Assembly: GCF_000182745.2 (NCBI RefSeq)
Contig: NC_016027.1
Span: 2,262,001 to 2,326,000, forward strand
Direction of reading: 5' to 3'
Source of the DNA: Komagataeibacter medellinensis NBRC 3288
GTDB taxonomy: Bacteria; Pseudomonadota; Alphaproteobacteria; Acetobacterales; Acetobacteraceae
DNA length: 64,000 bases
The notes below the pieces were generated by a model. The model was not told the origin of the DNA. It did not search any database and worked only from the letters and a program-made list of their open reading frames with translations. Below, piece after piece: positions 1 to 64,000 of this stretch; the stretch's first letter is position 1, and the number at the start of each line of letters is the position of its first letter. The position numbers and the translations under genes were made by a program.

Positions 1-243
1 GCATCCCCCACAGCATTTGCCGCCATGGCGCATGGTATGGGGTGCGGCTGCTGTACGCCGCGTGGCAGTGTGGCCACCGTGCTGGCCGATGCGTTCCGCA
101 GCCGGGCCATCGGGGCGCTACCGTGGTTCGACCGCGTGGCCGTGCTGCCCCCGCCCGGACTGGAAGCGGCATGGCGCGCGGCACTTGCAGGCGACGTGCT
201 GGTCTGCGCCCGCTTTGCGCTGCAACCGGGCAACGTGGGGTAA
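1..243 (+). CDS. C-terminal end of an unrecognised protein (5' truncated by window)
   Basis: An open frame runs from base 1 to a TAA at 241-243 and encodes the last 80 residues of a protein that begins before the window. The visible part is alanine- and arginine-rich with several cysteines near the start (GCGCC) and a hydrophobic stretch near the end; I do not recognise a family. It sits 83 bases upstream of the secretion transporter on the same strand, so it may belong to the same cluster. The frame is supported by being open to the window edge and by stopping before the transporter's likely ribosome-binding site. Function unknown. Confidence 0.5.
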   Translation, partial: ASPTAFAAMAHGMGCGCCTPRGSVATVLADAFRSRAIGALPWFDRVAVLPPPGLEAAWRAALAGDVLVCARFALQPGNVG

Positions 244-326
244 AACCGGGGCCTGTTAAGGAACCCTTCGCTTTCTGTCCCTACGTTCCATCGCGTCAGG
301 GAACACATGCAAAGCAAAGGGATGAA

Positions 327-2573
327 GTGGGCCATCCAGACCAATCAGCCGACCCGTCGGCCAGCGGACCACACGCGGATCGCCCCGCGCCGGAACTGAT
401 CCGCCTGCAGGCGGTGCTGCGCGCGGCCCGTTTTCATGGCATCGACCTCGATATACGTGATTTTGCCGCTGAACCGGGCGAAGTCTCGCCCTCCATCCCC
501 GCCCTTGCGCGCTGGGTGGAGGAAAGCGGGGGGGCGACACAGGGCATGCACCTGCAATGGCGTGAACTCGTACGCCTGCGTGATGTGCCGCCGGTGGCCC
601 TGATGTTTGCCGATGGCTCAGCGGGGCTGATGGTGGGGGCGGATGATACCAATGGCGTGATCTGGCTGGTCGATCCCTTCGCCAGCCCAGACATCCCGCC
701 CGTTGCGGTGGACGAGATGCGCCTCAACGCCGTGTGGACGGGGGACGTGCTGCTGGTGCGTGGCCGCCATGGCCAGGGGGCGGCGGAAGAGCGCATCGAC
801 TTTGCGTGGCTGCGGCGGCTGGTCATGGGGGAGCGGGGGCTACTGCGCGATGTGGTCATCGCGTCGATGGTCATGAGCGTACTGGCCATCTTCCCGCCGC
901 TTATCGTCATGCAGGTGATTGACCGGGTGGTGAACTTCCATTCCCTGTCCACCCTCGTCTCGCTGAGTGTGCTGGTAACGGTCATGGCGTTTTACGAGAT
1001 CCTGCTTGGCTACGCCCGGCGCGAGATCACGCTGGTGCTGACGACGCGGCTGGATACGCGCATTTCGCTTGCCATCTTCGACCGCCTGCTGGCCCTGCCG
1101 CTGGAATTTTTCGAGCGCGAGCAGGCGGGCAACGTGATCGGGCGGGTCAGCGCTATCTACAGGGTGCGCCAGTTCATGACCGGGCGGCTGCTCAGCACCT
1201 TCCTTGATATGTTTACCCTGCTTGTGGTGCTGCCCTTCCTGTTCTGGCTCAGTGGCGTGCTGGCGTGGATGACAGTGGTGGCGGCAGCCCTGATCGGGGT
1301 GGTGATCGTGTTGGCCATGCCCACCATGGGGCGGCTGATGGCCCGGCAGGTCCGTGCCGAGATGGATCGCGGTGCCGCACTGTACGAAACGGTTGCGGGC
1401 ATCCGTACGGTCAAGACACTGGCGCTGGAACCCGTGCGCCGCGAGGTATGGGATGAAAAAACCGCCGATGTGGTCGGCGCCTCGCTCGATTCGGGGCGTA
1501 TGGGCAACTGGGTGGCCACCGCCGTCATGCCGCTGGACCTGTTCATCAACCGTGGCATCATCCTGATCGGGGCATATCTGGCCATTTCCTCCACGTCTTC
1601 GGGCCTGGAGGCGGGGGCGCTGATGGCGTTCATGATGCTGGGCAGCCGGGTTGCGGCCCCGCTTGTGGGCATGGCCCGGCTGATCGATGACCTGAACGAG
1701 GTACGAACCGCCCTGGCCGAAGCCGGTTCCGTGCTCAACCGCCCGACCGAGACCCGGGCACTGACCACCGGCCTGCGCCCGCCCATCCATGGCGCGCTGT
1801 CGTTCTCCGATGTGTGCTTTACCTATCCTGGCGGGACCACGCCCGCGCTGTCCGGTGTCACCTTCAGCGTGCCGGCGGGCACCATGCTGGGGCTGGTCGG
1901 GCGCAGCGGGTCGGGCAAGTCCACCATCACCCGGCTGCTACAGGGGGTCAGCCGCAGCTATACCGGCCAGTTGCGGCTGGACGGGATTGACCTGCGTGAG
2001 ATCAACCTGACCTACCTGCGCCGCTCCTGCGGGGTGGTGTTGCAGGACAATTTCCTCTTTCGTGGCACCATCCGCGACAACATCATCGCCGGTCGCCCCG
2101 GCCTGACGCTGGAAGACGTGGTACGCGCGGCCCGCATGGCGGGGGCGGAAGAGTTTATCGAACGCATGCCCGCAGGTTTCGATACCTGGATCGAGGAAGG
2201 CTCCACCAACATTTCAGGCGGTCAGCGCCAGCGCCTTGCCATCGCGCGCGCGGTGATTTCCGACCCCAAGCTCATGATCCTTGATGAAGCGACCTCCGCC
2301 CTCGACCCGGAAAGCGAGGCCGTGGTCAACGCCAACCTGCGCCATCTGGCACAGGGGCGCACAATGGTCATTGTCTCGCATCGTCTGGCTTCGCTGGTTT
2401 CGTGTCACAGGATCTGCGTGATGGAGCAGGGGCGGGTGGCCGATATCGGCACGCATGACGAACTGCTGGCGCGCTGCACAATCTACCGCACGCTGTGGCG
2501 CCAGCAGAACCGCCATATGGAGGAAGATGACGGCATCCCGCCACCGGGCGGCATGCAGGGAGATGTGGCATGA
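327..2573 (+). CDS. Type I secretion ABC transporter/permease (HlyB/LapB type)
   Basis: Inner-membrane ATPase-permease of a type I secretion system, which moves a protein substrate from cytoplasm to outside with an HlyD-type adaptor and an outer-membrane channel. From the chosen GTG start it is 748 aa. Residues about 20-150 form a C39-like domain without a visible catalytic cysteine (a degenerate, substrate-docking type), about 165-450 carry the transmembrane helices, and the C-terminal ATPase has Walker A GRSGSGKST (about 525), signature ISGGQRQR (about 628) and Walker B LMILDEATSAL. The frame is open back to base 42, but the extra residues are arginine-rich and low in hydrophobics. I chose GTG 327 because an AAAGGGA stretch lies just upstream and the length then fits the family. 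Its stop overlaps the next gene's start (ATGA). Confidence 0.9.
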   Translation: MGHPDQSADPSASGPHADRPAPELIRLQAVLRAARFHGIDLDIRDFAAEPGEVSPSIPALARWVEESGGATQGMHLQWRELVRLRDVPPVALMFADGSAGLMVGADDTNGVIWLVDPFASPDIPPVAVDEMRLNAVWTGDVLLVRGRHGQGAAEERIDFAWLRRLVMGERGLLRDVVIASMVMSVLAIFPPLIVMQVIDRVVNFHSLSTLVSLSVLVTVMAFYEILLGYARREITLVLTTRLDTRISLAIFDRLLALPLEFFEREQAGNVIGRVSAIYRVRQFMTGRLLSTFLDMFTLLVVLPFLFWLSGVLAWMTVVAAALIGVVIVLAMPTMGRLMARQVRAEMDRGAALYETVAGIRTVKTLALEPVRREVWDEKTADVVGASLDSGRMGNWVATAVMPLDLFINRGIILIGAYLAISSTSSGLEAGALMAFMMLGSRVAAPLVGMARLIDDLNEVRTALAEAGSVLNRPTETRALTTGLRPPIHGALSFSDVCFTYPGGTTPALSGVTFSVPAGTMLGLVGRSGSGKSTITRLLQGVSRSYTGQLRLDGIDLREINLTYLRRSCGVVLQDNFLFRGTIRDNIIAGRPGLTLEDVVRAARMAGAEEFIERMPAGFDTWIEEGSTNISGGQRQRLAIARAVISDPKLMILDEATSALDPESEAVVNANLRHLAQGRTMVIVSHRLASLVSCHRICVMEQGRVADIGTHDELLARCTIYRTLWRQQNRHMEEDDGIPPPGGMQGDVA

Positions 2574-4024
2574 ACGGGCGCGACCTTGTCCCCCCCACAC
2601 CTGATGATGCGGACGGGGAAGGCACGGGCGGTATCCTGTCCGTGCTGCCTCCGCCACAGGCGGATACGCCCACCGACCTGCCGCCCGCGCTGCTGGCATT
2701 CTATTCCCCCAGTGCCGCGCTGGTGGAACTGCCGCCATCGGATGCGGCGCGGTATGTGGTTTGGCTGGTCGCGGCCATGGCGGCCATGGGGCTTGCGCTC
2801 ATGACGTTCTTCCCGCTGGATCGGGTGGTGAGCGTAAACGGCAGGCTGACCCCGTTTGATGACACGATGGTCCTCCAGCCGCTGGAGACCTCGATCATCC
2901 GCTCGATTGAGGTGCATGAGGGGGATACCGTGCATAAGGGGCAGGTCCTGGCGCGGCTGGACCCCACCATGACGGATGCGGACGTAACCAACCTGCGCCG
3001 GCAGGTCATGGCCTACCGTGCCGAGGTCGCGCGCCGCATGGCGGAGGCCGAGGGCAGACCTTACACGGCGGATGTGAACAATCCCGCTTCGGTGCAGGAG
3101 GCGGCGGCCTTCCTGCGGCGGCAGGCGGAATACAATGCCCAGATGTCCAGCTACGACCGGCAGGTGGCGGGACTGCAAAGCGAACTGCAGGGTTATGAGG
3201 CCAGCGCCGCCATGTACGCCGCCCGTGCACGCGTGGCGCATGACGTGCAGGACATGCGCGTGCGCCTGCAGCACGAGCAGGTGGGCAGCCGCCTGTCCAC
3301 GCTTGCGGCACAGGATACGCTGATGGAGGTCACGCGCTCACAGGTGGCCGCCCGGCACGAGGCCGACAGCACCCGCGCCAAGCTGGATGCCATGAAGGCC
3401 CAGCGCGACGGTTATGCCAGTAACTGGCATGCCACCGTGTACCAGGACCTCGCCCTGGCCCAGCACCGTCTGGCCGAGGCCGATGGCAGCTACAGCAAGG
3501 CCATGCTGCAACATGAACTCATCATCATGCGCGCCGACCGTGATGCCACCGTGCTCAGCATTGCCCACCTGTCGGCCGGTTCGGTCATCCAGGCTGCAAG
3601 CCCGCTGCTGACACTGGTGCCCGCTGGCAGCCATCTGGACATGGAAGCCACGTTGCGCGGGGTGGATGCGGGCTATGTGCGGGCAGGAGACCATGCGCTG
3701 CTCAAATTCGCTGCCTTTCCTTACACGCAGTATGGCGGGGCGGAGGCTTCGGTGCGTTTCATAAGCCCCGATTCATTTGCGCAGGCAGACGGCAGGCCCG
3801 GCAACAGCGCCCAGCAGGGCAGCGATGCGGGGGATTCGATGAATGCCTATTACCGTGTGCGCCTGTCCATCGACCGCTACACCCTGCACGGGGTGCCCGC
3901 CTTCTTCCGCCCCCAGCCCGGCATGCCGGTCGAAGCCGACATTCATGTCGGGCGGCGGACGATGATGCAGTACCTGCTCAACCGCCTGATCCCCGCCGTG
4001 ACCAACGGCATGCGCGAACCCTGA
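2570..4024 (+). CDS. HlyD-family type I secretion membrane fusion protein
   Basis: Periplasmic adaptor that connects the inner-membrane ABC transporter to a TolC-like outer-membrane channel. The 484-aa protein has a short proline-rich cytosolic N-terminus, one membrane helix at about residues 60-82, a lipoyl-like half motif (VHEGDTVHKGQVLARLD, about 113-130), a long alpha-helical region (about 135-310) and a beta-barrel C-terminal part. The start codon overlaps the transporter stop by 4 bases, so the two are translationally coupled and certainly partners. No outer-membrane channel gene and no RTX or adhesin substrate is encoded nearby in this window, so the substrate must be encoded elsewhere or upstream. 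Confidence 0.93.
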   Translation: MNGRDLVPPTPDDADGEGTGGILSVLPPPQADTPTDLPPALLAFYSPSAALVELPPSDAARYVVWLVAAMAAMGLALMTFFPLDRVVSVNGRLTPFDDTMVLQPLETSIIRSIEVHEGDTVHKGQVLARLDPTMTDADVTNLRRQVMAYRAEVARRMAEAEGRPYTADVNNPASVQEAAAFLRRQAEYNAQMSSYDRQVAGLQSELQGYEASAAMYAARARVAHDVQDMRVRLQHEQVGSRLSTLAAQDTLMEVTRSQVAARHEADSTRAKLDAMKAQRDGYASNWHATVYQDLALAQHRLAEADGSYSKAMLQHELIIMRADRDATVLSIAHLSAGSVIQAASPLLTLVPAGSHLDMEATLRGVDAGYVRAGDHALLKFAAFPYTQYGGAEASVRFISPDSFAQADGRPGNSAQQGSDAGDSMNAYYRVRLSIDRYTLHGVPAFFRPQPGMPVEADIHVGRRTMMQYLLNRLIPAVTNGMREP

Positions 4025-4029
4025 CAGGC

Positions 4030-5817
4030 ATGCCCGTGCGCAAGCTCCTCTCTGGCCTGATCGGTGGCATGACGCCAGCAGGCCGCTTCCGCCATGCATG
4101 CCGCCTGCTGGAGCGTGCAGACCATTCGGCCCGGGGGTTTGCCCGCCTTGGGCAGATGGCCGGTTCGGGCATGGTGGCCGCGCAGTATCAGGTGGCCTGT
4201 GCCTATCTGGATGGCACCGGTGTGCCGCGCAGCCCGCTGGAAGGCATGCGCTGGATGCACCGCGCGGCCAGTGCGGGCCATGTGGAGGCGTGTTTTTCTC
4301 TTGCCCTTATGCTGCTGGTTGACCCACCGGGGCAGGATGGAGCCGATAGCCTGCTGCCCACCGCGTGGCCTGAAGGGATCGATGCGTGGCCCGACCCGGT
4401 CGCCGCCACGCACTGGGCCGGGCAGGCGGCACGGGCGGGCCTGCCTGATGCACAGGCCCTGTATGGCTACCTGCTGGCTACGGGGCCGGAGAGCGTGCGC
4501 GACCCGGAAGCGGCCGGGATATGGTGCGCGCGCGCGGCACAGGCAGGTTGCCCGCAGGGGGATCTGGCATTGGCGGTCAACCACCTGTCCGCCCCCGACC
4601 AGCCACCGGGCAGCGACCCCGGTGCGGTGGCTGCCCTGCTGCGGGCAGCGGAAAGTGGCCTGCCCACCGCGCAGTACATGCTGGGCCTGCTGCATGAACG
4701 TGGCTGGGGCCTGCCACCCGATGCAGCCGAGGCCGAAAAATGGTATGCGCGTGCCGCCGCAGGCGGCGTGCGCCCCGCGCAGGCGCGCTATGGTGTCATG
4801 CTGCTGCGCAACGGGAGGGGAAACCCGCGCGTCATCATGGCGGCGGAAACATGGCTCCGTCGCGCCGCCCTTGCGGGAGACCGGGAGGCAGCGGCCCTGC
4901 TGGGTGATTTGCATGCGTGCGGCAAGGCCGCCCTGCCCGGTGATCATGAAGCCGTGACATGGTACCGTATGGCGGCAGAGCATGATCATGCGGTGGCCTG
5001 TCGCATGCTGGCGCTGCTCTACATACAGGGGCGTGGCGTTGCAAGCGATCCCGATCAGGCCCGCGACTGGCTGCAACGCGCGGCGGTGCTGGGCGATGTG
5101 GCGGCCATGACCGACCTTGCCGCAACCCTGCTGGACCGGCGTGATACCCCGCCCGCAACACCCGCGCAGGCGGCGGCCCCGCTTCCCGACTTCCGGGCCA
5201 TGGCGCAGGCGGGCGATCCGGTCGCGGCCTTCAACCTTGCTGTCAGCCTGCATAGGGGCGTGGGCTGTGCGGCCGATCCCGCGCAGGCGGCAATGTGGAT
5301 GGAACGCGCGGCGGAGGCAGGGGTGGTGAATGCGCAGTACTGGTACGGGCGCATGCTGCTGGCGGGCGAGGGCATTTCCGCCAGCCCGTCGCTGGCCCGG
5401 CACTGGTTGGAACGTGCCGCCAGCCACGGCCTGCCCGAAGCCTGTATTGCCGCAGCGCAGGCCCGGCTGGAAGGGTACGGTGGCCCGCGCGACCATGCAG
5501 GCGCGCTGGCGTTCTACCATCGCGCGGCGGAAGCGGGACGGGGGGAGGCCATGTTCTCCCTCGGTGCGATGTATGGCGGTGGCCATGATGTTCCCCCTGA
5601 TCGGACGCAGGCGCTGCACTGGTTTACGCGAGGTGCACAGGCGGGCAACGCGCTCGCGCAGTTCATGCTGGGGCGCTATCTGGCCCAAGGGCTGGCAGGC
5701 CCGGTGGACCGCGCGCAGGCCCGTCACTGGCTGGCGCAGGCCGTGGCCGGGGGGGTGAAGGCGGCCAGTGCCGAACTGGATGGCATGATGCTGGCGGATG
5801 GCCATGCCGCACCCTGA
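4030..5817 (+). CDS. Sel1-like repeat (SLR) protein
   Basis: A 595-aa protein made almost entirely of Sel1-like repeats, a TPR-type helical repeat of about 36 residues. Recurrent motifs are A..G...AQ, GYL or LGLLHERGWG, D...A..W..RAA..G, for example AQYQVACAYLDGTGVP near residue 55 and AQFMLGRYLAQGLAG near 540. Such solenoids act as protein-protein scaffolds; no enzymatic domain or clear signal peptide is visible. It begins 5 bases after the HlyD-type gene and overlaps the following glycosyltransferase, so it is part of the secretion/glycosylation operon. It may organise the glycosyltransferases or the secretion complex; that role is inference. Confidence 0.85.
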   Translation: MPVRKLLSGLIGGMTPAGRFRHACRLLERADHSARGFARLGQMAGSGMVAAQYQVACAYLDGTGVPRSPLEGMRWMHRAASAGHVEACFSLALMLLVDPPGQDGADSLLPTAWPEGIDAWPDPVAATHWAGQAARAGLPDAQALYGYLLATGPESVRDPEAAGIWCARAAQAGCPQGDLALAVNHLSAPDQPPGSDPGAVAALLRAAESGLPTAQYMLGLLHERGWGLPPDAAEAEKWYARAAAGGVRPAQARYGVMLLRNGRGNPRVIMAAETWLRRAALAGDREAAALLGDLHACGKAALPGDHEAVTWYRMAAEHDHAVACRMLALLYIQGRGVASDPDQARDWLQRAAVLGDVAAMTDLAATLLDRRDTPPATPAQAAAPLPDFRAMAQAGDPVAAFNLAVSLHRGVGCAADPAQAAMWMERAAEAGVVNAQYWYGRMLLAGEGISASPSLARHWLERAASHGLPEACIAAAQARLEGYGGPRDHAGALAFYHRAAEAGRGEAMFSLGAMYGGGHDVPPDRTQALHWFTRGAQAGNALAQFMLGRYLAQGLAGPVDRAQARHWLAQAVAGGVKAASAELDGMMLADGHAAP

Positions 5818-8740
5818 CCTGTGGCGGCCCGAGGGTAACGGGGCCGTGCCTGCCATCTGCCTGCGCCATGCCCGCCATCTGACCCAGCATGGTGAGCCCC
5901 TACTGGCGCTGGCATGGATGGAGCGCGCGGCCCGGCAAGCGCCTGATGACCGGCGCGTCCTTTTTGCGCTGGCCGCCGCCCGGCTGGGTGCGGGTGATGG
6001 CGCGGGAGCGGCCGATGCGGTGGAGGCCAGTCTGGCCGGGCAGGATTGCCGCGCGGGGCTGCGCCTGCTGGTTCTGGCGTGCTGCATGGCGCGCGCATGG
6101 GACCGCGCGGCGCTGGCGCTGGCGCGTTTCCTGACCGGTTATGGGTCTGATCCGACCCTGTCCGTTGCGGCGGGGCTGGTGTGCCGGCACACGGACTGGT
6201 CGGGCTGGTGCGCGCTGGACATGCACGGCACGCTGCATTGGGGGGGATTGCCTGAAGGCTGCGTGCCTGATGTGTGGGTTGATGGCCGCCTTTTTGTCCC
6301 GCGCCGTCTGGCGTGTGATTCCATGGCGTTGCCCCGGGGCACGGGCGCGGTTGAAGTGCGCCATGCGGGGCAACTGCTGCTGGGTGGCAGGCCGGAGCGT
6401 GCGGCCCTTGCGCGCGTGAGCGGTGCCGTTTGGCCGGACGACCACGGGCTTGCGGGCTGGGCCAGCATGCCCGCACGGCCCGAACAGGCCCCCAAACTGT
6501 ATCTGTGCGACAATACGGGCAGGCGCGCGCTGGCCGTGCATCGTGCGGAGGGGGCCGTGCATGACAGTCCCGCCGGGCCTGCCACGCCGGTATGGGCATT
6601 CCGCCTGGAATGGGGTGAAATCGCACCGCAGGGCAGTGTGCGCGTGATATCTGCCGATGGGCGGGACCTGACCGGCTCACCGCTACCGGTGCGCCTGCCG
6701 CGTGCACAGCCGGTCTTTCCCGCCATGCGCGGGCAGGTGCTGGCAGGGGCATGCGCGCCGCTCCCGGCCCGGCATTGCCGGATCGTGGTGCCCGTCTATG
6801 CCGACCGTGCCCGCACGCTGGCCTGCCTGCACGGCGTGATGGAGACCTGCCCGCCATCAGGGGACGGGCCTGCGGTTGAAATCATGGTGGTGGATGATGC
6901 AACGCCCGATGCCGGTCTTGCCTCTGCCCTTGACGCGCTGGCCGCACAAGGGCGGATCACCCTGCGGCGGCACGGGAGCAACCGGGGTTATCCTGCTGCC
7001 ATCAATACCGCGCTGGATGACGCGGTGGGCATGGATGTCGTGCTGCTTAACAGCGATACGCTGGTTGCCCCCGGCTGGCTGGCGGAAATGCTGCGTGTGG
7101 CCTATGCGCGCGCCGATACCGGTACGGTCTCGCCACTTTCCAACGATGCCTCGATCCTGACATGGCCCGACCCTGCCCATCCTGTCCCCCTGTCCGGTGG
7201 GGCAGCGGACGTGCGGGCGCTGATGGCCGCCAGCCTGCGGGCCAGCGCGGGGCAGGATGTGGAAATCCCGACTGCGCACGGGTTCTGCATGCTGATTCGC
7301 CATGACTGCCTGGCCCGGACCGGCCCGTTTCGGCCCGAACTGTACGGGCGGGGTTATGGGGAGGAAAATGATTTTTCCATGCGTGCCCGCCTGGGCGGTT
7401 GGCGGCACCGGGCGGCGCTGGGTGTGTTTGTGGGGCATGTGGGTGGGGTGTCTTTTGGCGCGGCGCGCACGGCCTTGCAGCAGCGCAATCTGTGGGTGCT
7501 GAATAGGCTGTTCCCCGGTTATGATGCGCTGGTGCAGGCCCATATTGCCGCCGACCCGCTGGCGGCGGGCAGGATGCGGCTGTCGTTGCTGGTCTGGCAC
7601 CGCGCCGCGCGGCAGGCCCGCCTTCTTGGGGCGGTGCTGTTGGTCACCCATGGCGGGGCGGGCGGGGTTGCGCGCGTGGTAGCGGAGCGGGCCGGGAAGT
7701 GTCAGGCGGCAGGGCAACTGCCCGTGGTGCTGGAGCCGGAAGGCGACGGGTTCCGCCTGCGTGACGGCAGGCCGGATGCGCCCTGTCCGCCGCTGTCTTT
7801 TGCATGGCCGGCACAGGCCGACATGCTGGTTACGTTCCTGCGCACGCTGGGCGTGGCACGTATCGAAATCCATCATCACATGGGCCATGGTGCGCGGGCG
7901 CGTGCGTTGTGTGGGATGCTGGGCGTGCCCTATGCGGTGCATGTGCATGATTATGCCGGGATCTGCCCGCGCGTGACGCTGGTGGGGCCTGCCGGGCGCT
8001 ATTGTGGCGAGTCGGGCCTTGCGGCGTGCCGGGTGTGTGTTGGTAAGCTCGGCTCGCTGGTGGGGGCGACGGATGTGGTCCGCCTGCGGCGTGATACGGC
8101 GCGCGAACTTGATGGCGCGCAGCGTGTGGTCGTGCCCTCGGCCGATGTGGCAACACGGCTGGCGCGCTATTTCCCCCACATTGTCTGCCATGTTGAAGCG
8201 CTGGAAGATGATGCCCCCGCTCAGTCCCTGCACCGCTTTGCCGCAGCTTTGCCTGCACCACCGGCTCTCGGCCTGCCGCCACCGACCGGGCGTTGCCGTG
8301 TGGTGGTGGCGGGTGGAATCGGGCTGGAAAAGGGACATGGCGTGCTGCTTGCCGCAGCGCGTGATGCGCGCGCGCGCGACCTTGCGCTGGAATTCGTGGT
8401 GGTAGGCCACACGTCGGACGATGCGTCCCTTCTGCAGACCGGACGGGTTTTTATTACCGGCCCGTATGAGGCGACAGAGGCGATCGGCCTGCTGCGCGGT
8501 AGCGGCGGGCATATCGGCTTCGTGCCCTCTCTGTGCCCCGAGACATGGTGTTTTACCCTGACCCTGCTGTGGCGCGCGGGACTGCGCAGCGTGGCTTTCG
8601 ACCTTGGTGCCGTGGCCGCGCGTATCCGGGCCACCGGACGCGGGGCCTGCGTGCCGTTGGGGCTGCCCGTTCACCAATTGAATACGTTTTTGCTGTCTTA
8701 TGCCCAAAGCGCGCCCGATAGCGCACCAGCATGTTCCTGA
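5798..8740 (+). CDS. Two-domain glycosyltransferase (GT2 plus GT4-like)
   Basis: A 980-aa protein. The N-terminal 320 residues begin with a TPR-like helical stretch and are otherwise unrecognised. A GT-A fold family 2 domain lies at about 325-580 (IVVPVYADR, VVDDATPD, NSDT as the metal-binding DxD-like motif, GRGYGEENDFSMRA as acceptor-base region). A GT-B family 4-like domain fills the C-terminal 370 residues (LLVTHGGAGG, HVHDYAGICPR, VVAGGIGLEKGHG). One polypeptide could thus add two sugars in succession. It starts 20 bases inside the preceding Sel1 gene (ATG at 5798, alternative ATG at 5804), evidence of coupling. The acceptor could be a secreted protein or an exopolysaccharide; the sequence does not decide. 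Confidence 0.85.
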   Translation: MAMPHPDLWRPEGNGAVPAICLRHARHLTQHGEPLLALAWMERAARQAPDDRRVLFALAAARLGAGDGAGAADAVEASLAGQDCRAGLRLLVLACCMARAWDRAALALARFLTGYGSDPTLSVAAGLVCRHTDWSGWCALDMHGTLHWGGLPEGCVPDVWVDGRLFVPRRLACDSMALPRGTGAVEVRHAGQLLLGGRPERAALARVSGAVWPDDHGLAGWASMPARPEQAPKLYLCDNTGRRALAVHRAEGAVHDSPAGPATPVWAFRLEWGEIAPQGSVRVISADGRDLTGSPLPVRLPRAQPVFPAMRGQVLAGACAPLPARHCRIVVPVYADRARTLACLHGVMETCPPSGDGPAVEIMVVDDATPDAGLASALDALAAQGRITLRRHGSNRGYPAAINTALDDAVGMDVVLLNSDTLVAPGWLAEMLRVAYARADTGTVSPLSNDASILTWPDPAHPVPLSGGAADVRALMAASLRASAGQDVEIPTAHGFCMLIRHDCLARTGPFRPELYGRGYGEENDFSMRARLGGWRHRAALGVFVGHVGGVSFGAARTALQQRNLWVLNRLFPGYDALVQAHIAADPLAAGRMRLSLLVWHRAARQARLLGAVLLVTHGGAGGVARVVAERAGKCQAAGQLPVVLEPEGDGFRLRDGRPDAPCPPLSFAWPAQADMLVTFLRTLGVARIEIHHHMGHGARARALCGMLGVPYAVHVHDYAGICPRVTLVGPAGRYCGESGLAACRVCVGKLGSLVGATDVVRLRRDTARELDGAQRVVVPSADVATRLARYFPHIVCHVEALEDDAPAQSLHRFAAALPAPPALGLPPPTGRCRVVVAGGIGLEKGHGVLLAAARDARARDLALEFVVVGHTSDDASLLQTGRVFITGPYEATEAIGLLRGSGGHIGFVPSLCPETWCFTLTLLWRAGLRSVAFDLGAVAARIRATGRGACVPLGLPVHQLNTFLLSYAQSAPDSAPACS

Positions 8741-8828
8741 TGACCCACAGCAAAGAGGTTTCCGTCTTGATCCCTGTCGCCCCAGTCGGCCCATGCGCCC
8801 CGTCGCCCTCCGGAATGTGGGGGGAAAT

Positions 8829-9977
8829 ATGACGGAAACCGGCCCCGCCCCTGTGCCTCCCGTACAGGCTGGAAAGGTGCAGGCGACTGCCCGGCTTATG
8901 CGGCTGGAAGCTGGCACATACTGTATTTTCCATGCATCAGGCCCCGTATCGGGGGGTGCTGGGCCGCTATCGGGCATGCGGGTCAGCCCGCCGCCCGGCG
9001 GCAGCGCGGTACAGGTCAGCACGTTCGAGGCTGATGGCTGGATCGGGGCACGGGATGGTGCGGCACTGGTGCGTGTGCCGCCGCCCGGTGGGGCCGTGCT
9101 GATCACCACGTACCATGCGGAGGGCGCGCCCGACCTGCCGGGGTTGCAGGTGGTTCGGCTGTCAGGTACGGCGCCCGTGCGTGCGGGCGGCCCTGCGGCA
9201 CCCGCAGCACCTCCGGTACAGGCCGAAGCGGGTAGCATGGTCGCCCATATCCAGCGCCAGGGCGATGTCAGTGTGCCGCTGGGGGCATGGATGGGCAGGA
9301 ATGGCAGCGGTCAGTGGCTGGAAGGCTTCGAAATCACGCCCGCCATGGGCGTTGCCGTGGGTGACATCGAATATCAGGCCATACTGGGACAGGACTGGTA
9401 TTCGCCGTGGGTCGAAGGTGGCCAGTACTGCGGCAGCCGGGGCATGGCGCTTCCCCTGCTGGGGCTGCGCGTGCGCCTGAAGGAAGATGCCGCCAGAACC
9501 TTTGCCTGCCGTGTCGAGGCCAGCTTTACCGATGGCACCCGCATCGGTCCGGTAGAGGATGAACCACTGATGGCCGCGACACAGGCCCCGCTGGAATCCT
9601 TTCGTATTGAAATTACGCCCCGCATTGCCGGGGAACTGCCCGTCCCGCCCGATAACGCGGCGGAGGAAACCCTGCTGGCTGCCAGTGCCGATCTCCAGCC
9701 CGCGGCAGGTGGACGACTGCGGCGTGGCAGGAGGGCGCGCCCGGCAAGACGCCCGGTACAACCGGCGGTGCCTGATGCCGATGGTAGGCAGGTCGCGGCC
9801 GTGCAGGAGGGGGAAGACGTCACCGCTTCTTCCCCGCCCCGGTCCACTGGGCCTGTACCATGGTGGAACCGGCGACCCGAGCGACCCGTGGCCGGCACCG
9901 ATAATGTTGCGGTGGACCCGGCATCGGGCCGCCGTGGCAAGGCCCCCCGCCGGTCCCGTGCGCGGGCGGATGCGTGA
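8829..9977 (+). CDS. Unknown protein with a ChW-like (clostridial hydrophobic W) motif
   Basis: A 382-aa protein of unknown function. The open frame extends upstream to 8700, but that part overlaps the glycosyltransferase end, so I chose ATG 8829, which has a GGGGGGA ribosome-binding site. Residues about 179-217 match the ChW repeat pattern: a YQ pair, then a W..WV.GG core, then G..G and a closing hydrophobic strand (IEYQ, DWYSPWVEGG, GLRVRL). The last 100 residues are proline- and arginine-rich and probably disordered. No signal peptide is visible, so if exported it may use the adjacent type I system. It is coupled to the next glycosyltransferase through GTGA. The start and the motif are my reading; no close family is recognised. 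Confidence 0.65.
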   Translation: MTETGPAPVPPVQAGKVQATARLMRLEAGTYCIFHASGPVSGGAGPLSGMRVSPPPGGSAVQVSTFEADGWIGARDGAALVRVPPPGGAVLITTYHAEGAPDLPGLQVVRLSGTAPVRAGGPAAPAAPPVQAEAGSMVAHIQRQGDVSVPLGAWMGRNGSGQWLEGFEITPAMGVAVGDIEYQAILGQDWYSPWVEGGQYCGSRGMALPLLGLRVRLKEDAARTFACRVEASFTDGTRIGPVEDEPLMAATQAPLESFRIEITPRIAGELPVPPDNAAEETLLAASADLQPAAGGRLRRGRRARPARRPVQPAVPDADGRQVAAVQEGEDVTASSPPRSTGPVPWWNRRPERPVAGTDNVAVDPASGRRGKAPRRSRARADA

Positions 9978-11257
9978 ATGCCATGGGGCCGGTTGTACGG
10001 GGCATGAAATACCTGTTCGTGCACCAGAACTTTCCCGCCCAGTTCGTGCACCTGCTGCGCGACCTGTGCGCGCGGGGTGACAGCGAGATCGTCTTCATAA
10101 GCGAATCTGGGCGTGCGCAAATGGCGGGGGTGCGGCGGGTATCCTACCGCATGCCGCCGCGTGCGCGTGTGGATGGTCCCGCCCCGGTAGCGGAACTGGC
10201 GCGTGGCATGCAGCGCGCGGCCGAGGTGGCACGGGCAGCGCGCACCCTGCGTGGTCTTGGTTATGTGCCCGATATCATCATCGGCCATCATGGTTGGGGT
10301 GAGATGCTGGAACTGGCCGATGTGTACCCCGGTGTGCCGATACTGGGTTATTATGAATTTTTCTATCATCCCACCGGGCTGGATGTGGGCTTTGACCCCG
10401 AATTTGCGCCCCAGTCCGATGTGGCGCCTCTGGTGCGGGCGCGCAATACCCTTAACTTGCTCGCCCTTGCCGGGCCGGGCTGGGGGCATACGCCTACCCG
10501 CTTCCAGCGCAATACCTATCCCGACTGGGCACGCGGCCGTCTGACCTGCCTGCCCGAAGGGGTGGACCTGACACGGTGCGCCCCCGACCCGCAGGCGCGC
10601 AGGCAGGTCTTTACGCTGGGGGATATTGAAATTCTGCCCACTGAAAAGCTGGTCACCTATGTTGCGCGTGATCTTGAGCCTTATCGCGGCTTTCATGTGT
10701 TCATGCGCGCGCTGCCCCGCATTCTGGCCCGGCGGCCCGAAGCGCGGGTGGTGCTGGTGGGAGGCGATGGCGTGAGTTATGGCGGCCGTGCGCCCGGTGG
10801 GCGGACATGGCGGCAGCACATGCTGGCCGAACTGGGGGATAGTATCGACCCCGCGCGGGTTCATTTTGCGGGCAGGGTGGAATATGGCAGTTTCTGCCGC
10901 CTGCTCCAGCGCTCGGATGCGCATGTGTACCTGACATACCCGTTCGTGGTGTCATGGTCGCTGCGCGAGGCCATGGCCTGTGGCTGTGCCATTGTGGGCA
11001 GCCGGACCGCGCCGGTGGAAGAATTCCTGCAAGATGGCCGCACCGCGCGGCTGGTTCCATTTCTGGACCCGCGGCAGATTGCCGATGGTGTTCTGGAAAT
11101 CCTGGAAGACGGCAGGCTTGCCCGCAGGCTGCGCGCCAATGTACGCAGGCAGGCGGAACGCACGCTGGATATGGGCCGCTACATGGCGGGTTATCATGCC
11201 CTGATCGGCCAGATCGTAACTGGCGATGGCCGCATGGCCCTGCCGGGTGCGGCGTGA
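9974..11257 (+). CDS. Family 4 glycosyltransferase
   Basis: GT-B fold glycosyltransferase of 427 aa that transfers a sugar from a nucleotide-activated donor. The N-terminal acceptor domain contains FVHQNFPAQF and DIIIGHHGWGE. The C-terminal donor domain contains LVTYVARDLEPYRGFHVFMRAL, VVLVGGDGVSYG, the pattern VHFAGRVEY and the family 4 E-x7-E region SWSLREAMACGCAIVGSRTAPVEEF. The GTG at 9974 overlaps the previous stop; ATG 9983 is the alternative. It is the last gene of the secretion/glycosylation cluster and is followed by a GC-rich hairpin. Confidence 0.9.
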   Translation: MNAMGPVVRGMKYLFVHQNFPAQFVHLLRDLCARGDSEIVFISESGRAQMAGVRRVSYRMPPRARVDGPAPVAELARGMQRAAEVARAARTLRGLGYVPDIIIGHHGWGEMLELADVYPGVPILGYYEFFYHPTGLDVGFDPEFAPQSDVAPLVRARNTLNLLALAGPGWGHTPTRFQRNTYPDWARGRLTCLPEGVDLTRCAPDPQARRQVFTLGDIEILPTEKLVTYVARDLEPYRGFHVFMRALPRILARRPEARVVLVGGDGVSYGGRAPGGRTWRQHMLAELGDSIDPARVHFAGRVEYGSFCRLLQRSDAHVYLTYPFVVSWSLREAMACGCAIVGSRTAPVEEFLQDGRTARLVPFLDPRQIADGVLEILEDGRLARRLRANVRRQAERTLDMGRYMAGYHALIGQIVTGDGRMALPGAA

Positions 11258-11259
11258 CC

Positions 11260-11283
11260 GCCCGGTGCCTGCGGCACCCGGGC
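11260..11283. terminator. GC-rich hairpin between convergent genes
   Basis: GCCCGGTGCC and GGCACCCGGGC form a 10-bp stem with one bulged base and a 3-base loop. It lies between the plus-strand glycosyltransferase stop and the minus-strand pyrophosphatase stop and has no T-tract on either side. A bidirectional stop is plausible but not proven. Confidence 0.45.
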
Positions 11284-11300
11284 AGCCAGATGGGCGCAGC

Positions 11301-11828
11301 TTACTTGCCGGCCACGGCCTTGATGGATTCGACAATGATCTCGCCCGCGACCTTCTTGTCGGCCCAGCCTGCGACCTTGACCCACTTGCCCTTTTCAAGA
11401 TCCTTGTAGCGGGTGAAGAAGTGCTCGATCTCCTTCAGTACGATCTCGGGCAGGTCATCAAGGGTTTCCACCTTGGCGTAGTACGGGTGCACCTTGTCGT
11501 GGGGGACGCAGATGATCTTTTCATCCTGCCCGCTCTCGTCTTCCATCCGCAGTACGCCGATGGGGCGAGCGCGTACGACAACACCGGGCACCACGGCGGC
11601 GGGCATCAGCACCAGCGCGTCGGTCGGGTCGCCATCGGCGGCCAGTGTGTTGGGAATGAAGCCATAGGCAGCTGGATAGACCATGGGCGTGAACAGGATG
11701 CGGTCCACCACCAATGCGCCGCTGTCCTTGTCGATTTCGTACTTGACGCCTGAACCCTGCGGAATCTCGATCACGACATTGATGTCGTTGGGTACGTCCT
11801 TGCCGGGGGAAATCTTCGATACGTCCAT
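11301..11828 (-). CDS. ppa: Inorganic pyrophosphatase (family I)
   Basis: Hydrolyses pyrophosphate to two phosphates in the cytoplasm, pulling nucleic-acid, protein and nucleotide-sugar synthesis forward. The 175-aa length is typical of bacterial soluble family I enzymes. Visible landmarks are the substrate and metal region KYEIDKDSG (about 29-37), the metal-binding DGDPTDALV with its three aspartates (about 66-74), and the later KIICVPHDKVHPYY and HFFTRYKDLEKGKWV segments. It stands alone on the minus strand, convergent with the upstream glycosyltransferase. The ATG at 11828 gives the standard N-terminus. Confidence 0.97.
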   Translation of the reverse strand: MDVSKISPGKDVPNDINVVIEIPQGSGVKYEIDKDSGALVVDRILFTPMVYPAAYGFIPNTLAADGDPTDALVLMPAAVVPGVVVRARPIGVLRMEDESGQDEKIICVPHDKVHPYYAKVETLDDLPEIVLKEIEHFFTRYKDLEKGKWVKVAGWADKKVAGEIIVESIKAVAGK

Positions 11829-12090
11829 TGCTGTTCAGGCCTCCTGCTGCCTGTGTGTGCGTTAAGGGCCATCCCGGAGCGGGACGGCGTGATTTAACGG
11901 GGGATGACGGTATATCTCCCTCCGTTTCCTGTGCAAGTCATGTTCCGTGGCAGGGTGTGTAACCATGAGCCAGATCATGAACCTGTTTTTTTTATGGCGG
12001 GGTTGCCTTCCGCGTGGAAAAAATTACCGGGAAAAGGCTATGTGGATCTTGCCAAATCCCTCCACATGCGCGAGATCAGGGGCTGCCTGC

Positions 12091-12164
12091 GCGCCCGTAG
12101 CTCAATTGGTTAGAGCGGGCCGCTCATAACGGCTTGGTTGCGGGTTCAAGTCCTGCCGGGCGCA
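12091..12164 (+). tRNA. tRNA with anticodon CAU, probably tRNA-Ile2
   Basis: A 74-base cloverleaf: acceptor GCGCCCG with CGGGCGC, D arm GCTC/GAGC, anticodon loop CTCATAA (anticodon CAT) and T arm GCGGG/CCTGC with TTCAAGT. CCA is not encoded. CAU tRNAs are initiator Met, elongator Met or Ile2 (lysidine-modified). The C4-G69 and C5-G68 pairs, which TilS recognises in E. coli, and the TGGTT variable region favour Ile2. Elongator Met is not excluded. Confidence 0.9.
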
Positions 12165-12256
12165 GGCTTTATTGCATGCGCCGTCGCGCATCCACGCCCC
12201 ACCGTGCCGTGCGGGTGCCTTGCCATATTTTCCTCAGTTATCAGGAGCCGACCATC

Positions 12257-13936
12257 ATGGCCGCCACGCAATATGTCTATGTGATGAAGGACCTGACCAA
12301 GGCGTATCCGGGTGGGCGTGAAGTCTTCAAGGGGATTACCCTGTCCTTCCTGCCCGGCGTCAAGATTGGCGTGCTGGGTGTCAACGGTGCCGGTAAGTCT
12401 ACGCTGCTCAAGATCATGGCGGGCGTGGAAAAAGAATTTGGCGGCGAGGCATGGGCCGCCGAGGGCGCGCGCGTGGGCTACCTTGAGCAGGAGCCCAAGC
12501 TGGATGAAAGCCTGACGGTTGGCGAAAACGTGGCGCTGGGCTTTGGCGAACTGAAAAAGGCCGTGGACCGCTTCAACGAAATTTCGATGAAGTTCGCCGA
12601 ACCCATGTCCGATGATGAAATGAACACCCTGCTGGCCGAACAGGCCGAACTGCAGGAAGTGATCGACGCTGGCGATGGCTGGGAACTGGACCGCAAGCTC
12701 GAGATCGCACTCGAAGCTCTGCGCTGCCCGCCCGCCGACAGCCCGGTCGAGAAGCTGTCCGGGGGTGAGCGCCGCCGCGTGGCGCTGTGCCGTCTGCTGC
12801 TGGAAAAGCCCGACCTGCTGCTGCTCGATGAACCGACCAACCATCTTGATGCCGAAAGTGTGTCATGGCTGGAAAAGACGCTGCGGGATTACGAAGGCAC
12901 CGTGATGGTCATTACCCATGACCGTTACTTCCTTGATAACGTCACCAACTGGATTCTCGAACTCGAGCGTGGCCGTGGCTATCCGTTTGAAGGTAACTAC
13001 TCCTCCTGGCTGACCCAGAAGCGCAAGCGCCTGGCGCAGGAAGAGAAGGAAGAAAGTGCCCGCCAGCGCGCCCTTGCCGCCGAGCAGGAATGGATCGGTT
13101 CCTCCCCCAAGGCGCGACAGGCCAAGAGCAAGTCCCGTATTGCGCGGTATGAGGAAATGCTGGCCCAGAATGCCGAAAAGTCGGGTGGCGTGGCCGATAT
13201 TGTCATTCCCCCCGGTCCTCGCCTTGGCGGTACGGTGATCGAGGCCGAGGATTTGCGCAAGGGCTTTGGCAACCGTCTGCTGATCGATGACCTGAACTTC
13301 AAGCTGCCGCCCGGTGGTATTGTGGGCGTGATCGGGCCAAATGGCGCGGGTAAGTCCACCCTGTTCAAGATGATCATGGGGCAGGAAACGCCCGATAGCG
13401 GCAAGCTGACCATCGGTGAGACGGTGAAGCTGGGTTACGTGGACCAGTCGCGTTTCAGCCTGGATGACGACAAGACCGTGTGGGAGGAAATCTCCGGCGG
13501 GACGGATGTTATCTATCTGGGCAAGCGGGCCGTGCCGTCACGCGCCTATGTCGGGGCCTTCAACTTCAAGGGGCCGGACCAGCAGAAGAAGGTTGGAGTG
13601 CTTTCGGGTGGTGAGCGCAACCGCGTGCATCTGGCCAAGATGCTGCGGCAGGAAAGCAACGTCATCCTGCTTGATGAGCCGACTAACGACCTTGATGTCG
13701 ATACCCTGCGCGCGCTGGAAGAGGCCCTGGCCGAATTCGCGGGCTGTGCGGTCATCATCAGCCATGACCGCTGGTTCCTGGACCGTCTGGCAACTCACAT
13801 CCTTGCCTTTGAAGGCGACAGCCACGTCGAATGGTTCGAGGGTAACTTCCAGGCCTATGAGGAAGACAAGCGCCGCCGCCTTGGGCCGGATGCGACCGAA
13901 CCCAGCCGGATCAAGTACCGCCCCATCGAACGCTGA
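12257..13936 (+). CDS. ettA: ABC-F translational throttle ATPase EttA
   Basis: Soluble ABC-F protein that binds the ribosomal E site and gates translation elongation according to energy state. The 559-aa length matches EttA. It has two ATPase domains: Walker [10 protein letters not shown] (about 47-55) and GPNGAGKST (about 360-368), signatures [11 protein letters not shown] and [11 protein letters not shown], and Walker B regions [12 protein letters not shown] and [12 protein letters not shown]. The charged linker between them ([16 protein letters not shown]) is the P-site tRNA interaction motif of the family. ATG 12257 was chosen because AGGAG lies 9 bases upstream and the N-terminus [13 protein letters not shown] is standard; the open frame reaches upstream into the tRNA and that part is not coding. 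Confidence 0.96.
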
Positions 13937-14010
13937 TTCCATTTGCCATCCGGAATATTATCTGTCTCAATAACGCTCAGGTCTTTACTCCTGTCGTTAT
14001 GGAGGCAGCC

Positions 14011-14535
14011 ATGGGGTGTCGGAACAGCATACGGACAGCGCGCCTGCAGCTTGATCCCGTATCGTGGACCGATCTGGACGATGTGGTCCGGCTCAAGGCC
14101 AGTACCGGTGTAACCGGGCGGCTGGCCGGGGGTGTCTGCAACCGTACCCTGAGTGAACAGGATATGATGACCGACCTCATGACATGGGGCCGGGAAGGCG
14201 TCGGCATGTTCGCGATCCGTCAGCAGGGCCACTTCATCGGCCTTGTGGGCGTGCAGCCTCCTACCACCATGGATTGCCATGAAATGCAGTTTGCTTTCGT
14301 GCAACAGGCCCACGATCCGACCCTGTCGCGTGAGGCGGCAAGCATGGCGCTCGCTTTCGCGCATGCAGAGGGGGTGGCGCGCGTTATTGCCTATGCCAAG
14401 GCGGGTGATATCGTGGCCCGGCAAGTCTTTGGTGGTGCGGGCATGCATGTTTGTTCAGCCCAGCAGGTGGCGCGACCCGATATCGTGCTTTACCAAAGTA
14501 CCCGGCCGTGCGGGGCGCATAACCGTTTACATTAA
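14011..14535 (+). CDS. GNAT-fold N-acetyltransferase (RimJ/RimL-like)
   Basis: A 174-aa protein resembling the RimJ/RimL-type acetyltransferases that move acetyl from acetyl-CoA to an amine. Seen are an opening IRTARLQLDPVSWTDLDDV, a central strand FAIRQQGHFIGLVGV, and a later helix region EAASMALAFAHAEGVARVIAYA followed by ARQVFGGAGM. The acetyl-CoA loop (Q/R-x-x-G-x-G/A) is not clear, so activity is uncertain. ATG 14011 has GGAGG 7 bases upstream; an in-frame ATG at 13999 precedes that site and is less likely. A strong terminator follows directly. Confidence 0.65.
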   Translation: MGCRNSIRTARLQLDPVSWTDLDDVVRLKASTGVTGRLAGGVCNRTLSEQDMMTDLMTWGREGVGMFAIRQQGHFIGLVGVQPPTTMDCHEMQFAFVQQAHDPTLSREAASMALAFAHAEGVARVIAYAKAGDIVARQVFGGAGMHVCSAQQVARPDIVLYQSTRPCGAHNRLH

Positions 14536-14547
14536 GGGGTTATTATG

Positions 14548-14576
14548 AAAAAAGCCGGTAATTTCTACCGGCTTTT
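14548..14576 (+). terminator. Rho-independent terminator after the GNAT gene
   Basis: A perfect 11-bp inverted repeat, AAAAGCCGGTA and TACCGGCTTTT, around a 5-base loop; the stem ends in a T-run. It starts 13 bases after the acetyltransferase stop. Confidence 0.85.
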
Positions 14577-14679
14577 GTACTATGTGCCCTTGCTGGCAGG
14601 GCTGGCGTGTCGAGAGCATGTCCGCTGACAGCCGGTTCAGTGAACATGCCCTGGTTTATTGTTTTTGCGCGCATCTTCA

Positions 14680-14707
14680 CCTGTTTGAATGCATGCATTC
14701 AAACAGG
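14680..14707. repeat. 28-bp perfect palindrome downstream of mlaC
   Basis: Two 14-base halves, CCTGTTTGAATGCA and TGCATTCAAACAGG, form an exact palindrome without spacer, 7 bases past the mlaC stop. There is no T-tract on the mlaC side. It could fold as a hairpin at the mlaC 3' end or be a protein-binding dyad. Confidence 0.8.
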
Positions 14708-14714
14708 ATCTGCC

Positions 14715-15332
14715 CTAGTGGTGGTTGGCGATCTGCTTGTCGAGTGCATGCAGCAGGCCGTCCACATTGCCACCGTTGCGGGCAATGAAGGAGCTGTAAT
14801 CCTGCCTCTGGGTCAGGCGCAGGCTGGCACCTTCGCCCACCACATCTACCACTTTAGGGCTGCCGCTGGTGGTGCTGATGATCCACTGCGTATCGGCGCC
14901 GGGCTGGCCGGGACGATTGATGACGGTCGAGACCGCAGTGTCATCGCCAGCGGGTGCGCTGGAACCCACCACAAAGGTTACGCCACGGTAGTCACCGATC
15001 TTGTCGGTAATGGCGTTGACCAGAACCTGATGGAACAGCTTGAGGTAGCGGTCCTGCTGGTCGGGTGTTGCGGTGCGCCAGTAACGGCCAAGGCAGTAGC
15101 GGCCAATGGCGTCCACATCCACGTACTGGCCCAGAAGCGGCAGGATATCGGCCTTCTTCTTTTCCAGCGGGATGTCGCTGTTGACGATGGCGACAAGTTT
15201 GTTGCCAAACATGGTGACAAAGGCGCGGGCCTGCGTGCGGGCATCAACCGCCCATGCTGAAGCAACAGGCATGGCGGCGGACGTTGCTGCCAGCAGAGCC
15301 AGTGCGTGGCGACGGGGGATGGATGACTGCAT
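14715..15332 (-). CDS. mlaC: MlaC-like periplasmic phospholipid-binding protein
   Basis: Periplasmic carrier of the Mla system (MlaC/Ttg2D family), which ferries phospholipids between the outer-membrane MlaA complex and the inner-membrane MlaFEDB transporter. The 205-aa protein has a cleavable signal peptide at the N-terminus (basic SIPRRH, hydrophobic ALALLAATSAAMPVASAWA). The mature part has family features such as LGRYWRTATPDQQDRYLKLF and ITDKIGDYRGVTF, and ends in SFIARNGGNVDGLLHAL. It lies 17 bases downstream of mlaA in one operon. The mlaFEDB genes are not in this window. Confidence 0.9.
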   Translation of the reverse strand: MQSSIPRRHALALLAATSAAMPVASAWAVDARTQARAFVTMFGNKLVAIVNSDIPLEKKKADILPLLGQYVDVDAIGRYCLGRYWRTATPDQQDRYLKLFHQVLVNAITDKIGDYRGVTFVVGSSAPAGDDTAVSTVINRPGQPGADTQWIISTTSGSPKVVDVVGEGASLRLTQRQDYSSFIARNGGNVDGLLHALDKQIANHH

Positions 15333-15349
15333 CGCTTTGTCCCTTCTTG

Positions 15350-16168
15350 TTATCTGGTGTGATACCAGTCGGGCACGGTAGCCCGATGGTCGTTCTTTAT
15401 GGCTTCCGCCATCGCCTTGCGCTGCTGCTGGTAGGCACTGCGGATGGTGGCGTAGGGATCAAGCGAATCCTTCATGACCTGGTCCAGCGCGTCGACATTG
15501 GTCGCCATGCCGTTAATGGTACCCATGATGTTATAGGCCCAGTTGAAGGTTAACAGCCCATAACCACGGGGCACATAGTTCCATGGCGAGAGGCCCACAT
15601 CCAGACCGTAGCCCAGCCCATCACGGAAAGAAGACGGACCAAGGGCGGGCAGGAACAGGTAGGGGCCCGAAGGCACGCCCCATGTGGCCAACGTCAGGCC
15701 GCCATCATTGTCATGATGTTTGTAGCCCGCGTAATTGGCCACATCGATCAGACCGCCCAGGCCCGCCGTCATGTTAATGCACCAGCGCACGAAGGCGTCA
15801 CCCGCGCGGCGGGGCTTACCGGCACCCACGTCGTTGAAGAACACGACGGGTTCGTTCATGGTCTGGTACAGGCTGCCGAACGAATTGCGCAGCGGGCGCG
15901 GCACGGCCCATATATAGGCTTTGGCCACCGGGCGCAGGGTGTATTTGTTGGCCCACATGGTCAGGCCGAAGGCCTTGCGGTTAAGCTTTTCGTACTTGTC
16001 GTTGGCTTCCTTGTATTCAGCCAGCGCATCCGGGTCCTTTGGCGGCGGGGCAGCGCACGAGGCAAGCCCGAGCAGCCCAAGAGCCACCCCCGCGACGCGG
16101 AGCGCCGAACGACGGGGGGACGGGAACGGGCGGGACGACCAAGAATTCGATCCTGTCTCTGCGCGCAT
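15350..16168 (-). CDS. mlaA: MlaA/VacJ outer-membrane lipoprotein
   Basis: Outer-membrane component of the Mla pathway that removes mislocalised phospholipids from the outer leaflet. The start chosen (ATG 16168) gives 272 aa with an N-terminal lipoprotein signal ending in the lipobox LASC (about residue 38), followed by PPPKDPDALAEY. Family motifs include the NEPVVFFNDV region, a GGLIDVANYAG segment, TWGVPSGPYLFLPALGPSSFRDG and YGLLTFNWAYN. The open frame continues upstream to 16447, but that part lacks a signal and is unlikely to be translated. It is followed by mlaC with a 17-base gap. Confidence 0.93.
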   Translation of the reverse strand: MRAETGSNSWSSRPFPSPRRSALRVAGVALGLLGLASCAAPPPKDPDALAEYKEANDKYEKLNRKAFGLTMWANKYTLRPVAKAYIWAVPRPLRNSFGSLYQTMNEPVVFFNDVGAGKPRRAGDAFVRWCINMTAGLGGLIDVANYAGYKHHDNDGGLTLATWGVPSGPYLFLPALGPSSFRDGLGYGLDVGLSPWNYVPRGYGLLTFNWAYNIMGTINGMATNVDALDQVMKDSLDPYATIRSAYQQQRKAMAEAIKNDHRATVPDWYHTR

Positions 16169-16506
16169 ACTCGTTTCCGCTTCCCTCTGTCTTCGCTTTC
16201 CCGCCCTGTCATGGCGGGGTGGCCCAATGCGTTTGCAAGAATCCTGAACCGGGCGATGACGCCCCTTTCCAGCGTCACTCTCTACCATGGGATCGCTGTT
16301 GTGCAATCCGCTTGCCTGATTACAGGGGAAGATTGTACCTGCCCTGCACAGGGCACATGGGCGTGAACCCAGCCCTACGCTGCCCGGCAGGTGGGAATGC
16401 TGGCAGAATTGCCGCGTTGAGTGTGATGTGAAATCCACACCTCCCAAACGCCGTGGCGCGGGAAGGGTGGCGCGGAATCACGGTTTGTTGACGTTTAGGT
16501 GCGTCT
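16169..16506. other. Intergenic region between thyX and mlaA
   Basis: This 338-base stretch separates the thyX stop from the mlaA start on the minus strand and must hold the mlaA promoter. Only low-quality overlapping frames are present. I see no clear hairpin or promoter motif in it. Confidence 0.5.
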
Positions 16507-17457
16507 TCAGCCACGCAGTCGGGGCGCGATTTCGGGAAACATGTCTGCCAGTTCGCGTATTTCGCGCTTTGACAGACCTTCCCCCGCCGGATCGACGGGC
16601 CCGCTCCCCATGGCGGCGCGCAGCACGCGCAGTGCCGGCCCGGACAGCAGCACGGCGTCACGCATGTAGTCCGTAAAGGCCTCGAACGTCAGCGGGGCCC
16701 ATTTTTCCACAATCTGCAGAATAGCGTCGGCATAGGCACGGATTTCGTACTGCGCGTGACTGTCCGCGCGCAGGCGCAGGAAGTGCAGCAGGTTCCACAG
16801 GTTAATCTGCCAGTAGAACTGGGTCATGATGTTGACCGGCAGGTTCATGCGCGCAAGCTCGCGCGCAATGGCGGGGCGGTCCGGATCACGCTTTTCGCCG
16901 TTTTCATCCTCGTTGAGCAGGTCGAGGTAGTGGTCGTAGCAGCGCGCGGCATCATCGCGCAGGATGTCGAGCACCTGCTGCGCCTGCTCGGGCGGCAGCG
17001 TGTCGGCGCGGCCCTGTTTGTTGTTGGTGGACTGGGCGGCGATATCCTCGGGGCGGGGAAAGTAGAATTCCTTCTCCAGCACGGAATAGCGGGCCGAGTA
17101 TTCGTTGATGCTGGCGGTGCGGTGGCGGAACCACTGCCGGGTGACGAAAATGGGCGCGCGCACATGCAGCTTGAGCACCGCCAGCTCGAACGGGCTGGTG
17201 TGGCGGTGGCGCATGAGGTAGCGGATCAGCCCCCGGTCATCGGACGTGCTGCGCGTGCCCTTGCCATAGGAGACGCGCGCGCCCTGCACGATGCCGCTGT
17301 CGCCACCCATATAATCCACCGCGCGGACGAACCCCGTTTCCAGCACGGGAATGGGGGAATACAGCACATCTTCCACCGCTGGCACGACCAGGCGGCGGGT
17401 CTGGGCCCATCCGGCGCGGGCCGCCTCGATTGCTGATTTCTGCTCAGTGGAAAACAT
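16507..17457 (-). CDS. thyX: Flavin-dependent thymidylate synthase ThyX
   Basis: Makes dTMP from dUMP with methylenetetrahydrofolate and FAD/NADPH. The ThyX signature RHRTASINEYSAR (about residues 137-149) binds FAD and dUMP; an upstream RHRHTSPFEL and downstream NIMTQFYWQINLWNLLHFLRLR are typical of alphaproteobacterial enzymes. The ATG at 17457 gives 316 aa. An in-frame ATG at 17526 has a better ribosome-binding site (GGAGAGGAC) and would add 23 residues, so the start is open. It is the only dTMP synthase visible here. Confidence 0.93.
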   Translation of the reverse strand: MFSTEQKSAIEAARAGWAQTRRLVVPAVEDVLYSPIPVLETGFVRAVDYMGGDSGIVQGARVSYGKGTRSTSDDRGLIRYLMRHRHTSPFELAVLKLHVRAPIFVTRQWFRHRTASINEYSARYSVLEKEFYFPRPEDIAAQSTNNKQGRADTLPPEQAQQVLDILRDDAARCYDHYLDLLNEDENGEKRDPDRPAIARELARMNLPVNIMTQFYWQINLWNLLHFLRLRADSHAQYEIRAYADAILQIVEKWAPLTFEAFTDYMRDAVLLSGPALRVLRAAMGSGPVDPAGEGLSKREIRELADMFPEIAPRLRG

Positions 17458-17526
17458 GTGCCGTCCCGTCCCGTCTGTGTCGATCATAGCAATAGCAAAG
17501 GAGGCGGGGCTTACCATATGGGCCAT

Positions 17527-17827
17527 GTCCTCTCCAAGATGCGAACCGGGACCAGCCCCCTGCATGGCCTGTTCCGGTCATGTTGCCATGGTCCGTTTTT
17601 GCGGCTGTATCATGGCGCGTGCCGGATGGGGAAAGCCAGTTGGTTTCCATGCAGAAAAGCAGGGCCTGCAGCCATTGGCTGGGGATCTGTCACGGGTGCC
17701 GCGGATGGGGCGGGTCCTATCATCCGTGTCAATACGGCGGGCCGTTTGGCATGGGCAGAAAAATATCTGTCCGGCTTTCCTGCGCCGGGGGAGTCGCGCC
17801 GTTACGTCTAAGCCGGTGGCGTAGCCC
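17527..17827. other. Region between thyX and the ssrA promoter
   Basis: About 300 bases without a convincing gene. Several frames are open in both directions, but none has a ribosome-binding site or recognisable protein. It should contain the thyX promoter on the minus strand. Confidence 0.45.
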
Positions 17828-17856
17828 TTGTCAGATGCGCGGCCAGTCCCTATATG
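17828..17856 (+). promoter_or_regulatory. Sigma-70-type promoter of ssrA
   Basis: TTGTCA at 17828-17833 and TATATG at 17851-17856 are separated by exactly 17 bases. They lie just upstream of the first conserved tmRNA bases, predicting a start near 17863. Confidence 0.6.
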
Positions 17857-17862
17857 CGGAAG

Positions 17863-18150
17863 TGCCGGAGGGGCTTGCCCCTTGGCTATGGTGATAAACG
17901 GCGCGTGGAATAAGTGTTGTGGACCCGGGGGCGGTACCCGGCGTCTCCACCAGTTTCCCCCTGTTGGGGAATATGGGGACGAAACAGGCTCGACACGCAT
18001 GGTAAAGACCCGCCTTTTGCCCGGCATTGTACCACCGTTATCGGGCTAAATCACAAGTGCCAATGATAACTCTGAGGTGCTCGCTGTCGCTGCATAAGCG
18101 ATAAGCGCGGTTCGGGAGGGCACCGGGCAACAGAAGCCCTCCCACTTTCA
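17863..18150 (+). ncRNA. ssrA: tmRNA, circularly permuted two-piece form
   Basis: Transfer-messenger RNA that rescues stalled ribosomes and tags the nascent protein. It has the alphaproteobacterial permuted layout: first the acceptor piece, with T-arm CCGGG-GGCGGTA-CCCGG and the 3' end CGTCTCCACCA (CCA ends at 17952). A 22-base excised segment follows, then the coding piece from GGGGACG (17975), whose 5' bases pair with CGTCTCC. The conserved GTTATCGGGCTAA segment precedes the tag frame 18059-18097: GCC AAT GAT AAC TCT GAG GTG CTC GCT GTC GCT GCA TAA, giving ANDNSEVLAVAA. The stem GGGAGGGC/GCCCTCCC (18114-18143) closes the RNA and a T-rich stretch follows. The 5' and 3' ends are approximate. 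Confidence 0.92.
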
Positions 18151-18341
18151 ATTTTTATTCTTCGGTCAGGTCAGGAGCGTGGTATCCGCTTCGTGAAGGG
18201 GTGACGCATGCCAGTGGCTTGTCATGCCCCGAAGTTTGACGCACAGCTTGAAGCTGTGGCACGGCGTGGTCCGAACCCGCATGTCTGCAAAAATCCGGTC
18301 CGGCGGTTTATCGTCCGGGCGGATGTACGGAGAAGTCCGAA

Positions 18342-18920
18342 ATGTCTGATGATCATGACGAGGAAAACGGTTTTGACACCGCCCTCCACGACAGCCTCAT
18401 GCCCTATGATTCCTGGATCGAGGATGCCTACCGGCAGGTCATGCTGCGCGCGCTCGAGCACGCGGCGGCGCAGGGACTGCCGGGTGATCATCATTTCTAC
18501 CTGACATTCAGGACCGACTGGCCGGGTGTTGAAATGCCCGATCGCCTGCGCGCCCAGTACCCGCATGAAATCACCATCGTTCTTCAGCACCAGTTCTGGG
18601 ACCTGAAGGTGGATCGCACCCGGCAGATCATCTCTGTCGGGCTGTCATTTGGTGGTATTGCGTCCACGCTGGTCATTCCGATGGCCGCCGTGTCGGCTTT
18701 TGCCGATCCGCATATCCGCCTTGCCCTGCGCTTTAACGTGCCCGAGCAGCCGCCCGTGCCCGAAGGCGCGCCCAATGTGGTGGCGGTCCAACTCGCCACC
18801 GCGCCCGAGGCCACCCCCAAGGCTACCAGCACCGACAGCACTGATGGCGAAAAGGACGACGGCCCGCAGGTCGTAAGTCTTGCCGCCTTCCGCAAGAAGG
18901 GGCCGGGGGGACCGGGCTGA
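18342..18920 (+). CDS. sspB: ClpXP adaptor SspB (alphaproteobacterial type)
   Basis: Delivers ssrA-tagged proteins to the ClpXP protease. The 192-aa protein has the compact SspB fold at about residues 15-130 ([73 protein letters not shown]). A flexible linker rich in A/T/P/D follows, then the C-terminal [10 protein letters not shown], the ClpX-binding motif typical of this branch. It lies about 190 bases downstream of ssrA, which encodes the tag it recognises. A start at 18342 gives the usual N-terminus. Confidence 0.93.
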
Positions 18921-18936
18921 GCCACATCTTCCATCC

Positions 18937-18964
18937 GGGCGCGCCGGATGCGCCGGGCGCGCCC
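18937..18964 (+). terminator. GC-rich hairpin after sspB
   Basis: GGGCGCGCC and GGCGCGCCC form a perfect 9-bp stem around a 10-base loop, 16 bases after the sspB stop. It lacks a T-tract, so it may be an mRNA 3' stabiliser or a pause site before the fumarase gene. Confidence 0.45.
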
Positions 18965-19020
18965 TGAACCTGAACGCCGCCACCCGGAAACAATCCGGGG
19001 GAACAGGCAGGAGACGTCCG

Positions 19021-20673
19021 TTGAATGTAACCGCACCCGCGCGCAAGCCATTTGTCTATGGCCCGCTCTTTCCGCTGCATGATGATGACACACCGTGGAA
19101 GAAACTGGAGATCGAGGGGATTACCACCTCGGTCCTCGGTGGCCGCACGGTGGTCCATGTCCGCCCGGAGGCCCTGACCGCACTGGCCGCCCGCGCCTTT
19201 AACGATGTGGCCCACCTGCTGCGCCCGGGCCATCTGGCGCAGCTTGCCAAGATCCTGAAAGATCCCGAGGCGTCGGAAAACGACCGTTTCGTGGCGCTGG
19301 ACCTGCTCAAGAACGCCTGTATCGCGGCCGGTGGCGTGCTGCCCATGTGTCAGGATACCGGCACTGCCATCGTGTATGGCAAGAAGGGCCAGCGCGTGTG
19401 GGTGGATGGGAATGAGGAGGAAGCCTTCTCACGCGGGGTGTACGACACCTATACCGGCACCTCGCTGCGCTATTCGCAGATGGCGCCGGTTTCGATGTTC
19501 GAGGAAGTGAACACCGGTACCAACCTGCCGGTGCAGTTCCATATCTCGGCCACGCCGGGTGACTACCATGCCGAACAGATGGACCTCATGTTCATCGCCA
19601 AGGGCGGCGGGTCGGCCAATAAGACCTTCCTGTTCCAGGAAACCCGTGCCCTGCTGTCGGGCAAGGAAAACCTACTGAAATGGCTGGATGGCAAGATCCG
19701 CACGCTGGGCACCTCCGCCTGCCCGCCTTACCACCTTGCCGTGGTGATTGGCGGCATGTCGGCCGAACAGAACCTTGAAACCGTGAAGCTGGCCTCCACC
19801 CGCTGGCTCGACACCCTGCCGACCGAAGGCAGCGCGCATGGCCATGCCTTCCGTGACCTTGAGATGGAAGCGGAAATCCACAAGCTGACCCAACGCCTGG
19901 GGATTGGCGCGCAGTTTGGCGGCAAGTATTTCTGCCACGATGTACGCGTCGTGCGCCTGCCGCGCCATGGCGCGTCGCTGCCGGTGGGGATTGGCGTGTC
20001 CTGTTCGGCCGACCGCCAGGTGAAGGCCCGGATCACGGCCGATGGTGTGTTCCTTGAACAGCTTGAGACCGATCCTGCCCGTTTCCTGCCCGAAACCACG
20101 GATGATGACCTGGATGGGGAGGCGGTGCAGATCGACCTGAACCAGCCAATGGATGAAATCCGCCGTAAGCTGTCGCAGTATCCCGTGCGCACCCGCCTGT
20201 CCCTGACCGGCACGATGGTGGTGGCGCGTGACATCGCGCACGCCAAATTCCGCGAACGGCTGGAAAAGGGCGAGGGTCTGCCCCAGTACCTCAAGGATCA
20301 TCCCGTCTATTACGCTGGTCCCGCCAAGACGCCCGAAGGCATGCCCACAGGCTCCTTCGGCCCCACCACGGCAGGGCGCATGGACAGCTATGTGTCCATG
20401 TTGCAGAAGGCTGGCGGGTCGTATGTCATGCTGGCCAAGGGCAACCGCTCCAAGGCCGTGCGCGAGGCATGCAAGGAATATGGCGGCTTCTACCTTGGTT
20501 CCGTAGGTGGACCTGCCGCCCGTCTGGCGCAGGACTGCATCCGTAAGGTCGAGGTGCTGGAATACCCCGAACTGGGTATGGAAGCGGTGTGGAAGATCGA
20601 GGTCGAGAATTTTCCGGCCTTTATCGTGATCGACGACAAGGGTAATGATTTTTATGATGGCCTGACCGGCTGA
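19021..20673 (+). CDS. Class I fumarate hydratase
   Basis: Iron-sulfur fumarase of the citric acid cycle that interconverts fumarate and malate. From TTG 19021 it is 550 aa, the normal length. Cysteines expected to bind the 4Fe-4S cluster are in PMCQDTGT (about 117), the KYFCHDVR region and GVSCSADRQ. The C-terminal half carries [39 protein letters not shown] and [13 protein letters not shown]. The TTG start is chosen because AGGAG lies 7 bases upstream; the frame upstream overlaps the end of sspB and contains the hairpin. E. coli has this class as FumA/FumB. Confidence 0.95.
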
Positions 20674-20689
20674 ACGCCCCCTGCGGTGC

Positions 20690-20714
20690 GTCCGGCCTGC
20701 CTGTCGGGCCGGAC
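20690..20714 (+). terminator. Hairpin after the fumarase gene
   Basis: GTCCGGCC and GGCCGGAC form a perfect 8-bp stem around a 9-base loop, 16 bases after the fumarase stop and just before the next gene's ribosome-binding site. No T-run follows. Confidence 0.45.
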
Positions 20715-20735
20715 AACCGGAGGTTGGAGAACGCC

Positions 20736-21128
20736 ATGCGTTTTACCGTCGATCGTCTTGACCATCTTGTGGTGAGTGTCCGTGATCTTGAAATCTCGGC
20801 CTCATGGTTCCAGCGCGTGCTGGGCATGGAGCGCGAGGAATACGGGCGTAACAACCGTACCGCCCTGAAATTCGGCGGCCAGAAGATCAACCTGCGCCCG
20901 CATGGCGCGGAAGGCTGGACCACGGCAGAGGATGCGCTGCCGGGTACCAATGACCTGTGCTTTACCACCGCACTCAACAGTGGCGATGTAATTGAACACC
21001 TTGAACAGTGCGGCGTGCGCGTGACCGAAGGGCCGGTGGCCCGTCTTGGCGCACTGGGGCCGGTCACGTCCGTCTACTGCCATGACCCCGATGGTAACCT
21101 GATCGAGATTGCCTCCTATCAGGGATAG
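20736..21128 (+). CDS. VOC-family (glyoxalase/bleomycin-resistance fold) protein
   Basis: A 130-aa single VOC domain, the metal-binding beta-alpha-beta fold shared by glyoxalase I and extradiol dioxygenases. The opening DRLDHLVVSVRDLEISASWFQRVLGM and closing SVYCHDPDGNLIEIASY contain the expected histidine and glutamate metal ligands. The substrate cannot be read from sequence. The start at 20736 has GGAG 6 bases upstream; an in-frame TTG at 20724 is less likely. Confidence 0.85.
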   Translation: MRFTVDRLDHLVVSVRDLEISASWFQRVLGMEREEYGRNNRTALKFGGQKINLRPHGAEGWTTAEDALPGTNDLCFTTALNSGDVIEHLEQCGVRVTEGPVARLGALGPVTSVYCHDPDGNLIEIASYQG

Positions 21129-21311
21129 GAACGATTTCTTTTCAGGCAGGTGATGCAGGGAATGCCTGCTGGTTGTAGGTAGAGAAAACCTTAATTATTG
21201 TTTAATAAATCGGTTTATTTTTCTTGGATATGCCAGTCTACAACATCTTATACTTCTTTGTGCGATAATATAGGCTGGTCCTGACAGAAAATTTTAGAGA
21301 GAAAGAAAAAT

Positions 21312-21794
21312 ATGAAGGGCAGTGTTCTTAATTATGACCCGCAGAGTGGTACAGGGCTGATCAGTGGCAATGATGATCGGCGATACACATTTTCCGGCAT
21401 GGATGTGCAATCCGATTTCAATGCCCTGTCAGTCGGGGCCATTGTTGATTTTACGCCCGAAGACAATATCGCAAAGTCCATTTTCATTATTGAACCACCC
21501 CGGTCGGCCAGCCTGAACATCAACCTTGGAGATGGGGCAAGGGGCGGCAAGTCCCGTATTGTGGCCGCACTTCTGGCGCTGTTCCTGGGTTCCCTGGGTA
21601 TCCACAAATTCTATCTCGGGTACAACAGGGCTGGCGTGATCATGCTGGTCATATCGCTGGGTGGCTGGCTGATGTTCGGCATCCCGACGATGATCATAGG
21701 CTTCATTGCCTTTATCGAGTGTATTATCTACCTCATGAAGTCCGATGATGAATTCTATAATACCTATGTTGCACACAAGAAGGAGTGGTTCTGA
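21312..21794 (+). CDS. Cold-shock-like domain fused to TM2 membrane domain
   Basis: A 160-aa protein with two parts. Residues 1-60 resemble a cold-shock (OB-fold) domain: MKGSVLNYDPQSGTGLIS, YTFSGMDV, VGAIVDFTPEDNIAKSIFII. Residues about 77-150 form a TM2 domain: a basic GKSRIVAALLALFLGSLGIHKFYLGYNRAG helix-turn followed by a second hydrophobic segment and ECIIYLMKSDDEF. The combination suggests a small inner-membrane protein with a cytosolic nucleic-acid-type or protein-binding head; its role is unknown. The preceding 180 bases are strikingly AT-rich and a clear terminator follows, so it is an independent transcription unit. Confidence 0.88.
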   Translation: MKGSVLNYDPQSGTGLISGNDDRRYTFSGMDVQSDFNALSVGAIVDFTPEDNIAKSIFIIEPPRSASLNINLGDGARGGKSRIVAALLALFLGSLGIHKFYLGYNRAGVIMLVISLGGWLMFGIPTMIIGFIAFIECIIYLMKSDDEFYNTYVAHKKEWF

Positions 21795-21847
21795 TTTCCT
21801 GAAGGGTGCAGCCGGGCTTGCCCTGCAGGCCCGGCAACCATGGCAAC

Positions 21848-21882
21848 CGGCCCGGCCATATCATGGCGCGGGCCGTTTTTTT
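21848..21882 (+). terminator. Rho-independent terminator after the TM2 gene
   Basis: A stem made of CGGCCC/GGGCCG with an inner GCCAT/ATGGC is followed by seven T residues (21876-21882). It ends the TM2 transcript. The 137 bases beyond, up to the PEBP stop, contain nothing I can identify. Confidence 0.8.
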
Positions 21883-22019
21883 ACGGGCAGGTCCGTATGG
21901 CCGGGGTGCCGCTGCCTGCGCCACAGGTGTGGGGCGCGACTGCCGGAACAGGAAGAATGTCATGGGCGCGGGTTGGGGTCATGTTCCGGCCTGTGCATGA
22001 TATTTTCCGGCTTGCGCTA

Positions 22020-22514
22020 CTATTTCGGCTTCCTGCCATACATGGCGGTCAGCGTGGCCGAGCCAAGGCGGTGCTGGTTGATGACAAAACCCACCATGGC
22101 GCCCGAGGCATCGTTGGGCAGTTCGATGCGTTCGATATCAAGCGCGTGGATGGTGAAGATGTAATGGTGCTCCGGCCCCGGCGGGGGGGCGGCACCGCCA
22201 TATACGTTGCCGCCAAAGTCGGTACGCGTCATTTCGGCGGGTTCAGGCAGGTTGTTGTCACCTGATCCGGCCCCTGCGGGCAGGGATGATATGGTGGCCG
22301 GAATGTTGATCACCACCCAGTGCCACCAGCCCGAACCCGTGGGGGCATCGGGGTCATACAGGGTTATGGCAAAGCTCTTGGTTCCCGCAGGCGGGTCCTG
22401 CCATGCCAGTGGCGGTGAGATGTTGCCGCCGCAATACCCCATGCCTTCAAAGACCTGGGCTTCGGGCAGGCGGTCCCCATTATTGAAGGAACGGCTTGTC
22501 AGTGTGAATGTCAT
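22020..22514 (-). CDS. YbhB/YbcL-family PEBP-like protein
   Basis: A 164-aa phosphatidylethanolamine-binding-protein fold of the bacterial YbhB/YbcL branch. Visible family motifs are GGNISPPLAWQDPPAGTKSFAITLYDPDAPTGSGWWHWVVINIP (ligand pocket DPDAP and HW), a YGGAAPPPGPEHHYIFTIHAL segment and a final TALYGR-like TAMYGRKPK. The physiological role of bacterial members is unclear. No signal peptide is present, so it is cytoplasmic. The start has AGGACACC upstream. Confidence 0.92.
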   Translation of the reverse strand: MTFTLTSRSFNNGDRLPEAQVFEGMGYCGGNISPPLAWQDPPAGTKSFAITLYDPDAPTGSGWWHWVVINIPATISSLPAGAGSGDNNLPEPAEMTRTDFGGNVYGGAAPPPGPEHHYIFTIHALDIERIELPNDASGAMVGFVINQHRLGSATLTAMYGRKPK

Positions 22515-22585
22515 GTCGGTGTCCTGCTTTCCGCGCCAGGGCGGATCGGGGTCAACGGTGGCGGAACGGGTCTGACTGGTCAGTG

Positions 22586-22813
22586 TTACCAGTTTTGGCT
22601 GATCAGCCAGAATTCTTCCGATGTCAGGGTAATGGCCTGCTCACCGCTCTTGCTTTCGGCTGCGGCGCGGGCCAGGGCCTCGATGCGCTGGATCATCAGC
22701 GTCTTGCGCTGGTGGGTTTCATTGCGGTCCTTTTCCTCGACCGTTTCCAGCACGTGCAGCGCGGTCTTGCAGGCTTTGGCAATACGGACGGCATCAAGTG
22801 CGGCATAGGACAT
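22586..22813 (-). CDS. Small hypothetical protein, 75 aa
   Basis: An unrecognised short protein, mostly helical by composition, with a run of charged residues (LETVEEKDRNETHQRK) that could form a coiled coil and an aromatic C-terminus (EEFWLISQNW). The GGAGAGAC sequence 4 bases upstream of its ATG supports translation. It precedes the PEBP gene by 71 bases on the same strand and may be co-transcribed with it. Function unknown. Confidence 0.65.
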   Translation of the reverse strand: MSYAALDAVRIAKACKTALHVLETVEEKDRNETHQRKTLMIQRIEALARAAAESKSGEQAITLTSEEFWLISQNW

Positions 22814-22990
22814 GGGTGTCTCTCCATAGGGTTTGTCCGCCCGGCATGGGGCGGGCGAAAAATTCCCGTGCGGGAATCGCTTCTGTCATTGTGGCTTCCC
22901 GCGCGGCTTCTGTCCAACCTCGGGCGGTATGCGGGCCACCCGCGCAGTTCGGGCTGGCAAGAGCGGTGGGGATTCCGTAAAGGGAGCCGC

Positions 22991-24049
22991 ATGACGGACC
23001 TGGTTTCTGATTTCGACTTCACCCTGCCTCCCGACCGGATAGCCGACCACCCGGCCCGCCCGCGTGACAGTGCGCGGCTGCTCGATGTGCCGGTGAATGG
23101 CCCGGTCATGGACCGCCATGTGCGCGACCTGCCGGGCTGCCTGCGCGCGGGTGACATTCTGGTCGCCAATGATACGGCGGTCATTCCCGCCCAGCTCTCG
23201 GCCATGCGGGGGGTGGCGAAGGTCGGCATCACGCTCGACCGTATCCTGCCCGATGGCACGTGGCATGTGCTGGCCCGCAACGCCCGCCGCCTGCACCCCG
23301 GTGATACGCTGACATTTGGCGCAAGCCCGGTCACGGCAGAAGTCATCGCACGCGGGGATGCGGGTGACGTGACCCTGCGCTTCAGCGTGGAAGGGCCAGC
23401 GTTCGACCAGTTCTTGCATGATGCGGGCCAGCTTGCGCTGCCACCCTACATTGCCCGCCCCGAAGGTCCGACCGAACAGGACCGCAAGGACTACGCCACC
23501 ATCTTCGCCCAACATCGCGGTGCGGTAGCCGCCCCCACGGCGGGACTGCACTTTACACCCGGTCTGCTGGCCGGGCTGGAGCGTGCTGGTGTGCTGCGCC
23601 AGACGCTTACGCTCCATGTGGGGGCGGGCACCTTCCTGCCCATGCGCAGCGAGCAGATCTCTGCCCACCACATGCATGCCGAACGCGGCACCATCACCGC
23701 GCATGCTGCCCAGCGCATCAATGCGGCGCGCGCAGCGGGGGGGCGGATCGTTGCCGTGGGCACCACGTCGCTGCGTCTTCTGGAAAGTGCGACGGATGAG
23801 CACGGCATCGTGCATCCCTTCCATGGCGAGACCGCCATTTTTATCAAGCCCGGCTACCGTTTCCGTGCGGTGGACATGCTACTGACCAATTTCCACCTGC
23901 CGCGCTCCACGCTGTTCATGCTGGTCTGCGCTTTTGGCGGCTACCACCGCATGCAGGCGGCCTATGCCCATGCCATGGCGCAGGGCTACCGTTTCTATTC
24001 GTATGGCGATGCCTGCCTGCTGCATCGCAGTGAGGGAGACCTGCCATGA
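22991..24049 (+). CDS. queA: S-adenosylmethionine:tRNA ribosyltransferase-isomerase QueA
   Basis: Transfers and isomerises the ribosyl group of S-adenosylmethionine onto preQ1 in tRNA to make epoxyqueuosine. The 352-aa protein begins [22 protein letters not shown] and contains the family segments [47 protein letters not shown] and [18 protein letters not shown] 22991 has AGGGAG 4 bases upstream; the open frame reaching back to 22508 overlaps minus-strand genes and is not used. Its stop overlaps the tgt start (ATGA). Confidence 0.96.
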
Positions 24050-25206
24050 CCGCATTCCGCTGGCGGCCCGAAGCCCGCAATGGCCATGCCCGCGCGGGCT
24101 GGCTCGATACCGCGCATGGTAGCGTGGCGACCCCCACCTTCATGCCTGTGGGCACGGTCGGCACCGTCAAGGCCATGACGATGGACAGCGTGCGCGCCAC
24201 GGGGGCGGGAATCGTGCTGGGCAATACCTATCACCTCATGCTGCGTCCGGGGGCGGAGCGGGTGCGTGCGCTGGGTGGCCTGCACCGCTTCATGGACTGG
24301 CCCGGCCCGATCCTGACCGATTCGGGCGGGTTCCAGGTCATGTCACTCGGCCCGCTGCGCAAGCTGGACCCCGATGGCGTGACCTTTCGCTCGCATATTG
24401 ATGGATCAAAACACCGCCTGACGCCCGAGCGTTCGACCGATATCCAGCACGCGCTCGATGCCACCATCAGCATGTGTTTTGACGAATGTCCCGCGCTGCC
24501 CGCCGCCCCCGAGGTGATTGCAAGATCCATGCGCATGTCCATGCGCTGGGCCGAGCGTTGCCGCACCGCGTTCATCCAGCGCCCCGGCTACGCGCAGTAT
24601 GGCATCATCCAGGGCGGGACCGAGCCGGAACTGCGGGCCGAGAGCGTCAGGGCGCTGACCGGAATCGGGTTTGAGGGTTACGCCATCGGCGGCCTTGCGG
24701 TGGGCGAAGGGCAGGAACTCATGTTCGCCACCCTCGATTCCACCGTGCCACTGATTCCCGATGCCAGCCCGCGCTACCTGATGGGTGTCGGCACGCCAGA
24801 TGACCTGCTGGGTGCGGTGGAACGTGGCGTGGACATGTTCGACTGTGTCATGCCCACGCGGGCGGGGCGTACGGCACGCGCCTATACCGAGCGTGGTACG
24901 CTCAACTTGCGCAATGCCCGCCATGCCACCGATTCGCGGCCCATTTCGCCACATTGCGACTGCCTGGCCTGCTCGCGCCATAGCCGCGCCTACCTGCACC
25001 ACCTGTTCCGTGCCAATGAAATCCTCGGTCCCATGCTGCTGACATGGCATAATCTTGCCTATTACCAGTGCCTGATGCGCGGGATGCGGGCGACCATTGT
25101 CGATGGCACGTTCGCAGCCCATGCCGAGCACCTGCGTACGCAGTGGGCGATGGATGACTGGAGCGGTGATGAAATGCCCTATCCCGACTTTCCACCGGTG
25201 CCCTGA
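24046..25206 (+). CDS. tgt: tRNA-guanine transglycosylase
   Basis: Exchanges guanine at wobble position 34 of GUN-anticodon tRNAs for preQ1, the step before QueA. The 386-aa TIM-barrel enzyme shows the catalytic [12 protein letters not shown] (about 89-101), the QGGTEPELR region, the nucleophile segment [17 protein letters not shown] and the zinc site CDCLAC...HSRAYLHH. It is coupled to queA upstream by ATGA and to queG downstream by a TGATG overlap. Confidence 0.97.
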
Positions 25207-26276
25207 TGGCGCGCGCGGCCGCTGGTCCCGCAGCCCTTGCCGCGCGCATTGCGGAGCACGCGCGCACGCTGGGGTTTGACGCGGTGGGCTTTGCCCCGGC
25301 CCGGCTGGATGATGGCGCCCGCGCCCGCCTTGCGGCATTTGTGGAAAACGGGTTTGCCGGCAGCATGGGCTGGATGGCCCAGCGCATGGAACAGCGTGGT
25401 GATCCGCGTGGCCTGTGGCCCGAGGTGCGTAGTGTGATTGCCCTTGGCCTGAACTACGCGCCTGAAGGCGACCCGCTGGCCACGACCCGCGTGCCCGATG
25501 CAGGCAACATCTCCGTCTATGCCCGTAATCGCGATTATCATGATGTGGTCAAGGGCATGCTCAAGCACCTGGCACAGTTTGTGGTCAATGCAGGACGCAG
25601 GCAGGGCTATGATGGGGCGGAAGTGAAGGTGTTTGTCGATACCGCCCCGGTCATGGAAAAGCCGCTGGCGCAGAATGCGGGCCTGGGCTGGCAGGGCAAG
25701 CATACCTCGCTGGTTTCGCGCCAGCATGGCAGCTGGCTGTTTCTGGGCGAGATCTATACCACGCTGGACCTGCCGCAATCCGCGCCTTCGGGCGGGGGGT
25801 GTGGCACCTGCACGCGCTGTCTCGTGGCGTGCCCGACCGATGCGTTTCCCGCACCTGGCGTGATGGATGCGCGGCGGTGTCTGTCCTACCTGACCATCGA
25901 GAACCGCGGGCCGATCCCTCACGCGTTCCGTCCCGCCATGGGCAACCGCATCTATGGCTGTGATGACTGCCTTGCCGCCTGTCCGTGGAACCGTTTTGCA
26001 CAGGCCACCCGACACATGAAGCTGGCCGCGCGGGAGGATCTGCGCGCGCCTGCGCTACATGAACTGGCGGCGCTGGATGACAGGGGCTTCCGCAGCCGCT
26101 TTTCCGGCTCGCCCGTCAAGCGGATCGGGCGGGACCGCTTCGTGCGCAACGTGGCGGTGGCCATTGGCAATAGCGGGCAGGCCGCCCTGCGTCCCGCCGC
26201 TGCCGCCCTGTGCGCCGATCCCGACCCTGTGGTGGCGGAGGCGGCGCAATGGGCGGTGGCGCGCCTGCCCCGATGA
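25206..26276 (+). CDS. queG: Epoxyqueuosine reductase QueG
   Basis: Cobalamin- and iron-sulfur-dependent reductase that converts epoxyqueuosine in tRNA to queuosine, the last pathway step. The 356-aa protein has the N-terminal family region [16 protein letters not shown], the [23 protein letters not shown] segment, and two 4Fe-4S motifs, [12 protein letters not shown] with a later C, and [11 protein letters not shown]. The C-terminus is HEAT-like ([22 protein letters not shown]). It completes queA-tgt-queG in one coupled operon. Confidence 0.96.
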
Positions 26277-26572
26277 GCACGCCCGGTCCCCTGCCGCTGC
26301 CCACCCAGCGTGGCGCGCGCCTGTTGCGCAAGCGCAGCCTAAACCTGTCGGGCCACCGCACCAGCGTGGCTCTTGAGCCGGAGTTCTGGTGTGCCCTGCA
26401 CCTGATTGCGCAAACGCGTGGCCTCACGCTGGTGGGGCTTGTGGCGCAGGTGGATGGTGCCCGCCCGCCTGATCGCCCGCTGGCCTCGGCCCTGCGGGTG
26501 GAGGCATTGCGCGAATGGATGCCTGACCTGCCGGAAATGGCTGGTACCAACAGGGAAGATTGGTTGGGTTGA
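26273..26572 (+). CDS. Ribbon-helix-helix protein at the end of the queuosine operon
   Basis: A 99-aa protein with a ribbon-helix-helix-like core ([41 protein letters not shown], split around the strand [11 protein letters not shown]). This type is common in alphaproteobacteria and presumed to bind DNA. The ATG at 26273 overlaps the queG stop by 4 bases, so it is co-translated with the operon. The frame upstream of 26273 lies inside queG. Whether it regulates the que genes is unknown. Confidence 0.75.
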
Positions 26573-26598
26573 ATGCCCATCCGTGCTAGCAGTGGGGC

Positions 26599-27414
26599 AT
26601 GGCAATCTGGGGTAAACTTTTTGGTGGCGTGGCGGGGTTCGCGGTTGGCGGCCCCATGGGCGCCGTTGTGGGCACGGCGCTGGGGCATGCGGCGGACAAG
26701 GGTTCCCTGCTTGAAACCCCGGTAGGCGGCTGGACCGACCGCTGGGGCCCCCGGCTCAATGCCGACCCCAACGGGGCCGCCACCTTCATGGCCGCCAAGA
26801 TGGCGGCGGCCATGGGCAAGCGTGACCAGCTGTATGGGCTTGTCATCATCATCCTGTCCGCCAAGGTGGCCAAGTGCGATGGCGCGGTGAACCGGGCCGA
26901 GATCGATGCCTTCAAGCGCCGCTTCAACCTGCCACCTGAGAACATGAAGGAAGTTGGCCGCCTGTTTGACAGCGCGCGCCAGCGCACGGACGACTACAGG
27001 GCGTTTGCCACCGAACTGGGTCGTGCGTTTGCCAACAAGACTGGCATGCTGGAGGAGGCGCTGGCCTCCCTGTTTGTGATTGCGCGTGCCGATGGTGAGA
27101 TCAACGCGCAGGAGGAATCTTTCCTGCGCGGGGTGCACAAGGCCTTCAATCTCAGCCCCGGTGCATGGGACCGCGCGCGCGATGGCGGTGCCCGCCCCGG
27201 TGTGAGCGAGGTGGATGCCTATGCCGTGCTGGGTGTCGCCCGTGACACCAGCGATGAAGAAGTGCGCGTGGTCTGGCGCCGCCTTGTGCGCGAACACCAC
27301 CCCGATGTGTTGAGCGCGCGGGGCGCCACCCCTGCCCAGCAAGCGCAGGGTGCTGCCCGCATTGCCCGGATTAATGCGGCTTGGGACCGCATCAAGCGCG
27401 ACCGGAAGCTGTAA
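26599..27414 (+). CDS. DjlA-like J-domain protein with TerB domain
   Basis: A 271-aa DnaJ-family co-chaperone like E. coli DjlA. It opens with a glycine-rich hydrophobic segment (GKLFGGVAGFAVGGPMGAVVG, about 5-25) that probably anchors it in the membrane. A TerB-like helical domain follows at about 75-190 (LVIIILSAKVAKCDGAVNRAEID, VIARADGEINAQEESFL), then a C-terminal J domain (DAYAVLGVARDTSDEEVRVVWRRLV) with the HPD motif in REHHPDVL, which stimulates DnaK ATPase. It is convergent with mrp and separated from it by repeat copy 1. Confidence 0.88.
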   Translation: MAIWGKLFGGVAGFAVGGPMGAVVGTALGHAADKGSLLETPVGGWTDRWGPRLNADPNGAATFMAAKMAAAMGKRDQLYGLVIIILSAKVAKCDGAVNRAEIDAFKRRFNLPPENMKEVGRLFDSARQRTDDYRAFATELGRAFANKTGMLEEALASLFVIARADGEINAQEESFLRGVHKAFNLSPGAWDRARDGGARPGVSEVDAYAVLGVARDTSDEEVRVVWRRLVREHHPDVLSARGATPAQQAQGAARIARINAAWDRIKRDRKL

Positions 27415-27431
27415 GCCACTAAAACATAAAG

Positions 27432-27510
27432 AAGTTTTTGACGAAGCCTTTTTAAAAAGCTTCAAGGAACACCGCCTTTTTGAAAAAAGGCGGCACCCAA
27501 AAACTTTTAT
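27432..27510 (-). repeat. Dispersed two-hairpin element, copy 1
   Basis: Starts AAGTTTTTGACGAAG. A first hairpin is GAAGCCTTTTT/AAAAAGCTTC, a second CCGCCTTTTT/AAAAAAGGCGG, and the end is CACCCAAAAACTTTTAT. It lies between the convergent djlA-like and mrp genes. Its edge supplies the TAA stop codon of mrp. Confidence 0.85.
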
Positions 27511-28682
27511 CTTTTTTCGGTAGCGGTTTTGGACTTCTTATCCAGCAGTCGGCGCAAAGCGCCCGCCACGGTATGCGCCAGCGCGCGATAGGCCTGGCCT
27601 GCCGCACTGTCGGGGGCGGCGATGACAATGGGCGCACCCGCATCGGCGCTGGCGCGGATATCGGCCAGCAGCGGGATCTCACCCAGGAAGGGCACGCCCA
27701 TCTTTTCTGCTTCCGCCCGTGCGCCACCATGGCCGAACAGTTCGGTACGATGGTTGCAGTTGGGGCAGCAGAAATATGACATGTTCTCCACCATGCCCAG
27801 TACCGGCACGTTCATCTTCTCGAACATGGCAATGCCGCGCCGGGCATCCAGCAGGGCAATGTCCTGTGGGGTGGAGACGATCACGGCACCAGCCAGCGCG
27901 GTCTTCTGCGCCAGAGTCAGCTGCGCATCACCCGTGCCGGGTGGCATGTCCACCACCAGCACGTCCAGCGCACCCCAGTCCACATCACCCAGCAGCTGGT
28001 TGATCGCCCCCATGACCATTGGCCCGCGCCAGATCATGGCCTTGCCCTCATCCACCAGCATGCCGATCGACATGGCGCTGATGCCCCATTTATGCGGTGG
28101 GATCAGGCGGCTGTCCCGCACTTCGGGCTGATCGCCCATGCCCATCATGCGCGGCAGGGAGGGGCCGTGCACGTCCGCATCCATCAGGCCGACCTTCAGT
28201 CCTTCCAGCCCCAGTCCCACGGCAAGGTTTACGGCGGTGGTGGACTTGCCCACCCCCCCCTTGCCCGATGCCACGGCAATGACCACACCCACGCCAGCAG
28301 GCAGCGGACCAGTGGCAGTTTTGGGCGCGCCACCACCCAGGTTGAGCGGGCGGTGACCGCCGCCCGCGGGAGCCGGTGCGGCGGGTGCTGGTGCAGGCGC
28401 CGGGGTGGCGCGGTGCGCGGTCAGGATCACGCTGGCACCCGTGCTGCCGGGAACTGCGTGGGCAAGGGCCTGTTCAAGTTCGGGCAGGAGTGCTTGCAAG
28501 CGCTGCGCGTGGCTGCGTTCGGTCGCGATGGCCACATGCAGCACGCCATCGCGCACCATGAAGGCATCCAGCCTGCCCAGGTCGGCCACGCAGGCTGCGC
28601 CATCGGGTGTACGGACGTGCCGCAGCACGTTTTCTATTGTTGTCCGCTCGGGGGTTGTCCGCTCGGTGCTGGTCATTGTCAT
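27507..28682 (-). CDS. Mrp/ApbC-family iron-sulfur cluster carrier ATPase
   Basis: Cytosolic P-loop ATPase that binds and hands over Fe-S clusters. The 391-aa protein has an N-terminal MIP18-like domain (about 15-95), an alanine/proline linker, then a ParA-type ATPase with the deviant Walker A GKGGVGKST (about 142-150), VGLMDADVHGPSLPRMMG, VVDMPPGTGDAQLTL and the cluster-binding cysteines CPNC (in YFCCPNCNHRTELFG). Its stop codon lies within the edge of repeat copy 1. It is divergent from the OpgC-like gene. Confidence 0.95.
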   Translation of the reverse strand: MTMTSTERTTPERTTIENVLRHVRTPDGAACVADLGRLDAFMVRDGVLHVAIATERSHAQRLQALLPELEQALAHAVPGSTGASVILTAHRATPAPAPAPAAPAPAGGGHRPLNLGGGAPKTATGPLPAGVGVVIAVASGKGGVGKSTTAVNLAVGLGLEGLKVGLMDADVHGPSLPRMMGMGDQPEVRDSRLIPPHKWGISAMSIGMLVDEGKAMIWRGPMVMGAINQLLGDVDWGALDVLVVDMPPGTGDAQLTLAQKTALAGAVIVSTPQDIALLDARRGIAMFEKMNVPVLGMVENMSYFCCPNCNHRTELFGHGGARAEAEKMGVPFLGEIPLLADIRASADAGAPIVIAAPDSAAGQAYRALAHTVAGALRRLLDKKSKTATEKR

Positions 28683-28901
28683 GCACTCCCTGTTCTGGCG
28701 CCCATGCGGGTATAGAAGGCGGGGGGCAGGGTGGTCGAGTCATGAAACGAAAACCTCGCCGCCATGCTGCTCCTGCGGGGCATCCCTGCCCGGTGGGAAT
28801 GGCTTTCGGGCAGTTTTGCTGCTTTACGCTGGGCAGACAGCCCCGCAGGTTCCGGACCGGGACTGCATCATTCTTGCCGACAGGATCATTACGGAACCAT
28901 T

Positions 28902-30059
28902 ATGGGTAATTCCCCTCTGCCACAGGCACCCCACCGGCGTGACCACAGAATCGATGCACTGCGGGGCATGGCACTGCTCATGATGTGTATCGACCATATT
29001 CCACAGGATGTGCTCAACCGCTTTACCATGCGCAACATAGGCTTTGCCGATGCGGCGGAGGTGTTCGTGCTGCTGGCGGGCTATGCTTCATGGCTGGCCT
29101 ACGGGCGGGCCTTTGGCAAGAAGCCGGCGGGTACGGTACTGGGGCGGATCGGGCGGCGGTGCTGGCAGCTTTATGTGTACCAGATGGTGATGGTGGTCGT
29201 GTGCATCGCCACCATCCGCATATGGCGGCATTTCTGGCCGGTGCCGGTTGATTTTCTTGAGCCGGAACTGGCGCACGGGCTTGATGCGGCGTGGCGGGTG
29301 CTCTCGCTGCAGGCGTTGCCGGGCAACCTGAATATCCTGCCGCTCTATATCGTGCTACTGCTCGGCTTTGGGCCGCTGTTCGTGCTGCTGCGCGGCGTGG
29401 GCACGCCGGTGGTGCTGGGTCTTAGCGCTACGGTGTGGCTGGTGGTCAATTTTGACCCGCGGCTGAACTTTCCCAACTGGCTGGACCCTGATGGCTGGTA
29501 TTTCGACCCGCTGGCCTGGCAGTTCCTGTTTGTATTGGGGGTGTGCGCAGCCCGTGTTGCGGGACAGCACGGGGGCAGCCTGCCGCGTGTGCCGGGGCTG
29601 GCGTGGGTGTGTGGGGGGTATCTGGCGTTTTCCGCCGTGCAGTCCTTTCCATGGACGGACTGGGGGCTGGCGGACCTGCGGCTGCTGGCCATGGCGGTGC
29701 CGGACAAGATGATCCTCTCGCCATGGCGGCTGCTTGATGTGCTGGCGCTGTTCTACCTTGTCCAGTCATCGGGGCGGGCAACGGCGCTGGCCGCGACAAG
29801 GGGCGGCCAGCTCATGGCGCTGTTCGGTCGCCATTCGCTGGAAATCTTTACCGCCGGCACCCTGATCGACCTGTATGCGCGCCTGGCGCTGACCAGTTTC
29901 GGCACCGGCTGGACCATGCAGGTTGTGGTCAATGTGGTGGGGTTTGTCGTGCTGCTGGGCGTTGCGCGTAACCGCGAGCGTGCCCGCCAGGCCGCGCGCC
30001 AGTCACGGCCCGCCCACGGTGGCGCGGTGCCGCCGGGTGTGCCGCTGTGCCGGAACTGA
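28902..30059 (+). CDS. OpgC-like membrane acyltransferase
   Basis: Polytopic inner-membrane protein (385 aa) of the OpgC family, which in other bacteria adds succinyl groups to osmoregulated periplasmic glucans. It has the family opening RDHRIDALRGMALLMMCIDHIP, the FADAAEVFVLLAGY segment, about ten hydrophobic helices and LNFPNWLDPDGWYFDPLAWQFLFVLG near the middle. ATG 28902 is chosen because it starts the conserved part; the upstream frame to 28764 is unlikely. OpgG/H-type genes lie 5 kb downstream, which supports a glucan-linked role. Confidence 0.85.
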   Translation: MGNSPLPQAPHRRDHRIDALRGMALLMMCIDHIPQDVLNRFTMRNIGFADAAEVFVLLAGYASWLAYGRAFGKKPAGTVLGRIGRRCWQLYVYQMVMVVVCIATIRIWRHFWPVPVDFLEPELAHGLDAAWRVLSLQALPGNLNILPLYIVLLLGFGPLFVLLRGVGTPVVLGLSATVWLVVNFDPRLNFPNWLDPDGWYFDPLAWQFLFVLGVCAARVAGQHGGSLPRVPGLAWVCGGYLAFSAVQSFPWTDWGLADLRLLAMAVPDKMILSPWRLLDVLALFYLVQSSGRATALAATRGGQLMALFGRHSLEIFTAGTLIDLYARLALTSFGTGWTMQVVVNVVGFVVLLGVARNRERARQAARQSRPAHGGAVPPGVPLCRN

Positions 30060-30128
30060 CGTGGCGGTTTCCGCGTACATGAAGGGCGTGATATAGGTGC
30101 TCCGTCCCGATCCCGTTCAGCAGGATAT

Positions 30129-31703
30129 ATGAGCCCCATGTCCCTTCGTGTCGCTGCATTTTCCCGATCCTGCCTTGCCGTAGGGCTGGCCACGGCGCTG
30201 GGGGGGCATGTCGCGCAGGCGGCCGACCCGGCACCCGCGCCAGCACCGGCCGCCGCAACGCCGATGCACCTGCCCGGTGAGGGGCGCAACATGCCCGACA
30301 GCTTTGCCGACCTTGCGGCAAGGTTGCTGCCCGCCGTGGTCAATGTCTCCACCACCGAGATGGTCCGCCCCGGCGAAGAGGATGGCGATGATGGGGATGA
30401 CGGCGACAACACGCCGCAGGTGCCCAATTTCCCCGAAGGCTCGCCGTTCGAGAAATTCTTCCACGATTTCATGAACCGCCAGGACAGTCCCAACGCGCCC
30501 CCGCGCAAGATGCAGGCGCTGGGCTCGGGTTTCATCATCGACCCTTCAGGCGTGATCGTGACCAACAACCACGTTGTCCGCCATGCCGACCAGATCACCA
30601 TCACGCTACAGGACAATACCGTGCTCAAGGCCCGCCTGTTGGGCCATGACGACCGCACCGACCTTGCCGTGCTGAAGGTGGACAGCCCCAAGCCACTGCC
30701 TGCCGTGCCCTTTGGCGATAGCGACACTGCCCGCGTAGGTGACTGGGTGCTGGCGATCGGCAACCCGTTTGGCCTGTCGGGCACGGTTACGGCGGGTATC
30801 GTCTCCTCGCGCGGGCGCAATATCGAGCAGGGGCCGTATGATGACTTCATCCAGACCGATGCGCCCATCAACAAGGGCAATTCCGGCGGGCCGTTGTTCA
30901 ACCTGCATGGTGAGGTGATCGGCATCAATACCGCTATCTTCTCGCCCTCGGGCGGGTCGATCGGCATCGGCTTTTCCATCCCCTCGGCCGAAGCGCAGGG
31001 CATCATTGCCCAACTGCGCCAGCACGGCCGGGTCACGCGCGGGTGGATTGGTGTGCGGATTCAGGACGTGACGCAGGAAATTGCCGATGGCCTTGGCCTG
31101 AAAAGCGCCCATGGCGCGCTGATCGCAGGCGTCGAGCCCAAGGGCCCGGCCGCAAACGCCCACCTGCAGACCGGCGACGTGATCCAGAGCCTGAACGGCA
31201 AGGATATAGATGGTCGTGCCCTGCCGCGCCTTGTGGCCGAATTGGCGGGTGGCAGCGTGGCCCACCTGGGTATCTGGCGCAAGGGCCAGCAGATGAACAT
31301 CAACATCACCATCGGTGCCCTGCCCGAGGAAAAGACCGACAAGGCCGACAATGCCCACCCGGCGGCAAAGAACCCGGCACAGGGTAGCATGACCGTGGCA
31401 GGTATGGGCTTTACGGTGGGCGAGATCGATGACATTGCACGCCAGAAATACAACATGGCCGAGGGGCAGAAGGGCGTGCTGGTAACCGGTGTGACCGATG
31501 ACAGCCCGGCCGCCGAGCGTGGCCTGCGCCCCGGTGATGTGGTGACCGAAGTGCAGCAGGCCGCCGTCAATACGCCCACTGACCTGCGCCGCCAGCTTGA
31601 TGCGGCCCGCACCCAGCACCGCAAGACCGTACTGTTTCTGGTGCAGAATGCCGATGGCCTGCGCTGGGTGCCCTTTCCCCTGCCGGAAGGTAGCGGGCAC
31701 TGA
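30129..31703 (+). CDS. DegP/HtrA-type periplasmic serine protease
   Basis: Periplasmic protease/chaperone for misfolded envelope proteins. The 524-aa protein has a signal peptide (hydrophobic SCLAVGLATALGGHVAQAA), then a trypsin-like domain with the catalytic triad H in VTNNHVV, D in RTDLAVLKV and S in NKGNSGGPLF. Two PDZ domains follow (GWIGVRIQDVTQEIADGLGL and GFTVGEIDDIARQKYN...RGLRPGDVVTEV). An acidic stretch (EEDGDDGDDGDN) precedes the protease domain. It is followed 5 bases later by the FUSC gene. Confidence 0.95.
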   Translation: MSPMSLRVAAFSRSCLAVGLATALGGHVAQAADPAPAPAPAAATPMHLPGEGRNMPDSFADLAARLLPAVVNVSTTEMVRPGEEDGDDGDDGDNTPQVPNFPEGSPFEKFFHDFMNRQDSPNAPPRKMQALGSGFIIDPSGVIVTNNHVVRHADQITITLQDNTVLKARLLGHDDRTDLAVLKVDSPKPLPAVPFGDSDTARVGDWVLAIGNPFGLSGTVTAGIVSSRGRNIEQGPYDDFIQTDAPINKGNSGGPLFNLHGEVIGINTAIFSPSGGSIGIGFSIPSAEAQGIIAQLRQHGRVTRGWIGVRIQDVTQEIADGLGLKSAHGALIAGVEPKGPAANAHLQTGDVIQSLNGKDIDGRALPRLVAELAGGSVAHLGIWRKGQQMNINITIGALPEEKTDKADNAHPAAKNPAQGSMTVAGMGFTVGEIDDIARQKYNMAEGQKGVLVTGVTDDSPAAERGLRPGDVVTEVQQAAVNTPTDLRRQLDAARTQHRKTVLFLVQNADGLRWVPFPLPEGSGH

Positions 31704-31708
31704 GCCGT

Positions 31709-32824
31709 ATGCATGAACGGCTGAAGAACCTGCTGCTTTCCATTACGCGACGGGGTACGTGGCGGCAGGTCGTGCGGATGAACGTCTCGCTCATCCTGTC
31801 GGGCATTGTCGCCACCATCATCCATCTGGATGAACCGGTCTGGGCGCTGATCACATCGGTCATCGTCATAACCCAGACCCGGCTTACCCAGACGCTTTCC
31901 ACCGGGCGTGAGCAGATCGTGGGCACGCTGATCGGGGCTGCGGCAGGCATGTCCGCCATTGCGCTTGAGCAGTGGTACGCGCTTTCGGTTGGCATGGTGT
32001 TCTGGGTCATGCTCATGCCGTTGGCGGTGTTGGTGGCCCTGCGGCCCAAGATGCGGGTGGCCATTGTCACGCTAATGGTCGTGCTGCTGTTTCCGGCCAC
32101 GGGGGAGCCGTTTTCAAGGCCGCTGCAGCGTATCGCCTCGATCATGACCGGCGTTGTGGTGTCGTTCGCTGTCTCTTTTTTCGTGCTGCGCAACGAGGCG
32201 CGACGCGAAGTGCTTGCCAATGCCGCAAGCCTGCTGCGCCGCCTGGCCGATTTCGTGGCTGGGGCGCTGCACCAGCACCCCGACCACGATGCGCTGGCCA
32301 CGGTGGACGGGATGTGCCGCTCCCTGCTGCAGGATATTAATGACGGCGTGCAGGAAGCCGAGGTCGAACATCCCACATCGCTTGCGCGGCATGATCCGCT
32401 GGTGGCGCGCCTGCCGGGGCTTTTGCGGCGGATCCGTTCGGATGCCATTTTCATTGGTCGCGCGGCAGTGGAGGGCGAAACCGCCCGCATGGGCGATACC
32501 CTTGCCGATGAGCGCGACATGCTGGTCAAGGTGCTGGGCCAGATGGCCACGCGCTGCGACCAACTGGCTGCCACCCGGCGCGGCAGGTCGGTGGCGGATG
32601 ATGATATGTGCGTGATCCTGGACCAGTTGCAGCCGCCGGGGGAACATTGGACCCCCGTCATGCGTTTTGCCATCGGCCTGTTGCATGCCGACATGCGACT
32701 GGCCATACGCAACATATGGTCGGATGGGCAGACGGATGACGGGCCATTCCCGCTCGTGGCCCATCCGGTGCTGGCCGAGACCGCGTTCGTGCCCATTACG
32801 CCGGGCAACAGCGTTGAGCGGTAG
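31709..32824 (+). CDS. FUSC-family membrane protein
   Basis: A 371-aa inner-membrane protein with four to six hydrophobic segments in the first 165 residues (VSLILSGIVATII, PVWALITSVIVIT, IVGTLIGAAAGMSAIAL, VFWVMLMPLAVLVAL, RIASIMTGVVVSFAVSFFVL). A soluble helical C-terminal half follows. FUSC proteins include aromatic acid efflux pumps such as AaeB. It sits 5 bases after degP on the same strand, so the two are probably co-transcribed. Substrate unknown. Confidence 0.85.
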   Translation: MHERLKNLLLSITRRGTWRQVVRMNVSLILSGIVATIIHLDEPVWALITSVIVITQTRLTQTLSTGREQIVGTLIGAAAGMSAIALEQWYALSVGMVFWVMLMPLAVLVALRPKMRVAIVTLMVVLLFPATGEPFSRPLQRIASIMTGVVVSFAVSFFVLRNEARREVLANAASLLRRLADFVAGALHQHPDHDALATVDGMCRSLLQDINDGVQEAEVEHPTSLARHDPLVARLPGLLRRIRSDAIFIGRAAVEGETARMGDTLADERDMLVKVLGQMATRCDQLAATRRGRSVADDDMCVILDQLQPPGEHWTPVMRFAIGLLHADMRLAIRNIWSDGQTDDGPFPLVAHPVLAETAFVPITPGNSVER

Positions 32825-32860
32825 ATGGAGCGGCCAGGGTAACACAGTGCAGGAGATACC

Positions 32861-34324
32861 ATGCTGAAGGAAACCACCCTCAACCACCTTCCCACCAACA
32901 TTCGGGCACCACAGTATAGACGGGAAGATGTGAGTGTAGGGATTGTCCACTTCGGTGTTGGGAACTTCTTTCGCGCGCATGAGGCATGGTATGTGGACCA
33001 GTGCCTGGCTCTGCCCGGCCAGTCCGGCTGGGGTATTGCGGGCGTAGGGCTGAATGGCGGCAGCCGGGGTGCTGCCAAGGCCCGTGCATTCCAGCAGCAG
33101 GACGGCCTGTATTCCCTGACCGAGGTCGCGGCCGATGGCGCACGCACGGTCTCCATCATCGGGGCGCTGCGTGAATACCTGCTCGCCCCCGCCGACCCCG
33201 AAGCCGTGCTGCGCCGCCTGGCTGACCCCGAAACCCGGATCGTGAGCATGACGATCACGGAAGGTGGCTACAATATTGATGAGAAAACCGGGGAATTTCG
33301 GCTCGATACGCCAGCCGTTCAGGCCGATCTGGCCAATCCGCGCCGTCCCGCCACCGTGTTTGGTTATGTAGTGGAGGGCCTGCGCCGCAGGCGCGAGGCC
33401 GGGGTGCCAGCGTTTACCGTCATGTCGTGCGACAACCTGCGCAGCAATGGTCATATCGCTCATACAGCCTTCGTGGGCTACGCCCGCGCGCTGGCCCCGG
33501 ACCTGGCTGCGTGGATCGAGGCCAATGTCACCTTCCCCTGTTCCATGGTGGACCGCATTACCCCCGGTGTGGATACGGCCACCCGCAACGCGCTGAATGA
33601 AGCCAGCGGACTGGACGATGACCTGCCCGTTCTGGCCGAGGATTTCAGCCAGTGGGTGCTGGAGGACAAATTCTGCAACGGTCGCCCCGCGCTGGAAAAG
33701 GCGGGGGTGCAGTTCGTTGATGACGTGGCGGGCTACGAGCAGGTGAAGGTGCGCATGCTCAATGCATCGCACATTCTGCTGGGCGCTCTGGGGCTGCTAC
33801 TGGGCTATCGCTATGCGCACGAAACGGTGGAGGACGCGGATCTGGAGCGCTTCGCCAACGCCTACTGGACTCTTGATGCCATACCCCAGATCGATGCCCC
33901 CGCAGGCGTTGACCTTGATGCCTACCGCCAGCGCCTGCTCAGCCGTTTTTCCAACCGGGCGGTCGCCGATACGCTGTTGCGTATCTGTAGCGATGGCGCA
34001 TCCAAGGTGCAGGTGTTCTGGACCGACACCGTGCGCCGCTCACTTACCAGCGGGCATGATCTGGAGCGGATTGCCTTCGGTATCGCGGCCTATCTGGAAA
34101 TGCTGCGGGGCCGGGATGAGCGTGGCGAAACCTACAGCCCCATCGAACCCACGCTGGATGCTGACCAGATTGCGCTGGCCGCTGCCGATGACCTTGCGGC
34201 CGGTCTTGCCCTGCCTGCATTCGATGGCTGGCGGGACATGGATACGACCGAATTGGACGCAGCGGTGGTCCGCGCACGCCGGGCTATCCGTGATCAGGGT
34301 GTCAGGGCCAGCCTGCCGCGCTGA
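32861..34324 (+). CDS. Mannitol-type long-chain polyol dehydrogenase
   Basis: NAD-dependent oxidation of mannitol to fructose, or of a related polyol or uronate; family of mannitol 2-dehydrogenase and fructuronate reductase. The 487-aa length is typical. The N-terminal Rossmann part has GIVHFGVGNFFRAHEAWYVD, the middle SMTITEGGYNID, and the catalytic segment KVRMLNASHILLG holds the lysine, asparagine and histidine of the active site. A polyol permease gene lies 6 kb downstream on the same strand. The start is not preceded by a strong ribosome-binding site, but the N-terminus matches the family. Confidence 0.92.
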   Translation: MLKETTLNHLPTNIRAPQYRREDVSVGIVHFGVGNFFRAHEAWYVDQCLALPGQSGWGIAGVGLNGGSRGAAKARAFQQQDGLYSLTEVAADGARTVSIIGALREYLLAPADPEAVLRRLADPETRIVSMTITEGGYNIDEKTGEFRLDTPAVQADLANPRRPATVFGYVVEGLRRRREAGVPAFTVMSCDNLRSNGHIAHTAFVGYARALAPDLAAWIEANVTFPCSMVDRITPGVDTATRNALNEASGLDDDLPVLAEDFSQWVLEDKFCNGRPALEKAGVQFVDDVAGYEQVKVRMLNASHILLGALGLLLGYRYAHETVEDADLERFANAYWTLDAIPQIDAPAGVDLDAYRQRLLSRFSNRAVADTLLRICSDGASKVQVFWTDTVRRSLTSGHDLERIAFGIAAYLEMLRGRDERGETYSPIEPTLDADQIALAAADDLAAGLALPAFDGWRDMDTTELDAAVVRARRAIRDQGVRASLPR

Positions 34325-34336
34325 AGGGTGCTCCCT

Positions 34337-34882
34337 TCATGTGCTGGTCAACTCGCGGCGCATGGGGCAGGCATCCGCCCCGTAGGTGGCGGTAATGGCG
34401 GGTGGGATGCCGGGTGTGGGCGTAAAGCCCAGATGCGCCCAGACCGGCCCCGCGCCTTCGGTTGCAACCAGTGCCAGCCAGCGCAGCGCGCGCGCGCATG
34501 CCAGACGTGTCATGATTTGTAATGCGGCATGCGTGGCCCCCAGCCCGCGCAGGGCAGGAAGGATCGCTATGTCATGCAGGTACCAGCAGTCAGGCCGTGC
34601 TGGCAGGTGGTGCAGGTATGTATCCAGCGCTGGGGGCGTTGCCATCCGCCAGGGATGGCTAAGCATGTATCCCCCAGCCTTTCCCTGCGCATCGGGCAGG
34701 ATCAGGCAGCCTTCGGGGCACAGCCTGCGGCGTTCATCGAGCACGTCCGTCCGTTCGGGGCAGCCGGGGTGCAGATGGCCTGCCAGCGCCACGACCGCCT
34801 CCAGGTCCCCGGCATTCATGGGGCGCCATTCAGGTAAAAGCGGGTCTGTCCGTGTTGCGGGCGGGGGTATAGAGACGTTCAT
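34337..34882 (-). CDS. GNAT-family N-acetyltransferase
   Basis: A 181-aa acetyltransferase. The acetyl-CoA-binding segment WYLHDIAILPALRGLGATHAALQIM (about 104-128) has the LRGLGATHA version of the Q/R-x-x-G-x-G/A loop. It opens LPEWRPMNAGDLEAVVALAGHLHPGCPERTD and ends PVWAHLGFTP...GADACPMRREL. It is convergent with the mannitol dehydrogenase (12-base gap) and divergent from the ModE-like gene. ATG 34882 is preferred to 34909; the substrate is unknown. Confidence 0.82.
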   Translation of the reverse strand: MNVSIPPPATRTDPLLPEWRPMNAGDLEAVVALAGHLHPGCPERTDVLDERRRLCPEGCLILPDAQGKAGGYMLSHPWRMATPPALDTYLHHLPARPDCWYLHDIAILPALRGLGATHAALQIMTRLACARALRWLALVATEGAGPVWAHLGFTPTPGIPPAITATYGADACPMRRELTST

Positions 34883-34963
34883 GATAGGAAAATCCGTTCC
34901 AGATAACATCGTTTCCGGTAGAAGGGGGTAATGGTATAGCTGCTGGCGGGAGTATAAAACACC

Positions 34964-35329
34964 ATGACGGAAATGCGTCTGACATTACGGCTGGACGCCA
35001 ATGGCACGCCATTGCTCGGCCATGGCAAGATTCGGTTGCTGGAACAGATCGGGGCTACGGGCTCCATTTCCGGTGCTGCGCGGGCCATGGGCATGTCCTA
35101 CCGGCGGGCATGGCTGCTGGTTGAATCGATGAACACTGCCTTCGTGCGCCCGTTGGTAGCCGCACGCCCCGGCGGTGGGGGCGGGGCCGGCCTCTCGGCG
35201 GAGGGGGAGGCAGTGCTGCGTCTGTACCGCGAGATCGAGCAGGCGACCCGTAACGCTGCCCACGGCCCGCTTGAGACATTGGCGTCCATGTGTTCACCAC
35301 TGCCTTCACAAAGCCACGAGGCGCCCTGA
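34964..35329 (+). CDS. ModE-like winged-helix regulator without MOP domain
   Basis: A 121-aa protein matching the N-terminal DNA-binding domain of ModE: LTLRLDANGTPLLGHGKIRLLEQIGATGSISGAARAMGMSYRRAWLLVESMN, then AARPGGGGGAGLSAEGEAVLRLYREIE. Full-length ModE senses molybdate through C-terminal MOP domains, which are absent here. Such single-domain proteins are usually annotated as molybdate-dependent or LysR-like regulators without proof of ligand. It precedes the opgG/D gene by 92 bases on the same strand. Confidence 0.88.
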   Translation: MTEMRLTLRLDANGTPLLGHGKIRLLEQIGATGSISGAARAMGMSYRRAWLLVESMNTAFVRPLVAARPGGGGGAGLSAEGEAVLRLYREIEQATRNAAHGPLETLASMCSPLPSQSHEAP

Positions 35330-35421
35330 TCACGGTCATTGTGCTGGTCCCTGTACCCGCAGGCAGGTCGTGATGTGTTCCTGATGCCTGACCAATAAGA
35401 AATAAACTGGAGTTTAATTCG

Positions 35422-36945
35422 GTGTTACGACGTGATTTCATGAAGGCGGGAACGGCACTTGGTGTCCTGTATGGTGCCGGTACCGTGCCCGTGCGAACTG
35501 CCCGCGCGGCACAGAGCGCCAATTTTGATTCGGCAACCGTGCGCACACTGGCGCACCAGCTCTCGCAGCAGCCTTACCAGCCGCCTTCCCAGACATTGCC
35601 TTCTGCACTGCGTAACCTGAATTTCGACCAGTATAATTCCATTGCCTTCCGCTCCGAACAGGCCCTGTGGCATGGCGAGAACCTGGGCTTTGATGTCGAG
35701 TTCTTTCCGCGTGGCTATCTGTACGCACCCCGGATCGATATGAACGAGGTGATTGATGGCCAGTCGCGCCCCATCGCCTTCAATGCCGACATGTTCACCT
35801 ATAACGATCCCGCCCTGCGCGTGAGCGAGGATATCGGGTTTGCGGGCCTGCGGCTGCGCGCGCCGATCAACACGCCGGGTGTGATGGAGGAGTTCTGCGT
35901 CTTTCTTGGCGCTTCCTATTTCCGTGCCGTGGCCAAGGGACAGACCTATGGGCTGTCCGCGCGTGGCTTTGCCGATGGCACCGGCGACCCGACGGGTGAA
36001 GAATTCGCCCTGTTCCGCGCCTTCTGGTTGGAAAAGCCCAAGGCAGGCGTGGACAGCGTGGTTATCCATGCCCTGCTGGACAGCCCGTCACTGGCCGGTG
36101 CGTTCCGCTTTACCATCCGGCCGGGCGAGACAACGGTCTTTGATGTCCAGTCTTATCTCTACCCGCGCAAGGCAATTGCGGAATCCGGCATCGCGCCCCT
36201 GACCGGCATGTTCTATTTCGATGCGAATGATCGCACGCGCGTGGATGACTGGCGCCCCGCCGCCCATGACAGCGAGGGCCTGTCCATGTGGACCGGCAGC
36301 GGCCAGCAGTTGTGGCGGCCGCTGCGCAACCCGCGCGACCTGCAGTTCTCTGCCTTCAGCGATGTAAGGCCGCATGGCTTTGGCCTGATGCAGCGCAAGC
36401 GCGCCTTCACTGATTTCGAGGACGTGTCGTTGAACTATGAAAAACGGCCCTCGCTCTGGATCGAGCCGATCGGGGACTGGGGGAGCGGTGCGGTGGATCT
36501 GGTGGAAATTCCCACCCCCAATGAGGTGAACGACAATATCGTCTCCTTCTGGCGCCCGCAGGAGGCGCTGGCGGCAGGGCATGAATATGTGTTTACCTAC
36601 CGCATGTACTGGGGGTGGGACACGCCATGGCCCACCAGGCTGGCCCGCATTGTGGCCACCCGCGTGGGGGCGGCGACTGATGATTCGCATACCCGCTTCT
36701 TCGATCTCGACTTTGTCGGCACGCCGTTCGACAAACTGCCCGACAACCCGCATTTCCACCTGCAATGCCGTACGTCCGCAGGTGAGATCCGCAATGTGGT
36801 GGTCGAGCCGGTACCCCCCATCCATGGTTGGCGCAGCACGTTCGAGTTCGCACCCGGCGATGCCAAGGTGGCGGAACTGAACTGCGTGTTGGCAGATGAC
36901 AATGGTCCCGTATCGGAAGAATGGGTCTACCGATGGACACCGTAG
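35422..36945 (+). CDS. Periplasmic glucan biosynthesis protein (OpgD/OpgG family)
   Basis: Acts in the periplasm on beta-glucan chains made by OpgH. The 507-aa protein starts at a GTG with CTGGAG upstream and has a twin-arginine signal (RRDFMKAG then a hydrophobic stretch ending AARA-like RTARAAQSA), a feature of OpgD rather than OpgG. The mature region carries the MdoG family segments YNSIAFRSEQALWHG, FPRGYLYAPRIDMNEV, EFCVFLGASYFRAVAKGQTYGLSARG and FEDVSLNYEKRPSLWIEPIGDWG. The stop overlaps the start region of the opgH gene, so the two are coupled. Confidence 0.93.
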   Translation: MLRRDFMKAGTALGVLYGAGTVPVRTARAAQSANFDSATVRTLAHQLSQQPYQPPSQTLPSALRNLNFDQYNSIAFRSEQALWHGENLGFDVEFFPRGYLYAPRIDMNEVIDGQSRPIAFNADMFTYNDPALRVSEDIGFAGLRLRAPINTPGVMEEFCVFLGASYFRAVAKGQTYGLSARGFADGTGDPTGEEFALFRAFWLEKPKAGVDSVVIHALLDSPSLAGAFRFTIRPGETTVFDVQSYLYPRKAIAESGIAPLTGMFYFDANDRTRVDDWRPAAHDSEGLSMWTGSGQQLWRPLRNPRDLQFSAFSDVRPHGFGLMQRKRAFTDFEDVSLNYEKRPSLWIEPIGDWGSGAVDLVEIPTPNEVNDNIVSFWRPQEALAAGHEYVFTYRMYWGWDTPWPTRLARIVATRVGAATDDSHTRFFDLDFVGTPFDKLPDNPHFHLQCRTSAGEIRNVVVEPVPPIHGWRSTFEFAPGDAKVAELNCVLADDNGPVSEEWVYRWTP

Positions 36946-39119
36946 CGGCCAGCGCCCCATCCGAACCGCCCCCTGCGGGCAATGCCGGGACCGATACGCG
37001 GCTGCCACAGGGCTGGAGCGCGCTGCCGCGCCCAGCCCCGCTGGAGATGCCCGTCCATGCGCTGGAGGACGCACCCGACCTGCATGGCCGCGCGCGCGTG
37101 CCCTCTACCGAATGGCAGCTGATCGGCCTGCGCCGCCTGCTGGTCATCGGTGGCGCCCTGGCCATGACCGGGGCTGCCGGTTACGAGATGGACCTGGTGT
37201 TCAATGCCGTACAGCGCTCGGTTGCGGGTATGGTGATGCTGGTGCTGTTCATCCTGTTGTTCATGTGGATCGCGCTGGCCTTTACCTCTGCCGTAGCAGG
37301 TTTTTTTTCCATGCTGGCTGGTGGCGGGCTGGGTCTTGGTATTGCGCGTGGCGGCTCGCTGCCACGCCTGTTGACCCGCACGGCGCTGCTCATGCCGACC
37401 TATAACGAGGACCCCGGTCGTGTCATGGCGGGCCTGCGTGCCACCATCGACAGCCTTGCCGCCACCCGGCAGGAGCGCGCGTTTGACGTTTTCATCCTGT
37501 CCGACACCACCGATCCCGATGTGTGGGTGGCAGAGGAGGCGGCCTATATGGCCCTGTGTCGCGCCACGGGGTGGGGCGGGCGACTGTTCTACCGCAGGCG
37601 CGCGGCCAATACCGACCGCAAGGCGGGCAACATAGGCGAGTGGGTGCGCACTTATGGCGCGGCCTACCAGCAGATGATCACGCTTGATGCCGACAGCGTC
37701 ATGTCCGGTGACGTGATCGTGCGGCTGACTTCAGCCATGGAGCATAATCCCGGTGTGGGGTTGATCCAGTCGCTACCGGTGATTGTAAACGGGCACACCC
37801 TGTTTGCCCGCATGCAGCAGTTCGCGGGCCGTGTGTATGGGCCGCTGATTGCCCATGGCATTGCCTGGTGGCACGGCTCGGAAGGGAATTACTGGGGGCA
37901 TAACGCAGTCATCCGCACCGCAGCCTTTGCCGAACAGGCAGGCATGCCGCACCTGCCGGGGCGCAAGCCCTTTGGCGGCGCGATCATGAGCCATGACTTT
38001 GTGGAGGCGGCCCTGATGCGTCGGGGGGGCTGGGCCATTCATATGGTGCCCGCCCTGAGCGGATCATATGAAGAAAGCCCGCCTTCACTGACCGATATCG
38101 CCATCCGTGACCGACGGTGGTGCCAGGGCAACCTCCAGCATGCCAAAGTGGTCTCAACGCGCGGGTTGCACTGGGTCAGCCGTATGCACATGCTCATGGG
38201 CATCGGCTCCTATGTTACGGCGCCGCTGTGGCTGATCTTTCTGCTGGTGGGTATTCTCGTGTCATTGCAGAGCCGCTTTTACAAACCGGAATATTTCGGT
38301 GATACAAAGCTGCTCTATCCGCACTGGCCGCATGTTGACCCGGTGCAGGCGGAATACATGTTCATCGGCACCATGGGCGTGCTGCTGGCCCCCAAGGTAC
38401 TGGCCTACATCCTGCTGCTTGTTGATGGCCCGCTGCGGCGCGGCTGTGGGGGCGGGATCGCGGCGGGGGCCTCCATACTGGTTGAAACGGTGGTGGGTGG
38501 CCTGCTGGCGCCTATCGCCATGCTGATCCAGACCGGTGGCGTGCTGTCGATCCTGCTGGGTCGTGATTCCGGCTGGAATGCCCAGCGGCGTGATGCGGGG
38601 GGACTCCAGATTGCACAGAACGTGCGGCTGTACATGCTCCATACCGTACTGGGCCTGATGCTGGCGGGGGCTGCGTGGAGTGTCTCGCTACCGCTGTTTT
38701 TGTGGATGCTGCCGGTCACTCTGGGGCTGGTCTGCGCCATTCCGCTGGCGGTGCTGACGGGTAGCGCTGCCGTGGGGCAGGCCTTCCGGCGCGCGCGCCT
38801 GCTGCTGATCCCCGAGGAGACGGCCCCCCCTGCCGTGCTCTCGGCGGCCGTAGCTTATATGGGCCAGATGGCTGGCCACCCCGTGCAGGAAGCCATTGCC
38901 GCCCTGCGGGCGCGCACGGGGCTGCTCAGGGTACATGAAATCATGCTGCCACCGCCGCGCCGGCCGGGTGGCCCGATCAATCCTGCACTTCTGGTCGGGC
39001 TGCTTAAGGTGCGTGAGGCGCCAGACCTGGCCACTGCCGTGCGCGAACTCAACCGCGCAGAGAAATCAGCCGTACTGGGCAATGCGGAGGGGTTGCAACT
39101 GCTTGCGCGCTTGCCCTGA
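36933..39119 (+). CDS. opgH: Glucan glucosyltransferase OpgH
   Basis: Inner-membrane GT2 enzyme that polymerises glucose from UDP-glucose into periplasmic glucan and passes it across the membrane. From ATG 36933 it is 728 aa (ATG 36921 possible). Membrane helices lie near residues 75-135 and 440-650. The catalytic domain between them shows LMPTYNEDPGRV, ILSDTTDPDVW, the DxD in TLDADSVM, the MSHDFVEAALMRRGGW base region and RDRRWCQGNLQH, the QxxRW-type motif. It is coupled to the opgG/D gene; together they make the glucan the OpgC-like protein may modify. Confidence 0.95.
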   Translation: MDTVAASAPSEPPPAGNAGTDTRLPQGWSALPRPAPLEMPVHALEDAPDLHGRARVPSTEWQLIGLRRLLVIGGALAMTGAAGYEMDLVFNAVQRSVAGMVMLVLFILLFMWIALAFTSAVAGFFSMLAGGGLGLGIARGGSLPRLLTRTALLMPTYNEDPGRVMAGLRATIDSLAATRQERAFDVFILSDTTDPDVWVAEEAAYMALCRATGWGGRLFYRRRAANTDRKAGNIGEWVRTYGAAYQQMITLDADSVMSGDVIVRLTSAMEHNPGVGLIQSLPVIVNGHTLFARMQQFAGRVYGPLIAHGIAWWHGSEGNYWGHNAVIRTAAFAEQAGMPHLPGRKPFGGAIMSHDFVEAALMRRGGWAIHMVPALSGSYEESPPSLTDIAIRDRRWCQGNLQHAKVVSTRGLHWVSRMHMLMGIGSYVTAPLWLIFLLVGILVSLQSRFYKPEYFGDTKLLYPHWPHVDPVQAEYMFIGTMGVLLAPKVLAYILLLVDGPLRRGCGGGIAAGASILVETVVGGLLAPIAMLIQTGGVLSILLGRDSGWNAQRRDAGGLQIAQNVRLYMLHTVLGLMLAGAAWSVSLPLFLWMLPVTLGLVCAIPLAVLTGSAAVGQAFRRARLLLIPEETAPPAVLSAAVAYMGQMAGHPVQEAIAALRARTGLLRVHEIMLPPPRRPGGPINPALLVGLLKVREAPDLATAVRELNRAEKSAVLGNAEGLQLLARLP

Positions 39120-39149
39120 CAGCCTGAGAGGCTGGGGAACAGGGCGCAT

Positions 39150-39225
39150 TTTCCGGTAAGTCTTTTCCCGGAAAATTCAGGGAATGTCGCCTTTTTGGAA
39201 AAAGGCGATACCCAAAAAATTTTAT
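39150..39225 (-). repeat. Dispersed two-hairpin element, copy 2 (degenerate)
   Basis: The right half, CGCCTTTTTGGAAAAAGGCG then ACCCAAAAAATTTTAT, matches the family. The left half is decayed. It lies between convergent opgH and the secreted unknown protein. Confidence 0.65.
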
Positions 39226-39282
39226 TATTTTCATCACTGCTGTGTTTCCTGGCCCTGGCCAGGATGCGCGTGCCTGTCCCCG

Positions 39283-39735
39283 TCAGTCGGAGGAGGTGCC
39301 CTGCGGGGCGGTGACGGCTTCTTCCCCTTCATCAGACCCGTCCACTGACATGATCGAATCCAGCGCGTCGCACAGTTTTTTCTGGTTGCTGCTGGCGAGT
39401 TTGCCGGGATTGGCGCACAGCTTGGCTGCATCGGGTACGCAGGACTCTGTTGCGTCCTCATAATCCGATTCCATCACGTCATGCGCCAGTGACAGGTTGG
39501 GGTTGTGTGCCTGCTCACTGGCCTCCTCGATCACCTTTTCCATCTTGTGTAGGTCATCAAGCTTGTCCAGGCAGGGCTTGCTGGCCAGGTCCGGCTTGAG
39601 GCGCAGCACATCCATCGCGCGCTGTACCTTCTGTGTGGCCAGGCTCTGGCCATGGGCCGTAGCACTCAGCAGCGCGGGTGAGAGCAGCAATGCAACCGGC
39701 AGTGCGGCGAGGCGTAGAGACAGGTTGATGTTCAC
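39283..39735 (-). CDS. Secreted hypothetical protein, 150 aa
   Basis: Unrecognised periplasmic or secreted protein. The N-terminus is a signal peptide (LSLRLAALPVALLLSPALLSATAHG, cleaved near residue 29). The mature part is acidic and helical, with four cysteines (KPCLDKL, ESCVPDA, KLCANPG, KLCDALD) that could form two disulfides. It ends in an acidic tail. It stands alone, convergent with opgH. Function unknown. Confidence 0.75.
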   Translation of the reverse strand: MNINLSLRLAALPVALLLSPALLSATAHGQSLATQKVQRAMDVLRLKPDLASKPCLDKLDDLHKMEKVIEEASEQAHNPNLSLAHDVMESDYEDATESCVPDAAKLCANPGKLASSNQKKLCDALDSIMSVDGSDEGEEAVTAPQGTSSD

Positions 39736-40488
39736 CGTGACCGTTCCGTTTGTCCATGTTCGGCATGGGTGGATGCCGCAGGCGGGGCCTGGCCCGCACG
39801 CGGGCGGGTGCCCGACCGTGCGGCAGAGGCGGGGTGCCGACTATGGCAGGAACCACGGTTGCGCGAAAGATGGCCTGTCTGGGCGATGCATGCTCCGTAT
39901 GCATAAAAATACGTCCTTAAAAATCCTTATATAATCAGGAAAAAATCCAAATCGTGCCAAAAATTTGAAAATTCCCTTACACTTACGCCAGTCTTGCAGT
40001 ATAGATTATCCAAGTTGAATATATTTTTCGTGCTTTGGCGGAGGTTGGAAACTATCTCATTATTGTGAAATCGTTCGGAATCGCAACGATTTTGTATATT
40101 TAGCCAAATTCTGGTCTGTCTGGTGACGGAAGATCACGTGATTGTGCCGCTCTGTTGCGTACGATCAGGTGTTTTTTCATCATATTGTTATGAAAGTTTC
40201 ACCTGAAGGTGGATTTTCCTGCCGGATTGCCAATTCTGGCCGGTAACATGTCTGAGGAAGCAGGTTTGCCAGGCACCATGCGCTGGCGTTTTGGCGCTGG
40301 GGCCATCGCCGTTTCCGCATTCTGTAGCCGGTCCGGGTGATTGCACGCCCGACCCTGTTGAAACTGAGGTTCCGCACTGGTGTTTCCGGAAAGCCGGACT
40401 GTGCGGACGCAGCCTGCATCGACGCTCCGCAATGAGGTGGAGCCCCTCAACTTCGTGTCGGCTGCCTGTGAAAGAGGAGTATCTCCCC
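39736..40488. other. 753-base AT-rich intergenic region with inverted repeats
   Basis: No convincing gene is present. The part from about 39895 to 40215 is far richer in A and T than the rest of the window. It contains two dyads: AAATCGTT/AACGATTT with a 9-base spacer (40068-40092), and TCAGGTG/CACCTGA (40165-40206) enclosing a second pair TTTCAT/ATGAAA. These may be operators for the downstream polyol permease or for the divergent secreted protein. Confidence 0.6.
40068..40092. promoter_or_regulatory. Candidate operator dyad upstream of the polyol permease
   Basis: Perfect 8-bp arms AAATCGTT and AACGATTT flank a 9-base spacer in AT-rich DNA. The size and form fit a dimeric repressor site, but no cognate regulator is next to it. 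Confidence 0.4.
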
Positions 40489-41805
40489 TTGAAACAGACA
40501 GACAATCTGTCCGAATCAACGTCCCTTGCTGACCGGCTGGGCATTCCCGCACCCTTGTTCTGGGGGTTCGTGGGCCTGCTGTTCTTCATGATCGGCGATG
40601 GTGTCGAAGCCGGCTACCTTGCCCCCTATCTTGAAGGCCAGGGCATTTCATCGCGCGACACAGCCCTTCTGTTTACCATCTATGGCGTGACTGTCTCGCT
40701 GTCCTCATGGGCATCGGGGCCGCTGTCTGACCTGTGGGGCCCCAAGCGGGTCATGTGGATCGGCCTTGCCATCTGGGGTGTGTTCGAAATTCTGTTCCTG
40801 ACCTTTGGCGTGGCGGTCAACAGCTATCCCATCATGCTGGCGGCCTACACCATGCGTGGTTTCGGCTACCCGCTGTTCACCTACGGCTTCCTGGTGTGGA
40901 TCGCGGCCGCAACGCCACCGCGTCAGCTTGGCTCGGCCGCAGGGTGGTTCTGGTTCGCCTTCTCCGGCGGCCTGCCCACGCTGGGTTCGCTGTTCGCCAG
41001 CTTCTCCATTCCGCTGATCGGCGAGATGGCAACGTTCTGGTCTTCGCTGGGTCTGGTCATGTTCGGTGGCCTGCTGGCGCTGCTCATGACGCGGGAGCCA
41101 ATCGGTTCCAGGCGCCTTGCCCCCGTTGGTACGAAGCCCGGCATGATTTTCTTCAGCTCGATCAGCATCCTGTGGCGTGAGCCCAAGACGTTCGTGGCCA
41201 TGATCGTGCGTACCATCAATACGTCGTCCGAATATGCGTTCCTGGTGATCATGCCGGCGTTCTTCACGAAGGTCATCGGCTTCTCGCTGTCGCAGTGGCT
41301 GCAACTGCTTTCCATCATCTTCCTGTCGAACATTCTGGTGAACCTGGTGTCCGGTATTACGGCGGACCGTCTGGGCCATCGCACCGTGGTTGCCCTGTTT
41401 GGCTGCATTGGTGCCGCGATCACGGTGCCGCTGTTCTACTACGTGCCGCAGATGTTCCCCGGCAACTTTGGCATCGCTGCCGCCATGGGCGCGCTGTATG
41501 GGGCGACCATCGCTGCCTTCGTGCCGCTGTCCGGCCTGGTGCCGCAGATTTGCCCGAAGGAAAAGGCGGCTGCCCTGTCCGCTTTGGGCCTGGGCGCGGG
41601 TGCCAGCACATGGGTTGGCCCGGCCATCGTGACGTGGTTCGAATCCTGGCGTGGGATCGAGGGGATCATCTGGATCTTCTCCGGCCTGTATGTCGCTTCC
41701 GCCGTGATGACGCTGGTGCTGACTGTCTCGCCTGAAGCGCGCCGCCATCTGAATGAAGCCGCAGCGCGCGGTGACATTGCAGAGGAAGTGACGCTGGGAC
41801 ACTGA
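40489..41805 (+). CDS. Polyol permease, RbtT/DalT/CsbX-type MFS transporter
   Basis: A 438-aa inner-membrane transporter with 12 predicted helices, resembling the ribitol/D-arabinitol permeases of the major facilitator superfamily. Family-like segments are FWGFVGLLFFMIGDGVEAGYLAPYLEGQG at the first helix, GPLSDLWGPKRVMWIG (the loop 2-3 motif) and GYPLFTYGFLVWIAAATP. It starts at TTG 40489, which has GAGGAG 9 bases upstream; earlier in-frame codons lack hydrophobic character and are not used. It probably imports a sugar alcohol, consistent with the polyol dehydrogenase 6 kb upstream. Confidence 0.88.
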   Translation: MKQTDNLSESTSLADRLGIPAPLFWGFVGLLFFMIGDGVEAGYLAPYLEGQGISSRDTALLFTIYGVTVSLSSWASGPLSDLWGPKRVMWIGLAIWGVFEILFLTFGVAVNSYPIMLAAYTMRGFGYPLFTYGFLVWIAAATPPRQLGSAAGWFWFAFSGGLPTLGSLFASFSIPLIGEMATFWSSLGLVMFGGLLALLMTREPIGSRRLAPVGTKPGMIFFSSISILWREPKTFVAMIVRTINTSSEYAFLVIMPAFFTKVIGFSLSQWLQLLSIIFLSNILVNLVSGITADRLGHRTVVALFGCIGAAITVPLFYYVPQMFPGNFGIAAAMGALYGATIAAFVPLSGLVPQICPKEKAAALSALGLGAGASTWVGPAIVTWFESWRGIEGIIWIFSGLYVASAVMTLVLTVSPEARRHLNEAAARGDIAEEVTLGH

Positions 41806-41847
41806 TTTTCCCGAACATTATGCAGACCATCCTCGGATAGTCCGTAA

Positions 41848-41881
41848 AAAGCGGGCCTGCTGGCAACAGCAGGCCCGCTTT
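41848..41881 (+). terminator. Strong hairpin terminator of the polyol permease
   Basis: A perfect 15-bp stem, AAAGCGGGCCTGCTG and CAGCAGGCCCGCTTT, closes on a 4-base loop GCAA, 42 bases after the permease stop. Confidence 0.85.
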
Positions 41882-41935
41882 GCATTCGTGGCCGTACCCC
41901 GTCAGTAAGGGTATTGTGAAAAACAGATCGTACGG

Positions 41936-42004
41936 AAGTTTTTGGTGAAGCTTTTTTCAAAAAGCTTCAGGGAATGCCGCGTTCCTGAAAACAGGCGATC
42001 CCCG
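41936..42004 (-). repeat. Dispersed two-hairpin element, copy 3
   Basis: AAGTTTTTGGTGAAGC, then hairpin GAAGCTTTTTT/AAAAAGCTTC and GGGAATGCCGC. The second hairpin is decayed. It lies between the convergent permease and the small minus-strand gene. Confidence 0.75.
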
Positions 42005-42036
42005 CTCAAGCGCCCGTCATGACACTAGGTATGAAA

Positions 42037-42064
42037 AAAGGCCGGAACCAAGGGTCCGGCCTTT
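42037..42064 (-). terminator. Terminator of the minus-strand small gene
   Basis: AAAGGCCGGA and TCCGGCCTTT form a 10-bp stem. Read on the minus strand it is followed by TTTTTT, 18 bases past the stop of the 92-aa gene. Confidence 0.8.
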
Positions 42065-42082
42065 CCTGTAGCAGGGGATGTA

Positions 42083-42361
42083 TCAGATCCCGCGTTCGGG
42101 CCGCCTGCGCGGGTTGCGTGGGCGCTCGGCAGTGTTGCCGCCAGAGGGGCCGCGCCGTTCATCGGCCTTGAGTGCCGGGGCCGCACTCACTTCGCTTTCA
42201 AGCTGGCGGATGCGCTTCTGCACGCTTTCGCGGAGAGTGGGGGCGGTATGCGATTTCATGGAGGCCAGCGTCTCGCGCAGGTCGCGCAGTTGCTTCTGCT
42301 TTTCGGCAAGTGTGCGACGGATCGGCTGGTTATCGGACATCTGTCCGTGGAATGCGCGCAT
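42083..42361 (-). CDS. Small coiled-coil hypothetical protein, 92 aa
   Basis: Unrecognised. Residues about 15-55 (IRRTLAEKQKQLRDLRETLASM, TLRESVQKRIRQLESEV) are a strongly predicted amphipathic helix or coiled coil. The tail is arginine- and proline-rich (RPRNPRRRPERG), as in a nucleic-acid-binding or disordered end. It has its own terminator on the minus strand, which supports a real gene. The start at 42361 has GGATAC upstream; 42340 is the alternative. Confidence 0.65.
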   Translation of the reverse strand: MRAFHGQMSDNQPIRRTLAEKQKQLRDLRETLASMKSHTAPTLRESVQKRIRQLESEVSAAPALKADERRGPSGGNTAERPRNPRRRPERGI

Positions 42362-42498
42362 GATTGGGTATCCTGTGGACCTCGGGTCCAGGAAATGAGT
42401 TGTCTACTGTCAGTTGGAAAGAGGATCAGCGCGTACCACCTTCCCCGCCTGCCTCACAGGGCAGGCCGGGCAGGCCGGGTACGGGATGAACCGGGGTG

Positions 42499-43569
42499 TT
42501 AAACCCCGTTCTGCGCAAGCACGTCAGCCAAGCCGTCCGTAAGGGCCTGACATTCGGCATCCGTGCCAATGGTGATACGAAGCCACTGTGCAATGCGCGG
42601 GGCCCGGAAATGACGCACGATGATCGCCCGTTCCCTCAGGGCGGCGGCGAGATAGGCGGCATCACGATCCGGGTGGCGGACAAATATGAAATTTGCCCGC
42701 GAGGGCAGGACCTCAAACCCCATCTTTCCCAGGCTGTCGGTCAGCCTGTTACGAGAGTTTATGATCTTCTCGCGGGTTTTGGCAAGCCATTCCCGATCCT
42801 CGATGGCGGCAATGGCACCAGCCTGCGCCAGACGGTCCAGCGGATAGGAATTGAAACTGTCCTTGACCCGGGTCAGGGCCGCGATCAGGTCCGGCTGGCC
42901 AATGGCGTAGCCCACCCGCAGCCCAGCCAGTGCGCTGGATTTGGACAGGGTGCGCACCACCAGCAGGTTGGGGTGGTTCGCCACCAGGGCAATCGCCGTT
43001 TCCGCGCCAAAATCGACATAGGCTTCATCCACGACCACCACGGCATCGGGGTGGTCGTCCAGCAGGGTACGGATGGCACCCAGCCCCAGTGCTATGCCGG
43101 TGGGCGCATTGGGGTTGGGGATGATGATGCCGCCGCACGGCCTGCGGTAATCCGTAATATCGATTCGCATGGCCTCATCCAGCGGCACGACTTCGTGACG
43201 GATGCCATACAGCCCGCAATAGACGGGGTAGAAGCTGTAGCTGATATCGGGGAACAGCAGCGGTGCCTCATGGTTGAGCAGGCCCTGGAAGGCATGGGCC
43301 AGTACCTCGTCCGAACCATTGCCCACAAAGATATGATCGACCGGCACGCCATGGGCCCTGCCGATGGCGGCGCATAGGGCATGGGCCGTTGGGTCGGGAT
43401 AGAGGCGCAGCGTGTCATCCGTTACCGTGCGGATGGCTTCCAGCACGCGGGGCGAGGGGCCGTACGGGCACTCATTGGTATTGAGCTTGATGAGGTTGGC
43501 TACCCTAGGCTGCTCTCCCGGCACGTACGGGGTCAGGGTGTGCACGATCGGGCTCCAGAAACGGCTCAT
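42499..43569 (-). CDS. hisC: Histidinol-phosphate aminotransferase HisC
   Basis: PLP enzyme that transaminates imidazole-acetol phosphate to histidinol phosphate; related copies also transaminate aromatic amino acids. The 356-aa fold-type I protein shows [13 protein letters not shown] at the start, the [15 protein letters not shown]-like [13 protein letters not shown] pocket, [21 protein letters not shown] and the PLP lysine in [19 protein letters not shown] at 43584 would add five residues. It is not linked here to other his genes. Confidence 0.93.
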
Positions 43570-43674
43570 CAAGCGGAATTCCACGTTATCAGGGTCAGCA
43601 GGGCCACGCGGCCAGAGGGGCGCGGGGGAGGAAAGGGAAGCAGGGGGGGAGCGGAGCGGCCCGCGCGGTCGGGT

Positions 43675-44223
43675 TCAGTTCTGTACGGCGTCCACGCGGT
43701 GCATGGCGGCCAGCACGCTGTCATTACCCTGCCGGGTTGCCAGGATGCGCGCGCTCACGCCCTCGCCATCGCGCAGGTCGGGGTTGGCACCGTGTTCGAG
43801 CAGGAAGGTCACCATGGGGTCACGGTTGAACATTACGGCAAAGATCAGCGGTGTGCGGCCGACGGAATTGGGCACGTCCACACTGGCCTGATGGTCCATC
43901 AGCACGCGCGCGCAGGGCAGGTCGCCCTTGAAGGCGACACCCGCCAGCGCCGTGGCCCCCTTGGCATCCTGCAGGTCAGGTGCTGCGCCGCCTTCCAGCA
44001 GGGCGCGCACGGTCTCGGCATGACCGTTATAGGCGGCAAGGATGAGGGCAGTGTAGCCCTTGTCGTTGCGGGTATCGGGGTTGATGCCGGCGGCAAGGAA
44101 TTCGCTTACAAGGTCTGTCTGCCCATCGCGCGCGGCGGATAGGAACAGGGTCTCGATTTCCGCGTTGCTGAAGGATTCGGGTGCGGCGGCGGCGGGTTCG
44201 CCGCTGGCGACTGTCTTGCTCAT
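43675..44223 (-). CDS. Ankyrin-repeat protein
   Basis: A 182-aa protein with about four ankyrin repeats (FLSAARDGQTDLVSEFLAAGINPDTRNDKGYTALILAAYNGHAETVRALL and onwards, ending LLEHGANPDLRDGEG). Such repeats mediate protein-protein binding. No other domain or signal peptide is present. Its ATG overlaps the stop of the upstream 39-aa frame, so translation may be coupled. Confidence 0.9.
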   Translation of the reverse strand: MSKTVASGEPAAAAPESFSNAEIETLFLSAARDGQTDLVSEFLAAGINPDTRNDKGYTALILAAYNGHAETVRALLEGGAAPDLQDAKGATALAGVAFKGDLPCARVLMDHQASVDVPNSVGRTPLIFAVMFNRDPMVTFLLEHGANPDLRDGEGVSARILATRQGNDSVLAAMHRVDAVQN

Positions 44224-44339
44224 GTGCCTGCCTCGCTGGTGGGGTTGCGGAAAACGGGGGCGGTGGCCGGCCCCGTCGGAAGCGCGCGATCATAGTACGC
44301 TTTGGCCAAAAAGAACATCGGGCAATCCGGCTTCGTCAT
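44220..44339 (-). CDS. Small coupled ORF, 39 aa
   Basis: A short frame between the metallo-hydrolase stop and the ankyrin gene: MTKPDCPMFFLAKAYYDRAL then 19 further residues. GGTGAG lies just upstream of its ATG. Its TGA overlaps the ankyrin ATG (ATGA). Position and coupling favour translation; the short length and lack of recognised family make it tentative. Confidence 0.5.
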   Translation of the reverse strand: MTKPDCPMFFLAKAYYDRALPTGPATAPVFRNPTSEAGT

Positions 44340-44343
44340 GGTC

Positions 44344-45351
44344 TCACCATAACAGTGCCCGGCATTCGCCATGGTGCAGCACGTCCATGCTACCTGGAGC
44401 AAGCCCCTGTGCACGGCCTGCCGCGTGCATGCGCCGGACGGGTTCGTCAAAGGGTTCATCTGTCAGGCGGAAGGTGCCGAAATGCATGCCGATCCCCTGT
44501 TTCGCCCCCAGTTGGCGCAGGCCGCTTACCGCTTCCTCCGGCGTGGTGTGCACGCGTTCCATGAGCGTGCGCGGCGCGTAGGCCCCGATGGGCAAAAAGG
44601 CAAGGTCGGGCGCGCCCAGGCGGTTGCGTATCAGGCCCCAGTGGCGACCATCGGCGGTATCGCCCGCAAAGAAAAGCTGGCGCCCGGTCGTATCGCGCAG
44701 CATGAAGCCGCCCCACAGGCTTGTGTTCCGGTCAAAGGGCGTGCGGGCGGCGCCATGGCGGGCAGGGGTGCAGGTGATCCGCGTGCCCAGCGCCTCCACA
44801 TCCTGCCACCAGTCCAGTTCCATGATGCGCTTCAGCCCGGTTGCGCGCATGAAGCGGGCATTTTCCAGCGGTGTGACCACCAGCGGGTCGTCGCCGCGCC
44901 GTGCCAGCGCGCGCAGGGATGGCAGGTCCATGTGGTCATAATGTGCATGCGACACCAGCACGATATCCACCCGCGGCAACGTGGCCAGACTGCGCCCGGG
45001 GGCGCGTACGCGTTTTGGTCCGATAAAGGAGAAGGGCGAGCAGCGCTTTGAAAAGATTGGGTCGGTCAGGATCGTCACGGTCGTGCCATCGGCGTGCGGC
45101 ACGCGGATCAGGAATGTGCTGTGCCCGATGAATGTTACCGCCACCGTGCCCGGCATGGGGCGTGCGTGCGGGTCACCGATGGGGGTTGGGTTCTCGATCC
45201 ATCGTGGCCAGTCGGAGCGGGGGCGGTTCCACTGCCATTTCAGGATGGCCAGACGCCGCATGCGCGCAGGCTGCGTACCTTCGGGGCAGATGGTGGTCGG
45301 ATTGAAGAAACGCGTGCCATCGGTGTGGTCGCTGGCGGGTAGCGGGGGCAT
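44344..45351 (-). CDS. Metallo-beta-lactamase-fold hydrolase (UlaG/NAPE-PLD-like)
   Basis: A 335-aa metallo-hydrolase. The metal-binding motif is VSHAHYDHMDL (about residues 133-143), with further ligands in TCTPARHGAART, LFFAGDTADG and a final histidine in MHFGTF. The opening ILKWQWNRPRSDWPRWIENP and VTFIGHSTFLIRV belong to the UlaG/NAPE-PLD type. Substrate unknown. It is first in a minus-strand series followed by the 39-aa ORF and the ankyrin protein. Confidence 0.87.
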   Translation of the reverse strand: MPPLPASDHTDGTRFFNPTTICPEGTQPARMRRLAILKWQWNRPRSDWPRWIENPTPIGDPHARPMPGTVAVTFIGHSTFLIRVPHADGTTVTILTDPIFSKRCSPFSFIGPKRVRAPGRSLATLPRVDIVLVSHAHYDHMDLPSLRALARRGDDPLVVTPLENARFMRATGLKRIMELDWWQDVEALGTRITCTPARHGAARTPFDRNTSLWGGFMLRDTTGRQLFFAGDTADGRHWGLIRNRLGAPDLAFLPIGAYAPRTLMERVHTTPEEAVSGLRQLGAKQGIGMHFGTFRLTDEPFDEPVRRMHAAGRAQGLAPGSMDVLHHGECRALLW

Positions 45352-45742
45352 GCATGGTCTCCGTCTGCCGACATGTGGCTGCGTGACAGGTGAGGGACAG
45401 GACAGGGTATGTCAATATTCCGCCATGGTCCGAGACGCATGCAACCGTGGCTGCAACCACGCGCTGAATAAGGGCAATGAGCGCCATGGTGGCGTGGCGC
45501 AGGTAACAGCCTGACGAGGTGGCTTGTTCCGTCCCGAAGGTCGTGAGAAGGTGCGTGTCGTAAAAAGCCTTTGCCTTGCGCTCCGTGCCAGTAGGCAGGT
45601 GCATGAAAAAAGAACACGACAAGGTTGCCCGCTCCGGCCCGCAGGTACGGCCTGACCGGAGTACAACCATGGCTGTAAGGAGGCCGGTCCCATGCGTTCC
45701 CTATCCAGATCTTTACTCATGGCCCCTGAAGGAGGTGGCAGC
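45352..45742. other. Divergent intergenic region before tkt
   Basis: 391 bases between the minus-strand hydrolase and tkt, holding both promoters. A small hairpin CGTGG/CCACG (45446-45461) is seen. Two in-frame tkt start candidates each have their own GGAGG (45679-45683 and 45731-45735). No separate gene is supported. Confidence 0.5.
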
Positions 45743-47803
45743 ATGCCCACCAATATCGATACGCTGTGCATCAACACGATCCGCACGCTGTCCATGGATG
45801 CTGTGCAGAAAGCGAATTCCGGCCATCCCGGCACCGCCATGGCACTTGCACCCGTTGCCTACACGCTGTGGCGCGACGTGCTGGATTATGATCCCGCCAA
45901 TCCGCTCTGGCCCAACCGGGATCGCTTCGTGCTCTCGATCGGGCACGCCTCCATGCTGCTGTATTCGCTGATCCACCTTGCCGGAATCCGTGACGTGCGC
46001 CCCGGTGGCATCACCCATGACCGCCCGGCCCTGACGCTGGAAGACCTTGAGCAGTTCCGCCAACTGGACTCACTCACCCCCGGCCACCCGGAATACCACC
46101 ATACGGCAGGCGTCGAAACCACGACCGGCCCGCTGGGTCAGGGCTGTGGCAACTCGGTTGGCATGGCCATTGCCGAGAAATGGCTGGCCGAGCACTACAA
46201 TCGTGATGGTTTCAAACTGTTTGACCACCATGTCTATGCCCTGTGCGGCGATGGCGACAACATGGAAGGCGTCTCCAGCGAGGCCGCGTCCATCGCGGGC
46301 CACCTGAAGCTGGGCAACCTGACGTGGATCTACGACAGCAACCAGATCTCCATCGAGGGCTCGACTCACATCGCCTTTACCGAAAGCGTGCACAAGCGCT
46401 TCGAGGCTTATGGCTGGCATGTGCTCGAACTCAGGGACGCCAACGATACGGGTGACATGCGCCGCCTGCTGGAGGAGGCGAAGGCAGAGACCTCGCGGCC
46501 CACGCTGATCATCGTGCATTCCATCATCGGCTGGGGCGCGCCGCACCTGGCAGGCACGGCGGAAGCCCATGGCGCCCCGCTTGGTGTGGAGGAAATTCGC
46601 GAGACCAAGAAATTCTATGGCTGGCCGGAGGACAGGAGCTTCTATGTGCCCGAAGGCGTGCCGGAGCATTTCCAGGCGGGCATCGCCACCCGTGGGGCGG
46701 CAGCCAGCAAGGCATGGAATGAACTGTTCGCCGCCTACCGCGCCAAATACCCGGCCGAGGCCACACAGCTTGACCACATCTTCGCCGGCACGCTGCCCGA
46801 GGGCTGGGATGCCGACATCCCGGTTTTCGACGCGGATGCGAAGGGCATTGCCTCACGCGCAAGCTCGGGCAAGGTGCTCAATGAGATCGCGAAGAATTAC
46901 CCATGGATGCTCGGTGGTTCGGCCGACCTGTCGCCTTCCACCAAGACGCACCTGACATTCGATGGCGCGGGTGACTTCCAGCCCCCGCAGTGGAATGGCA
47001 CCTATGGCGGGCGCAACCTGCATTTTGGCGTGCGTGAACACGCCATGGGTTCGATCAGCAACGGCATGGCGCTGTATGGCCTGCGGGCCTACTGCTCGGG
47101 CTTCCTGATCTTCTCCGATTACATGAAGCCGCCCATCCGCCTGTCCGCGCTGATGAAGCTGCCGGTGACTTATATCTTTACCCATGATTCGATCGGTGTG
47201 GGTGAAGATGGTCCGACCCACCAGCCCATCGAGCAGCTGGCTCAGCTGCGCGCGACACCGGGGGTTACACTCATCCGCCCGGCCGATGCCAATGAAGTAT
47301 CGGAAGCCTGGCGCACCCTTGTCCAGCTGACCGACCGCCCCAGCGTGCTGGCGCTGAGCCGCCAGAACCTGCCTACCATTTGCCGCAAGACCTATGCGCC
47401 TGCGACAGGTCTGGCAAAAGGGGCCTATGTCCTTGCGGATAGCGCGGGGCGTCCCGATGTCATCCTTATGGCGACAGGTAGCGAAGTGGGACTGATCATC
47501 AAGGCGGCTGAGAAGCTGAAGGCGGACGGGATCAAGGTGCGCCTTGTCTCCATGCCCTCATGGGATCTGTTCGAGGCGCAGCCCAAATCCTACCGCGACA
47601 GCGTGCTCCCGCCCGATATCACCGCGCGCGTGGCGGTGGAGCAGGCCGCACAGCTTGGCTGGGACCGTTATACCGGCCTTGCGGGCGAGACGATCGTGAT
47701 GCACGGCTTTGGTGCCTCTGCCCCGGCGGGGCAACTGGAAGTCAAGTTCGGCTTTACCGTTGAGGCCGTGGTAGCCGCAGCCCGCAGGCAGGCAGGAAAA
47801 TAA
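45743..47803 (+). CDS. tkt: Transketolase
   Basis: Thiamine-diphosphate enzyme that moves two-carbon ketol units between sugar phosphates of the pentose phosphate pathway. From ATG 45743 it is 686 aa. Motifs are MDAVQKANSGHPGTAMALAP, the ThDP segment CGDGDNMEGVSSEAASIAGHL (GDG...N), FGVREHAMGSISNGMALYG and the catalytic HDSIGVGEDGPTHQPIEQLA. An upstream ATG at 45692 would add 17 residues and also has GGAGG. It opens a run of pentose phosphate genes. A terminator-like hairpin follows. Confidence 0.96.
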   Translation: MPTNIDTLCINTIRTLSMDAVQKANSGHPGTAMALAPVAYTLWRDVLDYDPANPLWPNRDRFVLSIGHASMLLYSLIHLAGIRDVRPGGITHDRPALTLEDLEQFRQLDSLTPGHPEYHHTAGVETTTGPLGQGCGNSVGMAIAEKWLAEHYNRDGFKLFDHHVYALCGDGDNMEGVSSEAASIAGHLKLGNLTWIYDSNQISIEGSTHIAFTESVHKRFEAYGWHVLELRDANDTGDMRRLLEEAKAETSRPTLIIVHSIIGWGAPHLAGTAEAHGAPLGVEEIRETKKFYGWPEDRSFYVPEGVPEHFQAGIATRGAAASKAWNELFAAYRAKYPAEATQLDHIFAGTLPEGWDADIPVFDADAKGIASRASSGKVLNEIAKNYPWMLGGSADLSPSTKTHLTFDGAGDFQPPQWNGTYGGRNLHFGVREHAMGSISNGMALYGLRAYCSGFLIFSDYMKPPIRLSALMKLPVTYIFTHDSIGVGEDGPTHQPIEQLAQLRATPGVTLIRPADANEVSEAWRTLVQLTDRPSVLALSRQNLPTICRKTYAPATGLAKGAYVLADSAGRPDVILMATGSEVGLIIKAAEKLKADGIKVRLVSMPSWDLFEAQPKSYRDSVLPPDITARVAVEQAAQLGWDRYTGLAGETIVMHGFGASAPAGQLEVKFGFTVEAVVAAARRQAGK

Positions 47804-47810
47804 GGATACA

Positions 47811-47838
47811 GGCAGGCAGGGATCATTCCCTGCCTGCC
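47811..47838 (+). terminator. Hairpin after tkt
   Basis: GGCAGGCAGGG and CCCTGCCTGCC form a perfect 11-bp stem around a 6-base loop, followed by TTGTTTTG. It may end part of the tkt transcript. Confidence 0.7.
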
Positions 47839-47910
47839 TTGTTTTGAGGCAAAGAAAGCGCTGGCGGTGCAGGGATATCGCGCCTGCTGGCAAGCAAAGG
47901 AAGTACAGGA

Positions 47911-50769
47911 ATGAGCGTGCGAGAAACAGGTGGAGAAAATCCGTTAAAGGAACTGGCCCGTTATGGTCAGTCCCCGTGGCTGGACTTCATCCAGCGTTCC
48001 TATACCGAAAACGGAAGCCTGAAGAAGCTGGTGGAGGAAGACGGCCTGAAGGGTGTCACCTCCAATCCCGCCATTTTCCAGAAGGCTATGGGACAGGGCA
48101 CGGATTACGACGCCCAGATCCGCTCGGTGCTGGAGCACAAGGTGGTGGATGCTGGCGCGCTGTATGAACTGCTGGCCATTGACGACATCCGTGCCGCGGC
48201 AAAGGTGCTCTACCCCGTCTATGAGCAGACGAAAGGCGTGGACGGCTATGTCAGCCTGGAAGTCTCCCCTTACCTTGCGCGTGATACCGAGGGCACCCTG
48301 CATGAGGCGCTGCGCCTGTGGAAGGCGGTCGATGCCCGTAACCTCATGATCAAGATTCCCGGCACGGAAGAGGGCGTACCCGCCGTGCGCGCCGCCATTG
48401 CGGCCGGGTTGAGCGTCAATGTGACGCTGCTGTTCTCGAACGAGGCCTACAAGAAGGTGCTCGAAGCCTACATAACCGGGCTGGAAGACCGTCTGGCTCG
48501 TGGTGAGAGCGTTAAGGAAATCGCCTCTGTCGCCTCCTTCTTCGTCAGTCGCATCGATGTGAAGATCGACAGGGAAATCGACCGCCGTGTTGCGGCGGGC
48601 GACAAGGATGCCGATCGCCTGAAGGCGCTGCGCGGCAAGGTCGCGATCGCCAATGCCAAGATGGCCTATGAATACTGGAAAGAGATCACCGCCTCTGCGC
48701 GCTGGAAGAAGCTGGCCGATGCGGGCGCCAGCCCCCAGCGCCTGCTGTGGGCCAGCACCGGCACAAAGGACAAGACCTTCAGTGATGTGGTGTACGTGGA
48801 CGGGCTGATCGGTCCCGAGACGGTCAACACCATCCCGCCCGCAACTTTCGATGCCTTTCGTGACCACGGCACGGTAGCCGAGACCCTGACCCAGGACGTG
48901 GCAGGGGCGAAAAAGGTGCTGGAAGAGGCAAAGACTCTCGGCCTGGACCTTGATGGCGTGACGAAGGTGCTGGTTGATGAAGGCGTTGCCTCCTTTGCCG
49001 ATGCGTTTGATGACCTACTGGGTTCGGTCGCAGCCAAGCAGGCGGCGTTCCTTGGCAAGAAGGTGACCTCTACCGCGCTCAAACTGCCCGCCGACCTGCA
49101 CAAGGCGGTCGATGCCGAACTGGAAGAATGGCGCAGGAAGGGCAACATCCGCCGCCTGTGGCGCAAGGATGCCACGCTGTGGACTGGTAAGGACGAGGCA
49201 AGCTGGCTGAAATGGCTGGACATTACCGATGATCAGGTTGCTGCCCTGTCCAAGTTCGAGGATTTCCAGGCGGAAGTGAAGGCGCGCGGCTTCAAGGACG
49301 CGCTGCTGCTGGGAATGGGTGGTTCCAGTCTTGGCCCCGAAGTGCTGGCCCAGACATTTGGCAAGCATGAGGGCTTTCCGCACCTGTATGTGCTCGACAG
49401 CACGGACCCGCAGCAGGTGCGCGATTTCGAGAAGAAGATCGATATCAGCAAAACGCTGTTCATCGTCTCGTCCAAGTCGGGCGGCACGCTGGAGCCGAAC
49501 ATCCTCAAGGCCTATTTCTTCGATCAGGCCAAAAAGGTGCTGGGTAACAAGGCGGGTTCGCACTTCATCACCGTGACCGATCCGGGTTCACACATGGAAG
49601 ACGTGGCGAAGAAGGACGGTTTCTGGAAGACCTTCTACGGCGAGAAGCAGATCGGCGGCCGCTATTCCGTGCTGTCCGATTTCGGGATGATCCCGGCCGC
49701 CGTGGCTGGCCTGCCGCTCAGGCTGCTGCTGGAATCCGCCCAGCGTGGCGAGAAGTCCTGTGCCGCTTCCGTACCGCCCGCGCAGAACCCCGGCGCCGTG
49801 CTGGGTGCGGTGCTGGGTGTGGCCGCGCGCGATTTCGGGCGCGACAAGGTGACTATCATCGCATCGCCCGGCATTTACGACATGGGTGCGTGGCTTGAGC
49901 AGCTGATTGCGGAATCGACCGGTAAGGAAGGCAAGGGCCTCATTCCCATTGATGATGAGACCATCGGCAAGCCGGGCGTGTATGGCAAGGACCGGGTCTT
50001 CACCTACCTGCGTCTGGCCGAAGATCCCTGTCCGAAGCAGGACGCGGCGTTTGCGGCGCTGGTCAAGGCGGGTGAGCCGGTGGTGACGATCGAACTGCAT
50101 GAGCGCCGCCAGGTGCTGGAGGAGTTCTTCCGTTGGGAGTTTGCAACGGCGGTCGCGGGTGCGGTGATCGGGATCAACCCGTTTGATCAGCCCGATGTCG
50201 AGGAATCGAAGATCGAGACCAAGAAGATCACCACCGCCTATAACGAGACCGGCAAGCTGCCGCCGTATGAGCCATTTGCCAAGGATGGCCCGTTCGCCTT
50301 CTATGCCGACCCGAAAAACGCGCAGGCGCTGGGTGGGGCCACCACGGCGGAAGCGATCCTCAAGGCGCATTTTGCCCGAGGCAAGGCGGGCGATTATGTG
50401 GCCCTTCTGGCCTATATCGACCGTGATACCTGGACGCGCGAATGGATACAGAAAGTACGGCTTGCGGTACGTGATGGCCTGAAGCTGGCCACGGCGGCTG
50501 AATTCGGCCCACGCTTCCAGCATTCCACCGGCCAGGCTTACAAAGGTGGGCCGGACACGGGCGTATTCGTGCAGATCACCTGTGATGACGGGGTGAACCT
50601 GCCGGTGCCGGGTGAGAAATATACCTTCACCGTCGTGAAGGAAGCCCAGGCGCGCGGTGATATGGAGGTACTGGCCGAACGGGGCCGCCGTGTGCTGCGG
50701 GTGCATATTCATGGTGACCTGAAGGCAGGTCTTGAAAAACTGGGGCAGGATATAGCCCAGGCGGTCTGA
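47911..50769 (+). CDS. Bifunctional transaldolase/glucose-6-phosphate isomerase
   Basis: A 952-aa fusion that joins the non-oxidative pentose phosphate pathway to upper sugar phosphate metabolism. Residues about 10-370 are transaldolase (LDFIQRSYTENGSLKKLVEEDGLKGVTSNPAIF, Schiff-base lysine in MIKIPGT). Residues about 390-950 are glucose-6-phosphate isomerase (LLGMGGSSLGPEVLAQTF, VSSKSGGTLEPNILKAYFF, RYSVLSDFGMIPAAVAGLP, QIT...FKHSTGQ-like FQHSTGQAYKGG). This fusion occurs in acetic acid bacteria and some other lineages. It is followed by its own terminator and by gnd. Confidence 0.95.
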   Translation: MSVRETGGENPLKELARYGQSPWLDFIQRSYTENGSLKKLVEEDGLKGVTSNPAIFQKAMGQGTDYDAQIRSVLEHKVVDAGALYELLAIDDIRAAAKVLYPVYEQTKGVDGYVSLEVSPYLARDTEGTLHEALRLWKAVDARNLMIKIPGTEEGVPAVRAAIAAGLSVNVTLLFSNEAYKKVLEAYITGLEDRLARGESVKEIASVASFFVSRIDVKIDREIDRRVAAGDKDADRLKALRGKVAIANAKMAYEYWKEITASARWKKLADAGASPQRLLWASTGTKDKTFSDVVYVDGLIGPETVNTIPPATFDAFRDHGTVAETLTQDVAGAKKVLEEAKTLGLDLDGVTKVLVDEGVASFADAFDDLLGSVAAKQAAFLGKKVTSTALKLPADLHKAVDAELEEWRRKGNIRRLWRKDATLWTGKDEASWLKWLDITDDQVAALSKFEDFQAEVKARGFKDALLLGMGGSSLGPEVLAQTFGKHEGFPHLYVLDSTDPQQVRDFEKKIDISKTLFIVSSKSGGTLEPNILKAYFFDQAKKVLGNKAGSHFITVTDPGSHMEDVAKKDGFWKTFYGEKQIGGRYSVLSDFGMIPAAVAGLPLRLLLESAQRGEKSCAASVPPAQNPGAVLGAVLGVAARDFGRDKVTIIASPGIYDMGAWLEQLIAESTGKEGKGLIPIDDETIGKPGVYGKDRVFTYLRLAEDPCPKQDAAFAALVKAGEPVVTIELHERRQVLEEFFRWEFATAVAGAVIGINPFDQPDVEESKIETKKITTAYNETGKLPPYEPFAKDGPFAFYADPKNAQALGGATTAEAILKAHFARGKAGDYVALLAYIDRDTWTREWIQKVRLAVRDGLKLATAAEFGPRFQHSTGQAYKGGPDTGVFVQITCDDGVNLPVPGEKYTFTVVKEAQARGDMEVLAERGRRVLRVHIHGDLKAGLEKLGQDIAQAV

Positions 50770-50784
50770 CCCGCGACTACCGGG

Positions 50785-50814
50785 ACCCGCCTCCCTGCCA
50801 GGGGGGCGGGTTTC
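50785..50814 (+). terminator. Terminator after tal-pgi
   Basis: ACCCGCC and GGCGGGT with inner CC/GG pairs form a stem followed by TTTCTT, 15 bases after the stop. Confidence 0.7.
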
Positions 50815-50883
50815 TTGATTGTGATCATTTGGAAAAGGGGAGGGTGGGGATATGTTCCATCCTCGCTTTAGGAGTGTTTAATC

Positions 50884-51882
50884 ATGCAAATCGGTATTGT
50901 TGGTCTTGGTAAGATGGGTGGCAACATTTCGGTCCGTCTGACCCGGCATGGTCATGACGTGGTGGCCTATGACCGGGACCCGGCTGTTACCGCCAAGGTC
51001 TGCGGGCAGGGGGAAGGCGGTCGCTGCACGCCCGCCACGGGCCTTGCGGACATGGTTGGCAAGCTCTCGGGCCGCAAGATCATCTGGCTCATGCTGCCCG
51101 CAGGTGAAGTGACCGAGCAGGCGGTACAGGAACTCGATGGTCTCATGGGTAAGGGCGACATCATCATTGATGGTGGCAATTCCTTCTACAAGGATGACAT
51201 CCGTCGCGCGACCGAACTGGCGAAGAAGGGCATTGATTATGTCGATGTCGGCACATCTGGTGGCGTATGGGGTCTGGAGCGTGGCTACTGCATGATGTAC
51301 GGCGGCACGAAAGAGGCTACCGACCATATCGACCCCATCCTTTCCGCCCTGGCGCCCGGTCTTGGCGACATTGCGCGCACGCCCGGTCGTGACAAGCCCG
51401 GTTTCGACCCGCGTGCCGAACGGGGCTACCTGCATTGTGGTCCCGCAGGTTCAGGCCATTTTGTGAAGATGGTTCATAACGGCATTGAATACGGCATCAT
51501 GCAGGCCTTCGCCGAAGGCTTTGATGTGATGAAATCCAAGAACTCTACCGAATTGCCTGAAAACCAGCGTTTTGATCTGAACATGGCGGATATTGCCGAA
51601 GTCTGGCGCCGGGGCAGTGTCGTGTCCTCATGGCTGCTGGACCTTTCAGCCGGTGCGCTGGCGGGCAACCCGGACCTGTCGGACTACAAAGGTGACGTGG
51701 CCGATTCGGGTGAGGGCCGCTGGACGATCGAGGCCGCGATCGAGGAATCGGTGCCGGTGCCTGTCATCACGGCATCGCTGTTCACGCGCTTCCGTTCACG
51801 CACGGGCAATAACTTTGCCGAGAAGATGCTGTCTGCCATGCGGTTCGGTTTTGGCGGTCACATTGAGGGTACGAATAACTGA
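50884..51882 (+). CDS. gnd: 6-phosphogluconate dehydrogenase, decarboxylating, short form
   Basis: Oxidises 6-phosphogluconate to ribulose 5-phosphate and CO2. At 332 aa it belongs to the short (GndA-like) class, about 140 residues shorter than the E. coli type and often NAD-preferring. Motifs are [11 protein letters not shown] at the N-terminus, [33 protein letters not shown] and the catalytic region [21 protein letters not shown]. The spacing from tal-pgi is 114 bases. A GC hairpin follows. Confidence 0.95.
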
Positions 51883-51888
51883 CCTGCT

Positions 51889-51910
51889 GCCCGGTCGGTA
51901 ACGACCGGGC
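51889..51910 (+). terminator. Hairpin after gnd
   Basis: GCCCGGTCG and CGACCGGGC form a perfect 9-bp stem with a GTAA loop, 6 bases after the gnd stop. No T-run follows. Confidence 0.5.
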
Positions 51911-52031
51911 CACCGAGGTGCTACGCATACGGACCCTGGCTGTTCCTGGATGAAATGACAGCGCTTAATGACTGCAACCGGAACAGCCGGCGGAGGGAGA
52001 CGAGCGGAAACAGTTCAGGAATAGCAGCATT

Positions 52032-53561
52032 ATGGAAAACATCATTGCCTCGGCGGTATCGCAGGTTGGCGAAGGTGGGCAGGATTACAGCCCCCGGCGC
52101 AGCCCGGCGGGTTCGTTTGTCATCTTTGGTGGTGGGGGGGACCTGACGCGTCGCCTGCTGCTGCCCGCCATCTACAACCTGGCCTGTGCGGGCCTGCTGG
52201 ATGACGGGTTTGGCATTGTGGCGGTTGATCGCGCGGAATTGGGCGATGACCAGTTGCGCCAGAATGTGCGGGAGGCGCTGGAAGATTTTGCAGCCCGCCG
52301 CCGGGCGGATGCCGTGCCAGTGCGTGAGGATGTGTGGGAATGGATGAAGCCCCGCATCCGCTACGTGCGCGGTGATTTTGAAGCCCCGCAGACCTACAGT
52401 GACGTCGCCGCCATAGTGGGGGAGCAGAACTGCATCTTCTACCTTGCGGTGGCCGCCCGCTTCTTCGGCCCCATCGTTGACCGGTTGGGGGAGGCGGGGC
52501 TGGTGCGTGAGGGGCGGCATACCTTCCGCCGCGTGATCGTGGAAAAGCCTTTTGGCAGCGATCTGGCATCCGCCATCGCGCTCAATACCCGTCTGCTGCA
52601 CACGCTGGAAGAACAGCAGATCTACCGGATCGACCATTACCTGGGCAAGGAGACGGTCCAGAACATTATGGCTCTGCGTTTCTCCAACGGGTTTTTCGAG
52701 CCGCTGTGGAACCGCCAGAACATCGACCACGTGCAGATTACCGCTGCCGAGACAGTGGGCGTGGAACAGCGCGCCCGCTTTTATGAAAGCACGGGCGCAC
52801 TGCGTGACATGGTGCCCAATCATGTCATGCAGCTGCTGGCCATGACCGCGATGGAAGCCCCGATCTCGTTCGAGGCCGATGCGGTGCGTAATGAAAAGAC
52901 AAAGGTGCTGGATGCGATCCATTCCCTTGCACCGGCCGATGTGGTGCGTGGCCAGTATGCGCCGGGCGTCGTGGGGGGCAAGGAGGTGCCGGGCTACCGG
53001 CAGGAACCGGGTGTTGACCCCCATTCCCTGACCGAAACCTACATGGCCATGAAGTTCCGTATCGACAACTGGCGCTGGGCTGGCGTGCCGTTTTATGTGC
53101 GCACCGGCAAGCGTCTGGCCGCGCGCAAGACCGAGATCGCGATCCACTTCAAATCAGCACCCTATGCCCTGTTCCGCGATACACCGGTGGACAGGCTGAC
53201 CCCCAACATCATGGTCATCCATATCCAGCCGACCGAGGGCGTGACCCTGCAGTTTTCGGCCAAGGTGCCCGGCCCTTCGGTCCGGCTTGGTGGCGTGCGC
53301 ATGAAGTTCGACTATGCCGAGTGGTTCAGCGAAGGGCCAAGCACCGGCTACGAAACCCTGATCTATGATTGCATGATCGGTGATGCCACGCTGTTCCAGC
53401 GTGCCGACAACATCGAGGCCGGGTGGCGTGCCGTCCAGCCTGTTCTGGACTGGGGGCAGGATGCCCGCAGCCTTGCCTTCTACGCCGCGGGTAGCGAGGG
53501 GCCGGAAGCGGCCAACGCCCTGCTTGCGCGCGATCACCGCCACTGGCTTAAAATTGGATGA
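52032..53561 (+). CDS. zwf: Glucose-6-phosphate 1-dehydrogenase
   Basis: Oxidises glucose 6-phosphate to 6-phosphogluconolactone with NAD(P), the entry to the oxidative pentose phosphate pathway. The 509-aa protein has the coenzyme-binding FVIFGGGGDLTRRLLLPA (about residues 29-46), the EKPFGSDLASA segment, the catalytic RIDHYLGKETVQN with the base histidine, and WAGVPFYVRTGKRL. The stop overlaps the following HAD gene, so the two are coupled. Confidence 0.97.
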   Translation: MENIIASAVSQVGEGGQDYSPRRSPAGSFVIFGGGGDLTRRLLLPAIYNLACAGLLDDGFGIVAVDRAELGDDQLRQNVREALEDFAARRRADAVPVREDVWEWMKPRIRYVRGDFEAPQTYSDVAAIVGEQNCIFYLAVAARFFGPIVDRLGEAGLVREGRHTFRRVIVEKPFGSDLASAIALNTRLLHTLEEQQIYRIDHYLGKETVQNIMALRFSNGFFEPLWNRQNIDHVQITAAETVGVEQRARFYESTGALRDMVPNHVMQLLAMTAMEAPISFEADAVRNEKTKVLDAIHSLAPADVVRGQYAPGVVGGKEVPGYRQEPGVDPHSLTETYMAMKFRIDNWRWAGVPFYVRTGKRLAARKTEIAIHFKSAPYALFRDTPVDRLTPNIMVIHIQPTEGVTLQFSAKVPGPSVRLGGVRMKFDYAEWFSEGPSTGYETLIYDCMIGDATLFQRADNIEAGWRAVQPVLDWGQDARSLAFYAAGSEGPEAANALLARDHRHWLKIG

Positions 53562-54385
53562 TGCCCATGACCCCATCCACCCGTTCCGTGCGCCTTGTCG
53601 TGTCCGATATCGATGGTACCCTGATTACACCTGCGCGCGAGGTGACGCCGGCGGCGCATAAGGCGGCTGATGACCTGCGGGCGGCGGGGATCCGCCTCAG
53701 CCTTGTCAGCAGCCGCGCCCCGCGCGGGATGATGCAGTTCGTCAAGGCCCTGCGGGTCGATACACCCATAGCCGGGCTGAATGGCGGCCTGATCTGTGAC
53801 CCCGATGGCACGATCCGCGAGCGGCTGTCGCTTGACCCGCAGGCGGCACGTACGGCGGTGGAGTTTCTGCTCGCCCGCCATGTGGAGCCGTGGCTATTCA
53901 TCGGCCATGACTGGCTGGTGCGCAGGACGGATACGCCGCAGGTCATCCATGAGCGCGAAGTGGTGCAGACCACGCCCGTGCAGGTGGATGACTTTGCCGG
54001 ACATTACACGGATGTGGGCAAGATCATGGGGGTCACATCCGACCCCGCCAGCCTGCCGGGCGTGGAACATGACCTTGCAAACCTGCTGGGGGGGCAGGCA
54101 AGCGTACACCGTTCCGCAGCCATTTACCTTGATATCACGCACCCCCAGGCGAACAAGGGCTATGCGGCAAAAGAACTGGCGCATCTGCTTGATACTGATA
54201 TCCGGGATACTGCCTGCATCGGGGATATGAACAACGATATTCCCATGCTGCGCGAGGCCGGGGTCAGCATTGCCATGGGCAATGCCCCGGATAACGTGAA
54301 AGCCCATGCCCGTTTCGTGACAAAGCCCAACACGGAGGATGGGTGGGCCTTCGCCATGGAAAGTTTTGTACTGCCCCGCACCTGA
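53558..54385 (+). CDS. Cof-type HAD-IIB phosphatase (first of two)
   Basis: A 275-aa haloacid-dehalogenase-fold sugar phosphatase. Motif I is VVSDIDGTLITP (DxD), motif II SLVSSRAPRG, and motif IV GDMNNDIPMLREAGVSIAMGNA with a lysine in NKGYAAKEL. The cap between motifs II and III is the IIB type. It overlaps the zwf stop and precedes a paralogue. Its substrate is unknown; setting in the pentose phosphate operon suggests a sugar phosphate or a damaged intermediate. Confidence 0.92.
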   Translation: MMPMTPSTRSVRLVVSDIDGTLITPAREVTPAAHKAADDLRAAGIRLSLVSSRAPRGMMQFVKALRVDTPIAGLNGGLICDPDGTIRERLSLDPQAARTAVEFLLARHVEPWLFIGHDWLVRRTDTPQVIHEREVVQTTPVQVDDFAGHYTDVGKIMGVTSDPASLPGVEHDLANLLGGQASVHRSAAIYLDITHPQANKGYAAKELAHLLDTDIRDTACIGDMNNDIPMLREAGVSIAMGNAPDNVKAHARFVTKPNTEDGWAFAMESFVLPRT

Positions 54386-54412
54386 TGGTGCGGCACATAA
54401 GGGAGAGTGAAC

Positions 54413-55243
54413 ATGCCCCAGGACGCAGCCGGAACCCCGGCCAGCCAGATCAGACTGGTACTGGCCGACGTGGACGGCACACTGGTCACGAAGGACAAGA
54501 TCCTGACACCACGCGCCATCCGGGCTGTCGAACGCCTGCGTGAACGCGGTATCCTGTTCACCATTACCAGCGGCCGCCCGCCCAAGGGCATGAAGATGGT
54601 GATCGACCCGCTCAAGATTTCCGAGCCGATCGCGGGCTTCAATGGCGGGATGATGGTCCGCCCCGATTTCAGCGTGATCGAGGCCCGCACGCTTCCGGCC
54701 GATACCGCGCGCAAGGTGATCGGCATCATCCGTGACCACAAGGCCGACCCGTGGGTCTATAACGGCAATGACTGGATCGTCTCGAAACTCGATGCGCCGC
54801 ATGTCGCGCGCGAACAGTGGACGGTCAAGTTTCCGCCGGTGGTCGGCGATGTGGAAGCGAAGCTGGATCAGGTGGTCAAGATCACCGGGGTCAGTGATGA
54901 CCTCGACCTGATGAAGCGGCTGGAACATGACCTGCAACAGACGCTGGGCGATACGGCATCGGCCGCGCTGTCGCAGCCATACTACGTGGATGTGACCAAT
55001 AAAGACGCCAACAAGGGCGGCGTGGTCATGGCGCTTGAACGCCTGCTGGGCATTCCCGCCAGCCAGATGGTGACACTGGGCGACCAGCCCAATGATGTGC
55101 TGATGTTCCGCAAGAGCGGCATGTCCATCGCCATGGGGCAGGCCAGCCCGGATGTGCAGAAGCAGGCGACCCATGTCTCGACATCGTGCGAGGAGGAAGG
55201 GTTCGCCAACGGGATCGAGAAATTCGTGCTGGGAGATGCATGA
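54413..55243 (+). CDS. Cof-type HAD-IIB phosphatase (second of two)
   Basis: A 276-aa paralogue of the preceding gene. It has motif I LADVDGTLVTK, motif II TITSGRPPKGM, the lysine motif NKGGVVMALERLLG and motif IV LGDQPNDVLMFRKSGMSIAMGQA. The last motif differs from its neighbour (QPND instead of MNND), so substrate specificity may differ. ATG 54413 has GGGAGAG 5 bases upstream; a GTG at 54407 is in frame. The pgl gene begins 1 base after its stop. Confidence 0.9.
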   Translation: MPQDAAGTPASQIRLVLADVDGTLVTKDKILTPRAIRAVERLRERGILFTITSGRPPKGMKMVIDPLKISEPIAGFNGGMMVRPDFSVIEARTLPADTARKVIGIIRDHKADPWVYNGNDWIVSKLDAPHVAREQWTVKFPPVVGDVEAKLDQVVKITGVSDDLDLMKRLEHDLQQTLGDTASAALSQPYYVDVTNKDANKGGVVMALERLLGIPASQMVTLGDQPNDVLMFRKSGMSIAMGQASPDVQKQATHVSTSCEEEGFANGIEKFVLGDA

Positions 55244-55244
55244 C

Positions 55245-55985
55245 ATGAGCACAGGACACGACGTGAAAACCGGGACCATGGTGGTCCTGCCCGATGCCGA
55301 GGCCATTGCCCAGCATATGGCGAAGTGGCTGACCGGGCAGGCGCTGGCCAAGAAAGACGGCCCGTTCGTGCTGGCGCTGTCGGGCGGGTCCACGCCCAGG
55401 CGGCTGTATCAAATCCTTGCATCCGCTGAATATCGTGACCGCTTTCCGTGGACGAACACACAGTTTTTCTTTGGCGATGAACGCTTCGTGCCCGAGGCGG
55501 ATGCTGCCAGCAATTACAACATGGTCGAGACCGAAATGCTGGCCCACGTAACGGTGCCGCCCGCCAACGTGCACCCCATGCCCACATCGGGCGACCCGAC
55601 ACAGGCGGCAGCCACCTATCAGGCTGAACTGGAAAAGGTGTATGGCGGCAACGTACTGCAACCCGGCCGCCCGCTGTTTGATGTGGTGATGCTGGGGCTG
55701 GGCGATAACGGGCATACGGCCTCGCTTTTCCCGCGCCAGCCGGTGCTGCGGGAAAAGAAGCTGTGGGTCTCGACCTGCGTGCCCGATGACGCGCCACATA
55801 CACGCCTGACGCTGACCTATCCCGCCATCCATTCCAGCCGCCATGTGGTGTTCATGCTGGCAGGCGCGGGCAAGCGCGAAGCCTTTGCAAAAGTGCGTGC
55901 CGGTGACCCGGCCGAACCTGCCAGCCATATCACGACCGAGGGTGAACTCGTCTGGCTTATGGACAAGGCGGCGGCAGGGCAATAA
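55245..55985 (+). CDS. pgl: 6-phosphogluconolactonase
   Basis: Hydrolyses 6-phosphogluconolactone to 6-phosphogluconate, between Zwf and Gnd. The 246-aa protein belongs to the NagB/RpiA-like fold and shows FVLALSGGSTPRRLYQIL, FFFGDERFVPEADAASNYNM and GLGDNGHTASLFP, the lactonase motifs. ATG 55245 gives the normal length; the upstream frame overlaps the HAD gene and is not used. Ribosome-binding GGGAG lies 8 to 9 bases upstream. Confidence 0.95.
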   Translation: MSTGHDVKTGTMVVLPDAEAIAQHMAKWLTGQALAKKDGPFVLALSGGSTPRRLYQILASAEYRDRFPWTNTQFFFGDERFVPEADAASNYNMVETEMLAHVTVPPANVHPMPTSGDPTQAAATYQAELEKVYGGNVLQPGRPLFDVVMLGLGDNGHTASLFPRQPVLREKKLWVSTCVPDDAPHTRLTLTYPAIHSSRHVVFMLAGAGKREAFAKVRAGDPAEPASHITTEGELVWLMDKAAAGQ

Positions 55986-56080
55986 GTGCGTTATGTGTAA
56001 GGACCGTGCAGATGCAGCAGGGCCAATAAGAATGACGGGGCACCCAAGGCAGGGATACCCCGCAGGAGAGGAAACAGCGC

Positions 56081-56785
56081 ATGTCCACCCATATTACGGA
56101 CCCCAGGGCAGAACTGAAGCGTAAGGCCGCGATCGAGGCCGCCGACATGGTGAAGGAAGGCATGGTGGTCGGCCTCGGCTCGGGCAGTACGTCCGCCTTC
56201 ATGATCGAGGAGCTGGGCCGTCGCTGGGCAGAAGGGCTACGGTTCTGCGCCATTCCCACATCCGAGCGTTCGGCCGAGCAGGCGCGCTCGCATGGGATCA
56301 GGCTGGTCACATTCGCCACTCACCCGCAGATCGACATCGACATTGATGGCGCAGATGAAGTGGAGCGGGGCACGCTGAACCTGATCAAGGGGCTGGGGGG
56401 CGCGCTGTTCCGTGAAAAGATCGTGGCTGCCGCCTCACGCAGGTTCGTGGTGGTGGTGGATGACAGCAAGCTGGTTGATCGGCTGGGTGTAGCCGTGCCA
56501 GTGCCGGTGGAAGTCGCCAATTTTGGCTGGAACTCGACCGCGCGCCAACTTGAGGCGCTGGGTGCGAAAGTAACCCAGCGGCTGGACCGCAGCGGCAACG
56601 TGTTCGTGACTGATGGTGGCAACATGATCCTGGATTGTCATTTTGGCGAGATTGCCGATTCAGATACCCTGCAGAACCAGCTTGACCGTGTGGTGGGCGT
56701 GATCGAGACGGGATTGTTCATTGGCCGGACGTCCGAAGTGATCGTGGCCACGGCCGATGGCCTGCAGCGGTTGCATGCGGCATGA
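56081..56785 (+). CDS. rpiA: Ribose-5-phosphate isomerase A
   Basis: Interconverts ribose 5-phosphate and ribulose 5-phosphate. The 234-aa protein has the conserved MVVGLGSGSTSAFMIEELG, PTSERSAEQA, DIDIDGADEVE and the catalytic KGLGGALFREKIVA with its glutamate and lysine. A second lysine lies in VVVDDSKLVDRLG. The stop overlaps the gntK start by 4 bases (ATGA), so the two are coupled. Confidence 0.96.
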   Translation: MSTHITDPRAELKRKAAIEAADMVKEGMVVGLGSGSTSAFMIEELGRRWAEGLRFCAIPTSERSAEQARSHGIRLVTFATHPQIDIDIDGADEVERGTLNLIKGLGGALFREKIVAAASRRFVVVVDDSKLVDRLGVAVPVPVEVANFGWNSTARQLEALGAKVTQRLDRSGNVFVTDGGNMILDCHFGEIADSDTLQNQLDRVVGVIETGLFIGRTSEVIVATADGLQRLHAA

Positions 56786-57333
56786 CCGGCAAGGCATTGC
56801 AGGACCAGGGTATCAGGCCGTTGGTCCTTGTCATCATGGGGGTGTCAGGCTGCGGCAAGACCACTCTGGCGGAGGGCCTGCATAATCTGTTGGGTTGGCC
56901 CTATCAGGAAGGTGACCTGCTGCATCCCCGCGCCAATGTGGAAAAAATGGCGGCGGGCATTCCCCTGACCGATGCCGACCGCCTGCCATGGCTACAGACC
57001 TGCCGCACATGGCTGCATGAGCGCGTGGTGTCGGGGCAGGGGGGGATCCTGACCTGCTCGGCGCTCAAGCGCTCCTACCGCGATCTGTTGCGTGCGGACG
57101 GTAATGAGGGGATCGTGTTCGTCTATCTGGAAATCCCGGAGGCTGTGCTGTCTGACCGGTTGAAGCGCAGGCGGGGCCACTACATGCCCCCCAGTCTGCT
57201 GCCCAGCCAGCTTGCAACACTTGAGGCGCCGACGGCGGATGAGCACCCGGTAGTGGTGCATCTGGAAGCAACGCCTGCGGACCTGATTGCCGAAACACTC
57301 GGGTTGTTGAAGCAGGAATTTCCCCAACCCTGA
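56782..57333 (+). CDS. gntK: Gluconokinase
   Basis: Phosphorylates gluconate to 6-phosphogluconate, feeding the pentose phosphate pathway; gluconate is a major overflow product of acetic acid bacteria. The 183-aa protein has Walker A GVSGCGKTTLAEGL (about 21-34), QEGDLLHPRANVEKMAAGIPLTDADRLPWL and CSALKRSYRDLLR, the standard gluconate-kinase motifs. It overlaps rpiA and is followed by repeat copy 4. Confidence 0.95.
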   Translation: MTGKALQDQGIRPLVLVIMGVSGCGKTTLAEGLHNLLGWPYQEGDLLHPRANVEKMAAGIPLTDADRLPWLQTCRTWLHERVVSGQGGILTCSALKRSYRDLLRADGNEGIVFVYLEIPEAVLSDRLKRRRGHYMPPSLLPSQLATLEAPTADEHPVVVHLEATPADLIAETLGLLKQEFPQP

Positions 57334-57362
57334 CGGGATAAGGTCATTCATTGGCAAAGAAG

Positions 57363-57442
57363 GATAAAAGTTTCTGGGTGCCGCCTTTTTTAAAAAGGCG
57401 GCGTTCTTTGAAGCTTTTTGAAAAGAGCTTCACCAGAAACTT
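57363..57442 (+). repeat. Dispersed two-hairpin element, copy 4
   Basis: GATAAAAGTTTCTGGGTG, hairpin CCGCCTTTTTT/AAAAAGGCGG, linker CGTTCTTT, hairpin GAAGCTTTTTG/AAAAGAGCTTC and end CACCAGAAACTT. This is the clearest full copy. It lies between gntK and the phosphatase on the same strand. Confidence 0.9.
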
Positions 57443-57485
57443 CCTTACATTTTATTTTTAAACTGACCGATCGGGTAAGGCATTC

Positions 57486-57965
57486 ATGACCCGCTCTCCC
57501 GTCTCCGTACTGTTTGTATGTATGGGCAATATCTGTCGCTCCCCCCTGGCAGAGGCCGCGTTCCGTGACGCGGCCCGGCGGGCGGGGCTGGATGTGGTGG
57601 TTGATTCGGCTGGAACCGGCAACTGGCATGCCGGTTCCGCGCCGGACCGGCGGGCCTGTGCCACTGCCCTGCGCCATGGCATTGATATCAGCCGCGCCCG
57701 CGCGCGCATGGTTCGGCCTGCGGATTTCGAGCGCTTTACCCATATCGTTGCGCTGGACCATGCCAACCTTGCCCATCTGCAGGCCATGCAGCCCGCAGGT
57801 AGCCGGGCACAGCTATCCCTGCTGCTGGACCATGTGCCCGGCAGACAGGGCCATGCCGTGGCCGATCCGTATTATGGCGATGCCAGCGGGTTCGAGACCA
57901 CATGGCACGACGTGACCGCCGGGGCGCAGGCACTGGTGGGTAAACTGCAAAAGGACAGCGCATGA
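57486..57965 (+). CDS. Low-molecular-weight protein-tyrosine-phosphatase family enzyme
   Basis: A 159-aa phosphatase with the signature loop VCMGNICRSPLAE (CX5R, residues about 11-24) and the general acid aspartate in VADPYYGDASGF. In several bacteria the neighbour of a fructosamine-kinase homologue is a phosphatase of this family that dephosphorylates ribulosamine 5-phosphate during protein deglycation. Here the gene overlaps exactly that homologue (ATGA), so a metabolite-repair role fits better than tyrosine phosphatase signalling. Activity is inference. Confidence 0.9.
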   Translation: MTRSPVSVLFVCMGNICRSPLAEAAFRDAARRAGLDVVVDSAGTGNWHAGSAPDRRACATALRHGIDISRARARMVRPADFERFTHIVALDHANLAHLQAMQPAGSRAQLSLLLDHVPGRQGHAVADPYYGDASGFETTWHDVTAGAQALVGKLQKDSA

Positions 57966-58783
57966 CCCGCCTGGCCCGGCACGGTGCTGCCCTGCTGGGA
58001 GGACAGTTGTGGAACTGGCACCCGCTGCAGGGCGGTGACTTGGCGCAGACATTGCTGGTCTATCTCAATGACGGGCGCAGGGTGGTGGTCAAGAATGGCC
58101 CCGATCCACTGGCGGAGGCCGCCATGCTGCGCACGTTGGGCGAGACCGGCGCGCCGGTGCCCGATGTACTGGCGGTGGATGAGGATGCGCTAGTGCTGCA
58201 GTACCTGCCCGCCGATGGCCCGCTTGCCACCTGCTGGGGCGATCTGGGGCGCGTACTGGCGCAGGCGCATACTGGCAGGCCGCCGGAAGGGGCAGTTCGT
58301 TACGGCTGGCGCACCGATTATGCACTGGGCACGGTAGCGGTGCCCAACACATGGATGGATACGTGGCCTGGCTTCTGGGCCGAGCGCCGCATTGGCATCC
58401 ATCTGGACCATGTGGGGATTGACCTTGCTCATCAGCTTGAGCGCCTGATGTACCGCCTGCCAGACCTGCTGCCCGCCAGACCTGCACCCAGCCTGCTGCA
58501 TGGGGATCTGTGGGGTGGGAACGTGCTGGTCTCGGCCCGGCGGGTGACGGGGCTGATCGACCCATGCTGCTGTTATGGCCATGCGGAGGTGGATCTTGCC
58601 ACTGCCGGGGTGTTTGACCGGCCCGCTGCTGCTTTCTTCATGGCTCATGAGTCGCTTGAGGCGGGATATGAAGCGCGTTTTGCCATCTATCGACTCTGGA
58701 TTGCGCTGGTGCATCTGCGGCTGTTTGGCGCGACCTACCGGCCCCTTGTGGCCCATTACCTTGATGGGGCGGGTGTGGGGTAA
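57962..58783 (+). CDS. Fructosamine/ribulosamine-3-kinase family protein
   Basis: A 273-aa phosphotransferase of the fructosamine-3-kinase family. It has the kinase-like lysine in VVVKNGPDPLAEAAML, the catalytic loop SLLHGDLWGGNVLV (HGD...N) and the metal site LIDPCCCYGHAEVDLA. In bacteria these enzymes mainly phosphorylate ribulosamines and erythrulosamines formed when proteins react with ribose 5-phosphate or erythrose 4-phosphate, making them unstable so the sugar falls off. It is coupled to the phosphatase gene upstream. Confidence 0.93.
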   Translation: MTRLARHGAALLGGQLWNWHPLQGGDLAQTLLVYLNDGRRVVVKNGPDPLAEAAMLRTLGETGAPVPDVLAVDEDALVLQYLPADGPLATCWGDLGRVLAQAHTGRPPEGAVRYGWRTDYALGTVAVPNTWMDTWPGFWAERRIGIHLDHVGIDLAHQLERLMYRLPDLLPARPAPSLLHGDLWGGNVLVSARRVTGLIDPCCCYGHAEVDLATAGVFDRPAAAFFMAHESLEAGYEARFAIYRLWIALVHLRLFGATYRPLVAHYLDGAGVG

Positions 58784-58815
58784 GGTATCGCGCGACTGTA
58801 TGGCAGGACTGAAGT

Positions 58816-58898
58816 GATAAAAGTTTCTGGGTGCCGGCTTTTTTCAGAAAAGCAGCGTTCCCTGAAGCTTTTTAGAAAAAGCTTCATCAAAAACTTTT
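58816..58898 (+). repeat. Dispersed two-hairpin element, copy 5
   Basis: GATAAAAGTTTCTGGGTGCC, a weakened first stem, then hairpin GAAGCTTTTTAG/AAAAAGCTTC and CATCAAAAACTTTT. It lies between the convergent kinase gene and tRNA-Asp. Confidence 0.85.
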
Positions 58899-58954
58899 CT
58901 TTGATTTAAAGGGATTTCTGTGGAGAGAGGCTTTATGAAAGCCGCACCATAAAA

Positions 58955-59031
<77 letters not shown>

Positions 59032-59115
59032 ATCCGCTGCCGCCCTGTGGGCTGCAACCGTTCGGTGAAAGGGCAAATAACAGGCTGCCCCCGACATGGC
59101 AACAGGGCAGGCAAA

Positions 59116-59152
59116 AAAAAACGCCATGACAGGGTCTTTCATGGCGTTTTTT
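59116..59152 (-). terminator. Terminator of the ahpCD operon
   Basis: ACGCCATGA and TCATGGCGT form a 9-bp stem extended by A/T pairs and flanked by A-runs and T-runs, so it can work in both directions. It lies 17 bases past the ahpD stop on the minus strand. Confidence 0.85.
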
Positions 59153-59168
59153 GGGCAGCGGGATGGGA

Positions 59169-59696
59169 TCAGGCAGGAAGTTCCACGCCATCCAGCGTTA
59201 CGGCAATGGCGCTGACGGTCGCGGCAATGCGCACTGCCGTCTGAATATGTTCGGTAGTCAGGCCCGCTGCGCGCAGCTGGCGCTCGTGGCTTTCCATGCA
59301 TAGCCCGCAGCCATTGATGGCGGAGACGGCCATGGCCCACAGCTCGAAATCCACCTTATCCACGCCGGGGTTGTTGATGATGTTCATCCGCAGGCGCGCG
59401 GGCAGTTTTGCATAATCACCGCCCACAAGGTGCACGAAACGGTAATAGACATTGTTCATGCCCATGATGGCCGCCGCTGCTCGTGCCGCTTCCAGCGCCT
59501 CGGGCGCGAGGCGGGGGCCGTATTCGGCGGTCAGGGCGTGGGTCACGGCCGGGTTGCGTGCTGCAATGGCGCTGGCGATGAACGTGCCGCCAAGCTGCTG
59601 CGGCGTCAGCACGATATCGTTGGCGAGCGAGCCGAGGTTGAGCTTCAGATCCTTGGCGTAGTCCGGCAGTGCGGCCTTGATGGAATCGATCGACAT
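59169..59696 (-). CDS. ahpD: Alkyl hydroperoxide reductase AhpD
   Basis: Carboxymuconolactone-decarboxylase-fold thiol reductase that recycles AhpC. The 175-aa protein begins [20 protein letters not shown] and has the redox motif CGLCMESH (CxxC plus histidine, about residues 130-137). ATG 59696 gives the standard N-terminus; the open frame upstream is spurious. It is the second gene of the ahpCD operon. Confidence 0.95.
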
Positions 59697-59844
59697 GGCA
59701 TGTGTCCGTAGGCTGGGGCCTGTGCCTGCCCCATTACGTGGCCGTGCGGGCAGGAAAGGGCGGTGTGCGGGGGGGCAGGGTGATGTGGGGCGTATGTGCC
59801 CTGCACGGGAATGAACCCCGCGCAGGCGCACACGCACCGGGCCA

Positions 59845-60387
59845 TCATGCCTTGATGAAAGCGTCGCCCTTGTTCCAGTTGCACGGGCACAGCTCGTCGC
59901 TCTGCAGGCCGTCAAGGATACGCAGGATTTCCTGCGGGTTACGGCCAACCGACAGGTCATTGACACTGACATGGCGGATGATGCCCTGCGGGTCGACAAC
60001 AAAGGTCGCGCGGTAAGCCGCACCGGCCTGCTGCGACATGACGCCACAGCTTTCGATCAGCTCGCGCTTGATGTCGGACAGCATCGGGATTTCGAGGTTC
60101 TTCAGTTCGTCATGGTGCAGGCGCCAGTTCAGGTGCACGAAGGCGCTGTCGATCGATACGCCGTACACCACGGTGTCACGGTCGCTGAACTCACCGGCCA
60201 GCTTGCCGAATGCCACGATCTCGGTCGGGCAGACGAAGGTGAAGTCCAGCGGCCAGAAGAAAACGACCTTCCACTTGCCTTCGTTCGATTCGTCCGTGAT
60301 CTGCACGAACTCGCCTTTCAGCCCTTCGGGGCCGCCGGGTACGGCGCTCAGGTTGAAGGCGGGAAACTTGTCACCGATTGTCAGCAT
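59845..60387 (-). CDS. ahpC: Peroxiredoxin AhpC (AhpD-partnered type)
   Basis: 2-Cys peroxiredoxin that reduces hydrogen peroxide and organic peroxides. The 180-aa protein has the peroxidatic cysteine in FTFVCPTEI (about 46-54) and near the end [12 protein letters not shown], the form seen in AhpC proteins that work with AhpD. ATG 60387 has AGGAG 10 to 11 bases upstream; an earlier in-frame ATG at 60414 is not needed. It is divergent from oxyR, the likely regulator. Confidence 0.95.
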
Positions 60388-60517
60388 ATTGGGCAGGCTC
60401 CTGTTAGGGATCATGATGTTGGGTGCGACGGATGGCGCAGCCCGGAGCCTGTATCTATGCCGGTCATGATGCTATCATACCAGTGAATTATTTATATATG
60501 CATGATCGGAATTATCG

Positions 60518-61453
60518 ATGCTTCCGATGCCCTCTGCCCAGCAGTTGCGCTACCTTGTAACCCTTGCCGAACTGCGCCATTTCGGGCGTGCGGCGCGGGC
60601 CTGTGCGGTGACCCAGTCCACGCTGTCCGCCGGTATCCTTGCCCTTGAACGGCAGATGGATGTCCGACTGCTGGACCGCGATGTGGGCAAGAAGGTCGTG
60701 TTCACCCCGGTGGGGGACAAGGTGATAGCCCGCGCACGCACGGCGCTTGAGGCCCTGCAGGGTGTGCTGGACGTGGCCGTGGCCTCGCGGGAGCCGATGA
60801 GCGGATTGCTGCGGATCGGTGTCATTCCTACCATCGGGCCGTTTGTCATGGCCTCGCTGGTGCGCAGGCTGCCACATGCCTATCCGCAACTGCATCTTTC
60901 GCTGAACGAGGACGTGACCCACAACGTCATGGCCAAGCTGGGCATGGGGCGGCTGGACCTTGTGCTGCTGGCCATGCCGTGGGACTGCGCCGATAACGAG
61001 ATACTGCCCCTGTGGCGCGATCCCTTCATGCTAGTCATGCCGCATGACCACCCGCTTGCGCAGCTGCCTGTGGTACCGGTGCGCGACATCGTGCGCGAGC
61101 GCATGATCCTGCTGGAGGACGGGCACTGCCTGCGTGACCAGACGCTGGCCATGTGCCACCAGGTGCGTGGCTGGAACCCGCCGGCGGATGGGGCGGAATG
61201 TGCCGTAACCTCGTTGCACACCATGGTGGAAATGGTGGGCGCCGGCATGGGGCTGGCGCTGCTGCCGCAGCTTGCAGTCGATTCCCCGCTGCTGGATGGC
61301 CAGAAGCTGGCGGTCCGGCCCGTGACGGGTGCACAGACATGGCGTACTATCGGCCTGGCATGGCGCCCGCGTTCCCCCCGGGCGGCGGATTTCCATACTA
61401 TTGCCCCGTTTTTCGTGCCGGATTCGATCACACAGGCGAATTCCCTGCTGTAA
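60518..61453 (+). CDS. oxyR: LysR-type peroxide regulator OxyR
   Basis: Transcription activator that senses hydrogen peroxide by forming a disulfide and switches on ahpC and similar genes. The 311-aa protein has the winged-helix N-terminus (LRYLVTLAELRHFGRAARACAVTQSTLSAGILALE) and the redox pair in the GHCLRDQTLAMC segment, equivalent to Cys199 and Cys208 of E. coli OxyR. The 130-base divergent gap to ahpC should hold the shared operator. Confidence 0.95.
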   Translation: MLPMPSAQQLRYLVTLAELRHFGRAARACAVTQSTLSAGILALERQMDVRLLDRDVGKKVVFTPVGDKVIARARTALEALQGVLDVAVASREPMSGLLRIGVIPTIGPFVMASLVRRLPHAYPQLHLSLNEDVTHNVMAKLGMGRLDLVLLAMPWDCADNEILPLWRDPFMLVMPHDHPLAQLPVVPVRDIVRERMILLEDGHCLRDQTLAMCHQVRGWNPPADGAECAVTSLHTMVEMVGAGMGLALLPQLAVDSPLLDGQKLAVRPVTGAQTWRTIGLAWRPRSPRAADFHTIAPFFVPDSITQANSLL

Positions 61454-61551
61454 AGTGCTCCAGAATCCGGCTGTGTAGTTGACTCAGGGCGCAGGGAAGG
61501 CTATTCGGGCGCCTCTTTTGCGGTATATCGCAATTAGTCGAGGGTCGGATC

Positions 61552-61677
61552 ATGAAAATCAGAAACAGCCTGAAATCGGCCAAGGTTCGGGACAAGGACT
61601 GCCGTGTGGTCCGTCGCCGTGGCAAGGTCTATGTCATTAACAAGAAGAACCCGCGCATGAAGGCCCGTCAGGGCTGA
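61552..61677 (+). CDS. rpmJ: Ribosomal protein L36
   Basis: A 41-residue ribosomal protein, [20 protein letters not shown] followed by 21 residues rich in arginine and lysine ending [10 protein letters not shown]. It has the single-cysteine form common in alphaproteobacteria (the zinc-binding four-cysteine set is absent). It is a separate small gene 98 bases after oxyR, followed 13 bases later by the TPR gene. Confidence 0.95.
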
Positions 61678-61690
61678 TTGCCAGGCGGCC

Positions 61691-62365
61691 TTGACCGTCA
61701 GGTTCATCTTTGAACAGCGGCAAAGCCGCGCAGGCCGGTTTTTGATAACCTGTCTGCGTGGCTTTTCGTTCGTACCCCTGTTTCTGGGAATGGGCCTGCC
61801 CTCCGTTGTGGCCGCACACGGGGTGGACCGCCATGCGGCCCCGCCCGCTATCATCGCCAGAGATGGTAGGGATAAGCCTGCGGCTGAACCCTCGCTCGAC
61901 AGTCTTGAGACGGAACTGGCCCATGCTGCCACTGCCCGTGGCGCGCGTGACCTGCAGGGCCGGATCGAACAGCAGCGTTTGAAGGAACTGGCCCCCACCA
62001 CCACCCTGCTGGTCCGCCGCGCGCAGGATGATCTTGATGCCCAGCGCCCGCTTGATGCGGTGCAGGACATGGATGATGCGCTGCTACTTCAGCCTGAGGT
62101 GGAAGTGCTGTGGCGCAACCGCGCGCAGGCGCGCCTTGTTGCCCGCAATCTCGATGGGGCGGTGGCGGATCTGGGTGTTGCGCTGCATCATGACGGGCGT
62201 GACGTGATGGCGTGGAAAATCCTTGAGGATACCGAAGAGCAGCGTGGTGACTGGCAGGCAGCATGGAAAGCCTGGCAGCATGTGCTGCAGCTTGATCCCA
62301 CCACGCCTGATGCCGACCATGAGACACAGAAGCTGCGCCTGAAGGCATTCGGGCAGCCGACCTGA
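61691..62365 (+). CDS. TPR-repeat protein with signal peptide
   Basis: A 224-aa protein. The N-terminus fits a signal peptide (basic RQSRAGR, hydrophobic FLITCLRGFSFVPLFLGMGLPSVVA, cleaved near residue 42). The mature region is mainly two to three tetratricopeptide repeats (AQDDLDAQRPLDAVQDMDDALLLQPE, WRNRAQARLVARNLDGAVADLGVAL, WKAWQHVLQLDP). It is probably periplasmic and scaffold-like. The TTG start has only a weak AGGCGG site; a later start near 61793 would remove the signal. Confidence 0.75.
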   Translation: MTVRFIFEQRQSRAGRFLITCLRGFSFVPLFLGMGLPSVVAAHGVDRHAAPPAIIARDGRDKPAAEPSLDSLETELAHAATARGARDLQGRIEQQRLKELAPTTTLLVRRAQDDLDAQRPLDAVQDMDDALLLQPEVEVLWRNRAQARLVARNLDGAVADLGVALHHDGRDVMAWKILEDTEEQRGDWQAAWKAWQHVLQLDPTTPDADHETQKLRLKAFGQPT

Positions 62366-62376
62366 TACCTGAATCA

Positions 62377-62459
62377 TAATAGAAGTTCTTTGGGCGCCGC
62401 CTTTTTTAAAAGGCGGCGTTCTTCAAAGATTTTCAAAAAAAGCTTCACCAAAAACTTTT
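62377..62459 (+). repeat. Dispersed two-hairpin element, copy 6
   Basis: AGAAGTTCTTTGGGCG, hairpin CCGCCTTTTTT/AAAAGGCGG, linker CGTTCTTC, a second weakened hairpin and the end CTTCACCAAAAACTTTT. It lies between convergent TPR and OmpA/MotB-like genes. Confidence 0.85.
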
Positions 62460-62511
62460 CTAGGTTTGTGGTCGGTCAGGCAGGGGGTATCGCCTGCCAG
62501 ATCCGGCGCGG

Positions 62512-63474
62512 TCAGCGATCCGTCAGGCGGAATTCGATTCGTCGGTTACGGGCAAAGGCTTCCGCCGTGGTACCTTTATCCAGCGGCTGGTAATCCGAAA
62601 AGCCCGTCGCGGCCAGGTGGTGTGGGTCAATGCCCTCGGCAATCAGCAGCTTGACCACCGTGATGGCACGGGCGGATGACAGTTCCCAGTTGCTAGGGAA
62701 GGCCGAGTGGATGGGCTGGCGGTCGGCATGGCCATCCACGCGCAGGATCCATGGCACATCGCCCGGAATCTGCTGGGCGACCTGCCGCAGCGTCTTGGCC
62801 AGTACCTTGATCTCCTGAATGCCTTCGGGCGAGAGGTCGGCACCACCGGGCGGGAACAGCACCTCGCTCTGGAATACAAAGCGGTCCCCCACGATCTGCA
62901 CGCCCTTGTGGTCCTGCATCACGTTGCGCAGGCGGCCAAAGAATTCGGAGCGGTAATGCTGCAACTGCTCCACCTTCTTCGCCAGCGCCACATTAAGCTG
63001 CATGCCCAGGTTGCTGATCTGGCGGTCACGGTCATGCACCGTGTCTTCCTCGGCCTCCAGGGCTACGCTCAGCGCGCTGAGTTGGGCATTGAGCTGGGCT
63101 ACCTGTTCATCAAGGGCCGTAGAATGGGCCTGAGCGCTGTCGCGCTCGCTGGTCTGCTGGTTGAGTTGGGCGGTCAGTGAGGTGGCGGTGGCCACATCCG
63201 CATCATGCGCCTTGTGCAGGCCGGCAACCTCGGCCTGCAGGGCAGTGGTATGGCTGTGTTCGAGCGAGAGCATCTGTCCCAGCCGTGCAACCTCGTGCTC
63301 CAGTTGATTGAGTGCCTGCTGGCGCTTGTTCAGCGCGACCGACAGGAACGCCTGCCCCAGCACAAAGACAAGCAGGACGAATATGATGACCATAAGCAGT
63401 GTTGACAGCGCATCAACATAGCCCGGCCATGCATTCAGTTCGGAACGGATAGAACGACGGGAACGACGCGCCAT
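62512..63474 (-). CDS. MotB/OmpA-type peptidoglycan-anchoring membrane protein
   Basis: A 320-aa protein with a single membrane helix near the N-terminus (LSTLLMVIIFVLLVFVLGQAFL), a long coiled coil (about 50-170) and a C-terminal OmpA-like peptidoglycan-binding domain (FQSEVLFPPGGADLSPEGIQEI, LRVDGHADRQP, NWELSSARAITVVKLLI, RNRRIEFRL). The Asp in WPGYVDALSTLL, at the membrane, resembles the MotB proton-binding site. It follows the MotA-like gene by 26 bases, so the two form an ion-driven stator pair. Confidence 0.87.
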   Translation of the reverse strand: MARRSRRSIRSELNAWPGYVDALSTLLMVIIFVLLVFVLGQAFLSVALNKRQQALNQLEHEVARLGQMLSLEHSHTTALQAEVAGLHKAHDADVATATSLTAQLNQQTSERDSAQAHSTALDEQVAQLNAQLSALSVALEAEEDTVHDRDRQISNLGMQLNVALAKKVEQLQHYRSEFFGRLRNVMQDHKGVQIVGDRFVFQSEVLFPPGGADLSPEGIQEIKVLAKTLRQVAQQIPGDVPWILRVDGHADRQPIHSAFPSNWELSSARAITVVKLLIAEGIDPHHLAATGFSDYQPLDKGTTAEAFARNRRIEFRLTDR

Positions 63475-63500
63475 GGAATGAACCTTGTCTTGATCTGCGG

Positions 63501-64000
63501 TCAGGAAGCGGAGTGGTTCGTTCCGGGCGCACTTGCGGCAATGGTGCGCGCAAGCAGGCGCAGGTCATTGCGGATATCAGTTGCCATCTGCTCACGCCCG
63601 GCAGCCGATTCCTGCACCAGCCGCGCCAGCAGCGATTCGATGCCCTGAAGGTGTTCCTCCCCCCGGTTATCAGCAAGAGCGGCCAGCCGGTCGTTCAGGG
63701 CCGTTAGCAGGCGTTGTTCCTGGGCGCGGGTTTCCTCGCTGCGCGCCATCAGGGTTTGCAGCTTTTCCATGTTCTCGGCCGTGTGCTCCAAAAGTGCCTG
63801 CACATAGGCCGGGACCGTCGCATCATTGCCGCCTACCTGTAGCCCGCCTGCGGAAAGACGGGTGATGGTGGCCAGCCATTCTTCCAGTTCGTTGAAGAAA
63901 CGTGTCTGTGCCTGCCCGGCTGTCAGGTCGAGGAAGCCCAGCACCAGTGCGCCCGCCAGCCCGAACATGGAGCCCGAGAAGGCGGTGCCCATGCCGTGCA
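63501..64000 (-). CDS. MotA/TolQ/ExbB-family protein (5' part outside window)
   Basis: The C-terminal 166 residues of a proton-channel-family membrane protein; the N-terminal part lies beyond base 64000. The visible start HGMGTAFSGSMFGLAGALVLGFLDL is the conserved pore-helix region of the family. A helical cytosolic tail follows (LQTLMARSEETRAQEQRLLTALNDRLAAL). It pairs with the MotB/OmpA-type gene downstream. No flagellar genes are nearby, so another energised envelope function is as likely as motility. Confidence 0.82.
   Translation of the reverse strand, partial: HGMGTAFSGSMFGLAGALVLGFLDLTAGQAQTRFFNELEEWLATITRLSAGGLQVGGNDATVPAYVQALLEHTAENMEKLQTLMARSEETRAQEQRLLTALNDRLAALADNRGEEHLQGIESLLARLVQESAAGREQMATDIRNDLRLLARTIAASAPGTNHSAS

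Follow-up and report, generated by a model that had tools for sequence, protein, structure and literature searches.

Correia, ERIC and others belong, like RUP of pneumococcus, to the short structured interspersed repeats, and the mobility of RUP is attributed to an insertion sequence (IS). Elements of the IS1031 group duplicate TNA. In the microinversions of chloroplast genomes it is usually the loop that inverts. According to the accessible part of a study of Zymomonas, an alphaproteobacterium, the convergent class is over-represented among its mapped intrinsic terminators (PMC7566282). CGTC repeats are reported to be missing in Acetobacteraceae, as far as the accessible part of that survey goes (PMC3733652). 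Here we describe a repeated, structured element of Komagataeibacter, starting from a window, i.e. the whole stretch of 64,000 nucleotides that was analysed.

Six copies in the window

The original prediction described six copies of an intergenic element with a common layout. All six were found where it had placed them, one consensus fits all of them in the alignment, and the covariance model R1 scores them at 38.0–104.0 bits. Strands and neighbours also came out as predicted: copies 1–3 lie on the plus strand and copies 4–6 on the minus strand, five of the six are situated between convergent genes and none inside a gene. The gene calls and a tRNA agree with this arrangement; only copy 4 occupies a tandem gap.

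Copy 1: 27432..27510, + strand, 98.9 bits (R1); convergent gap between a DjlA-like gene (26599-27414, +) and an ApbC/Mrp-like gene (27507-28682, -)
Copy 2: 39150..39225, + strand, 62.6 bits (R1); convergent gap between MdoH (36921-39119, +) and an unassigned gene (39283-39735, -)
Copy 3: 41936..42004, + strand, 38.0 bits (R1), decayed, model positions 14-73 alone match; convergent gap between an MFS transporter gene ending at 41805 (+) and a called gene (42083-42361, -)
Copy 4: 57363..57442, - strand, 104.0 bits (R1); tandem gap between a kinase-like AAA gene (56782-57333, +) and a low-molecular-weight phosphatase gene (57486-57965, +)
Copy 5: 58816..58898, - strand, 88.7 bits (R1); between a fructosamine-kinase-family gene (57962-58783, +) and a tRNA (58958-59031, -)
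Copy 6: 62377..62459, - strand, 84.3 bits (R1); convergent gap between a TPR-like gene (to 62365, +) and an OmpA-domain gene (62512-63474, -)

Folded as RNA on either strand, the six copies give z-scores from -1.3 (copy 3) to -6.1. The gap of copy 3 also holds classical terminator-like hairpins. Copy 1 has the same orientation in most Komagataeibacter genomes in which it was found. The site of copy 2 is without the element in genome G281, the gap there being just 18 bp. Around copy 4, five of six named relatives have no gap at all between the flanking genes, and K. rhaeticus has the copy.

Distribution, placement and fold of the family

In its own Komagataeibacter genome R1 finds at least 133 matches (E <= 0.001), and the six copies are therefore not a chance similarity. 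This number is a lower bound, as scoring covered 150 of the 1,137 candidates from the first look; it includes one element matched on both strands (at 1956862 and 1956851). All 133 listed matches lie on the 3.14-Mb contig and none on the remaining 0.376 Mb (p 2.8e-7 for an even spread). The covariance-model search, which had been proposed together with the prediction, yielded 34 to at least 150 matches in each of 19 Komagataeibacter genomes, and the core also occurs in other genera of Acetobacteraceae. Carriage by phages was rejected, as no match was found among 50,697 phage records. The original prediction offered no named family, which agrees with Rfam 15, in which no family matched the element (window at gathering scores; eight loci at E up to 0.1); the matches obtained were tmRNA, tRNA and one sub-threshold match lying on a tRNA. 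Titles and the first parts of abstracts gave no description of the element, and exact core strings did not occur in the paper texts searched, both being collections mostly outside the subscription literature.

The family is strongly biased towards convergent gene ends. Three syntenic 400-kb stretches contain 92 counted copies, 69 of them convergent, 21 tandem, 1 divergent and 1 overlapping a weak gene call (matches below 32.5 bits and second-strand matches omitted). In the test by gaps each element stood for one gap, although two gaps contain a pair of elements and two fall short of 80 bp. In the tandem gaps the orientation is even, 10 copies running with and 11 against the genes. The 30 best-scoring loci from other genera comprise 28 usable ones, with 21 convergent, 7 tandem and 0 divergent (L297, which repeats L283, and L290, which has no right neighbour, were excluded and L287 was counted as tandem). 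At several of these both genes stop within about 60 bp of the element centre. A lack of further copies or of a convergent preference had been named beforehand as speaking against the family; copies turned out to be many and the preference is present.

The core is a paired structure. It folds as a three-way junction made up of an outer stem, AAGTTTTTGG/CCAAAAACTT, and two hairpins; the AAGTTTTTGG-type inverted ends, originally taken for terminal repeats, are in fact this outer stem. Double changes that keep the pairs occupy 24 cells within the family compared to 10.2 +- 2.7 in shuffles. The signal was weak on the first 30 copies, and 21 cells remain when the pairing is shifted by +3 columns. 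Across genera the hairpin stems show 41 double-change cells versus 5.6 +- 2.0 in shuffles (model-fitted alignment, leaving out L287, L297 and L305), whereas the outer stem is near-invariant, as are the T5/A5 tracts in all three arms. L305 is an orthologous locus with 92.5% identity to L294. G-T and A-C departures from pairing are about equally frequent (93 and 73, p 0.14). The right flank is T-rich and the left flank A-rich (elements of at least 50 bits).

A MITE carrier and orientation switches

The original prediction called the element MITE-like. What stands is the link to a MITE: a MITE of about 160 bp encloses the core. Its terminal repeats, however, are GAGRCTGTTTGAAAA and lie further out than AAGTTTTTGG. 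These inverted repeats occur at both ends in most of 44 MITE rows, and the end motif has 21 own-genome matches versus 0 in the reversed control. After removal of two duplicates and one miscall 41 distinct rows were left, and 28 of these 41 chosen copies have identical 3-bp flanks, i.e. target duplications, mostly TNA (control 2/176). The target-site duplications, whose counting had been suggested, do exist, but they are not tied to the AAGTTTTTGG ends. Since the true ends and the duplications sit further out, AAGTTTTTGG was rejected as transposon end. Some copies are carried inside this mobile element.

Two degraded IS4/5-type copies in the own genome, L187 and L198, have the left end motif in common with the MITE; they hold DUF4096/DDE_Tnp_1-like fragments, all below the Pfam cut-offs, and their right ends are not established. 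An intact partner IS was not found in the own genome. At least four times the MITE has inserted into older cores, and near-consensus cores that lack MITE ends are in the majority in the own genome as well as among another genus's best loci. The distal flanks of the window copies score 4–9 against the MITE arms (best 9; reversed controls 5–6). There are no recognisable arms, and the window copies are therefore not intact MITEs, contrary to the suggestion that their form is MITE-like with terminal repeats.

At a few orthologous sites the core is found in opposite orientation between matching flanks. The scores are 28 for gap 79 and 23 for G306/G307, with a null maximum of 15 among 847. Among G299, G300, G304, G306 and G307 the site of copy 5 has the core in either orientation, the flanks matching, and at the site orthologous to copy 6 the orientation is reversed in four named loci (L032 and L034–L036). 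As the core is reversed between matching flanks, it is either turned round or exchanged on the spot. Cores at orthologous sites resemble each other little more than unrelated copies do (identity 0.79 vs 0.75, elements of at least 45 bits), so this comparison is uninformative as to inversion or replacement. Genomes also differ in whether a given gap has the element: this applies to 7 of 25 element gaps when the own genome is compared with G281, to 22 of 36 when it is compared with G135, and to 25 of 36 for G281 against G135. Vertical inheritance alone was rejected because of these many differences at orthologous gaps.

The terminator reading and its alternatives

Because placement, pairing and A/T-rich flanks fit, we consider the core to be a palindromic Acetobacteraceae module that most likely terminates transcription from both sides at the 3' ends of genes (probability roughly 0.6 for the whole explanation). 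The earlier suggestion that it has been kept as a bidirectional terminator is plausible. RNA read from either side would fold as the three-way junction, with the outer stem AAGUUUUUGG/CCAAAAACUU closing the two hairpins, and an A-rich head and a U-rich tail would be present on both strands. Part of the spread in Komagataeibacter (and Novacetimonas) would be due to transposition, the MITE with its IS4/5-type ends and 3-bp, mostly TNA duplications bearing the core as cargo. Decay of the MITE ends may have left the bare core, as in the six window copies, or the MITE may have acquired an older core. The outer arms form an inverted repeat, so that the segment between them may occasionally invert in place; alternatively a nested MITE in the other orientation may replace the core. 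A symmetric terminator would tolerate either switch.

A simple scan for the classical terminator form misses most copies, being positive for 2 of 72 elements in forward and 29 of 72 in reverse direction (at least 50 bits), and the U-rich tail comes after the AT-rich outer stem. Another terminator-like hairpin was found in 21 of 67 convergent gaps with the element versus 30 of 76 without (p 0.38). This replacement comparison reaches p 0.015 solely with a post-hoc length cut; not being significant overall, it was not counted as support.

These gaps, which often contain other terminator-like hairpins, would suit a purely selfish repeat, the core being the mere inside of an IS4/5-type MITE with no host function. 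Convergent gaps would then be the least harmful insertion sites and template switching at replication would keep the palindrome stems paired. Such an explanation draws on the genuine mobile MITE that carries the core, on its landing in older cores and on orthologs being hardly closer than paralogs. The 38 young full-length copies placed are already 23 convergent and 15 tandem; their convergent share does not differ significantly from that of old copies (69/91, p 0.09). We nevertheless regard this explanation as unlikely, since cores without MITE ends predominate, the hairpin stems vary with compensation between genera while the outer stem hardly varies, and both gene ends lie so close to the element centre at several loci of other genera.

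The near-invariant T5/A5 tracts, the balance of G-T and A-C departures, as under DNA-level or two-strand selection, and the scarcity of the classical form in the scan could also indicate a DNA site or an RNA 3' structure of another role, which might be to bind a nucleoid protein, to absorb supercoiling where polymerases converge or to stabilise the mRNA at its end. The placement and the A/T-rich flanks would be needed equally by a two-way terminator, and we judge such a role improbable. A REP/BIME or REPIN family mobilised by a RAYT (Y1) transposase would be similar in copy number, intergenic palindromes and gene-end placement. It is highly improbable and was rejected, as Y1_Tnp (PF01797) has no match in any of the 19 Komagataeibacter genomes, whereas 5 of 14 control genomes match; the reported lack of CGTC repeats in Acetobacteraceae (PMC3733652) also speaks against it.

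Within the terminator reading we tentatively propose that a structure-conserved, non-classical three-way-junction terminator with an AT-rich closing stem and near-invariant T5/A5 tracts predates the MITE and was acquired as cargo. A transposon carrying and entering host stop signals would insulate itself, and the core might flip, since a stop that works both ways loses nothing by being turned round. If the core terminates transcription, about half of the sampled Komagataeibacter convergent gene pairs would share one repeated two-way stop, which could be of use for engineers of cellulose-making strains who need native terminators and want to avoid repeats. With more than 100 natural replicates per genome, the family lends itself to the question of how mobile DNA turns into gene punctuation or comes to enclose it, and the switched cores are a clean example of a change of orientation between inverted arms.

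Comparison with known systems

The carrier resembles IS5-family (IS1031-type) elements and derived MITEs in its GAG-starting ends, its 3-bp, mostly TNA duplications and the degraded IS4/5 copies of the own genome with the same end motif. It differs from IS5-family MITEs in that it encloses a three-armed core which is commoner without the ends. With bidirectional intrinsic terminators, as described in the accessible part of the Zymomonas study (PMC7566282), the core shares the convergent placement and, on either strand, the A-rich head and the U-rich tail. In contrast to their single GC-rich hairpin it is a three-way junction with an AT-rich closing stem, and its sequence is repeated and near-invariant. 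RUP, BOX and SPRITE of pneumococcus (PMC3049150) are likewise short structured interspersed repeats, the likeness drawn here being one of description, in the accessible part of that paper. In hairpin-associated microinversions of chloroplasts, again as far as the accessible part of the source describes them (PMC3123225), a segment at a palindromic stem–loop also inverts repeatedly; unlike there, a two-hairpin core of about 60 bp within a dispersed bacterial repeat is concerned here, and replacement by a nested MITE may take part.

Occurrence and placement of the element

The six window copies of the three-armed palindrome (an outer stem and two hairpins, about 80 bp) had been taken for members of one dispersed element, and all six indeed align to the single consensus TAAAGAAGTTTTTGGTGAAGCTTTTTTCAAAAAGCTTCAARGAACGCCGCCTTTTTGAAAAAAGGCGGCACCCAAAAACTTTTATTATTTTT:
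27432..27510, + strand, copy 1
39150..39225, + strand, copy 2
41936..42004, + strand, copy 3, a decayed member of the family
57363..57442, - strand, copy 4
58816..58898, - strand, copy 5
62377..62459, - strand, copy 6

The covariance model R1, built with the outer stem and the two hairpins of this core, scores them at 38 to 104 bits. The genome comprises 3.5 Mb in 8 contigs; on the 3.14-Mb contig holding the window (C3) R1 finds 133 matches at 132 places, one element being matched on both strands, and on the other seven contigs none. Just three of the 133 matches lie in the first ~466,000 bp of C3 (1-466,000, outside the window), well below expectation (p 1.2e-6, limit picked post hoc); either the order of replication or recent acquisition of this region could account for it.

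The expected further copies were found in all 19 of 19 Komagataeibacter genomes, with 34 to at least 150 matches each. The mutually related genomes G184, G060, and G302 have the fewest (34, 69, and 76, respectively) and are largely devoid of the element at the four examined sites; for these reasons they may be suited to tracing the ancestral state. In the family sample, which was scored with tighter filters, a match is present in 48 of 299 genomes and in 21 of 102 genera. Eleven genomes outside the genus were picked because of their matches: four of another genus (g73) with 125 to at least 150 each, and seven further ones with 2 to 108. Relatives of one window protein at seven named loci belong to Komagataeibacter in six cases, the nearest being K. 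rhaeticus (92%). A search of 50,697 phage records gave no match.

Placement was assessed in syntenic 400-kb stretches from the host genome and two relatives, where gene starts are approximate because genes were called by a custom codon-score script. The predicted preference for convergent genes was borne out: of 92 elements (at least 32.5 bits), 69 are convergently placed, 21 are in tandem gaps, one is in a divergent gap, and one overlaps a weak gene call. The odds ratio is 31, with 113 convergent and 464 non-convergent gaps of at least 80 bp as background and one element counted as one gap. In tandem gaps neither direction prevails: 10 elements run with the genes and 11 against them. The 28 usable loci of other genera, a best-scoring and non-random sample, comprise 21 convergent, seven tandem, and no divergent gaps.

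The paired core and its carrier

Among 58 aligned copies 24 double-change cells are still paired, compared with 10.2 +- 2.7 after shuffling (0/500); 21 remain when the pairing is slid by +3 columns. The covariation score is 0.131 versus 0.109 shuffled and at most 0.066 with slid partners. The first 30 copies, all close to consensus, gave a weaker signal. Across genera, 27 rows contain 41 such cells versus 5.6 +- 2.0 shuffled, in an alignment that was fitted to the model and thus leans towards structure. Hairpin stems such as GAAGC, GCAGC, GGGGGC, and GTGGCCCC interchange with partners matching each time, and the outer stem AGTTTTTGG/CCAAAAACT and the T5/A5 tracts are almost unchanged. Departures from pairing are about equally G-T (93) and A-C (73).

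Four loci of the host genome (L005, L015, L019, and L030) have common flanks outside the core. They are units of about 160 bp, referred to as the MITE, bounded by GAGGCTGTTTGAAAA / TTTTCAAACAATCTC or closely similar sequences, and as a query the unit is matched from end to end in several species. Its end motif occurs 21 times in the host genome with at most one mismatch (reversed control 0). Sixteen hits fall at twelve places that bear the core, of which seven are R1 matches and five more degraded; two (L187 and L198) start degraded copies with IS4/5-type transposase fragments below Pfam cut-offs, and two are hairpin look-alikes. The remaining hit, the IS L190 (C3:142,777), has GAGACTGTTTCAAAA as its start, which differs from the MITE end at one position, although its transposase is of another family (Mutator, PF00872). 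Beside the core at L046 and L172 (G303) and near C3:2,209,457 of the host genome (gap 115) lies a second palindromic unit of about 110-120 bp with ends CTAGAGC/GCTCTAG, which looks like another MITE family.

Target-site duplication, suggested as a check on mobility, is seen at the level of the MITE: in 40 stretches picked for near full-length matches, the same 3 bp, most often TNA, stand on both sides of 28 of 41 distinct copies (44 rows minus two duplicates and one miscall; control 2/176). At window copies 2 and 4 no clean duplication is visible. The 41 MITE copies comprise 23 in convergent gaps, 15 in tandem gaps, and three at locus edges; twenty copies of genome G307 have a mean identity of 91%. 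Among 72,556 plasmid records the MITE is present in six, five from Komagataeibacter and one from Novacetimonas. Two of the six are typed as conjugative: K. nataicola pKNA07 and Novacetimonas hansenii p1. One of these two copies adjoins an IS630-family transposase gene and the other lies between convergent genes; conjugative plasmids may be a way for the MITE to pass between genera. By visual inspection, four older cores contain a MITE insertion:
host genome, 815 kb
copy 2 site, probably K. nataicola
copy 1 site, probably K. nataicola
copy 6 site, G307

Either most copies are MITEs with decayed ends and a retained core, or an older core was taken up by the MITE. Compatible with decay are the flank information, which falls off gradually within some 13 to 19 bp of the core, and remnants of MITE arms in copies L279, L289, and L301 of another genus. 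Past the first 12-14 bp, likeness to the arms (score at least 10) is found in 8/65 left and 6/65 right flanks (reversed controls 0); all six window copies lack it. The same other genus also has near-consensus cores that lack the ends, which is compatible with capture, or with strong selection on the core.

Empty sites and switched orientation

Empty sites were found: no gap separates the two genes of the copy 4 site in five of six named relatives, and in G281 the genes of the copy 2 site are 18 bp apart, with the element missing. Common sites of the host genome and G281 have the same orientation in 17 cases and a switched one in a single case; the figures are six and eight for the host genome and G135, and four and seven for G281 and G135. 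In gap 79 of the host genome and G281 both flanks align and the core is inverted between its arms, with a flank score of 28 (null maximum 15 among 847 unrelated pairs). Opposite-orientation pairs above the 99th percentile of the null number 6/36 at the copy 5 site (top G306/G307, 23), 3/48 at the copy 6 site (top 15, not above the null maximum), 3/6 at the copy 2 site, where the opposite copy is the nested MITE, and 0/13 at the copy 1 site. Independent insertion may thus explain most opposite pairs. A switch in place could proceed by inversion between the arms through template switching, as we infer, or alternatively by nested MITE insertion and subsequent deletion. Chloroplast hairpin microinversions are described in PMC3123225.

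Possible function and known systems

The element is a bidirectional terminator with an estimated probability of roughly two thirds. Its placement, its paired stems, and the tracts rich in A and T on either side fit this reading. However, a simple scan for classical terminators detects only 2/72 elements forward and 29/72 in reverse, the stem that closes the structure is rich in AT, and other terminators are not clearly fewer in element gaps (21/67 versus 30/76, p 0.38); restricted post hoc to gaps of at least 60 bp, the numbers are 21/67 versus 29/53 (p 0.015). Orthologous same-orientation cores of the host genome and G281 have a mean identity of 79% (fourfold sites 70.5%), which is weak evidence because unrelated copies are also 75% identical.

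In Zymomonas, bidirectional terminators favour convergent gaps, according to PMC7566282. MITEs and two-way terminators are already known kinds; new is a MITE that surrounds a conserved core with three arms whose orientation switches in situ.
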